Shown here piece after piece: positions 1-37,457 of a stretch of 37,457 nt of DNA. Under the pieces are notes generated by a model. The model did no database searches and was not told where the DNA came from. It saw nothing but the letters and a program-made list of their open reading frames with translations. How positions within the stretch are numbered: the first letter of the stretch is position 1; each line of letters begins with the position of its first letter. This stretch comes from a virus. Position numbers and translations under genes: made by a program. The stretch spans positions 1-37,457 of the IMG/VR virus record IMGVR_UViG_3300017527_000324. One strand, written 5' to 3'.

Positions 1-869
1 AACACGCAAAAAAAGATCCAGCCTGGTTTAGTGAACTTCTTACCATAGATAATACCACACGACATGATAATACACCTATTATTACTGAAGCAGATATTGA
101 GATTGAACGTCAATCAGGGATGCCTGAAGAATTGATTCAGCAAGAATATTACTGTTCATTTGAAGCAGGTCTTGTTGGTACAATTGTAGGGGATCTTATT
201 GCTAAAGCACATCAAGAAGATAGAATTAAAAGAATACCTTGGGAACCTTCACTTCCTGTTAGTACTGCATGGGATTTAGGTTTTGATGATACTAATACAA
301 TATGGTTTGCACAGTTCTCTGGTAGGGAGACATGGTTAATTGATTTGTATGCAAACAATCGAAAACCAGCAGGACACTATGTTAATGTTCTTAATCAAAA
401 ACCTTATACTTATCAAGAACATTTTTTACCTCATGATGTTGAAGTACATGAATATTCAACAGGTAAGACTCGTAGAGAGACTTTTGAAGATCTTGGTTTA
501 CGTAATATAGTTACTATTCCTAAAATGAGAGTAGCAGATAAATCAGGTCTTTCAGAAGGACATAATGCAATGCGTCAAATACTACCTAATTGTTGGTTTG
601 ATAAAGATAGATGTGAAGATGGTATTGAAGGCTTAAAATCTTATAGACGTGAATGGGATGAAAAGAAAGAAAAATTTGGAGATCGTCCTGTTGATGATTG
701 GGCAAAACATTATGCAGATGGATTTAGACAATTAGCATGGGGTATGGGTATGCGTAGGGATGGATTGGAAGATATGTATTATTTACATGCTATACAAAAA
801 TATAATGAACTTGAAGAAATGGAATCAGCAAATATGGATTATAATGAATTAGATGATTATACGTGGTAA
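1..869 (+). CDS. Terminase large subunit, C-terminal part (5' end outside window)
   Basis: The frame is open from base 3 to the TAA at 867-869, so the gene starts upstream; the ATG at 120 is internal. The visible part is the RNase H-like nuclease domain that cuts concatemeric DNA during packaging. Its three acidic sites are recognisable: AWDLGFDD, then LPHD, then DDWAKHYADGFRQ near the C terminus. The ATPase half (Walker motifs) would lie before the window. The portal gene follows after one small gene, the usual order in tailed phages. The small terminase subunit is not in the window. The family call rests on motif pattern and gene order. Confidence 0.88.
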   Translation, partial: HAKKDPAWFSELLTIDNTTRHDNTPIITEADIEIERQSGMPEELIQQEYYCSFEAGLVGTIVGDLIAKAHQEDRIKRIPWEPSLPVSTAWDLGFDDTNTIWFAQFSGRETWLIDLYANNRKPAGHYVNVLNQKPYTYQEHFLPHDVEVHEYSTGKTRRETFEDLGLRNIVTIPKMRVADKSGLSEGHNAMRQILPNCWFDKDRCEDGIEGLKSYRREWDEKKEKFGDRPVDDWAKHYADGFRQLAWGMGMRRDGLEDMYYLHAIQKYNELEEMESANMDYNELDDYTW

Positions 870-897
870 AATAAAAATATATACAAAAAAATAATCC

Positions 898-926
898 TTG
901 ACAAATGATTTGATTTATGTTATACT
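898..926 (+). promoter_or_regulatory. Sigma70-type promoter for the structural operon
   Basis: A perfect -35 box TTGACA (898-903), a 17-base spacer and a -10 box TATACT (921-926) lie between the terminase stop and the next gene. Transcription would start near 933, about 40 bases before the ATG at 972, which has its own AAGGAGG-type ribosome site. This matches host RNA polymerase use and fits the absence of a phage RNA polymerase gene here. Confidence 0.8.
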
Positions 927-971
927 AAAAGGCACAATGGGATTAATGTTTTTACTAAAAGGAGGATAAAA

Positions 972-1229
972 ATGAGTGATGATTTTGATTTTATTCAAGA
1001 AGATGAAAGTGAAGAGGAGACTGCCACCAGTGGCAATCCGAAAGTCAGTGAAGCTGAATTGAGTAATATTGGTGCATTAACACCTGAAATTATCGCAGAA
1101 GCAAGAAAACTTGCTCAAAGTAAAAAAGGCTTAGAAATTGATGCTTTTTTTAAAAAATATTCTCTTGTTAATATGAATCTTGATCGGCTACTTCATGGTA
1201 AACTTAAAGAGGATGGTAGTTTAATATGA
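972..1229 (+). CDS. Small acidic protein of unknown function upstream of portal
   Basis: This is an 85-residue protein with no family I recognise. The first 20 residues are strongly acidic, followed by a helical-looking segment (about 35-80). The start is supported by the ribosome site AAAAGGAGGATAAAA and by the promoter just upstream. Its stop overlaps the portal start by four bases (ATGA), indicating translational coupling. A copy of the 20-bp palindrome lies in frame at residues 17-22 and is read as TATSGN, at the border between the acidic tail and the helical part. The position suggests a head or packaging accessory role, which is inference only. Confidence 0.75.
   Translation: MSDDFDFIQEDESEEETATSGNPKVSEAELSNIGALTPEIIAEARKLAQSKKGLEIDAFFKKYSLVNMNLDRLLHGKLKEDGSLI
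1019..1038. repeat. 20-bp palindrome copy 1 (in frame in the gene at 972)
   Basis: GACTGCCAC-CA-GTGGCAATC. Centre CA on the plus strand. One arm has C at the third position where the other arm would predict T. It is translated as TATSGN in a low-complexity acidic region. Confidence 0.95.
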
Positions 1230-2887
1230 TACAAGAAGATAAAATTAAGTGGCATATTAGACGTGGTAATAAATTAGTACAAGATAGAGCTAATTTTGAT
1301 ACTATGTTTCAAGAAATAGCAGAAAGAACTTATCCTGCACATGCAAATTTTATATACACTCCTTCTGGTGGTGAGAAGAGAATGTCAAAAGTATATGATT
1401 CTACTGCTATTCATGCTAATGAATTATTAGCTTCTGGTCTTTTCTCACTACTCACCAGCACAGCAAGTAAATGGGCTGATATACGTCCAGTTGATTGGCG
1501 TTTATATAAAATTAAAGCTGTTAAAGAGTATCTTGATATTATAACTCGTATTATGTTTCATGAAATAAATAAACCTTCTGCTGGTTTTGCAACAACTATG
1601 CATGAATGTTATTTAGCTTATGGAGCATTTGGAAATCTTGTAACTTTTATTGAAGAAATAGTAGAAAAAGATTCATTACTATTTCAATCTTTACCTTTAT
1701 ATGAATGTTATTTTGTTCAAAATCAATATGGAATTGTAGATACATTATATCGTAAATATGATCGTACAATTGAACAGTTAGTTCGTAAATTTGGTAAAGA
1801 AAAACTATCTAAAAAAACTCAAGATCTTGTAGATGATAATAAGTTAGATAAAAAAATTAATGGTTTTCATATAATCCTTCCAAGAGAAACGGTCAATTTA
1901 TTATCCCCAAAAGCAGTAGATAAACCATTCGCATCATTATATATTGAAGATAAAGAGAAACATTTAATACATGAAGGTGGGTATGATGAATTACCTTTTA
2001 TGGCTGCAAGATTTTATAAAGAGTCATTTGAAACATATGGGCGTGGTCCTGGGGCAACGACACTTCCTGATGTTAAAATGCTAATGCGTGTTGCACAAGT
2101 AACTATTCGTGCTGCACAAAAAGCTACTGATCCTCCTATTATGCTTCCAGATTCCGGTTTTTTAAGACCATTACGTACTACTCCAGGTGGACTTAATTTT
2201 TATCGAAAAGGTCGTATAAGTCTTAAAACTGATATTGATATAATACCTACAGGAAATCCTGGATTGGGTATGGAGTATTCAGCATCATTACATGAGCGTA
2301 TCAGAGAAGCGTTTTTTGTGGATCAACTTCAATTACATGAAGGGCCACAAATGACCGCAACTGAAGTAATGCAACGAACCGAAGAAAAGTTACGATTAAT
2401 GGGGCCATTACTTGGTCGCATTCAAATGGAATTGCTTGGCCCTATGATTGTACGTATTCATGGATTATTAAAACGGGCAGGTAAATTCCCTGAACCACCA
2501 CTTGAATTAGCAGAACAAAATCTTAAAATTGTATATACATCACCTATAGCACGCGCACAAGAACAAGTCGAAGCTAATGGTCTTATGAGAGTTTTTAGTG
2601 TTCTTGAACCTTTAATTAAAATGAATCCTGATATAATGGATTCTTTTGATACTGATGAAATGGCACGTGGAGTATCTGAAATGTTTAGTGTTAATCCTAA
2701 ATTTGTTAGAGATCAAAAACAAATTGATGCAATACGGGAACGAAGAAGGGAAGCAGAAGAAAAGAAGCAACAAGCTGAAAATCTTAGAGCATCAGGACAG
2801 GGAGCAGATGCACTTGCAAGAGCTGCTGCTACTGCATCTGAAGCAGGTATGATGCCTGAAGATATGGATTTTGGAACATTACAATAA
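1226..2887 (+). CDS. Portal / head-to-tail connector protein
   Basis: This 553-residue protein matches the podovirus head-tail connector family (T7 gp8-like; Pfam Head-tail_con as I recall it). The N-terminal stretch with RTYPAHANF, then VYDSTAIHANELLASGL and the tryptophan-containing segment after it, is typical. A dodecamer of this protein would sit at the capsid vertex, bind terminase during packaging and then hold the tail. The C-terminal 60 residues are charged and alanine-rich, as is common in portals. The start overlaps the preceding stop (ATGA). A palindrome copy follows the stop by three bases and supplies the next gene's start codon. Confidence 0.92.
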   Translation: MIQEDKIKWHIRRGNKLVQDRANFDTMFQEIAERTYPAHANFIYTPSGGEKRMSKVYDSTAIHANELLASGLFSLLTSTASKWADIRPVDWRLYKIKAVKEYLDIITRIMFHEINKPSAGFATTMHECYLAYGAFGNLVTFIEEIVEKDSLLFQSLPLYECYFVQNQYGIVDTLYRKYDRTIEQLVRKFGKEKLSKKTQDLVDDNKLDKKINGFHIILPRETVNLLSPKAVDKPFASLYIEDKEKHLIHEGGYDELPFMAARFYKESFETYGRGPGATTLPDVKMLMRVAQVTIRAAQKATDPPIMLPDSGFLRPLRTTPGGLNFYRKGRISLKTDIDIIPTGNPGLGMEYSASLHERIREAFFVDQLQLHEGPQMTATEVMQRTEEKLRLMGPLLGRIQMELLGPMIVRIHGLLKRAGKFPEPPLELAEQNLKIVYTSPIARAQEQVEANGLMRVFSVLEPLIKMNPDIMDSFDTDEMARGVSEMFSVNPKFVRDQKQIDAIRERRREAEEKKQQAENLRASGQGADALARAAATASEAGMMPEDMDFGTLQ

Positions 2888-2890
2888 GGA

Positions 2891-2910
2891 GACTGCCACC
2901 AGTGGCAATC
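2891..2910. repeat. 20-bp palindrome copy 2 (supplies a GTG start codon)
   Basis: GACTGCCAC-CA-GTGGCAATC, centre CA. The GTG at 2902-2904 in the right arm is the best start codon of the next gene, so its first residues MAI are encoded by the repeat. An AAGGAG ribosome site at 2886-2891 lies 10 bases upstream of that GTG. Confidence 0.95.
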
Positions 2911-3171
2911 ACAGATAAACTATTTAAAAAAAGAAAAGAACAAAAAAAGATAGCAATGGCATATAAAATGCTTTTTGATAGTAAAAATCCATATGCAAAA
3001 ATTGTATTAAAAGATATGTGTGAAGCACATGGGGTGTTTGATGGTGGATTTGATCCAGATCCATATATACATGCTTTTAATGGTGGAGAAAAAAATCCAA
3101 TACTACGAATATTAACTATAATTAAACTGCCTTTAGAGGATATTATTGGATTGGCAGAAAGTGAGGAATAA
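2902..3171 (+). CDS. Bbp19-like small structural-region protein
   Basis: This is an 89-residue protein. Its core (YKMLFDSKNPYAKIVLKDM, then CEAHGVF, FDPDPYIHAFNGGEKNPILRI) resembles the Bbp19-like phage family (from BPP-1 and related podoviruses), found between portal and scaffold genes. Its biochemical role is not established. The start is the GTG at 2902 inside the palindrome, with AAGGAG 10 bases upstream. The first in-frame ATG (2957) has no ribosome site and would cut into the conserved core. The N terminus is lysine-rich. Confidence 0.65.
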   Translation: MAITDKLFKKRKEQKKIAMAYKMLFDSKNPYAKIVLKDMCEAHGVFDGGFDPDPYIHAFNGGEKNPILRILTIIKLPLEDIIGLAESEE

Positions 3172-3172
3172 A

Positions 3173-4030
3173 ATGACCCCTGAAGAACAAGCAGCCGCAG
3201 ATGCAGCAGCAGCAAAAGAATTGGGATGGAGAGCTAATCTACCAGAAGATTTGCAAAAAGAGGAAAGATTAGAAAAATTTAAAGATGAATCTGAAATGAT
3301 TCAAATGCCTGTGAATGTAGTTAAATCATTTATTCATGCTGATAAAATGGTCGGTGCAGATACAATTAAGATGCCACAGACAGATGATGAATGGTCTAAT
3401 GTGTATAATAAATTAGGTAGACCAGAAACTCATGAGTTATATACATTTGTACCTCCAAAAGATATTAATCCAGCTCTCAGTGAATCTATAGGTAAAGATG
3501 CTAATTGGTTTAAAGAGTTGGCACATAAAACTGGATTAAATGAAACTCAAGCAACTGCATTATTTGAAGAATATGCAAAACGTGTTTCAGATGGTTATAC
3601 TCAAATAACAGAACAAGCAAATACTGAAACATTAAATACTGAAATTCAATTAAGAACTGAATTTGGAGTTACTTATGACGGTAAAAATATTCTTGGAGAT
3701 AGGGCTTTAGAAAAACTTGGAGGCACACCACTTGTTAATTTTATTAATCATATGGGATTAGAAAAACATGCAGAATTTAAACGACTTAAATTTGCACTTG
3801 GTACAATGATGGCTGAAGATTTAGGTCTTGATAAAACTACTGGAGAATTAATTGCTTCTAAAGAGTCTATACAAGAGCAAATCGCGAGTCTCCAAGCAAA
3901 AAAGGCTTATTTAGATTCTACTCATGTTGAACATAAAGTTACACTTGAAAAAGTTACACAATTAATGCAACAATTACATGGTGTAAAACCTGTTCAAGTA
4001 ACTGTTGCAGGTAGTACACCAGTAATTTAA
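3173..4030 (+). CDS. Scaffolding / capsid assembly protein
   Basis: This 285-residue, charged, mostly helical protein has the layout seen in podovirus scaffold proteins: an alanine-rich N terminus, WRANLPEDLQKEE, then a segment with KSFIHADKMVGAD and YNKLGRPETHE, and a C-terminal coiled region (about 235-275). Such proteins template procapsid assembly and leave before or during packaging. The gene lies between portal and capsid, the canonical place. I chose the ATG at 3173, one base after the previous stop, because a GTGAGGA site precedes it; the upstream TTG at 3146 would overlap the earlier gene by 26 bases without its own site. Confidence 0.8.
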   Translation: MTPEEQAAADAAAAKELGWRANLPEDLQKEERLEKFKDESEMIQMPVNVVKSFIHADKMVGADTIKMPQTDDEWSNVYNKLGRPETHELYTFVPPKDINPALSESIGKDANWFKELAHKTGLNETQATALFEEYAKRVSDGYTQITEQANTETLNTEIQLRTEFGVTYDGKNILGDRALEKLGGTPLVNFINHMGLEKHAEFKRLKFALGTMMAEDLGLDKTTGELIASKESIQEQIASLQAKKAYLDSTHVEHKVTLEKVTQLMQQLHGVKPVQVTVAGSTPVI

Positions 4031-4047
4031 TAAAGGAGGTATTAAAA

Positions 4048-4635
4048 ATGACAAAACGTAGAACTATTGGAACAAGACAAAGCCCAGAAGCAGCTGGTGC
4101 TGTAACGCTTGAGGATGATATGATGGCGTATGTCAAGCAGTTAGTAACTGCTGAAATAGCTATGGTTGCTTTAGATTTAGCTAAGGCGACAAAAAATGCG
4201 GCATTACAGACTGTCCATAAGGCAGATGGGGCGGTATTAACTGGAGATGATGATTTATTTGTCATATCTGGTGGGCCTGTTAGGGCTAAAATTGTTGGAC
4301 TTGTCACAACTGTTATCGGCGCTAATGCCACCAATTTTGATTTACAAATAGATGTGACAGAACCTGCTGGAACAGTTGATTTAAACGCTGCTCCGGTGGC
4401 TTGTGCAGATGATGCCGCAGGAACTATATATCTAAATATAGATAGTACTTCGGTTTTTACTCCAATAACAGCCGGAGCGTCTATTATTGACATTGTAGCT
4501 GCCCCTGAGCAGTTTTTTGTGTTACCTGTTGGAACAGTTATACTCAGGAGTAGTGCCGCAAATACTGGTGTTATATCTTGGTTTATGACGTATGAAAAAT
4601 TGTCGCCAGATTCATTAGTTGTAGCGGCAGCGTAA
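4048..4635 (+). CDS. Putative minor capsid / decoration protein
   Basis: This 195-residue protein is rich in beta-prone, Gly/Ala/Val/Thr segments after a basic N terminus (MTKRRTIGTRQ). Residues about 20-50 look helical. The rest (VISGGPVRAKIVGLVTTVIG, then repeated acidic turns and beta runs) looks like a beta-sandwich structural protein. A strong ribosome site (AAAGGAGG) precedes it. Lying between scaffold and capsid genes, it is probably a head protein (decoration or head fibre). No named family was recognised, so the function is inferred from position and composition. Confidence 0.6.
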   Translation: MTKRRTIGTRQSPEAAGAVTLEDDMMAYVKQLVTAEIAMVALDLAKATKNAALQTVHKADGAVLTGDDDLFVISGGPVRAKIVGLVTTVIGANATNFDLQIDVTEPAGTVDLNAAPVACADDAAGTIYLNIDSTSVFTPITAGASIIDIVAAPEQFFVLPVGTVILRSSAANTGVISWFMTYEKLSPDSLVVAAA

Positions 4636-4640
4636 TATTA

Positions 4641-4660
4641 GATTGCCACCAGTGGCAATC
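4641..4660. repeat. 20-bp palindrome copy 3 (intergenic, before the capsid leader)
   Basis: Perfect GATTGCCAC-CA-GTGGCAATC, centre CA, preceded by TTA. It lies between the minor capsid gene and the hairpin-rich leader of the major capsid gene. Confidence 0.97.
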
Positions 4661-4669
4661 CGCAGATAC

Positions 4670-4743
4670 GGCCCAAAGCCCCTGCAATTTTTATTATTTG
4701 GGCCTCCTTAGTTAAGGAGATACCCCATACTGTAAGTGTATGG
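4670..4743 (+). promoter_or_regulatory. Structured leader of the major capsid gene (three hairpins)
   Basis: Three inverted repeats follow each other: GGCCCAAA/TTTGGGCC (4670-4677 with 4697-4704), CTCCTTA/TAAGGAG (4704-4710 with 4713-4719), and CCATAC/GTATGG (4725-4730 with 4738-4743). None has a clear T-tract. The middle one buries an AAGGAG motif that has no start codon after it. The true ribosome site (AAAGGAGG) lies further on, before 4776. Probable roles are mRNA stabilisation, processing or attenuation ahead of the capsid gene; this is inference. Confidence 0.5.
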
Positions 4744-4775
4744 TTCTTTAACATTTAATAAAGGAGGTCTTAACA

Positions 4776-5645
4776 ATGAGTCAAGAAATAACCACTGCTA
4801 TGGTAGAGCAGTACAAATCCAATGTACAGCTCTTATCGCAGCAAAAAGGTTCTCGCCTAAGAAATTCGGTTCGGGTAGAGACAGTGGTTGGTAAAAACGC
4901 TTTTTTTGAGCAGATTGGAGCAGTTGCTGCACAAAAAAAGACTACCCGACATATGGATACACCACAGTCAGATACACCACATGCCAGACGTAGAGTTTCC
5001 CCTGAAGAATATGTATGGGCAGATTATGTAGATACGGGAGATTTCGTTCGTACTCTCATTGATCCTACAAGTCCATACGCAGTTAATGCGGTATTTGCTT
5101 TTGGTAGATCAATAGATGATGCAATTATCGCTGCTGCTACTGGAACTGCATATACTGGTGTAGCTGGGGGTACGGCAACAACTCTTCCTTCTGGACAAAA
5201 AGTTGCTGAAGGTAATACTGGACTGAGTTTGGCTAAATTATTGGCAACGAAAAAGATTTTTTGGGATAATGACGTTGATGAAGACATTGAACTTCATATA
5301 TGCTGTTCTTCACAACAAATCGTTGATTTACTTGGAGAAGAAGAACTTACAAGTGGTGATTATCAAACAGTTAAAGCCTTAGTAGAAGGTAAAATTAATC
5401 AGGCTTTAGGTTTTACTTTTCACCGATCCCAAAGACTTACTGTTGATGCAAATGATATTCGTACATGTTTTGCTTGGGCGCAAGATGGTCTTCTTCTCGG
5501 TATTGGTGCTGATATTCATACACGTATTAGTGAGAGAGCTGACAAAAATTATTTGACACAAGTATGGTGTAGTATGGATATTGGTTCAACTCGAATGGAA
5601 GAAGTTAAAGTTGTTGAAATTAAATGTGATGAAACACCTGATTAA
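4776..5645 (+). CDS. Major capsid protein
   Basis: This 289-residue protein has the profile of podovirus major capsid proteins (HK97-fold, BPP-1/Phage_capsid_2-like group). Features include the N-terminal EQYKSNVQLLSQQKGSRLR, the DYVDTGDFVRTLIDP segment, the alanine-rich AFGRSIDDAIIAAATGTAYTG, and a late stretch with FAWAQDGLLLGIGADIHTRI. It would form the icosahedral shell. It follows scaffold and has a strong AAAGGAGG ribosome site and a structured leader. It has no N-terminal protease-targeted delta domain, which fits a separate scaffold gene. Confidence 0.88.
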   Translation: MSQEITTAMVEQYKSNVQLLSQQKGSRLRNSVRVETVVGKNAFFEQIGAVAAQKKTTRHMDTPQSDTPHARRRVSPEEYVWADYVDTGDFVRTLIDPTSPYAVNAVFAFGRSIDDAIIAAATGTAYTGVAGGTATTLPSGQKVAEGNTGLSLAKLLATKKIFWDNDVDEDIELHICCSSQQIVDLLGEEELTSGDYQTVKALVEGKINQALGFTFHRSQRLTVDANDIRTCFAWAQDGLLLGIGADIHTRISERADKNYLTQVWCSMDIGSTRMEEVKVVEIKCDETPD

Positions 5646-5667
5646 ACTTTAAGGAGGTGATCTAAAT

Positions 5668-6162
5668 ATGGTAGCATTAGCCGTTACTGAAAGTACACAA
5701 GTTGAAAATATGAACGCAGTTCCTTCTGTGGCATTAGCTCCAACAGAACACCACGGAAGAATTCGTATAGCATTTTTTGATTGGCTTAATGGTGCAGTTG
5801 CCGGAGATGCTGGTGGAGTTATTGATATTATAAAACTTCCAGCCGGTAAAGTCAGATTACTTGGTAGACTAAGCTCTATTTATCATAATATGACTACTGG
5901 TGGCAATACTATTGACATTGGTTGGAAAGCATATACTGATCTTAATGGTGATGCAGTTGCTGCTGATCCTGATGGCCTTGACGATGGTATTGATGTTGAA
6001 ACTGCTGGTACTATTAACATAGGTACTGTTGCCGCTGTACTTGCCACTTGTGGTCAAAAACTTTTTGAATCTCAAGAAGGTGTTGTATTAACTATAACAT
6101 CTGTTGGTATTGTTGCAGCAGCAGATGTACTTCAAGGGCATTTAGCCTATGTATTAGACTAA
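5668..6162 (+). CDS. Capsid-associated structural protein
   Basis: This 164-residue, Gly/Ala/Val-rich, beta-prone protein directly follows the capsid gene, with a very strong ribosome site (AAGGAGGTGAT). It has HHGRIRIAFFDWLNGAVAG near residue 35 and a core built of short beta segments and acidic turns. Proteins of this type are common after the capsid gene in BPP-1-like podoviruses and are likely head decoration or vertex proteins. The exact role is unknown. The gene holds a half copy of the palindrome (ACTGGTGGCAAT, about 5896-5907) and a degenerate one near 6041-6057; both may be chance. Its stop codon lies inside the first of two strong hairpins. Confidence 0.65.
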   Translation: MVALAVTESTQVENMNAVPSVALAPTEHHGRIRIAFFDWLNGAVAGDAGGVIDIIKLPAGKVRLLGRLSSIYHNMTTGGNTIDIGWKAYTDLNGDAVAADPDGLDDGIDVETAGTINIGTVAAVLATCGQKLFESQEGVVLTITSVGIVAAADVLQGHLAYVLD

Positions 6163-6224
6163 GTATTCTCTGAACTATACTTAGTCTGCTCGTAACCCTG
6201 GAACAAATGGAGCTTCCAGGGTTA
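6156..6224 (+). terminator. Tandem hairpins after the capsid block (possible attenuator)
   Basis: The first hairpin has arms AGACTAAGTA (6156-6165) and TACTTAGTCT (6178-6187) and includes the stop codon. The second has 11-base arms TAACCCTGGAA (6193-6203) and TTCCAGGGTTA (6214-6224). There is only a short TT run afterwards, so efficient intrinsic termination is doubtful. Partial termination, or 3'-end protection of the abundant capsid mRNA, is more likely. Confidence 0.5.
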
Positions 6225-6249
6225 TTGGAAGATTAATTAAGGAGATACT

Positions 6250-7023
6250 ATGACTACAAAAACAGATATTGCTAATCAAGCATTAATAGCACTCGGTGAA
6301 TCAGTTGTAACAGATGTAGATTCTGATTCAACTAAACGTGCAACAACAATGAAGGCTCTTTTTGATATTAAACTTAATTATTTACTTAGAAAATATGAGT
6401 GGAAATTTGCAACAAAAAGGGCAACGCTTACTATTATAGATTATAAACTTAATTTTGATGCTGAAACAGTTGATTTTGTAATTGGAGAACTTCTTAGTGG
6501 TGCAGTTGGTGAAGGTACTGTAGAATATATTTTACGTTCTGGTACTGCTGGCACTTTTTGGTTAAGTGGTGTAACTACTGGATTTGTTGATGATGAAACC
6601 ATAACAGGTGATATAGTTGGTTCAGCAGATGCTAATGGTGTTGAACAATCTATAACTCCTATCAACGAATTTGATCATATTTATGCTCTTCCTTCTGATT
6701 ATATTAAACTTATAGAATTATACCCTAATTATGTACCTTATCGACTTGAATCTAATTTTATTCTTTGTGGTGAATCAACTGAACTTGATATACGATATAC
6801 TTATAAAGTTACTAATCCTGATGAATTTGATTCATTATTTATAGAAGCATTTGCTGCTTTGTTGGCAAGAGAAGCAGCAATTACATTGACTGATAGCTTA
6901 CGCAAACAGAAAAAGATGGATGAAATGTTTGAAGATAAAATAGCTGATGCACGATTCGCAGGTTCAATAGAAGACGATCTTGAGGAAATGGAAGCAGAAG
7001 ATTGGTTAAATCAACGGATATGA
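6250..7023 (+). CDS. Tail adaptor (tail tubular protein A-like, T7 gp11-like)
   Basis: This is a 257-residue protein. The start IANQALIALGE, then YLLRKYEWKFATKRATL and YALPSDYIKLIELYP, and the ending with EAFAALLAREAAI and RKQKKMDEMFEDKIADA, match the podovirus adaptor family. This ring joins portal to tail nozzle. Between about residues 60 and 135 it carries an inserted Gly/Thr-rich beta module (VIGELLSGAVGEGTVEYI... FVDDETITGD) of a kind often spliced into phage structural proteins. The ribosome site AAGGAG lies 6 bases upstream. The stop overlaps the next start (ATGA). Confidence 0.85.
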   Translation: MTTKTDIANQALIALGESVVTDVDSDSTKRATTMKALFDIKLNYLLRKYEWKFATKRATLTIIDYKLNFDAETVDFVIGELLSGAVGEGTVEYILRSGTAGTFWLSGVTTGFVDDETITGDIVGSADANGVEQSITPINEFDHIYALPSDYIKLIELYPNYVPYRLESNFILCGESTELDIRYTYKVTNPDEFDSLFIEAFAALLAREAAITLTDSLRKQKKMDEMFEDKIADARFAGSIEDDLEEMEAEDWLNQRI

Positions 7024-7304
7024 AAACACTTTGGGCGCTTTTTATAGTATTACAAATATTATCTGCTGGACATATAAATTATCAGCAAGAAGCAGGATAT
7101 TATGAAATTAATCCGATATATGGAAAGCATCTGAGCAAAGAAAAAGTATACATTATTAAAGGGTTAGAAACTCTTAGTATATATGGAGCCACAAAAATTT
7201 TTCCTAAATACAAAAAACATATACTTATTAGTGCGTCAAATGTTTGTATTGGTTTTATGGCATATGATAAAACTAAAGGTATATTATTAAAATTTAGATT
7301 TTAG
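7020..7304 (+). CDS. Small membrane protein of unknown function
   Basis: This 94-residue protein has a hydrophobic N terminus (about residues 1-18), a YEINPIYG motif near residue 30, a second hydrophobic or amphipathic helix around 45-60 and a third around 68-85. The NPIYG followed by a helical KAxE-type segment recalls small membrane proteins found in many phages, possibly related to DUF5658-type proteins. I chose the ATG at 7020 because it overlaps the preceding stop as ATGA. The TAG stop shares its G with the first base of palindrome copy 4. A role at the envelope is possible but unproven. Confidence 0.6.
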   Translation: MKTLWALFIVLQILSAGHINYQQEAGYYEINPIYGKHLSKEKVYIIKGLETLSIYGATKIFPKYKKHILISASNVCIGFMAYDKTKGILLKFRF

Positions 7305-7323
7305 ATTGCCACTGGTGGCAATC
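7304..7323. repeat. 20-bp palindrome copy 4 (abuts a TAG stop)
   Basis: Perfect GATTGCCAC-TG-GTGGCAATC, centre TG. Its first G is the last base of the TAG stop of the gene at 7020. The tail nozzle gene begins 15 bases after it. Confidence 0.97.
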
Positions 7324-7338
7324 TGATGGAGATAATAT

Positions 7339-9981
7339 ATGCCACGATTTGATCCAGTACAAAGTAATTTTACAGTAGGTGAAATAAGTCCAAAAGTATT
7401 AGGTAATTTTGAACTTGAAAATTATAAACAAGGACTTAATAAAGCTGAAAATGTTATTATTGAACCTTATGGTGGTGTTCGTAGACGTGGCGGAACTGAA
7501 TATGTTGCTACAGTAAAAGACAGCAGTAAAGATACTATAGTTCAAGAGTTTAAATATAAAGATGAATTTTCTTATATTCTTGAATTTGGAAATCAGTATA
7601 TACGTTTTTATAGAAATCAAGCTCAAATAATGGGTAATGGTAGCCCTGTTGAAGTTGCAACAACTTATCTTGAAGCAGAACTAAGAGATTTACGATTTAC
7701 TCAAGATGAAGATACTCTTTATATAGTTCATAAAAATCATCGTCCTGCAAAACTTACTCGATCTTCTCATACCTCTTGGACTCTTAAAAATTTAAGTATG
7801 TTATTTGATTATAATCTCGGTTGGACAGAAAGAACTCCTTCTGTTGCTAATAATTGGGAATCAATTTGTTGGAGTCCTGAATTATCACTATTTGTAGCTA
7901 TTGCTGACAGTGGTACAGGTGATAGAGTAATGACTTCGCCGGATGGAATTACTTGGACAACTCGAACTTCTGCTGCTGATGTTTCATGGACAAGTATTTG
8001 TTGGAGTGTAGATTTAACTTTATTTTGTGCTGTTGCTTCAGGTGGTACTGGTAATGGGGTTATGACTTCTCCAGATGGTATTACATGGACTTCAAGAACA
8101 CCTGCAACAGATAATAATTGGACTGATGTATGTTGGAGTTCTGAATTAACTTTATTTGTAGCTATTGCTCGAACTGGTACAGGTGATAGAGTAATGACTT
8201 CACCGGATGGAATTACTTGGACAACTCGAACTTCTGCTGCTGATGAATCTTGGTATGGGATTTGTTGGAGTTCAAAGTTAGAATTATTTGTTGCTGTTGC
8301 TTCATCGGGAGCTGCGTGTGTTATGACTTCTCCAGATGGTATTACATGGACAGTTCGAACTCCTCCTAATGCTTCGAATTGGCGAGATGTTTGCTGGAGT
8401 TCTGATTTAGAATTATTTTGTGCCGTTGCAGTTATATCAACCCCAAACAGTATAATGACTTCTCCAGATGGAATTACTTGGACAGCTCAAACAGAACCAG
8501 CAACAAATGATCCGATTGATATTTGTTGGAGTTCTGATTATGGAATGTTTGTAGCGGTTGGGCATGGAACAGGTGATAAAATTTGGTATTCTGCAAATGG
8601 AATTAATTGGTTTACTAATCCAAAATTTACTTCACATCTTTTTAATAGTATCTGTTGGTCACCAGAATTAGGAATTTTTTGCGCAGTTGGTGAAAGTGCA
8701 TCAATTGTTATTACTTCAGATGAGTCACTTTTTGATATGTGGTCAGCTAATAATTATCCAACATTATGTTGGTTTTTTGAACAACGATTCTTTCTTGCAG
8801 CTACACCTGAGGAACCAAATGAAATATGGGGCAGTAGGTCAACATTATATACTAATTTTGATGTTGGTACAGGATTAGATAGCGAAGCTATAAATATAAT
8901 AATAAAGGAAGCAACTAAATTAGTATGGGTTACTACAAGCTCTATTATATTATTAGGTGCTAATAATGCTGAATTTAAACTTTCAGCAAACAACCTTAAT
9001 GAAGCTCTTACTCCTACAAATATACGTCCTGTTAAAGTAACTTCACATGGAAGTGCTTTTATACCTGCTATTGATGTTGATGGTGGAACTATCTTTTCTC
9101 AACGTGGTGGTAGAAAAACACGAAGAATAGATTATGATATTTATAAAGATAAATATTCTGCTATAGATATTACAATATTAGCATCACATATATTTGAAAG
9201 TGGGTTAACAGAGTTAGTGTACTGTAATGAACCTGATTCTTTAATTTTTGGGGTGCGTAATGACGGAGAAATTGTATGCATAGCATATGAACCTGAATAT
9301 AAAATTACAGCTGCAAGTCGTTTTATTATCGGAGGTACTGACGTTGAAGTTAAAAGTATTGCAATGAGCGATGCTGTTGAAGCAGATGAAGATGAATTGT
9401 GGATGATTGTAAGTCGTACTATTAATAGTGCTACTGTTCAATATGTTGAATTTTTAACTCAAGGATTAACTGCCGAAGATGATAATGAAGATGCTTTTTT
9501 TGTTGATTCAGGTGTAACTAAAACTGGAAGTGATTTTACTACTTTTGATGGGTTGGATCATCTTGAAGGAGAAACTGTTCAAGTATTTGCAGATGGTTTG
9601 ATTCAGGCAACTAAAGTTGTTGCAAGTGGTGAAATTACAATAACTGCTGCTGATAAAGCCCATGCAGGGTTACAATTTATAAGTACACTTGAAACTTTAC
9701 CAATAGAAGGTGGTAATCCTATAGGTAGTGCTATGGGTAAAATAAAACGAATATCAAAAACAGTGTTAAGAGTATATAAATCTCTTAAATTTACTATAAG
9801 TAATTTATTAGGAGATACCGGTGAAGATGTAACTTTAGACACTTCTTTATATACTGGTGACTCTGATGAACTAAATTTTCCTGGTGGGTATGAAACGGGC
9901 GGTCAAATGAAAATAGTAATTGATGATCCCATACCTTTTAGTCTTTTAGCGATTATGTATAAAGTAAGGACTGGTGAGTAA
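7339..9981 (+). CDS. Tail nozzle protein with inserted seven-blade beta-propeller
   Basis: The N-terminal 160 residues (QSNFTVGEISPKVLG, then GLNKAENVIIEPYGGVRRRGG, then DTLYIVHKNHRPAKL) and the part after about residue 467 (PTLCWFFEQRFFLAAT, then TIFSQRGGRKTRRI) are the split halves of a podovirus tail nozzle protein (T7 gp12-like). Between them, residues about 161-466 hold seven 40-45-residue repeats with SICWSPELSLFVAIA and MTSPDGITWT motifs (Asp-box/BNR style), predicted to form a beta-propeller. Blades 1-2 and 3-4 are nearly identical at DNA level, 264 bases apart. The propeller could bind glycans or another tail component. The start has a GGAG site after the palindrome. Confidence 0.85.
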   Translation: MPRFDPVQSNFTVGEISPKVLGNFELENYKQGLNKAENVIIEPYGGVRRRGGTEYVATVKDSSKDTIVQEFKYKDEFSYILEFGNQYIRFYRNQAQIMGNGSPVEVATTYLEAELRDLRFTQDEDTLYIVHKNHRPAKLTRSSHTSWTLKNLSMLFDYNLGWTERTPSVANNWESICWSPELSLFVAIADSGTGDRVMTSPDGITWTTRTSAADVSWTSICWSVDLTLFCAVASGGTGNGVMTSPDGITWTSRTPATDNNWTDVCWSSELTLFVAIARTGTGDRVMTSPDGITWTTRTSAADESWYGICWSSKLELFVAVASSGAACVMTSPDGITWTVRTPPNASNWRDVCWSSDLELFCAVAVISTPNSIMTSPDGITWTAQTEPATNDPIDICWSSDYGMFVAVGHGTGDKIWYSANGINWFTNPKFTSHLFNSICWSPELGIFCAVGESASIVITSDESLFDMWSANNYPTLCWFFEQRFFLAATPEEPNEIWGSRSTLYTNFDVGTGLDSEAINIIIKEATKLVWVTTSSIILLGANNAEFKLSANNLNEALTPTNIRPVKVTSHGSAFIPAIDVDGGTIFSQRGGRKTRRIDYDIYKDKYSAIDITILASHIFESGLTELVYCNEPDSLIFGVRNDGEIVCIAYEPEYKITAASRFIIGGTDVEVKSIAMSDAVEADEDELWMIVSRTINSATVQYVEFLTQGLTAEDDNEDAFFVDSGVTKTGSDFTTFDGLDHLEGETVQVFADGLIQATKVVASGEITITAADKAHAGLQFISTLETLPIEGGNPIGSAMGKIKRISKTVLRVYKSLKFTISNLLGDTGEDVTLDTSLYTGDSDELNFPGGYETGGQMKIVIDDPIPFSLLAIMYKVRTGE
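7819..8736 (+). repeat. Seven tandem propeller-blade repeats, about 132 bases each
   Basis: Each unit reads approximately W-x3-CWS-x4-FVAV-x10-MTSPDGITWT. Units 6 and 7 are more degenerate (SANGINW; ITSDESLFDMW). The roughly 70-base segment at 7912-7980 recurs almost unchanged at 8176-8244, consistent with a recent duplication of a two-blade unit. Confidence 0.85.
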
Positions 9982-10433
9982 TGATATTTCAAGAGGAAGA
10001 TTATACTCATTTTTTTAGTTATGAGTTTATGAAGTTATATAGAACACATTGGAAAGAAATTGGAAATTTTAATAAACAAAAAATACCTTTAGAACCAGAT
10101 TGGGATATATATAGAACATTGGGCAAACAGGGTAAATTAATTACATTTACAATTCGTACACCTAATGGTTTACTTATAGGGTATAATATATTTATAGTTA
10201 CTACTCATCATCATTATAGAAATGCTATAATTGCTGAAAATGATATACTATATCTCCATCCAGATTATAGAAAGGGATATACTGGATATAATTTTATTAA
10301 GTATTGTATCAAAGAATTAAAAGAACGTGTTGATATAATTATGCTTAGTGTAAAAGCATCACATTCAATTGAAGCAATAACTAAAAGACTTGGTTTTAAA
10401 TTAATGGATTATAAATTTGTTTTGGAGACTTAA
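9981..10433 (+). CDS. GNAT acetyltransferase-like phage protein
   Basis: This is a 150-residue protein. The central strand NDILYLHPDYRKGYTGYNFIKYC has the shape of GNAT motif A (strand, then R/Q-x-x-G-x-G/A-like loop RKGYTGY, then helix) that binds acetyl-CoA. The end SHSIEAITKRLGFKLMDYKFV resembles the GNAT motif B helix and last strand. GNAT-like genes at this position are common in podoviruses, between tail nozzle and internal virion proteins. The substrate is unknown, and it may be a virion component rather than an active enzyme. The ATG overlaps the previous TAA by one base (TAATG). Confidence 0.7.
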   Translation: MIFQEEDYTHFFSYEFMKLYRTHWKEIGNFNKQKIPLEPDWDIYRTLGKQGKLITFTIRTPNGLLIGYNIFIVTTHHHYRNAIIAENDILYLHPDYRKGYTGYNFIKYCIKELKERVDIIMLSVKASHSIEAITKRLGFKLMDYKFVLET

Positions 10434-10435
10434 AA

Positions 10436-11104
10436 ATGGGAGAAACAGTAGTAGTAGCTCTGGTAGCATCAACAGTTGTAACAGCAGGAACAACATATCT
10501 CGCTGGTAAAGCAGCTTCAAAAGAAGCAAAGGCAGCTTCAAAGGAGCGAAAACAGCAAGCAGAACAAGCAAGACTGCGTGAAGAACGTGAAGAACAGCTT
10601 GCAAAAGAGAAAAAAGATGCTGAAATTAAAATGGCAGGTGAGCGTTTATCTTTTGAAAAGGGAACACGTAAAGAAAAAGCTAAATTTGTAACTTCACAAA
10701 TGGTTAAACGTGATGCAGAAGTTTTTGCTGCTGCTGTAGCTGGTTTTGCTGCTTCTGGAATTGAACTTGGTGAAGATTCAACAACTGCTGTTCTTAATAG
10801 AATATCCAGAGAATCTAAAGTAGAACAAGAGGCAGTTTGGAAAGAGTATTATGATTTTGAAGGTGCAAGAGAACTGGAATACGAACAACTCAAAGAAACT
10901 AAAGAACTTACATACGATTGGTTTACTACTCGATTACATCAAGAAACTGAATGGGAGATTGCTTCAAGATATGCTGAAGCATCAGCACTTAGGACAAAAG
11001 GTAAATATGCTAAGTATGGAGGATATTTAGGCACTGTTGGAAAACTTAGCGGAGGATATGCAAGTGTTTATGGTGCTGGTCGTGAATACAAACTGTGGGG
11101 TTAG
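10436..11104 (+). CDS. Internal virion protein (T7 gp14-like position)
   Basis: This 222-residue protein starts with a hydrophobic helix (residues about 4-24), followed by a long charged alanine-rich coiled coil (about 25-85) and a segment EVFAAAVAGFAASGIELGEDST, a recurring signature of podovirus internal proteins. Such proteins are packed in the head and ejected to extend the tail through the envelope. Gene order (nozzle, GNAT, this gene, then two large proteins) matches the internal-protein block. A GGAG site precedes the ATG. The TAG stop runs directly into palindrome copy 5. Confidence 0.72.
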   Translation: MGETVVVALVASTVVTAGTTYLAGKAASKEAKAASKERKQQAEQARLREEREEQLAKEKKDAEIKMAGERLSFEKGTRKEKAKFVTSQMVKRDAEVFAAAVAGFAASGIELGEDSTTAVLNRISRESKVEQEAVWKEYYDFEGARELEYEQLKETKELTYDWFTTRLHQETEWEIASRYAEASALRTKGKYAKYGGYLGTVGKLSGGYASVYGAGREYKLWG

Positions 11105-11123
11105 ATTGCCACTGGTGGCAATT
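11104..11123. repeat. 20-bp palindrome copy 5 (abuts a TAG stop)
   Basis: GATTGCCAC-TG-GTGGCAATT, centre TG; the last base is T instead of C. Its first G is the last base of the TAG stop of the gene at 10436. Same orientation as copy 4, so the nozzle-GNAT-internal protein block is flanked by direct copies. Confidence 0.95.
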
Positions 11124-11134
11124 AGGAGTAATCT

Positions 11135-12970
11135 ATGCCAAAAATAAAAACACAAGATGTTAAAACAGGAATACCTTCAATATCTACGCCAGGAGTAACA
11201 CCACACAGTATTGCTTCTATAACTGTACCAAAAGCAAGACCTCAAACTATTTTTAAAGGTTCAGGGGGCCAACATTTAGTTGCAGGTGCAGCATCTTTGC
11301 AACATGGGTTAGAAAGAATATTTTTTATACACGCAAAAAAAGAAGAAGAATTAAGAGCTGCAAACTCTCGTCTTATAGCAGAAGATATTGATGCTCATTT
11401 TTTAGATCGTCTTGATACTATGAAAAATAGAACAGGTGAAAATGCTTATGGTCTTCTCAACGAATTAAAAGAAGATTATGGAGAGTTAAAAGAAAGTTCA
11501 ATTCCTGAAGATACAGACGCTAAAACAAGAAGTGAATTGAATTTAGCATTTGAAAAAGCATATAATAGACACGTTAGAGAAGTTATTGGTTGGCAAGTAA
11601 GTCAAGCTAAAGTAGCAAATAACACTGTAAGAAAACGTAATATGAATAACTCTCATAAACGTATTAATTTATTACCTGTTGGTGATCTTGATAGTGTTAA
11701 AAAATATGCTGAAGATAGTTCTAAAATTGAAATAGCTCTTAATCCAAATTATAATAAAAAACAACGGGCAGATGTTAGTACTACATATCAAGAAGATTAT
11801 ATTGTTCACGCTTATACTAAATGGTTTACTGATAATCCAACTCTTGCAAAACAGTCTTGGGAAGATAATCAAAAAATACTTAAAGATGCACTTCCTATGA
11901 AATACTCTATATTAGCGAATAAGTATGAACAGGCAAAAGAAGATTCTAAATATGATGTACTGATGGGAAATATGTATATTAAACATACTAATAATTATAT
12001 AGCTATGATAGATGATCTTGAAAAGAATCAAGAAAAATATATAAAAGATGGAGTACATGCTGAAAATATATTAAAATTAATTTCTACTTTTCAAACACGG
12101 CATAATTTTGAAGTATCTGAAAACAAACGTATTAAACAAGAAAATGAAGATGTATTTTTTAATCGTATTAGACAAAAGTATTATGATAAAAATACTGGAG
12201 TTTTTAACAATTTTGGATATATTCAGGATTTAGAAGTTGCGTATCGCCAAGGAGTAATAAGCAAATCATCATTTGATACTGCAAGACATGCTGCGTTAAC
12301 TGGAGAGTTTAGTATAGCACAGTATCATGAATTAATGGATGAAATAACTGATGGGTTGATTATTACCAAAGGTCAAATTAATAATAGAATATATGGTACA
12401 GGTGCTAAACCTGAACCGTTTTACAGAGAGTTAGAAAAAAGAAAAAAAGCAGTAAATGAAGGTAGAAAAATTAATTATATTAAACAAGCGGGATTAAAAT
12501 ATGATAGAGAATCAACAAAAAAACGAACTGAATTGGATGTTAAAGAAAAAGTGCTTTTACTTGACCCTTCACAAAGACCTGATTTTATTCGTGCTCTTGT
12601 TGATCGCACAAACAAACTTGGTTATGATCCATTTGATGCACGAGTTTTAGATGAAGCAAATAAAATGCTGCAAAGTGGTTGGTATAATTACGGTAAACCT
12701 GAATTTCATCCAGGAGAAGCACCTTGGTATGTTACAGGTGAAAAATACACCAGGAAATGGGAATACGATGCAACTCTTGAACAATTAAAAAAAGAAGGTG
12801 AAATTGAATATATACCTGGTGAGATTGCCACCAGTGGCAATCAAGAAGATAAAGATATTCGTGCATTTATAAAAGCAAATGAGAAAGATTTTGTTGGAGT
12901 AGATTTTGATAACCCTGAAACTGCAAAAAAATTAAGAGAATGGTGGAAGAAACGAAATGCCACTAAGTGA
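11135..12970 (+). CDS. Large internal virion / ejection protein (gp15-like position)
   Basis: This is a 611-residue, mostly helical, highly charged protein. The N terminus is proline-rich (about 1-45), followed by helical segments including a region with SLQHGLERIFF and many Lys/Glu-rich stretches. No enzyme motif is visible. Position and size match the middle internal protein of podoviruses (T7 gp15 role: part of the DNA-ejection conduit). Palindrome copy 6 is in frame near the C terminus (about residue 564), read as IATSGN, between two charged segments. The C terminus overlaps the next gene by 14 bases. The assignment rests on order and composition. Confidence 0.65.
   Translation: MPKIKTQDVKTGIPSISTPGVTPHSIASITVPKARPQTIFKGSGGQHLVAGAASLQHGLERIFFIHAKKEEELRAANSRLIAEDIDAHFLDRLDTMKNRTGENAYGLLNELKEDYGELKESSIPEDTDAKTRSELNLAFEKAYNRHVREVIGWQVSQAKVANNTVRKRNMNNSHKRINLLPVGDLDSVKKYAEDSSKIEIALNPNYNKKQRADVSTTYQEDYIVHAYTKWFTDNPTLAKQSWEDNQKILKDALPMKYSILANKYEQAKEDSKYDVLMGNMYIKHTNNYIAMIDDLEKNQEKYIKDGVHAENILKLISTFQTRHNFEVSENKRIKQENEDVFFNRIRQKYYDKNTGVFNNFGYIQDLEVAYRQGVISKSSFDTARHAALTGEFSIAQYHELMDEITDGLIITKGQINNRIYGTGAKPEPFYRELEKRKKAVNEGRKINYIKQAGLKYDRESTKKRTELDVKEKVLLLDPSQRPDFIRALVDRTNKLGYDPFDARVLDEANKMLQSGWYNYGKPEFHPGEAPWYVTGEKYTRKWEYDATLEQLKKEGEIEYIPGEIATSGNQEDKDIRAFIKANEKDFVGVDFDNPETAKKLREWWKKRNATK
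12823..12842. repeat. 20-bp palindrome copy 6 (in frame in the gene at 11135)
   Basis: Perfect GATTGCCAC-CA-GTGGCAATC, centre CA, read as IATSGN near residue 564 of 611. Confidence 0.97.
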
Positions 12971-15900
12971 AGAAGATAAAAAATTTATAAGTACACTTCC
13001 AACTACAGAAGAAGCGGATAAAACTTTTATAGCCAGTCTTCCACAAGTAGACGATATTCCTGAAGAATGGCGTAACAGGGTTTTAATGAGTAGAATAACT
13101 CATCCTCTTCCTACTAAAGAACAAGAAGCATTACAAGAGGATTATGTACCTCTTATGATTCCTGGTATTGGTGTTGGTATTGGTATGCAAACAGTTGCCA
13201 GAGGTGGATCAATAGCGCTTGGAGCAGCAAGGGGAACAATAGCATCTGGATTAGCAACAGGAGCAGAAGCGTACATTAGACCATTAGAAGAATACGCAGG
13301 AGAAATTCATCCTTGGTTAAAACCGATTGTAGGGTTAACAGCAGGTATAGGATCAGCTATAACTATTGAGGCATTAGGTACTGAATTGCTCGCTAAGGCT
13401 CTTACTAAATCTGCACCTAAATTTTGGACAAAACAACTTACTACTATGGAACGCCAAGGTATAATTGATAAAGAATTTATTGAAGATATTAAACATATAG
13501 CATCTCGTATGGATGAAGGAGATACTGAAGCAATACAAATAGTATTAAATAAGTTAAAGGCTCATACACATGATGAAGTATTATCTAAAGCAAGTAAAAA
13601 ATTAGCAAAGATGCGAGAAGTTAAAACTCCTATTATACCATCTACGAATAAAGTAATAAAACAACTAAGTAGAAAAAATGTATTGGATGATTGGGACTAC
13701 CAACGATTAGCTAAAATAGCTGAACGTGATGCTATTCATGAATATCAATCTGAGTTTGCAAAGTTAAAAACTAAAATTATTGATGAAGAATGGAAAGTAG
13801 CTAAACAATTTGAAAATCCTAAAATAAAAAGATCATCAATTGAATATATGTACCGTGAAGAATTTGATCGTATATATCGTGATGAAATACTTTTAAGAAC
13901 TCAAGAAAAAGAATCTAAATATTTGGCTAAAATATTAGGAGTTGAGGGAAAAATTACTAAAAAAAATGCTGTCAAAATTGCTATGGAAGGATATTCTTCT
14001 ATGAAGTCTGTAGAAGATGTTATCAAAGAAGTTACAACATTACGTAAAGTTACTCAACGTCTTGGTAATATTATAAGACGCCAGACTACTAAAGAAATGA
14101 CAGTAACTAACAAGGCTAAAATTCAAAGATTACAAAATGCTTATAACAGTAGAATGATAAATTATCGAGCAGCACTTAAAATTAAAAATGATGTTGGACT
14201 TATAAAAAAACGATTAAGCAGGTATTTAACTAAAGGTAAAGAAATGCCTGCTGAATATCGAGAACAAATACGTAATTTTTTATCTCCCATGTTTGATAAA
14301 CCATTTGTAAGATTAGATGAAAGTATGTGGAACTTTCTTAGTAGAAAATATAATGATGAATTTTCTATAGGTGCAAATATACTACTTAAAAAATATGATG
14401 ATATGCTTAAAAGTTTACCATCACGTACTCATAATTTTAATGGACTTACACATGCACAAACAAAAGATTTAGATGATTTTGTTAAAGCATTTCAGTTTGT
14501 AGGTAAGAACGAAAAGGTTATCAATTACAAAACTGAAAAGATGTTATTAGAATCTATTGCAAAAGAAATATATACATCAGCATTAAAAGGTAAACCTAAA
14601 TTACAGATACTACATCCACGTGTTGTTGGAACTCAATTAGAAGAATTAGCTAAACCAACAAAAGGTGTTACTGGACAAGTATTAGAATCTTCTGCGGATC
14701 TTGGAAGTGGATTTCTTGCTGTATTAAAACGTATGGAGCCTATCTGTAGACAACTTGATGGTTTTCAAGAATTTGGTACAGCTTGGAAACAGATATTTAA
14801 TAAAACAATAATTGCTGAAGTTGCTAAAGAACAGCTTGGTCAAAAAGTATTTAAAAAATATGGTGAAATATTTCAAGCACATCGTATTGCTACAAAAATG
14901 GGAAAACGTCCTACTAAATATTGGACTGCCACCAGTGGCAATCTGGCGGGGTATAGCGTTGATAAAGAAACTGCTATAGCTATGGCCTTGAATAGTGGTA
15001 ATAAAGGTAACATGGCAGCCATGCTTCGAGGTCTTCAAGTTAATGAAGATGAGTTAATGGATTTTTTAAAGACCGCACTCAATGAAGCTGATTGGAAATT
15101 AGTAAATAATATTTGGAATACACTTGACAGTTTATTTCCAATCATGTCGAAAGTATATAAAGAAATGACTGGAACAACTCTTCAAAAATTGAAAGGTGGA
15201 AGGTATTATCCAATTGTTGCAGATAAAAAATATATGGATTTTAGAGAAGGATTTGAAGATTTATTTCTTGAAGCTAATATGGGAAAATTTTTAGCTGCTG
15301 TTGAAAAAGGATTTACTAAAACTCGTGTTGGTGGAGTTAAAGCAGTTAAATTAAGTCTAAGACCTTTAACACAACATCTTGAAGATGTTGTTCATATGGC
15401 AACACATTGGAAACCAATTAATGAAATACAGCGGTTAGTAAAACATGATTTATTTGAAAAAGCAGTAAAAGAAACAATGGGTGAACGTATATACGCGCAA
15501 TTTGATCCTTGGTTAAAAAATCTTGCAAGACCTAAAATGACTGCTTATCCTGATGTTCTTGTTGAAAAAACTCTTGGTAAAGCAAGACATAATGTAACTA
15601 CAGTTGCACTTGGGCTTGTACCAAAAGTTGGTGTTAAACAGACATTATCATTAATTACAGCAATACCTGAAGTTGGGGCCAAAAATACTATGGCAAGTTA
15701 TGCAAAATTTATGGTAAACCCAAGACGTTTTATTCGTTCAGTAAGTGAAGCATCACCTGAAATGATGTTTAGACAAAAAACTTGGCAACGTGAACTATCT
15801 GAAATGGCAGCTAAATATAATCATAAAGGAAATTTAAAAGGTGGTACAGCTAATTGGTATTTTAAATTTATTCATTTGTTTGATCGTATAACTTCTTCTG

Positions 15901-16604
15901 TTGTATGGCATGGTGCATATCTTAGAGGCTTAGAAGATTATGCAGGAAGCAGTAATAGAGCAGTTAATTTTGCAAATATGGTTGTACGAAAAACACAACC
16001 CGCATCTGCCCCAAAAGATTTACCTTATATCATGCGTTCAGGAGAAATAAATAGATCAGTTACTTTATTCTATTCTTATTATTCTGTTTATCATGGTCAA
16101 GCTGATGAAATAGTTAGAAGGGGTTTAGCAGGAAATATGAGTGTACCTAAAGTATTGAGTACTTTAGCTTTTCTTGCTATGGCTCCAACTATAGCTATAT
16201 ATGGTGCAAGTAAAGCCTGGAATACTTTAACGGGTAGGGATGAAGAAGAATTTGATATGCATGAGTTTAGTAAGTCTGTTGGAGTTAATGCTTTATCAGG
16301 TGTACCTTTAGCAAGAGATTTAGCATCAGCTACAGTAATGGGATATGATTACAGAGTATCACCTATTGAAGATATTGGAGTAGAAGCTGCTGATACTGGT
16401 AAAGCTATAATGAAATTATTTGATGAAGATAAAGAATTTACTAAATATGATTTTATATCTTCAGCGGAACTTGCTGGATATATATTTGGTATTCCTTCAC
16501 GTCAAGCTGTAACAACAGTATTAGGAGCACAACGATTATTAGATGATGAAACTGATGATTGGAGTGAATTGTTAGTACGACCAAAATATCGAAAAGGAGA
16601 ATGA
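12957..16604 (+). CDS. Very large internal virion / DNA-ejection protein (gp16-like position)
   Basis: This 1215-residue protein has a Gly/Ala-rich hydrophobic region at about residues 60-145 (GIGVGIGMQTVARGG; GLTAGIGSAITIEALGTELL), long helical charged stretches, and a C-terminal third with repeated amphipathic segments (PKVLSTLAFLAMAPTIAIYG near residue 1065). It matches the size and place of the largest internal protein that leads DNA into the cell. I see no transglycosylase motif. Palindrome copy 7 is in frame near residue 657 (TATSGN). The start overlaps the previous gene by 14 bases with only a weak ribosome site, suggesting coupling. Polyvalent-protein relatives are an alternative. Confidence 0.7.
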   Translation: MPLSEEDKKFISTLPTTEEADKTFIASLPQVDDIPEEWRNRVLMSRITHPLPTKEQEALQEDYVPLMIPGIGVGIGMQTVARGGSIALGAARGTIASGLATGAEAYIRPLEEYAGEIHPWLKPIVGLTAGIGSAITIEALGTELLAKALTKSAPKFWTKQLTTMERQGIIDKEFIEDIKHIASRMDEGDTEAIQIVLNKLKAHTHDEVLSKASKKLAKMREVKTPIIPSTNKVIKQLSRKNVLDDWDYQRLAKIAERDAIHEYQSEFAKLKTKIIDEEWKVAKQFENPKIKRSSIEYMYREEFDRIYRDEILLRTQEKESKYLAKILGVEGKITKKNAVKIAMEGYSSMKSVEDVIKEVTTLRKVTQRLGNIIRRQTTKEMTVTNKAKIQRLQNAYNSRMINYRAALKIKNDVGLIKKRLSRYLTKGKEMPAEYREQIRNFLSPMFDKPFVRLDESMWNFLSRKYNDEFSIGANILLKKYDDMLKSLPSRTHNFNGLTHAQTKDLDDFVKAFQFVGKNEKVINYKTEKMLLESIAKEIYTSALKGKPKLQILHPRVVGTQLEELAKPTKGVTGQVLESSADLGSGFLAVLKRMEPICRQLDGFQEFGTAWKQIFNKTIIAEVAKEQLGQKVFKKYGEIFQAHRIATKMGKRPTKYWTATSGNLAGYSVDKETAIAMALNSGNKGNMAAMLRGLQVNEDELMDFLKTALNEADWKLVNNIWNTLDSLFPIMSKVYKEMTGTTLQKLKGGRYYPIVADKKYMDFREGFEDLFLEANMGKFLAAVEKGFTKTRVGGVKAVKLSLRPLTQHLEDVVHMATHWKPINEIQRLVKHDLFEKAVKETMGERIYAQFDPWLKNLARPKMTAYPDVLVEKTLGKARHNVTTVALGLVPKVGVKQTLSLITAIPEVGAKNTMASYAKFMVNPRRFIRSVSEASPEMMFRQKTWQRELSEMAAKYNHKGNLKGGTANWYFKFIHLFDRITSSVVWHGAYLRGLEDYAGSSNRAVNFANMVVRKTQPASAPKDLPYIMRSGEINRSVTLFYSYYSVYHGQADEIVRRGLAGNMSVPKVLSTLAFLAMAPTIAIYGASKAWNTLTGRDEEEFDMHEFSKSVGVNALSGVPLARDLASATVMGYDYRVSPIEDIGVEAADTGKAIMKLFDEDKEFTKYDFISSAELAGYIFGIPSRQAVTTVLGAQRLLDDETDDWSELLVRPKYRKGE
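14924..14943. repeat. 20-bp palindrome copy 7 (in frame in the gene at 12957)
   Basis: GACTGCCAC-CA-GTGGCAATC, centre CA, read as TATSGN near residue 657 of 1215. Confidence 0.95.
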
Positions 16605-16606
16605 TT

Positions 16607-16945
16607 ATGAAAAAGTTAATCCTAACAATCTTAACAGTACTATGTATCTTGGCAATGGCGTTCACGGCACAGGCCGCTGATAAAACAATGTCCTGGGATG
16701 CGGCGGCAGGGGCAACGGGCTATAAGATTTACAAGTCTGAAGACCTTGGGGCGACCTGGGACGTTGGGACAGATGTGGGGAATGTTACGACCTACACCTA
16801 TACCGATATCATAGAAACTGGATTTGTATTGTTCCGCATATCTGCTTACAACGGAACGGCTGAAATAGTACGGTATCAGGATTTCATAGGGTACAACGGA
16901 ACCTTTCAACCACCGGCAATGCCTGGTGGGTATGGGATGGACTAA
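16607..16945 (+). CDS. Secreted fibronectin type III-like protein
   Basis: This is a 112-residue protein. The first 23 residues (MKKLILTILTVLCILAMAFT then AQA) form a classical Sec signal peptide with cleavage expected after AQA. The mature part fits one FN3-like domain: SWDAAAGATGYKIYKS, then TTYTYTD and FRISAYNG. I chose the ATG at 16607 because the AAAAGGAG site lies 8 bases upstream; the ATG at 16601 is only 2 bases from it and overlaps the previous stop. GC content is visibly higher than in the genes before it, suggesting import. A secreted or adhesion role is inferred; no lipobox is present. Confidence 0.7.
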   Translation: MKKLILTILTVLCILAMAFTAQAADKTMSWDAAAGATGYKIYKSEDLGATWDVGTDVGNVTTYTYTDIIETGFVLFRISAYNGTAEIVRYQDFIGYNGTFQPPAMPGGYGMD

Positions 16946-19024
16946 TTGGTAGAATTTAAACAAAAGGATTTAACCACTTTTTATTGTGAGCATCTTACTG
17001 CTAATGGATTTAAGCGTAAAAGTTTCATTGGTAATAGTAAAAGTGTAGATTTTCAACCTGTTGTTGAAATTACTCCGTTTGAGAATGATTCGGATTGTTT
17101 GAGGGTTGAGTACATTCCTCAAGGCACGGTTAAGCCTGTGGATTTGACCGACAAGGCTCAATTGATTTTTGAAGATGATCTGGGCGAGTTTGCGTTTTCT
17201 CCGTTAATGACGGCGTTGCATGAAGAATTTGATAAGGATTTAGCCAGGCGCAACAACGGTGCCGGGGTGTCCGGCATAAAAGCCACATTATTATTAAACG
17301 CTAAACCAAAAATTGACTTTGACGGATTCGCTCGATTTTCATTCCAAGTGTATAGATACGAAAACATGAGGTTTAGCTATCAACCCCATGATGCAAGCGG
17401 GGAGAACCAAGATACAGGCGCACCGTGGAAAATAATAAATAATCGTCCCGACTGTGCGAAGGGTAGTTATGCCGTTTATCATAAATCGAAGGCTAACAAC
17501 CGATTTACGACTGGAAAAGTTTGCCATATTTACCGTCCTTGGTGTCAGGATTCACTGGGAAATTTCACCTGGGGAGAGTGGGAGTGGGACGAAACCCACG
17601 GAATACTAACAAAGTGCATTCCCGAAAAAGCGTTTGATTCCGGCAAATGGTGGATGGTCGATTTTACATTTGGCGACACAGATAGCGGGGCATCCGGTAC
17701 CCAAAACGTAGAAGACCATAAATTAGTCTATAATAACGTTACCCCCAGCGATGGTAATGGAAATGGTGACACTCTTCATGCTGACATCAATGTTACTACC
17801 GAAGCCAAGCTGTCTATTATGGGTTTATATACAAATGCGGATACTACAATTGTGGCAAACGGTTGTACCGGGGCAGAGTTAGTAGCGATTGATTGGGATG
17901 CGTATAAAACATATACCTTCGGCACACAACCAGCCATTGTTGGAACAACGTCCTACGATATAATGCTACATACCGACAATGGTGATGGTAATTTTGAAGT
18001 ATATTATGATTCTGATGTAGGAAATGGTACTGTAGGTACTTGGAACGCTTATGACGGGACTTGCGACAGTCCGCATGGTGTCAGTAGTGGAAATTCAAAG
18101 TTTTCACTTTATTGTACATATTCGGCAGCAAGTGCTTGCGACACATTAGTACATTCCGCTGGTACAGCGTCAGACTCATCATATACATGCTGTAAAACTG
18201 CGGCTACTACATATTACGCAACCAAATTCACAGCTCCCAAAGATGCAACTATATGTAGGATAGATGTGTTTTTAGATAAGGTTGCCAGTCCTACTATGAA
18301 CGTGGCTGCTGGTATTTGGGGGCATGATGCCGGGAATGATGAACCTGAAAATGGTGATATAAAAGACAACAGTGATACAATTGTAGCCTCGACTTTTCCG
18401 GCTAACGGTTCACCGGATTGGGTTGAGTTTAGCACTAACCTGAGTGCTGCAATAACCAATGGTGATACGTTCTGGGTTGTGGTATTCGGTGATGCTACTG
18501 ACGCAACAAATCATTTTCAATGGCATAATGATGATGCCGCAGTGGAGCTTGTCAAAAAAGACGCTGACGGGGCTGCATGGGCGCAACAAACCGCCTTTAA
18601 AAGCATGATGTTCAGGCTGTATGAAGAATCAGCAGGCAATGTAGAGGTTAGCTGTAATACCGATGCTCTTTCATTAACTGAATATAGCACCACAGTCAAA
18701 GCGGATATGAGCATATCCGCTGGAATTGACAACTTAGCTCTATCCACTCTTGCAGCCTCCATAAAAGCCGACATGAGCATAACGGCGGGTGTTGATGCCT
18801 TGACGCTTTCAGAGCTTCAGGCTTCAATAAAAGCGGATATGAGTATAGTCGCTGGGGTTGACGCCCTTGCTCTGACAGAAATTGCGGCGGCGGTAAAAGT
18901 GGATAGAAACGTACTGGCAAGCATTGACGCTTTAATATTAACAGAATACGGAGCAAATATTACTGATGGTCTGGCAGCAGCAGCAGTTTTACGAAGGCTC
19001 TTGCTCCTTGGTGTTGGTAATTAG
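16946..19024 (+). CDS. Putative tail fibre / adhesin with C-terminal 22-residue repeats
   Basis: This is a 692-residue protein with no signal peptide. The N-terminal 270 residues are unrecognised. A middle beta-rich domain (about 410-560) with YYATKFTAPKDATICRIDVFL and later DTFWVVVFGDA resembles the carbohydrate-binding-like domain also seen in the gene at 21500. The last 130 residues contain tandem 22-residue units with KADMSIxAGVDAL. The start is the TTG at 16946, directly after the previous TAA, with only a weak GGATGG site; no in-frame ATG lies near. GC content is raised. Host recognition is inferred from place and domain style. Confidence 0.65.
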   Translation: MVEFKQKDLTTFYCEHLTANGFKRKSFIGNSKSVDFQPVVEITPFENDSDCLRVEYIPQGTVKPVDLTDKAQLIFEDDLGEFAFSPLMTALHEEFDKDLARRNNGAGVSGIKATLLLNAKPKIDFDGFARFSFQVYRYENMRFSYQPHDASGENQDTGAPWKIINNRPDCAKGSYAVYHKSKANNRFTTGKVCHIYRPWCQDSLGNFTWGEWEWDETHGILTKCIPEKAFDSGKWWMVDFTFGDTDSGASGTQNVEDHKLVYNNVTPSDGNGNGDTLHADINVTTEAKLSIMGLYTNADTTIVANGCTGAELVAIDWDAYKTYTFGTQPAIVGTTSYDIMLHTDNGDGNFEVYYDSDVGNGTVGTWNAYDGTCDSPHGVSSGNSKFSLYCTYSAASACDTLVHSAGTASDSSYTCCKTAATTYYATKFTAPKDATICRIDVFLDKVASPTMNVAAGIWGHDAGNDEPENGDIKDNSDTIVASTFPANGSPDWVEFSTNLSAAITNGDTFWVVVFGDATDATNHFQWHNDDAAVELVKKDADGAAWAQQTAFKSMMFRLYEESAGNVEVSCNTDALSLTEYSTTVKADMSISAGIDNLALSTLAASIKADMSITAGVDALTLSELQASIKADMSIVAGVDALALTEIAAAVKVDRNVLASIDALILTEYGANITDGLAAAAVLRRLLLLGVGN
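18632..18961 (+). repeat. 66-bp tandem repeats at the fibre C terminus
   Basis: In-frame units recur exactly every 66 bases: the AAA codon of the conserved lysine occurs at 18698, 18764, 18830 and 18896. Each encodes about 22 residues with the pattern L-x-L-x-(E/T)-x-x-A-x-(I/V)-K-A-D-M-S-I-x-A-G-(V/I)-D-A-L. The last unit has diverged (VKVDRNVLASIDAL). Confidence 0.85.
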
Positions 19025-19036
19025 AAAGGAGATAAC

Positions 19037-19474
19037 ATGGCACGAGGAGATGTTGTAGTTTTTGAAGAGGCAAAGGCCAAAATGCTTGAGGGTAATTGGG
19101 CAAGTACGGATCATTTCTACCTGGCGATATGTGATGATACCACCACGCCCGCCGCTGCGGATGCAACGCCGGTAATAGGTGACTATACCCAGGTAGGTGC
19201 GGGCGGCACTTATGTCGCTAATGGTACTGATCTGGGGGATCTGGCAACCTTGGTATCTGAAGCTGGCGGCACTATGAAGTTTGACTCCGCCACGAACCCG
19301 ACATGGGCGCAAGATGCAGGCAACGATGTAGATGCTTATTGGGGTATTATATACAACTTCACAGACGCTGGTAAAGACGCTGTTGCCTTTGTTGATCTTG
19401 GTGGGCCGGTGGACATGACAGCCGGTGATCTTACTGTCACTTGGAATGCATCGGGCATCTTCACCATAACATAG
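19037..19474 (+). CDS. Phage structural protein of the tail/fibre region
   Basis: This 145-residue protein begins MARGDVVVFEEAKAKMLEG, then alternates beta-prone segments and Gly/Ala/Thr turns (DHFYLAICDDTTTP; WGIIYNFTDAGKDAVAFVDLGG). It ends in VTWNASGIFTIT. Proteins of this outline occur beside tail fibres in many tailed phages, but the function is not established. A strong AAAGGAG site lies 7 bases upstream. GC content matches the preceding fibre gene, suggesting they moved together. Confidence 0.6.
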   Translation: MARGDVVVFEEAKAKMLEGNWASTDHFYLAICDDTTTPAAADATPVIGDYTQVGAGGTYVANGTDLGDLATLVSEAGGTMKFDSATNPTWAQDAGNDVDAYWGIIYNFTDAGKDAVAFVDLGGPVDMTAGDLTVTWNASGIFTIT

Positions 19475-19484
19475 GGAGGAGAAG

Positions 19485-19835
19485 ATGAAACAGGAAATTA
19501 TAGATTGGTATTCCGAACGGCATTATCAACCTGAAAAGATGTTTATCGCAGGTAATCGTTGGGGATATTCAAGAGATAAAGTTGAATCAGCAATGATTCA
19601 TTGCCACAATAAAATAGTTAATGAAGAAAAAGATGTAGCTGATATTTATGTTGCTCGTTATGTAAGAAATATATGTAAAGAGCATGATAATAAAGAATAT
19701 CAGAGATATTTAACTGATTTATATCAAAGTTCTGATAAACTTAAAGAGTATAAACTTTTTATGTTTTCAGTTTTAACAATAGGAGGATTACTTAATTTAT
19801 TGTTTTGGTTTTTTATTTTAAATTGGGGATATTAA
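19485..19835 (+). CDS. Small C-terminal-anchored membrane protein
   Basis: This 116-residue protein has a charged helical body (residues 1-85) and one C-terminal membrane segment (about 88-113, MFSVLTIGGLLNLLFWFFILNW). The N terminus WYSERHYQPEKMF has no recognised domain. A GGAGGAG site precedes the ATG. Base composition returns to AT-rich, marking the end of the first GC-rich block. It may be a tail-anchored envelope or lysis accessory protein; this is speculative. Confidence 0.6.
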   Translation: MKQEIIDWYSERHYQPEKMFIAGNRWGYSRDKVESAMIHCHNKIVNEEKDVADIYVARYVRNICKEHDNKEYQRYLTDLYQSSDKLKEYKLFMFSVLTIGGLLNLLFWFFILNWGY

Positions 19836-19836
19836 A

Positions 19837-20169
19837 ATGGCTCACATATACGCAAATTATATAAGACTTACTGAAAGTACACTTGTGCATACAGGTGAAG
19901 GTTTTCTTATGGACATATTAATACATAGTGATGGTATTAATGATCCAATAGTTGCAGCACACGATGATACAGATGGTGATACTGCTGCAAATGAATTGAA
20001 ACCAGCTACAGAGTATGATGCAAGTGTGTTAGGAGAAAATGGCATAGTTTTTAGATATGCCAGGAAATTCACAACTGGTCTTTATATAAAAATAACTAAT
20101 ATTGGAAGTGGTTTAGTAAGTATAGGGTATAGAACACAAGGTGGGTTATTTCCAATGCGATTTCGTTAA
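19837..20169 (+). CDS. Small beta-rich virion-type protein
   Basis: This is a 110-residue protein. It has RLTESTLVHTGEGFLMDILIHSDG at the start, then an acidic loop, and TTGLYIKITNIGSGLVSIGYRTQGG at the end, which looks like a compact beta-sandwich. It has no signal peptide or membrane segment. Similar short proteins occur next to fibre genes in phages. It starts one base after the previous stop, with a weak GGGGAT site. Function is not assigned. Confidence 0.55.
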   Translation: MAHIYANYIRLTESTLVHTGEGFLMDILIHSDGINDPIVAAHDDTDGDTAANELKPATEYDASVLGENGIVFRYARKFTTGLYIKITNIGSGLVSIGYRTQGGLFPMRFR

Positions 20170-20184
20170 AAAGGAGTGGATAAA

Positions 20185-20697
20185 ATGAAAAAATTAATAT
20201 CAGTTTTATTAATAATGGGATTGCTACTGGTGGCAATCCCATCTCTCGCAGTAGAAAGTGTAGTTGAAGGTAGTCTTGAACGAAGTGGTACTGAAATTTA
20301 TGAGGTAGCTTTTACTATTACTACTGCTGCTGATGGAAGCGTTACTGCTACAGCATTTAGTGATACACTTATTGCGTCATTAAAAGGTAAATATTTTTTA
20401 CAAGTAGATGCTTTTCCTACTCCTGGTGGAACTGCTCCTGATGCCGCTGATGTTGTAGTAAAAGATGAAAATGGTATTTATTATCTTGGTTCAATAGATG
20501 ATGGAGCTACTGCATATACAGGTCTTAATTTAATACATGCAACTATTCCAAAATCCTGTTTACCTAATATGTATTTAACAGGTCAAACTTCTCATGTCAA
20601 CTATCATTGGCCTATAAGAGGTGCGTTAACATTTGATGTACTTAATCAAGCTACAGATAGCGCAGATATAACTCTTATATTTATTTTTACGGAGTAA
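20185..20697 (+). CDS. Exported structural-like protein (palindrome in signal peptide)
   Basis: This is a 170-residue protein. Residues 1-22 form a Sec-type signal peptide (MKKLISVLLIMGLLLVAIPS, then LA), and part of its hydrophobic core, LLVAI, is written by palindrome copy 8. The mature part, with LNLIHATIPKSCLPNMYLTG and later WPIRGALTFDVLNQAT, resembles a beta-sandwich type common among phage structural proteins, which normally lack an export signal. I chose the ATG at 20185, with AAGGAG 8 bases upstream, over the GTG at 20176 that overlaps this site. Export by the host is inferred. Confidence 0.65.
   Translation: MKKLISVLLIMGLLLVAIPSLAVESVVEGSLERSGTEIYEVAFTITTAADGSVTATAFSDTLIASLKGKYFLQVDAFPTPGGTAPDAADVVVKDENGIYYLGSIDDGATAYTGLNLIHATIPKSCLPNMYLTGQTSHVNYHWPIRGALTFDVLNQATDSADITLIFIFTE
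20219..20238. repeat. 20-bp palindrome copy 8 (in a signal peptide; one mismatch)
   Basis: GATTGCTAC-TG-GTGGCAATC, centre TG; one C-to-T change in the left arm, coding Leu instead of Pro. Flanking ATGG/CCAT extends the symmetry by four bases on each side. Confidence 0.9.
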
Positions 20698-20699
20698 AT

Positions 20700-21500
20700 A
20701 TGAAACACTTAAAACACATATTAATAAGTCTATTTTTATTGGGATTGCCACTGGTGGCAATCTTAGATGCACGACCTCCCGTTGCACCACAACCACTTAC
20801 TACATTAGGAATGGGTGATGTTGAAACTCTTGGCGCTGGTTGGAATGGTGATTCATATGCTTCTGCAAAAGACGATATACACGACTATATCTATGACCAA
20901 CTTGGCGATACGGGATATGATGGGTTGGATAATGATACTGTTACACCTACAAGGATACGGTTAAAACTCGATAAGCTGACCGCCGAGCCAGGTAGTCTAA
21001 CGGCAGGAGATGTCTATTATGCTGATGAGGCAAATTGGGACCCTGCGGGAATAGGAATTGGTATAGCTTATTATGTCCTTTATGATGGGGCTAATTGGAT
21101 ACCTTTATGGAATGAAGATGGAGATTTCTACGTTAATAAATCCCAAGCGGCTGTGAATGTAATTCCAGACGCAGATGGAATAGTTCTTACTGCTGCTCAG
21201 ATGAATTCTGTTATCGTAATGACAGGAGCAGGGGATGTAGATATTCCTGAGAATATGTGTGATTCAGCGACAGGGAAGTGGCTTATAGTAAAAAGTACAG
21301 CAGCACATCTCAATTCCATAACATCAAACGATGCTACAGATGCCTTTGTGCTTTCAGATGGAACAGACTGTGGTAATGCTGATGAGCTTGACCTTGGGGG
21401 AGCAGCAGGAAATCAGGCAACTATAGTATGTATACAGACGAACAAGTGGTGGGTAGTTGGAGAGATTGGAACTTGTGTCGATGGAGGAGGAGCAGATTAA
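20700..21500 (+). CDS. Exported putative appendage protein (palindrome in signal peptide)
   Basis: This is a 266-residue protein. The N terminus MKHLKHILISLFLLGLPLVA is a Sec-type signal sequence whose GLPLVAI is encoded by palindrome copy 9. The mature protein begins with a short proline-rich stretch and MGDVETLGAGWNGDSYASA. It continues as a beta-rich region (YYVLYDGANWIPLWNEDGDF; PDADGIVLTAAQMNSVIVMTG) of phage-fibre style and ends CVDGGGAD. The first 180 bases are AT-rich like the core genome, while the rest is richer in GC, suggesting a conserved head joined to an exchanged tail. The ATG lies just past the previous stop. Confidence 0.6.
   Translation: MKHLKHILISLFLLGLPLVAILDARPPVAPQPLTTLGMGDVETLGAGWNGDSYASAKDDIHDYIYDQLGDTGYDGLDNDTVTPTRIRLKLDKLTAEPGSLTAGDVYYADEANWDPAGIGIGIAYYVLYDGANWIPLWNEDGDFYVNKSQAAVNVIPDADGIVLTAAQMNSVIVMTGAGDVDIPENMCDSATGKWLIVKSTAAHLNSITSNDATDAFVLSDGTDCGNADELDLGGAAGNQATIVCIQTNKWWVVGEIGTCVDGGGAD
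20743..20762. repeat. 20-bp palindrome copy 9 (in a signal peptide)
   Basis: Perfect GATTGCCAC-TG-GTGGCAATC, centre TG, read as LPLVAI in the hydrophobic core of the signal peptide. It is only 524 bases from copy 8, the closest pair in the window. Confidence 0.97.
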
Positions 21501-22099
21501 TGAGATGCCTCTTACCACTTATAATCGCTTTATTCTTATGGAGCTACCAGGCATTAGCCTTTCATCCCGTTGTAATGTCAAGTGGTACAACAGGTACTTC
21601 TAAAACTCTTGATGACAGCTATGACTTTGCAAATGATGGTGGCGATAATACAGTTTACTCAACTTATCCAGAAGCCTATCAATCCCTTACAAGTGGAGGC
21701 GGTACGCTCGATAGTGTAGTTATTGACCTTAAAAAGGTTGGTAGCCCGACTGGTAGTGCTTATGCTAAAATTTATGCTCATACTGGAACGTATGGGACGA
21801 GCAGCGAACCAACCGGCTCCATCCTTGCGACATCCGATGCCCTTAACGTAGCAGGACTTACTACGTCCTATGTTGAGACACCAATTGTTTTTAGTGGAGC
21901 TGAGAGGATAGAGTTATCGTCACAATATTACTGTCTCGTAATTGAATATACTGGTGGAGATGGAAGTAATTATTTAGCGGTATCATATGACGCTTCAAGC
22001 CCAACGCATGATGGAAATCAGGGTTATGAAACCAGTGGTAGTGGGTACACTCCACAGTCGAGTTATGATATGTGTTTTGAGATATATGTTTATAGGTGA
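21500..22099 (+). CDS. Exported carbohydrate-binding-like beta-sandwich protein
   Basis: This 199-residue protein has a signal peptide (residues 1-20, MRCLLPLIIALFLWSYQALA). The mature domain has the pattern TLDSVVIDLKKVGSPTGSAYA, then IYAHTG, PTGSILATSDAL, and YYCLVIEYTGGDGSNYLAV, typical of beta-sandwich modules in phage fibres and secreted adhesins. I chose the ATG at 21500, whose A is shared with the previous stop (TAATG), since it gives a clean signal peptide; an upstream in-frame ATG at 21428 would bury the signal inside. A related module lies in the gene at 16946. Ligand unknown. Confidence 0.65.
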   Translation: MRCLLPLIIALFLWSYQALAFHPVVMSSGTTGTSKTLDDSYDFANDGGDNTVYSTYPEAYQSLTSGGGTLDSVVIDLKKVGSPTGSAYAKIYAHTGTYGTSSEPTGSILATSDALNVAGLTTSYVETPIVFSGAERIELSSQYYCLVIEYTGGDGSNYLAVSYDASSPTHDGNQGYETSGSGYTPQSSYDMCFEIYVYR

Positions 22100-22105
22100 T
22101 AAAAA

Positions 22106-24223
22106 ATGCGTAAATACTTATTTATAATTTTATTGATCTTACTTTTTCCTTTTATGGCTTCCGGAGCAACCTACCATATTACACAATCAGGGGCGCTGGC
22201 CAAAACCGGAGCAGACGAAGCCAATGCTGATTCGGTTGCCGAGTTCAATGCAGATAATATAAATGATGGCGCGACTGGCATGGCTCCAGGCGATACAATT
22301 TATTTCCACGGAACTATCACCTCTGAAATTTATCCCCCAGTTAGCGGTACTTCCGGTGGAGGACATATTACCCTTGATGGATTGGACAGCGGTGATTATG
22401 ATGCTCTCAGTGAGGGTTCGGACGGACAGGCAGTAGTTGATCGGGGTGGTGGGACCGCTTACGGTATTCGTCTATTCCATTCTGATTTAGGCGAAGGTGG
22501 AGGACGAGACTATATAAACATACAGGACTTTGAAATTACCGATGCTAATACAGCTATTTATATGGCTTCAGGTTGTGACCATATAAATATTAAACGAAAT
22601 TATATGCACGATTTGACTCGTAGTGGAGTCGTTGGTACAACATTAACTAACACATCCTACCCCAGAATCGGTCAGAGTTATGTGACTGTCGGTGGGGCTT
22701 TGGCTGATGCCAATGTCGTCAAGAATGCTGGGACTGATACTTCTGGGGCAGACATTAATTTTGGTTGTAGCAATAACCTTATAATTAGTTATAATCATCT
22801 TTATTCAGATTCTACAAGCTATGGTATTGATGGCATTATCCTTAATCGTAATTGCCATGATATATTAGTCGAATATAACTGTATTCATGAACACAACGAT
22901 TCGTCTGCCGGTGAAGACGGAATGGATATAAAAGATGACAACAACTCCGGTGGAGGTAATTATAATCTAATAATCAGATATAACCATATTTACGATCATG
23001 GACGGTTGGAATCTGGCAGTACAACACGGGCGACTATAACTTTTCAAGATGGTCCTCACGACATATATGTCTATTGTAATTCCTTTCACGACAACCGTAA
23101 TGGGATTCTATCGGGAGCATCCAAGGGAGCTGTGGTTACTGATGACCTGTATATATTTAGCAATCTCATTTATAATATACAAGAAAAAGCACTACAAATT
23201 TATGAAACAGACGATATTGAAATTTTTAATAACACCTTTGCAGAGAATGGTTATTGCGATAATACTAATGATGGTGGATGCCGAGATGGAGAGAGCAGTA
23301 ATATTTGGGGACAGATGAACGCAAGCTCATCGGCTGCGGGTGCTATTATTTTCAAAAATAATATCCTCTATAAACCAAGGCCCAATTCAAGTTCTTACCC
23401 GTACAGGCAGTATTATATCGACACGGCGGCTGATGGAAACATAACGTCAGATTACAACCTTTTTTATTATCCTTCTCCTCAAACATCGGAGGTTTTTTGG
23501 GGAAGTGCGGGGAACAGAACCTTGGCTCAATTACAGGGAGGTTCTGGTAATGGACTCCCACAAGAAGAACACTCAATCGAAGAAAATCCTGATCTGACAA
23601 ATATTGACGGAAACGACTATACTGTTTCTGCTGCTGACGCGGGAGTTGTTGATGCTGCGGAGAATCTGGGTGACGCAGTGATTGCCACGGTAACAATCCA
23701 GGGTACAGACTACCCTGTTTATAGATATGAGGCTCTTGGACCTAATACAGTTTGGGGTTCGGGGTCAACTCTGCCTGTAATGAGTACTCTCAGGAGAGAT
23801 AGGATCGGGTGGGACATAGGAGCATATGTCTATGGGCTATGTGTATATGATGTTTCTCCAGCTAATGGTGCAACTGGAGTTTCTACCACCACATCAGCTA
23901 CATGGGATTATCCAGGGGGTGTCGATGACGCTGATATATGGTTGGACAAGGACGATTGTGACAATGTAGATTGTGATGGTTCTCTGGTATCAGATGACGA
24001 TGCAGACAAAACTTATGACATGAGTACGCTTGATGTAGACTCTAAATATTGCCTTGGAATCAAGGCAAATAGTGGAGCCAGTCAGGGGGAGTGCCAAGAG
24101 TTTGAGTTCACCACTACAGGAGGGCCGCCAGTTGATCCCTCAAACTTTGGAGATGTGAAACATTCAACGGCAGCAGGAGATGAGTTACATAGTATAGAGG
24201 CAGGAGATAGGTTGACACAATGA
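22106..24223 (+). CDS. Exported parallel beta-helix protein (tailspike or polysaccharide-lyase-like)
   Basis: This is a 705-residue protein. Residues 1-21 are a Sec-type signal peptide (MRKYLFIILLILLFPFMASG). Residues about 110-400 carry the repeating pattern of right-handed parallel beta-helices: YINIQDFEI, HINIKRNYMHDL, NLIISYNHLY, DILVEYNCIHEHN, NLIIRYNHIYDH, DIYVYCNSFHDN, DIEIFNNTFAENG. This fold is shared by tailspike depolymerases and pectate-lyase or NosD-like enzymes. Around 575-670 an Ig/FN3-like domain starts with VYDVSPANGATGVS. An export signal on a tailspike-like protein is odd: the protein may act outside the cell rather than in the virion. Catalytic residues cannot be assigned. 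Confidence 0.7.
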   Translation: MRKYLFIILLILLFPFMASGATYHITQSGALAKTGADEANADSVAEFNADNINDGATGMAPGDTIYFHGTITSEIYPPVSGTSGGGHITLDGLDSGDYDALSEGSDGQAVVDRGGGTAYGIRLFHSDLGEGGGRDYINIQDFEITDANTAIYMASGCDHINIKRNYMHDLTRSGVVGTTLTNTSYPRIGQSYVTVGGALADANVVKNAGTDTSGADINFGCSNNLIISYNHLYSDSTSYGIDGIILNRNCHDILVEYNCIHEHNDSSAGEDGMDIKDDNNSGGGNYNLIIRYNHIYDHGRLESGSTTRATITFQDGPHDIYVYCNSFHDNRNGILSGASKGAVVTDDLYIFSNLIYNIQEKALQIYETDDIEIFNNTFAENGYCDNTNDGGCRDGESSNIWGQMNASSSAAGAIIFKNNILYKPRPNSSSYPYRQYYIDTAADGNITSDYNLFYYPSPQTSEVFWGSAGNRTLAQLQGGSGNGLPQEEHSIEENPDLTNIDGNDYTVSAADAGVVDAAENLGDAVIATVTIQGTDYPVYRYEALGPNTVWGSGSTLPVMSTLRRDRIGWDIGAYVYGLCVYDVSPANGATGVSTTTSATWDYPGGVDDADIWLDKDDCDNVDCDGSLVSDDDADKTYDMSTLDVDSKYCLGIKANSGASQGECQEFEFTTTGGPPVDPSNFGDVKHSTAAGDELHSIEAGDRLTQ

Positions 24224-24235
24224 TAAGGAGATCTT

Positions 24236-24583
24236 ATGAATGACACTGCTTTCGATCCGCACAAGTGCAGGGAGAGCTTGATCTGTATGATTAATAAAAA
24301 GGTCAATAAAGTTGTACTGATAACCGTTGCTTGCTGTATTATAGGAGCGTGTGGAGGATTTATCATCTATGGACTTGCCGCCGAGAAGAAGCAGAACGAG
24401 CATATAAACCAGCATCATACGCAAATCAAAGTGATCGAATCTGGTATAAAGGTTATTAGGGAGGATCAAAAGGACATAAAGAAAGATCAAAAAGAGTTAA
24501 AGAAGGCTGTTAATCGTATTGAGAAGAATCAGCTTACAGAATCTCGGTTGATTGATGCTATAAAAGAGGCATTAAAGAAATGA
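24236..24583 (+). CDS. Membrane-anchored coiled-coil protein (possible i-spanin)
   Basis: This is a 115-residue protein. One membrane segment lies at about residues 26-48 (VVLITVACCIIGACGGFIIYGLA), followed by a long charged coiled coil (KVIREDQKDIKKDQKELKKAV). The topology, N-terminal anchor plus periplasmic coiled coil, and the place just before endolysin and holin fit an inner-membrane spanin; no outer-membrane partner was found. It could also be an accessory holin. AAGGAG lies 6 bases upstream, and the stop overlaps the endolysin start as ATGA. Confidence 0.55.
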   Translation: MNDTAFDPHKCRESLICMINKKVNKVVLITVACCIIGACGGFIIYGLAAEKKQNEHINQHHTQIKVIESGIKVIREDQKDIKKDQKELKKAVNRIEKNQLTESRLIDAIKEALKK

Positions 24584-24999
24584 ATTTCTATTTTGGAAAA
24601 AAATCATTAGAAAATTATCAGGTACTTCCTTCTACGCTTCAAAGAATAGCTCGGAAATCTCTTGATATAGGACTGATGAATTTCACTATTGTTTGCAGCT
24701 TTAGAGGAGAAGAAGAACAAAATGCTTTATATAAAGAAGGTAAATCAAAAGTTAAATGGCCTGATAGTAAACACAATAAGTGGCCTCCAAAAGCAATGGA
24801 TCTTGTTCCTTACGTAAATGGAAAACTAAGTTGGAATAAATTTCATTGTTGTGTTTTAGCTGGTATTATATTAGCTGTAGCAAAAATAGAGGGAGTTAAT
24901 CTTCGTTGGGGAGGTAATTGGGATATGGATAGTGAACCTATAACAGACCAGGATTTTCAAGATCTGGTTCATTTTGAGGAGGTTTTGAATGGCATTTGA
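24580..24999 (+). CDS. Endolysin, M15-type L-alanyl-D-glutamate peptidase
   Basis: This 139-residue protein shows the zinc-peptidase pattern of the T5-type endolysins and the VanY/M15 family: SKHN-x6-AMDLVPY (zinc His and Asp near residues 65-75) and DLVHFE (second zinc His near 130), with WGGNWD between. It would cut the stem peptide of peptidoglycan at the end of infection. It has no signal peptide, so it depends on a holin, and a 3TM holin gene follows with an 11-base overlap. Confidence 0.87.
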   Translation: MNFYFGKKSLENYQVLPSTLQRIARKSLDIGLMNFTIVCSFRGEEEQNALYKEGKSKVKWPDSKHNKWPPKAMDLVPYVNGKLSWNKFHCCVLAGIILAVAKIEGVNLRWGGNWDMDSEPITDQDFQDLVHFEEVLNGI

Positions 25000-25390
25000 C
25001 CCTATAACAGCAGTACTCGGACTTGTTAATAAAGGTCTTGATAAGTTCGTAATGGACAAAGGTGCAAAGGCAAAGTTGGCATCTGAGATGCAAGTTTTTG
25101 TCATGCAAGAGGCTACTAAGCAAGGCAGTGTTTTTCGAGATTTCATTGTAAAGTATGAAGGGGCTGCTAAGGATGTACCAAAGGCTATAGTTTACTTGAG
25201 ATCACTTATTAGACCAGCGTTTACAATTCTAATTGGATATGTGGATGCTATATACTTTACAACAACTGTAACATGGTCTCCAGAAAAAATTGGTCTTCTT
25301 AAGGCAGTCAATGTCATAATTTTGATGTTCTGGTTTGGTGAGCGTGCGATAGTTAATTCTGGTATCATAGATAAACTTATTAAAAAGTAG
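24989..25390 (+). CDS. Holin, GTA-type three-TM family
   Basis: This is a 133-residue protein. An amphipathic N-terminal third precedes FRDFIVKYEGAAKDVPKAI and YLRSLIRPAFTILIGYVDAIYF, then a second hydrophobic stretch (AVNVIILMFWFGERAI). The KYEGxA...LRSxIRP pattern is the signature I associate with the holin family of gene transfer agents and many phages. It would form membrane lesions that release the endolysin. The GAGGAGG site lies inside the endolysin end. The stop TAG (25388-25390) is the first part of the convergent hairpin. Confidence 0.78.
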   Translation: MAFDPITAVLGLVNKGLDKFVMDKGAKAKLASEMQVFVMQEATKQGSVFRDFIVKYEGAAKDVPKAIVYLRSLIRPAFTILIGYVDAIYFTTTVTWSPEKIGLLKAVNVIILMFWFGERAIVNSGIIDKLIKK

Positions 25391-25411
25391 ATTGCCACTG
25401 GTGGCAGTCTA
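25388..25411. terminator. Putative bidirectional terminator built on a palindrome copy
   Basis: The hairpin TAGATTGCCAC / GTGGCAGTCTA begins and ends with the TAG stops of the two convergent genes. On the plus strand it is followed by TTTATGTTTT; on the minus strand it is followed by CTTTTTAATA. Both strands thus have a stem plus a T-rich run, the format of intrinsic terminators. One position in the stem is a T-G pair on the plus strand. Confidence 0.6.
25390..25409. repeat. 20-bp palindrome copy 10 (between convergent stops)
   Basis: GATTGCCAC-TG-GTGGCAGTC, centre TG. It fills the space between the two operons exactly, sharing a base with a TAG stop on each strand. Confidence 0.97.
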
Positions 25412-25699
25412 TTTATGTTTTGTAATATGAATTTTTAAAGCGTTAAATGTGCTTTGTTTTTCATCTATTTCACACGTTAATATAGTTTTTCTGTACTCTT
25501 TATTATTATGATAGTTACATTTCTCACATATAAAATGTGTGTACATAGCCAATTCAAATCTTATATCGGCATTTGTATTTACCTTACCCTCATCAATTAA
25601 TCTGTAAACTATATCTAATAATTTACCCGCAGTAAGATTTTCTTCAGGTTGTGCCTCTAATTTCTTTTTCTCTTTTAACCTTTCAATTATTAAGCTCAT
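25409..25699 (-). CDS. Small protein with a possible zinc site, end of replication operon
   Basis: This is a 96-residue protein, charged and helical in its first 45 residues. It then has FICEKCNYHNNKEYRKTILTC, where C-x2-C and a later His/Cys could bind zinc. It ends with a His-rich KIHITKHK. No family recognised. The ribosome site GGGAGG precedes the ATG at 25699, 5 bases after the primase-helicase stop. It is the last gene of the minus-strand operon, and its TAG stop shares a base with the convergent palindrome. Confidence 0.62.
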   Translation of the reverse strand: MSLIIERLKEKKKLEAQPEENLTAGKLLDIVYRLIDEGKVNTNADIRFELAMYTHFICEKCNYHNNKEYRKTILTCEIDEKQSTFNALKIHITKHK

Positions 25700-25704
25700 A
25701 TTTA

Positions 25705-28461
25705 TTACCTCCCATCTTCCATTAATAATTCATTAACTTCTTCCATAAATTCTAATTCTAATCCTGGAGCAGCTATTAATCCATATATTGTATATTGTTG
25801 TTTTTTTTCTCGCATTGACCTTATAATTTTTAATTTTGGATATAAAGAACTAATTCTTCGTTTAGATGCTCGTTTTTGTACTACATGTTTATCTGAAGGT
25901 TGACTTAACCTTTTACAATATGCCCTAAAAAAATGTGTAAAATCTTTTTGTAATATAAATAAATCTCTTTCTGCGTCAACATCAATTGTAAAATATTTGT
26001 CTATAAAAGTTTTTAATGGATCAATTTGAGCTTCTAATGTGCGTTTAGCTGCTAATCCTGATTTAGGTTCTATAAATATTGCTCTTTTACTTAATCTTTC
26101 TAACCCTTTAAAATGCCAATTTAGTATGCTGGCTAAACCATCTTTTAAAATATGTTGATCTAAACCAAGAATTTCTTCTGAAGTTCCTCTAAACATTTTA
26201 TTAAATCGTATAATTATTAGCCGTTGAGTTAATGCTCCAGTATCATCTGGTAATACTGGAGTAAGATTTGTCATCATTACTAATTTACACCCAAGCAATT
26301 CAGTCATTATATCTTTACGTTTAGCTTCAGTATCTACATGATCTTGACCTATTATTTTAAGTAATGTAGGAATTACTGACTTAAGAGTTTTAAAATCTAT
26401 TCCTCTTGCTTCAGACATTACTGCTAATTTTTTTCCAGGTAAATTACTTAACCCAAATTGACCTGATATTTTATTAAGAGATATTGCTGAATAGTATTCA
26501 GAACCAACACATGCTTGGAATATTTTAGCTAAAATACTTTTACCACTTCCAGGAACCCCTTCTACTATTAACATTTTATGAATATAATATGAATCTGCTA
26601 AAATATATCCACCGTATTCCCGTATTAATTCTACTGTTTCTAAATCTTCTTCACATGTACTTTCTAAAAAATCAATATATTTATCAGGCGTTTTATCTTT
26701 ATCTCGCTGCCATTGTTTATAAGTTACTGGTAACTCTTTATATATATTATCTGTTTTCTTTAAAGTTTTTATAGCTTTATTAGATTGCCACTGGTGGCTA
26801 TCTGAAAATAAATCATTCATTAATATTCCATATCTTCCACCTTTAAAAGCCCAACCATTTCCTTTAATAAATTCATCTATATTTAAACATGAGTCTCTAA
26901 TTATTACACGTGTTAGTTGTTCCGCTTTGTAGTAATCTATTTCCAATTTTATAGGTATAGTTGTATGGATATGATTATACACAAATGCTCTTGTTTGAGA
27001 TACATTACATCTTTTCCAAATTCGTTTAGTGCTAAAGTAACACCAAAAGTCTCCTGTCTCTATTTTATGATGTGAATAAAGAATTTTTTGACGTTTAAAG
27101 ATGCTTGCCATATGTCTAATATTTGCTTCTGGATCAAATTCATCGTATTGGGTAGCTTTATCTCGTCTAATACTTTTGAACATACCTTTTAATACTGCTT
27201 TAGTGATATTTTTTTTTGTTTTAATTGTTATCAAATTAAAAATATGTTCTCTTGATAATTCTGTTAAATACATTTCATGTAAATCTCTAAGTAATCCATC
27301 AATTATTTTTCTATTAACCCCTTCATACCCTGATTCAATAATCCACTCTGTTCTATATATTAATTCTTGTAAAATTTCATCTTGATAATTTGCGTCATTT
27401 AACATTGCTTGATTTAATGTAAAATCAAATTCTTTCAATAGTAATGGATCAGTTTTTTTATGTAAGATTGCCCAACCGTACATTATATCATACGCATTAA
27501 GGCTTTTTCTTTTAAAATTATGTATTTTTTCAACAATAATATTTAATGGATCACCGTCATGATGGGAATATACATAACCATTTTCAAATAATATTGTACC
27601 AGCAATACCTGTATTAGATGAAGGTGCTAAGAATCTATTTTCACCTTCATCAGAATACCCTAAAGATAATAATGCTTTCTTTGGATGAATCATTCTACAG
27701 AAAGAACCTACTTTTCCAAGTAAATGTGAAGCAGCAGGAAGATTAGCAACCTCAAGAGGATCTTTATGTTTTAAGACAACATAAGGTTGCCAACCAGGAA
27801 GAACATGAGAATAATCTTTTTTAATTAAAGACAATCTTGGAAAAGTAGATTCTTGTATGGTTAAAGGATCTATTAAATCTTGCCATATAGAAAAAGCTGT
27901 AAAAATAGGTTGAGTTAAATTAAAATAAAATGTAGCATCAACAGGTATTTTATCTTGTTTAATCCACATACCTATTTCTCTTGGATATTGTGGCTCTTTT
28001 AAAAGAAAGATAATATGACATCTTAAATAAGGTTTATTACCTATTAAAAATGAAGAACTAAAACGAAGTATATATGATACATTATGAAATTCAGGAGGTA
28101 AATATTGCTGTATAAATTTATCTGATTCTTTTATTGCAGAAGTATATGTAAGATTTTTTGTTGAATACTCATACTTATCTAAGTCTAAAACAATGTATTT
28201 AATTAATTTCTCTTCAAAATTTTTAAGTGTTCTATCTGTATCTATTATTTCAGGTCTTATAGAAGTGCCTGTAACCATACAAGTATCAGGTTTAGTAGAT
28301 AATATTTGGCATATATGAAATAATCCTTCAGGGGTATCTTCTACTGACTGAAGACCAATATTATTATTCCATGTTGGCCCTAAATATTTACAATCTGTTT
28401 TTGTATATGGCCTGGATTTTATTCTACTACGTACAAGAGTGATTGTAAATTTACTGGTCAT
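25705..28461 (-). CDS. Primase-helicase (PrimPol-like N terminus, SF3-type helicase C terminus)
   Basis: This is a 918-residue protein. Near residue 90, YIVLDLDKYEY gives a DxD pair, and near 145-160 LRCHIIFLL gives a histidine motif, both as in archaeo-eukaryotic primase (PrimPol) domains. Near 635, VEGVPGSGKS is a Walker A; KKLAVMSEA a Walker B-like strand; MMTNLTPVLPDDTGALTQRL (about 727-747) an SF3-type sensor motif. It would prime and unwind the phage DNA. I chose the ATG at 28461, which overlaps the previous stop (ATGA) and follows AAAGGA; an ATG at 28488 is less likely. Palindrome copy 11 falls near residue 555, between the two domains. Confidence 0.82.
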   Translation of the reverse strand: MTSKFTITLVRSRIKSRPYTKTDCKYLGPTWNNNIGLQSVEDTPEGLFHICQILSTKPDTCMVTGTSIRPEIIDTDRTLKNFEEKLIKYIVLDLDKYEYSTKNLTYTSAIKESDKFIQQYLPPEFHNVSYILRFSSSFLIGNKPYLRCHIIFLLKEPQYPREIGMWIKQDKIPVDATFYFNLTQPIFTAFSIWQDLIDPLTIQESTFPRLSLIKKDYSHVLPGWQPYVVLKHKDPLEVANLPAASHLLGKVGSFCRMIHPKKALLSLGYSDEGENRFLAPSSNTGIAGTILFENGYVYSHHDGDPLNIIVEKIHNFKRKSLNAYDIMYGWAILHKKTDPLLLKEFDFTLNQAMLNDANYQDEILQELIYRTEWIIESGYEGVNRKIIDGLLRDLHEMYLTELSREHIFNLITIKTKKNITKAVLKGMFKSIRRDKATQYDEFDPEANIRHMASIFKRQKILYSHHKIETGDFWCYFSTKRIWKRCNVSQTRAFVYNHIHTTIPIKLEIDYYKAEQLTRVIIRDSCLNIDEFIKGNGWAFKGGRYGILMNDLFSDSHQWQSNKAIKTLKKTDNIYKELPVTYKQWQRDKDKTPDKYIDFLESTCEEDLETVELIREYGGYILADSYYIHKMLIVEGVPGSGKSILAKIFQACVGSEYYSAISLNKISGQFGLSNLPGKKLAVMSEARGIDFKTLKSVIPTLLKIIGQDHVDTEAKRKDIMTELLGCKLVMMTNLTPVLPDDTGALTQRLIIIRFNKMFRGTSEEILGLDQHILKDGLASILNWHFKGLERLSKRAIFIEPKSGLAAKRTLEAQIDPLKTFIDKYFTIDVDAERDLFILQKDFTHFFRAYCKRLSQPSDKHVVQKRASKRRISSLYPKLKIIRSMREKKQQYTIYGLIAAPGLELEFMEEVNELLMEDGR
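26783..26802. repeat. 20-bp palindrome copy 11 (in frame in primase-helicase linker)
   Basis: GATTGCCAC-TG-GTGGCTATC on the plus strand, centre TG, with one A-to-T change. On the coding (minus) strand it is read in the third frame as SHQWQS, unlike the other coding copies. Confidence 0.92.
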
Positions 28462-28658
28462 ATCAAATCCTTTTTTATTGCAAACCATTCTTCAATTTCC
28501 ATTTCAAAATCTAACTCATAGTCATTAATAAAATCATATTCATGCCCATTTTTTATCACATTTTTTGGAATCCATATTTTACCCTCATGACTAAGAATAA
28601 GAACTGCATCATCTGTCTGATGCATATATTCATAGTGTATTGTTACGTATTTAGCCAT
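28458..28658 (-). CDS. Small conserved-looking protein of unknown function
   Basis: This 66-residue acidic protein has AVLILSHEGKIWIPKNVI, a pattern seen in small phage proteins of unknown role that contain a WIPKS/N-type motif. The start at 28658 has an AAAAGGAG site upstream and overlaps the previous gene by 8 bases. The stop overlaps the primase-helicase start (ATGA). It is translationally coupled within the replication operon. A partner or regulator role is possible but unsupported. Confidence 0.65.
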   Translation of the reverse strand: MAKYVTIHYEYMHQTDDAVLILSHEGKIWIPKNVIKNGHEYDFINDYELDFEMEIEEWFAIKKDLI

Positions 28659-28965
28659 TATTTAACTCCTTTTCTAATGTTCGTAATATGCTATTTGCAA
28701 TATTACTTGACATGTATCGTATTAAATCATGTGCTCTTTTATTTTTTTCTTTCCAAATATGGTATTCAAATATCTTTTGTTTCGTACGCATGAGTTTAAA
28801 ATCTTTAGGTGGATTTATATAGTATATATCTTCCATCATTTTATAATCTAAAATCATTTGTGAAGTAATTGTGTGAAGCAATTTTGGATGCTGAATTATT
28901 ATTTTTACAGTAACTCCTTCCCATTCAGTTATAGGATATTCAGCAATTTTTTCTAATCTATTCAT
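28651..28965 (-). CDS. Hypothetical protein in replication operon
   Basis: This is a 104-residue protein, basic and largely helical, with KIIIQHPKLLHTITSQMI near the start and KEKNKRAHDLIRYM near the end. No known family recognised. AAGGAG is 8 bases upstream of the ATG at 28965. Its start overlaps the stop of the zinc-ribbon gene and its stop overlaps the next start, so it belongs to a tightly coupled set running from the helicase to the primase. Confidence 0.6.
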   Translation of the reverse strand: MNRLEKIAEYPITEWEGVTVKIIIQHPKLLHTITSQMILDYKMMEDIYYINPPKDFKLMRTKQKIFEYHIWKEKNKRAHDLIRYMSSNIANSILRTLEKELNNG

Positions 28966-29111
28966 TTTTTGCTCTCCTTCTTCTGATTGCCACTGGTGGC
29001 AGTCTTCTTATACATAGTTCTAACTGTACCACATTTATTACATTGATACGTAGTTTTACTATCATTCCGTTCTATTTTCACAAATCTTCCACCACATTTT
29101 TTGTGCTTCAT
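28962..29111 (-). CDS. Small zinc-ribbon-like protein, 49 residues
   Basis: ATG at 29111-29109 to TGA at 28964-28962. It begins MKHKKCGGRFVKIE and has YQCNKCGTV in the middle. H3, C6, C24 and C27 could form one zinc site (H-x2-C ... C-x2-C). It is preceded by a near-perfect AAAAGGAGGT site; its start overlaps the helicase stop (ATGA) and its stop overlaps the next start (ATGA), strong evidence that it is real despite its length. Palindrome copy 12 is in frame near the C terminus, read as TATSGN, just after the zinc module. It may bind DNA, RNA or polymerase; this is inference. Confidence 0.78.
   Translation of the reverse strand: MKHKKCGGRFVKIERNDSKTTYQCNKCGTVRTMYKKTATSGNQKKESKK
28985..29004. 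repeat. 20-bp palindrome copy 12 (in frame in zinc-ribbon gene)
   Basis: GATTGCCAC-TG-GTGGCAGTC on the plus strand, centre TG. On the coding minus strand it reads TATSGN. Confidence 0.97.
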
Positions 29112-30526
29112 AAATTACCTCCTTTTTTCTTTTTATACATTTTTAAATTATTTAACAAAGACTGTTGATCTGCATCTTTTGAACTTAAAGTTTTAAATAT
29201 TACTTCATCAACGGTATCTCTAAATAGTATATGATGAACAAATACTTTATTTTTTTGTTTTTGTCTCCATAGTCTATCAATTAATTGTATATAATGTTCA
29301 AAATTCCAAGGTAAACTATACCACAATATATTGTGACCGCCAAACTGCAAATTTAAACCATGTGGATCACTTGCAGGATTATATAGTAATATAGGTAATT
29401 GTTTAAGATTCCAACGTTTAATATATTCTGTTGACTGTTTGTCAGTAGTTCTACCATCAATAGCAGGTGCGTTTTTAAATACTTTCTGAAGATCATCACG
29501 TTCAAATCGAAAATTATATGCTATAATACAATTTCCAATACCTTCCATTACTTCTTCGATCATTTGTAATTTTTCAGTATGGATAGTGGCAGTTCTTCTT
29601 TCTTTTGCTATACCTATATACACTTTTCCTTGAAGAAATTGTCTTAATTTTATTGATAATGCTGATTTTGAAAATGCTTCAACTTTTGCTTTTTCTAATT
29701 CAAGGAAAAATGTATGCTCTAATACGTCATATTTTTTACGTAATTTATCTGATAAATCTAAAGATATTTTATTATATGTTATAGGTGGAAGTTTTATATA
29801 ATCTTGTTTTCTAAGATATATAACTCTATCTTGTACTCTTTTTGCCACTGCTTTTTTAGCACCTCTTATTGGTTTATGTATGCAATAATTATCTTTTGGA
29901 ATACTCATAAAAAATCTACGTCTAAAACTTGTAACTGATGTACCTAAACTTAATCCTAAATCTGTAACATACATTTGACCATATAAATCCATAAGACCAT
30001 TTGGAGTAGGTGTTCCAGTCATAGGATACCTATATACAAAACGTCCCATATGTTTTTTAAATTTTTTAAATCTTTGAGTTGTAGAATGTTTTATTTTTGT
30101 AGATTCATCATAGAAAATACATTGAAAAGGTAGGGGTTTACTATAAAAACTGCGAGATAATACTTCAGATAGCCAAGGTAAACCTTCATAATTGATAAGG
30201 TATATATGTGCTGGCTCAAATAGTTTTCTACGTTTAACGTAATTAGCTGGCCCATGCATCGCATCACCATGAATAATAGAAAATTTTAAATACTGTGTAT
30301 GTTTCCAAAGTTTTGCTTCTTGTCTCCAAGTATTATACATAGCTTTTTTAGTGCAGATTATTAATGCAGAATTTATCCATTTTCGTTTTAAAAGTTGGTC
30401 AACTATTGTTTGAGCAATGATTGTTTTACCTAATCCAGTACCAAGAAATATGGCAGTATGTCTGCGTTTAATAGCAAGTGCTATAGTATATTTTTGGTAT
30501 GAATGTAAATCATTGATCGTAAGCAT
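29108..30526 (-). CDS. SF2 DNA helicase (SNF2/DEAD-like)
   Basis: This is a 472-residue protein. Walker A FLGTGLGKT (residues about 23-31), Walker B IFYDEST (about 138-144), motif III PMTGTPTPNG, and a second RecA-like domain with NPASDPHGLNLQFGGHNI and QLIDRLWRQKQ (motifs V and VI) define an SF2 ATPase of the SNF2 type, common in phage replication modules. It would remodel or unwind DNA at forks or during recombination. The ATG at 30526 follows the previous stop by one base and has GAGGGTGA upstream, so I prefer it to the upstream start at 30574. The stop is coupled to the zinc-ribbon gene. Confidence 0.87.
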   Translation of the reverse strand: MLTINDLHSYQKYTIALAIKRRHTAIFLGTGLGKTIIAQTIVDQLLKRKWINSALIICTKKAMYNTWRQEAKLWKHTQYLKFSIIHGDAMHGPANYVKRRKLFEPAHIYLINYEGLPWLSEVLSRSFYSKPLPFQCIFYDESTKIKHSTTQRFKKFKKHMGRFVYRYPMTGTPTPNGLMDLYGQMYVTDLGLSLGTSVTSFRRRFFMSIPKDNYCIHKPIRGAKKAVAKRVQDRVIYLRKQDYIKLPPITYNKISLDLSDKLRKKYDVLEHTFFLELEKAKVEAFSKSALSIKLRQFLQGKVYIGIAKERRTATIHTEKLQMIEEVMEGIGNCIIAYNFRFERDDLQKVFKNAPAIDGRTTDKQSTEYIKRWNLKQLPILLYNPASDPHGLNLQFGGHNILWYSLPWNFEHYIQLIDRLWRQKQKNKVFVHHILFRDTVDEVIFKTLSSKDADQQSLLNNLKMYKKKKGGNL

Positions 30527-30527
30527 T

Positions 30528-30779
30528 TTATTCACCCTCTTTAAAATAGTTTGAATTAATACCAGCACCACCATGTACTAATTCACTGGCTAATACTAAA
30601 GATATTTTTTCAGCATATAAAATATGATGTTCTTTACCCATACCAAGAGTAGCGTATAGTAACCATCGAGCAGGTGTTACATCAGTTATAGTAACACCAT
30701 ATCCTTTATACATAATCTCATCGGTAAGGAAATCCTTTTCTATATACCCATAACTTATAAACCACCGTTCATTTTTCAT
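30528..30779 (-). CDS. Hypothetical small protein between nuclease and helicase
   Basis: This is an 83-residue protein. The pattern NERWFISYGYI, then GYGVTITDVTPARWLLY and AEKISLVLASELV, matches no family I can name. I chose the ATG at 30779 because it overlaps the nuclease stop as ATGA and has GAGAGG upstream. It is one base from the helicase start. As with its neighbours, the packing suggests a replication-linked role. Confidence 0.62.
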   Translation of the reverse strand: MKNERWFISYGYIEKDFLTDEIMYKGYGVTITDVTPARWLLYATLGMGKEHHILYAEKISLVLASELVHGGAGINSNYFKEGE

Positions 30780-31066
30780 CCTATCCTCTCTTTCCAAAAA
30801 TTAATAATTCTATTAATTGCGTATTTACTACTCACTACATAAACCCATTGGTCTAAATTTTTAAGACGCTCATGCTCTCTAAGTTGTGCCGGAGTAGCTA
30901 CTTCACCTGTTGCCTTACATTCAACAAAAAATATCCCACCATTAGGTACTACACACAAACGATCAGGAACAGATCGTCTCCCAGGTGAAGTAAATTTATA
31001 AGCAATACCTCCAAGTTCTTCTCTTACTTGTTTGATAAGATACTGTTCGATTTGTTTTTCTTTCAT
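30776..31066 (-). CDS. VRR-NUC domain nuclease
   Basis: This 96-residue protein is a stand-alone VRR-NUC domain: YKFTSPGRRSVPDRLCVVP, then FFVECKATGEVATPAQLREH give the PD-(D/E)xK core (D near 36, E and K of the ECK triplet near 50-52, Q near 63). Phage VRR-NUC proteins are thought to act on branched DNA (Holliday-junction-like) during replication. It lies between helicase and polymerase genes. The start overlaps the previous stop (ATGA) with GGAGGTGG upstream. Confidence 0.85.
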   Translation of the reverse strand: MKEKQIEQYLIKQVREELGGIAYKFTSPGRRSVPDRLCVVPNGGIFFVECKATGEVATPAQLREHERLKNLDQWVYVVSSKYAINRIINFWKERIG

Positions 31067-31332
31067 CTTAAATCCACCTCCTTTAAAGCATTAAGCCGAT
31101 TAAATCGGCTTATTGCTCTCTTTAGTAATAGTTTACCTGATCGTCTTTGAGTTATCAGGTACTTAATCATTTTCATTATTGTAAATTTCTCATAAGATTG
31201 AAGTGTTCTACAATATCTTTCCCAATCAGAACAGTCAAGAATAAACCTATCTATATCTGTATCAGTTAATTCTATAGATAGTATCAATCGCTTTATATTA
31301 GTGATATTAATCACCTCCTTTCTGATTGCCAC
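31063..31332 (-). CDS. Hypothetical replication-operon protein with an uncertain start
   Basis: Up to 89 residues. The core WERYCRTLQSYEKFTIMKMIKY, then RSGKLLLKRAISRFNRL, is basic and helical. The only near canonical start is the GTG at 31332, inside palindrome copy 13 (encoding MAI), but no good ribosome site lies upstream of it. A perfect AAAGGAGGTGAT sits inside the frame (31321-31310), ideally placed for a non-standard start at ATC 31305 (or ATT 31311). The true N terminus may therefore be 7-9 residues shorter. A TTG further in (near residue 16) is another option. Confidence 0.6.
   Translation of the reverse strand: MAIRKEVINITNIKRLILSIELTDTDIDRFILDCSDWERYCRTLQSYEKFTIMKMIKYLITQRRSGKLLLKRAISRFNRLNALKEVDLR
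31092..31112. repeat. Near-perfect 21-base inverted repeat inside a coding region
   Basis: TAAGCCGATT-A-AATCGGCTTA, 10-base arms around one base. It lies in the C-terminal codons of the gene at 31063 (minus), 26 bases before the VRR-NUC start. It may be an mRNA hairpin that tunes translation of the nuclease gene, or a protein-binding site. It is unrelated in sequence to the 20-bp palindrome. Confidence 0.7.
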
Positions 31333-31343
31333 CAGTGGCAGTC
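31324..31343. repeat. 20-bp palindrome copy 13 (joins a TAG stop to a possible GTG start)
   Basis: GATTGCCAC-CA-GTGGCAGTC, centre CA on the plus strand. On the minus strand its first base is the G of the TAG stop of the upstream gene, and it contains the GTG that may start the next gene. Confidence 0.97.
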
Positions 31344-31636
31344 TACATTTCTTTATACGGTACTAAGTCTGCAAGTTCACCTCCAACGTAAGTATCTATA
31401 GTAGTTGTATGAAATGAATTTTGTTTAAGTTCTATTTTATATAATACATTTACTGTTCCATCATCATGAATATAAAGCAATAATTGTTTTGGTTTATTTT
31501 CAAATTGTCGAATAGTTATACCTTTAATTGGGTATCGTAGAGCATAAACAGCTAATTCACCAGCTTTTTCAACATGCCATCGCATGTGATCCTCTAACAT
31601 TCTACCTGTTAGATGTATAGGTCTATATATTGGCAT
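31343..31636 (-). CDS. Hypothetical protein downstream of DNA polymerase
   Basis: This is a 97-residue protein with helical N terminus (MPIYRPIHLTGRMLEDHMRW) and a beta-rich C-terminal half (PKQLLLYIHDDGTVNVLYKIEL). No known family recognised. Its AAAGGAG site overlaps the end of the DNA polymerase gene. Its TAG stop abuts palindrome copy 13. Confidence 0.6.
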   Translation of the reverse strand: MPIYRPIHLTGRMLEDHMRWHVEKAGELAVYALRYPIKGITIRQFENKPKQLLLYIHDDGTVNVLYKIELKQNSFHTTTIDTYVGGELADLVPYKEM

Positions 31637-31639
31637 TTT

Positions 31640-33610
31640 TTACTCCTTTCTATACCTATGGCCTTCCCAACCATTAGCACTTAATGGGAGATCTCTTGCC
31701 CATTTTCTTTTAGTACACATTATATCACACATTTGTTCTACATAATATTCATTTGTATTAGGCACTTCACTGATAATTTCATCATGCACACTGGCTAACA
31801 CTGGATACCCTGCCTGTTCAACACATAGTAAACCATACGCAAGACAGTCTCTTGCTAATGCTTGAACTATATTTTCAACAAGCATACCTGGATGGGTAGC
31901 TATTCTTACCCATTGGTTTTGTCTTACTCCCATATAGCTTATTTCAGATGTAAATGGAACTTTTTTGTTGTCTATTTTCACATACCATACTTCATCTATT
32001 TTTACTTCTTTATAAAATAAAAATCTACCTGAAGGTAAATGTATGTATAAATTACCATTATCATACTTAAATTCAAGACGTATTGTAGGTGTTATCAGAA
32101 GTCTAAATTCTTTAAATACAATAGCTTCTTTTGCTCTACGATATACAGATCGCCAAAGTTGCGGTATTTTTTTATAATGTCTACGATAATAGTTTACTCT
32201 ATTTTGAGCTTCGACATGACTAAGATGAACTCCATATCCTGCTGCAACTCCTATTAATGCTTTTGACCCTGCACCGTATCCAAGACCTAATACATCAGGT
32301 TTAGATTGATTACGTTGTTCTTTTGTTACTTCATCATAAGATATATTAAGACGTTGTGCAGAATATACTTTGTATTGGTCTAACCCATTACGAAAATCTT
32401 GTGTAGTTTTTTCATCGCCAGCAATCCAATGAAGTATAACATTTTCAATACTTGTATAATCACCAACACATAATTTAGTAGTATCATTTGATATAATAAC
32501 AGGTCGAACTAATTTTGAAGCTGCTTCATTTATGTTAGGATAAAAATATTTTGCAGTTATATAACTTTCTATAAATCTGTCAAGAACAAGTTCTGGATTG
32601 TCATGTCCCTCTCTTAAAAGATTATGAATTTGTACCCCTCTCCCTCCCCATCTACCTGTATGTGCAACATGGTATGCAATATTTCCTCTAACACGACCAT
32701 CATTTTCAATCATATTTATCATTTTTTCAAATTTAGCTACACTGCTATACGCAAGCTGTTGTCTAAGTTCCAATACACATCTACATATATTTGGTATTAT
32801 TATATTTTCTGCATTTAAATACATATTTATTGTATCTTTTTGTAGATTAGGGATTTTAACTCCTCTATTCCAAAGAAAATCTTTAATTTTAGCTACTTGT
32901 TTTCCTGTTGTTATTTGATTAGAAGTTATTTTTTGTAATTTAGTTTCACTTTCTTTTTTAAAACATTGAAGTGCGTGTATTATACTTTTTACTGCTTGTT
33001 TGTCAATTTTAATACCACGTTCATTTTGCATAAGTGTATGACCCCAAACATACTGCTCATATGGAGTAAGTCTGTCTGATGGTAGTAATTTAACAGCATC
33101 ACGCATGATTTTAACATCTTGTTTACAATAATTATAAAGAGATTGAAAGTCTTTAGGAGCAGTATCAGGATACCATCTACCGGAAGGATTACGAACTGTT
33201 CGTTTTTGAGGTTTACAAAGTTTATTTATAAGCCGAGTACCTTTTGAATCTTTACCATGTGATAGACCTACTGCTTTAGCAAATTTATCAAGTTGAAGTG
33301 GATAACCATAAGTACCGGCAAGAGCCATTGTGTCAACAAATCGTTGGAGAGGAATGTTATATCCTAATCGTTTTAATACTTGCCATTCAAATTCAGCTCC
33401 GTGAGCATAAATTAATATACTATTATCCATCAAATATGAATCTATATTTTTAGCAATTATATGTGGATATACTTGTATTAACACTGGTTCATCATTAATG
33501 GCATATCCAGTACACCACACATGAAAAGAATGATGTTTTACATACTTGTATAGCCCTACTTTTTTTATATCAAGATCACAGTATGTTTCAAAATCAAGCC
33601 AAAGTTTCAT
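31640..33610 (-). CDS. DNA polymerase, family A, with 3'-5' exonuclease domain
   Basis: This is a 656-residue protein. Exonuclease motifs: LDFETYC (D6, E8), YAHGAEFEW and YNYCKQDVKIM. Polymerase motifs: CVGDYTSIENVI (motif A Asp), RNQSKPDVLGLGYGAGSKAL (motif B Lys and Tyr), SVHDEIIS (motif C, HDE). It is shorter than E. coli Pol I and lacks a 5'-3' exonuclease domain, as in other phage polymerases of this type. It would replicate the phage genome with the primase-helicase and the ssDNA-binding protein in the same operon. An AAAAAGGA site is 9 bases upstream. Confidence 0.92.
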   Translation of the reverse strand: MKLWLDFETYCDLDIKKVGLYKYVKHHSFHVWCTGYAINDEPVLIQVYPHIIAKNIDSYLMDNSILIYAHGAEFEWQVLKRLGYNIPLQRFVDTMALAGTYGYPLQLDKFAKAVGLSHGKDSKGTRLINKLCKPQKRTVRNPSGRWYPDTAPKDFQSLYNYCKQDVKIMRDAVKLLPSDRLTPYEQYVWGHTLMQNERGIKIDKQAVKSIIHALQCFKKESETKLQKITSNQITTGKQVAKIKDFLWNRGVKIPNLQKDTINMYLNAENIIIPNICRCVLELRQQLAYSSVAKFEKMINMIENDGRVRGNIAYHVAHTGRWGGRGVQIHNLLREGHDNPELVLDRFIESYITAKYFYPNINEAASKLVRPVIISNDTTKLCVGDYTSIENVILHWIAGDEKTTQDFRNGLDQYKVYSAQRLNISYDEVTKEQRNQSKPDVLGLGYGAGSKALIGVAAGYGVHLSHVEAQNRVNYYRRHYKKIPQLWRSVYRRAKEAIVFKEFRLLITPTIRLEFKYDNGNLYIHLPSGRFLFYKEVKIDEVWYVKIDNKKVPFTSEISYMGVRQNQWVRIATHPGMLVENIVQALARDCLAYGLLCVEQAGYPVLASVHDEIISEVPNTNEYYVEQMCDIMCTKRKWARDLPLSANGWEGHRYRKE

Positions 33611-33613
33611 ATG

Positions 33614-33721
33614 TTATATCCTTTTTAGTAAGTTTATGCAGACTGCCACTGGTGGCAGTCTGCATTTTGTTAAGGCTACACCACCAAGGCCGTTAAGCCA
33701 CCTACCACCACCATAAATCAT
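33614..33721 (-). CDS. Possible 35-residue gene between SSB and DNA polymerase
   Basis: ATG at 33721-33719 to TAA at 33616-33614. The protein starts MIYGGGRWLNGLGGVALTKC and continues with RLPPVAVCINLLKRI. It sits between the SSB stop and the polymerase start (21 and 3 bases of spacing), with GGTGAGGGG upstream of the ATG. The 30-base hairpin of palindrome copy 14 lies within it, read in frame as LPPVA. The glycine-rich composition is unusual, so it may instead be untranslated spacer holding the hairpin. Confidence 0.38.
   Translation of the reverse strand: MIYGGGRWLNGLGGVALTKCRLPPVAVCINLLKRI
33641..33660. repeat. 20-bp palindrome copy 14 (extended to 14-base arms)
   Basis: GACTGCCAC-TG-GTGGCAGTC, centre TG; both arms carry the C/G variant. 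Flanking ATGCA (33636-33640) and TGCAT (33661-33665) extend the inverted repeat to 14-base arms. Confidence 0.97.
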
Positions 33722-33742
33722 AATCCCCTCACCTTAACAGTT

Positions 33743-34441
33743 TTACATAAAGTTGAACTCATCAACCACGTCTTTCTCATCGTCCTTGTTACTGTCCGGA
33801 TGAGACTCCTCATCAGGTTCAGTAAACATGCTGGCAGCTTCATTAGCAAAATCATTAAATTCAGTTTCAGCTTCACCTTTTGTAGTTCCAGCACCAAGAT
33901 TAGCATCATCTCTGGTTTTCATTAAACCAGCAATGCTTGTACTGATGCCTTTATTTCCAGCTTTATCGTAGTACCAAAACTCAAGCATTACACGACACCA
34001 CATACCTGAATAAATATCATCAGGAGTAAGTGTTTCTGGATCAACAGCTTTACCCATAGGGCCAATGATGTATGGCTGACGAAACCGATTGTTAGTGTTA
34101 ATAAAATAGTGTCCTTTAAGTTGCTCTGCATTAGCAAGATCAGCTTCTTTAGGATCATCACCATCACGAACAGGCAAACCACCTTTAACCTGAATAACAC
34201 CAGCCATTTCTCTTGCTTTTTTATCTCCAAATTTATCAATAAGTACTTGAGCATAGATTTGTTTTAAATCTTTAATCCATGCTTCAGTTATCTCATTTTT
34301 CGGAAACATACACTGCATACCCCATGCTTCCTCTTCACTTTGTGGTAGAGGACGTGGTTCAAGTATATTCACATACGAACTACGACATTCAGGAGTAACA
34401 CACTTTTTCTTCGCCGCATCTATAGTGTACTGTTTAGACAT
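33743..34441 (-). CDS. Enc34-like ssDNA-binding protein (DUF2815)
   Basis: This is a 232-residue protein. The body (YVNILEPRPLPQSEEEAWGMQCMFPK, then MAGVIQVKGGLPVRDGD, then HYFINTNNRFRQPYIIGP and YSGMWCRVMLEFWYYDK) follows the DUF2815 pattern of phage single-stranded-DNA-binding proteins such as Enc34. The end, SHPDSNKDDEKDVVDEFNFM, is an acidic tail with a terminal aromatic motif, as in other SSBs, probably a partner docking site. It coats ssDNA at phage forks. A very strong AAAGGAGGTG site lies 8 bases upstream; DUF2800 protein and polymerase genes flank it, a known combination. Confidence 0.85.
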   Translation of the reverse strand: MSKQYTIDAAKKKCVTPECRSSYVNILEPRPLPQSEEEAWGMQCMFPKNEITEAWIKDLKQIYAQVLIDKFGDKKAREMAGVIQVKGGLPVRDGDDPKEADLANAEQLKGHYFINTNNRFRQPYIIGPMGKAVDPETLTPDDIYSGMWCRVMLEFWYYDKAGNKGISTSIAGLMKTRDDANLGAGTTKGEAETEFNDFANEAASMFTEPDEESHPDSNKDDEKDVVDEFNFM

Positions 34442-34459
34442 TTTTACTCACCTCCTTTT

Positions 34460-36061
34460 TTAACTAATTACCTTAAATTCACCAGTGTCATATACAATAT
34501 ACCCATAACCATTTCGCTCGTTTAAGTATCTTAATTGCATTTTAATCATATTTTCACTGGTATCGAGAGCCTTTGCCGCATCACTAATAGTTACACCTCC
34601 TTTCCCAAAATTAAGTACTTCTAATCGCTGTGTTCCAGCTTTTGGAGTATTTTGAATTTCCTTCGGTTGGGCATTGATGATTACATTGCCACCAGTGGCA
34701 ATCTCTTTAACTACCACTTTAGAATTTTCACTAATAAATATGTCATTGAAATCATCATCATTAGTTTTAACAGGAATGTCCACATCTTCATCTCCTTCAT
34801 CTTCCAGTACTGCAAGACGCATACGATCAAGAGCACTCATGTGTTTTACTTCTTCGTGATCGTCTACAGAATCAACAAGTATAGGTGAATCTGGCACAAA
34901 TTCTTGAAATTCTTGTTCAACAGTGTCTTCAATTTCTGGACGTTTATCAGAATCAGGTACAAGAGTAGGTGAACCAGGTGGTTTGGTAATATACTTTTCA
35001 AGGCCTAACTGTTCAGCATTTTTCTTACCGATAGCTTTTTCTGCTACAGTAGGACTGATGAGAATTTCTTCATATGCTTTAATCTTACAAGATACTTCAA
35101 GAAATGCAGCTACTTCTTTTTCATCAGCACCCCATTTGCGATTAGATCGACCACGCACAACTTTATAACCTGGAATTTTATTACCAGCTAATGCTTGATC
35201 TAAAGCATATGTTTGAACAGTTTTTATCCAATTTTGTATCTGTTTGAATTTAGGCAGGAGCAAAGCTATTTCCTTGATAGGGTATATTGTAGCCATATCT
35301 TCTTTACTAAATTGTTCAAAGGCCGCCTCTGCTTCAGTCATCATAAAATTTCTTTGAGCTTCACAAATTGCAGAAGCAGGACACCATCTGCATTGTTCAA
35401 CACCTGGATTACACTCAGCATCACCGTTTTTAGCTTCACTCATAGCTTTTTGAACATTTGTTTGAAACCACACAATAAGTTCTTTACGATCTATTTCCCA
35501 AATTCGTATTGGGTTAACGGTTCTTGGCTGAACTATTACCAATCTAACTTTTGAAGGGGATAAATTATATTCTTTCTGTAGATATTTTAAACCACCAACT
35601 CCATACAACATTAATTGTGGATTTTCTACAGCTTCAACAATAACCCCTTTACCCATTTTTAGATCCATAATAACTGCTATTTCAGGACTCCACAAAAGAG
35701 CGTCTAATGTTCCCCAACATTCTTCAGTTATGCTAATTTCATGCTCAATTTTTCCACCTTTAGCACCAATTTCTTTAGCCATACCTTTTACTTCATCTAT
35801 ATATACTTGTATGCCATCAACAAGCTCTTGTGTTATTGTAACATCTTCAACAACTGTTCCAAGATACGTATTAACATCTATACTATCTTTAAGACAAGTT
35901 GCTGCAATATCATGGCAAACAATTCCTTCATGTGCATATACAGATGGTAGTCCTTCAGGGATATTTTTAGAAAGGTTTAGAGAAGTAGGACAAGCTATCC
36001 AACGGTGCGAAGCTGATGGAGCAAAAAAAGCATGTTTAGCTTTTTCAATTTTTTTTGTCAT
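34460..36061 (-). CDS. DUF2800 Cas4/RecB-like nuclease with C-terminal HTH
   Basis: This is a 533-residue protein. N-terminal APSASHRWIACPTS gives one Cys (C24). GTLDALLWSPE and then VIMDLKMGKG give the PD-(D/E)xK nuclease core. CNPGVEQCRWCPASAIC supplies three more cysteines, the arrangement that holds an Fe-S cluster in Cas4/AddB-type exonucleases. Residues about 480-533 (ISDAAKALDTSENMIKMQLRYL) form a winged-helix-like module not seen in short DUF2800 proteins. Palindrome copy 15 is in frame near residue 453 (IATGGN) just before this module. A recombination or end-processing role is likely. An AAAGGAGG site is upstream. Confidence 0.8.
   Translation of the reverse strand: MTKKIEKAKHAFFAPSASHRWIACPTSLNLSKNIPEGLPSVYAHEGIVCHDIAATCLKDSIDVNTYLGTVVEDVTITQELVDGIQVYIDEVKGMAKEIGAKGGKIEHEISITEECWGTLDALLWSPEIAVIMDLKMGKGVIVEAVENPQLMLYGVGGLKYLQKEYNLSPSKVRLVIVQPRTVNPIRIWEIDRKELIVWFQTNVQKAMSEAKNGDAECNPGVEQCRWCPASAICEAQRNFMMTEAEAAFEQFSKEDMATIYPIKEIALLLPKFKQIQNWIKTVQTYALDQALAGNKIPGYKVVRGRSNRKWGADEKEVAAFLEVSCKIKAYEEILISPTVAEKAIGKKNAEQLGLEKYITKPPGSPTLVPDSDKRPEIEDTVEQEFQEFVPDSPILVDSVDDHEEVKHMSALDRMRLAVLEDEGDEDVDIPVKTNDDDFNDIFISENSKVVVKEIATGGNVIINAQPKEIQNTPKAGTQRLEVLNFGKGGVTISDAAKALDTSENMIKMQLRYLNERNGYGYIVYDTGEFKVIS
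34684..34703. repeat. 20-bp palindrome copy 15 (in frame in DUF2800 gene linker)
   Basis: CATTGCCAC-CA-GTGGCAATC on the plus strand, centre CA; the first base differs from consensus. On the coding strand it reads IATGGN between the nuclease and helix-turn-helix parts. Confidence 0.95.
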
Positions 36062-36093
36062 ATTTGTACCTCCTTTTTACGTAGGAATACCGT

Positions 36094-36113
36094 GATTGCC
36101 ACTGGTGGCAATC
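36094..36113. repeat. 20-bp palindrome copy 16 (extended to 17-base arms)
   Basis: Perfect GATTGCCAC-TG-GTGGCAATC, centre TG. Flanks AATACCGT (36086-36093) and ACGGTATT (36114-36121) extend the symmetry to 17-base arms. It lies between the ParB-like and DUF2800 genes. No T-tract follows on either strand. Confidence 0.97.
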
Positions 36114-36137
36114 ACGGTATTAAGTGATATGTAACAA

Positions 36138-37211
36138 TTAGTCAGTTTCTTCAACTACAGGATCAGCAATTTCTGGAGGTTCCGTATCGAGTACTTCAAC
36201 AATGAGAGATATTCCTTCTTTAATATGACCAATATCTTCATCTTTAAGATTAACTCTCTCTTTACGGGTTACGTCAAGAACTCGCTCAAGAGCAACCAGT
36301 ACTTTTTCTACTGGCTCTTTTGGGGCAGGACGATCTTTGGCAGCCGCTTCTTTGACTGCTTTGATCTTGGCCTTTTTCTTTTCAAGCACTTCATCAATGG
36401 CCTTCACTGGATCACTTTCATCCTGTGTTTTGTTAATTTTGATAGCATCTTCAACTTCTGCCCTTGTAAGACTCCCTTTGATGATTTTATCTGCAACTTT
36501 GCGCTGTGTTGCTTCATCAAACATTTCAATAACTCGTTTTTCACCCTTCCCTTTATCTGATTTGGTGACGAGTTTTTGAAATCTGTTTGCAAGTGTTACG
36601 TTGGGAAGATTTTGGGCCAGTTTGAAGGTTGCTTCATCTTTTTCAATAACCTGGAGAGCATCATGGATAGTTTGACGACTCCATGTATCCCCAAGAAATT
36701 GAGCAATAACACTGGCTCCTACTCCATGATTCTTCATTCGAGTGAATGACCGATCATCAACCCGTAATGCTCCCTGTGCGCCAACTTTTTTCATAAAAGC
36801 ATCTTTATCAGCAGAAGCCATCAGTAGGGTTGTAAGATGTGCCTGAAGTTGAAGTACACTCATACACAAGTTTTGAGGGTCTTCACCCCAGGTGTCTTTG
36901 TTTTCTTGAACAAAGATTTTAAGCATTATTTCATCTGTTAACTGAGTTTCAGGTCGAACATTTACTTTAATGTTCTCATATTCAGTTAACCCTTCTGCCA
37001 CAAGTCTCCTAAGAGCCTCAATTCGATGATGGCCATATACGATTTGCAGTCGGCCATCTTTAGTTTTTCGTATTAGAATATTTTCCCAATACGATAGATC
37101 TCCAATACTCTCCATTAATGAAGTGATCGCATTTTCCTTCCATACGTAGGCATTTGGATCACGATATGGATTGTTTTCAAGATTTTTTAATGCTACTGTT
37201 ACAAAAGCCAT
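36138..37211 (-). CDS. ParB/Srx-domain protein (ParB-like)
   Basis: This is a 357-residue protein. The N-terminal domain has the ParB box: NNPYRDPNAY (box I region, residues 13-22) and YGHHRIEALRRL (59-70), where the GxxR loop binds nucleotide (CTP in known ParB proteins). Residues about 170-205 (GVGASVIAQFLGDTWSRQTI) look like a helix-turn-helix, and a charged coiled region follows (about 265-300). I chose the ATG at 37211, with AAAAGGAG 8 bases upstream, over a TTG at 37250 inside the palindrome. Phage ParB-like proteins act as nucleases, methylation partners or DNA-binding regulators; which applies here is open. Confidence 0.75.
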   Translation of the reverse strand: MAFVTVALKNLENNPYRDPNAYVWKENAITSLMESIGDLSYWENILIRKTKDGRLQIVYGHHRIEALRRLVAEGLTEYENIKVNVRPETQLTDEIMLKIFVQENKDTWGEDPQNLCMSVLQLQAHLTTLLMASADKDAFMKKVGAQGALRVDDRSFTRMKNHGVGASVIAQFLGDTWSRQTIHDALQVIEKDEATFKLAQNLPNVTLANRFQKLVTKSDKGKGEKRVIEMFDEATQRKVADKIIKGSLTRAEVEDAIKINKTQDESDPVKAIDEVLEKKKAKIKAVKEAAAKDRPAPKEPVEKVLVALERVLDVTRKERVNLKDEDIGHIKEGISLIVEVLDTEPPEIADPVVEETD

Positions 37212-37232
37212 AATTAATTCTCCTTTTGTTGT

Positions 37233-37252
37233 GATTGCCACCAGTGGCAATC
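37233..37252. repeat. 20-bp palindrome copy 17 (upstream of ParB-like gene)
   Basis: Perfect GATTGCCAC-CA-GTGGCAATC on the plus strand, centre CA. It lies in the leader of the ParB-like gene, about 22 bases before its start codon and just before its ribosome site. Confidence 0.97.
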
Positions 37253-37291
37253 TGGTTAATTATCTCTTTAATTTCACTCTTGTTTGTTCTA

Positions 37292-37402
37292 TCACCTCCT
37301 TTCGTCTAAACTATATTTTAACGTATTAAACACTATTAACAGTATAAATATATTAAAACACGCAAGCATAATATTAATGACTAATAGAAATGGTATTAAC
37401 AT
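37292..37402 (-). CDS. Small membrane peptide, 36 residues
   Basis: ATG at 37402-37400 to TGA at 37294-37292. The sequence MLIPFLLVINIMLACFNIFI is followed by LLIVFNTLKYSLDERR: one long hydrophobic segment (residues about 3-26) with a charged C terminus, the shape of a single-pass membrane peptide. A good AAAGGAG site lies 9 bases upstream. It is the first gene of the replication operon in the window, directly after a perfect palindrome. A strong AAAGGAGGTGAT at its end has no standard start codon at a proper distance after it. Small early phage membrane peptides often act on host functions, but none is assigned here. Confidence 0.6.
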   Translation of the reverse strand: MLIPFLLVINIMLACFNIFILLIVFNTLKYSLDERR

Positions 37403-37422
37403 TTTTTATACTCCTTTCAGCA

Positions 37423-37442
37423 ATGTTCTAAATTTAGAACAT
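37423..37442. promoter_or_regulatory. Perfect 20-bp palindrome, operator-like
   Basis: ATGTTCTAAATTTAGAACAT is a perfect dyad. It lies about 20 bases upstream of the start codon of the small membrane peptide and just before its ribosome site, in the leader or promoter of the minus-strand operon. It is unrelated in sequence to the 20-bp repeat family. A repressor site is the simplest reading; an mRNA hairpin is the alternative. Confidence 0.55.
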
Positions 37443-37457
37443 CCTAATAACTATAAA

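Follow-up and report, generated by a model that had tools for sequence, protein, structure and literature searches.

The window analysed here, a 37.5-kb podovirus contig (37,457 nucleotides), carries 17 copies of the 20-bp palindrome GAYTGCCAC-(CA/TG)-GTGGCARTC, which are probably loading sites for a ParB-family dimer encoded by the phage itself (Table 1). Our results are best explained if these are dispersed, parS/OB-like sites at which an orphan ParB-family clamp of the phage would load, coating the genome and so organising its DNA, controlling its transcription, or both.

Sequence and spacing of the palindromic sites

All 17 coordinates listed in an earlier note on this DNA were correct, as was its division of the central dinucleotides into eight CA and nine TG. 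At up to two mismatches, TGCCACNNGTGGCA matched the contig 18 times; dinucleotide-preserving shuffles gave an expectation of 0.60 ± 0.77, and no shuffle produced as many as 18. Fifteen of the 17 copies, not 16 as the note had it, have an intact 14-base core, because the last core base of copy 11 (26783) is also altered (A-to-T), in addition to the C-to-T of copy 8. Nor is variation outside the core confined to transitions or to arm position 3: copy 15 (34684) has a 5′ C and copy 5 (11104) a 3′ T.

Across 124 non-redundant sites, the symmetric half-site was RGAYTGCCAC around a YR centre, and orientation bias was absent. GAYTGCCAC half-sites numbered 16 on one strand and 15 on the other and were essentially confined to the palindromes, with isolated half-sites essentially absent in motif-bearing phages. 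Sites were spaced more evenly than by chance, at about one per 1.5–2 kb (~2,000 letters).

That these are recombination or inversion sites, or remnants of a tiny mobile element, is barely credible. The 2-bp non-palindromic centre is like that of serine invertase crossovers, and CA or TG orients each copy with both orientations used equally, but the centres across sites (TG 57, CA 56, CG 8) were YR rather than one fixed pair, gene order between sites was conserved, and neither a serine recombinase (PF00239) nor a tyrosine integrase was found in the seven records searched.

Left and right arms varied independently, which bears on a possible RNA-level role as hairpin terminators, processing sites or antitermination signals in long phage transcripts. 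At two sites (25390 and 33641) an extended stem does run into a T-rich tail, and the first of these lies precisely where the operons converge; dual use is possible at these two. Arm covariation is nevertheless lacking (C/A mismatch at arm position 3 in 20 of 119 sites, odds ratio 2.0, p = 0.10), flank complementarity was at chance, the loop has two bases, Rfam gave no match and most sites have no T tract. Because the arms do not covary, we reject an RNA hairpin or terminator for most sites and regard an RNA-level element as highly unlikely. Intragenic sites used all three reading frames; taken with the arms without RNA-type covariation, this shows that selection acts on the DNA, presumably as the target of a dimer.

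Table 1 Palindromic sites and the ParB-like gene of the contig
Feature	Position	Centre or strand	Context	Remarks
Site 1	1019..1038	CA	Within 85-aa ORF preceding portal gene	Same place in relatives
Site 2	2891..2910	CA	Portal/g89 junction	Occupied in nearly all relatives spanning the junction
Site 3	4641..4660	CA	Intergenic, upstream of major capsid gene	Relatives use alternative junctions
Site 4	7304..7323	TG	Upstream of tail tubular protein B	
Site 5	11104..11123	TG	g222/g611 junction	
Site 6	12823..12842	CA	Within g611	Frame encodes IATSGN
Site 7	14924..14943	CA	Within gene of 1215-aa virion protein	
Site 8	20219..20238	TG	Within signal-peptide-like start of g173	Core C-to-T
Site 9	20743..20762	TG	Within signal-peptide-like start of g266	
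Site 10	25390..25409	TG	Convergence of late (+) and early (-) operons	Also terminator-like
Site 11	26783..26802	TG	Within primase/helicase gene	Core A-to-T
Site 12	28985..29004	TG	Intergenic, 20 bp upstream of 104-aa ORF	
Site 13	31324..31343	CA	Junction between two small early ORFs	
Site 14	33641..33660	TG	polA/SSB junction	Also terminator-like
Site 15	34684..34703	CA	Within DUF2800 exonuclease gene	
Site 16	36094..36113	TG	25 bp from stop codon of ParB-like gene; upstream of exonuclease gene	
Site 17	37233..37252	CA	22 bp upstream of start codon of ParB-like gene	
ParB/Noc/KorB-fold protein, orphan, 357 aa	36138..37211	minus	Proposed site binder	PHROG, Pfam, Foldseek/VIA, motif co-occurrence

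The sites mark one clade of phages

Besides this contig, over 30 viral contigs carry the same sites with different flanks, as does one contig in a Thorarchaeota bin; the motif is therefore not an assembly artefact of a single contig, a possibility that the note had allowed for. Motif-bearing phages (all uncultured) formed one monophyletic clade in a portal tree, with portal identity as low as 45–57% within it. Site junctions were conserved over more than 30 contigs, as was gene order between sites, and the site was unchanged at conserved junctions between phages with portals 57–81% identical, which strongly supports the selection suggested in the note. Its alternative of recent spread found no support: the motif belongs to a single, old clade whose members share site positions, and recent mobile spread is rejected on the shared junctions together with the portal tree. 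Decayed sites were few in most genomes of the clade, and gene conversion is a possible maintenance mechanism.

Ten contigs with the standard gene set span both the portal/g89 and the TTA/TTB sites; all ten have exactly one more site in this interval, at one of three alternative junctions. One site per interval at shifting junctions looks like a density requirement, not single-gene control.

Within 257 Gb of GTDB genomes, the 20-bp pattern occurred in 13 stretches only, one being a phage fragment from the motif clade, and this rarity in cellular genomes rules out a host-encoded repeat. It is also very improbable that the phage exploits a host factor (a host ParB, a nucleoid protein or a LexA-like regulator) as the site binder: three of the 13 matches came from Desulfobacteraceae bins, which hold one or two sites apiece, but the eight cellular genomes checked (2.5–7.6 Mb) had one to three cores each, and the motif tracks a phage gene and is absent from the sister phages G036 and G037. 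The Desulfobacteraceae bins were rejected as a host lead, the matches lying in ordinary chromosomal DNA without phage genes and without the ParB-like gene. A search for an alternative palindrome in G036 and G037 turned up only a local ACCAC-N3-GTGGT cluster and none spread over the genome.

A ParB-like gene accompanies the sites

The ParB-like gene was present in all six motif-bearing records covering its locus (proteins 57–68% identical) and absent from both sister records, of which G037 spans the locus and likewise lacks the small ORFs g89b and g89c. Wherever a record allows a judgement, gene and motif either occur together or are both missing; these records are one clade and one sister lineage and effectively one evolutionary contrast. 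In four of five phages, the gene has one site within 0–28 bp of its stop codon and another 22–110 bp upstream of its start; the exception, G021, has no site close to it. The earlier note drew no link between the sites and this gene in the same window.

A search with the single protein returned nothing, its word patterns not being conserved, and an alignment-based search succeeded; at the sensitivity used, no further homologues were found in IMG/VR, GTDB or INPHARED. A general rule that a phage ParB-like gene implies dispersed palindromes was rejected, as none were found in Adler (49.7 kb of the genome), Kiko, Dmitri or Sazerac; phage 7-7-1, in the same test, had a weak palindrome family of four.

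The protein comprises a ParB/Srx N-domain with GHHR and EN motifs, an HTH domain (residues ~109–217) and a helical C-terminus. It matched PHROG ParB (E 1.7e-6), while matches to Pfam PF02195 (ParB_N; 18.8–20.6 bits in the two best members) and HTH_ParB (weak, in four of five members) were below the curated cut-offs, and a profile search of PDB sequences gave no match. Its predicted structure, a model of moderate confidence (pLDDT 69, pTM 0.47), matched Noc (7nfu, E 7.5e-6), ParB (6t1f, 2.2e-5) and KorB (8qa9, 7.5e-5) in Foldseek, each with probability 1.0, and VIA gave Z of 10.6–11.1 over residues 1–265 against these three, the alignment spanning the N-domain and the DNA-binding domain. Invariant residues made up 75% of positions 150–217, compared with 38% of the N-domain and 21% of the C-terminus. 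Y-G-H-H-R and E-N were invariant in all five members; GHHR differs from the GxRR of CTP-binding ParB, and is as close to Srx/SerK-type ATP proteins as to that motif. With its ParB/Srx-type N-domain and central HTH, the modelled protein appears to belong to the ParB/Noc/KorB-fold family.

A ParA-type ATPase (PF13614) was detected in none of the seven records, which are incomplete, compared with 14 of 14 controls; ParA was not found and the system is therefore not an ordinary partition system. In a search for a phage-type RNA polymerase, no control gave a match.

Proposed mode of action

We propose that the dimer would grip each 9–10-bp half-site through its HTH domain and that, on nucleotide binding by the N-domain, it would close as a clamp and slide away from the site. 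With one site per 1.5–2 kb, most of the phage genome could be covered by the protein. Such a coat may organise or condense replicating phage DNA and/or dampen or time transcription, that of the ParB-like gene included.

Many phages have annotated ParB-like genes without ParA. In the present case the likely targets are visible in the DNA itself, a divergent clade has kept both the number and the spacing of the sites, and a sister lineage is without both gene and sites, so that a vague annotation becomes a testable protein–site pair.

Comparison with known systems

Noc of Bacillus has many palindromic sites dispersed over the genome and no ParA partner. It is also the best structural match (7nfu) to the phage protein, but it is chromosomal, acts in membrane-tethered division control and has another site sequence. 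Plasmid RK2 offers a parallel in KorB-OB: KorB has the ParB fold, its palindromic operators are scattered over a mobile element, and the clamp can act at distances of up to 1.5 kb from a site, which is near the site spacing in the phage. KorB differs in acting together with KorA at plasmid promoters, and the ParA homologue IncC is present in RK2 (PMC11790492). Dispersed sites bound by ParB also occur in the phage-plasmid N15 (sop, dispersed centromeres) and in plasmid pMF1 (PMC3235114), but there they come with ParA, serve segregation and number a handful rather than 17.

Cluster A mycobacteriophage (L5) stoperators are likewise 20–30 binding sites through a phage genome (PMC6550527), and a stoperator or operator network, although rather unlikely, deserves weighing: a repressor encoded by the phage, whether the ParB-like protein in a local role or some other small HTH protein, would occupy the sites, block elongation or initiation and keep prophage or early/late genes silent in the manner of L5 Rep. 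Sites do occur in both operons, many of them 11–35 bp upstream of start codons, the site adjoining the ParB-like gene suggests autoregulation, and the fold relative KorB is a long-range silencer (PMC11790492). Stoperators, however, are 13–14 bp, lack dyad symmetry, are transcription-oriented and are bound by an immunity repressor (PMC6550527), whereas the sites here are symmetric and unoriented, with CA and TG about equal on both operons. Most of them lie within operons and not at promoters, promoter-like matches are at chance level, no integrase was found in the seven records, and site number is kept while position moves between junctions.

The reading that we prefer, loading sites for a ParB-family clamp, has its closest precedent in the Cluster O mycobacteriophages (Corndog, JangDynasty), which have more than 30 17-bp palindromes TGTTCGG-N3-CCGAACA and the ParB-like gp90 (PMC4351075); our recount gave 30 copies in 40.8 kb of JangDynasty. 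The earlier note knew of no described phage system with this sequence, which holds for the sequence but not for the kind of system (PMC4351075). Both have near-invariant dyad sites genome-wide, intergenic and intragenic, at positions mostly shared among relatives and with no orientation rule, and in both a ParB-like gene is present and neither an integrase nor a parAB system is found. Cluster O differs in its sequence, its 3-bp centre, its unrelated phage type (a siphovirus with a prolate head) and its sites, which are denser towards one end; profile comparison detected no relation between the JangDynasty ParB-like protein and ours. Our phage thus combines tens of dyad sites genome-wide with a phage ParB-like gene, as Cluster O does, with sites and proteins that were non-homologous in the tests run, and the protein–site pairing offers an explanation for the decade-old Cluster O repeat puzzle. 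More tentatively, a ParA-less phage-encoded clamp with about 20 even sites and whole-genome coating might be a phage chromosome organiser that compacts the viral genome, handles sister genomes, hands the DNA over for packaging or shields it from host proteins, and Cluster O might have arrived at the same solution independently.

Results

Sites and their placement

All 17 copies of the palindrome proposed in the earlier note are present in the window at the positions given there, against 0.6 expected by chance at up to 2 mismatches. The claim of a conserved core largely held, with 15 of the 17 copies exact, but copies 8 and 11 each carry one change. Among 124 non-redundant sites (a collection that required the central core, making core invariance there a matter of construction; the core was not required in the window), the half-sites have the consensus RGAYTGCCAC and flank a central pyrimidine-purine step (TG 57, CA 56, CG 8). 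Left and right sides vary independently at arm position 3 (odds ratio 2.0, p = 0.10) and the flanks, when tested, were complementary only at chance level; the unit is thus a DNA dimer site and not an RNA stem. Lone GAYTGCCAC half-sites are almost absent, and in most genomes the distribution of position-weight scores is bimodal, with some cores in the related records G001 and G034 differing by one or two changes.

Features of the window, a podovirus-like contig of 37,457 bases (IMG/VR virus record), and of related contigs
Feature	Position	Strand	Remark
Terminase	left end of window	+	gene cut there
Portal, capsid, tail, virion genes	up to ~25.4 kb	+	
Primase/helicase, SNF2-type helicase, VRR nuclease, family A DNA polymerase, Gp2.5-like SSB, DUF2800 exonuclease, ParB-like gene	beyond ~25.4 kb	-	
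ParB-like protein, 357 aa	36138-37211	-	PHROG match, E 1.7e-6
Tail tubular protein B (TTB) homologue	7339-9981		inserted repeat units (W..SPDGITWT..), missing from several relatives
Partial ParB-like duplicate	G001 20443-20700 (L117:443-700)	+	TIHDALQAIENDEATFKLA
Zinc-ribbon ORF, 70 aa	G004 (L129:10230-10442)		weak match to ParB-like N-domain profile
G021 contig end	L121:1-1560		low-complexity DN and DEL repeats; Q-S repeat protein
ACCAC-N3-GTGGT palindrome cluster	L125:8303-8663, L127:14330-14690		sister phages without the motif; local, upstream of terminase gene
Thorarchaeota-binned contig L160 (JABCTV010000177.1)	1-5889		terminase-to-capsid genes, 3 sites

Ten of the 17 window sites lie wholly or partly outside the chosen ORFs, in about 3% of the sequence (P ~1e-7, allowing a generous 8%). 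The seven intragenic sites are spread over all three reading frames, and their translations are unrelated peptides (ATSGN, LVAI, HQWQS), which places the constraint on DNA. Site-bearing junctions common to the clade include portal|g89, TTA|TTB (tail tubular proteins A and B), g222|g611 and exonuclease|ParB-like. Between portal|g89 and TTA|TTB, one and only one extra site occurs in contigs with the standard gene set, at any one of three alternative junctions, and the relatives L016 and L137, with additional DNA before TTA, have an additional site there. This constant number at shifting junctions looks like selection for density.

Median spacing is 0.9–2.0 kb. Variation among gaps (CV) was below random in the window (0.58, p = 0.01), G001 (0.59, p = 0.007), G021 (0.51, p = 0.002), L139 (0.27, p = 0.001) and L007 (0.15, p = 0.0001), and not significantly so in G004 and G034; six records pooled, which are related to one another, gave p ~2e-6.

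Distribution and the ParB-like protein

In IMG/VR, exact scans turned up many contigs with the motif. It is dense in portal relatives down to 61% identity, and also in G004 and L019 (portals 57% and about 45% identical, respectively); it is missing from the sister phages G036 and G037 (57%) and from the remoter portal relatives checked. In a portal tree the carriers form one clade adjoining G036/G037, with basal placement of L019 weakly supported. A single relaxed match in contig L058 is probably chance. L160 is clearly a piece of a phage from this clade, and its archaeal bin reflects either a misbinned virus or a hint of the host.

The ParB-like gene occurs in every motif-bearing record spanning the locus (the window, G001, G005, G021, G034 and G004). 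It was absent from the sister phages, profile search included, and was not found beyond the clade in database searches at the sensitivity used. A site flanks it on both sides in four of five distinct phages. Pfam ParB_N and HTH_ParB matches were weak and below cut-off; an AlphaFold2 model built from five sequences, of moderate confidence (pLDDT 69), had Noc, ParB and KorB as its top PDB structural matches. Conservation peaks at residues 150–217, where 75% of positions are invariant. The protein is the likely binder of the sites. Searches of seven records for ParA, tyrosine integrase and serine recombinase found none. The partial duplicate in G001, of the DNA-binding region, lies on the opposite strand and adjoins a site.

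Discussion

Beyond the site architecture, conservation, spacing, co-occurrence and fold similarity that we observe, we propose that the ParB-like protein would bind the sites and form a clamp, which may slide along DNA so that such clamps coat the phage genome. KorB works over distances of up to 1.5 kb from its own sites (PMC11790492), a reach similar to the site spacing here, which suggests that sites may be spaced so that a clamp can cover the genome. Since the sites show this density pattern and no association with promoters, we lean towards DNA organisation rather than transcription control as the outcome.

Other phages with ParB-like genes, among those tested, are without such palindrome arrays. 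Agrobacterium phage 7-7-1 (L177) carries TACAAATNATTTGTA four times in 50 kb and also an orphan ParB-like gene. Dispersed palindromes with a ParB-like gene were described, without explanation, in Cluster O mycobacteriophages, whose authors put forward three candidate DNA-binding proteins, gp90 among them, and were doubtful of a role in genome stability (PMC4351075); our recount confirmed 30 copies in 40.8 kb of JangDynasty. A dispersed DNA site network is thus a type already known; what is new is its presence in an unrelated phage group, where the evidence on which protein reads the sites is better than for Cluster O.
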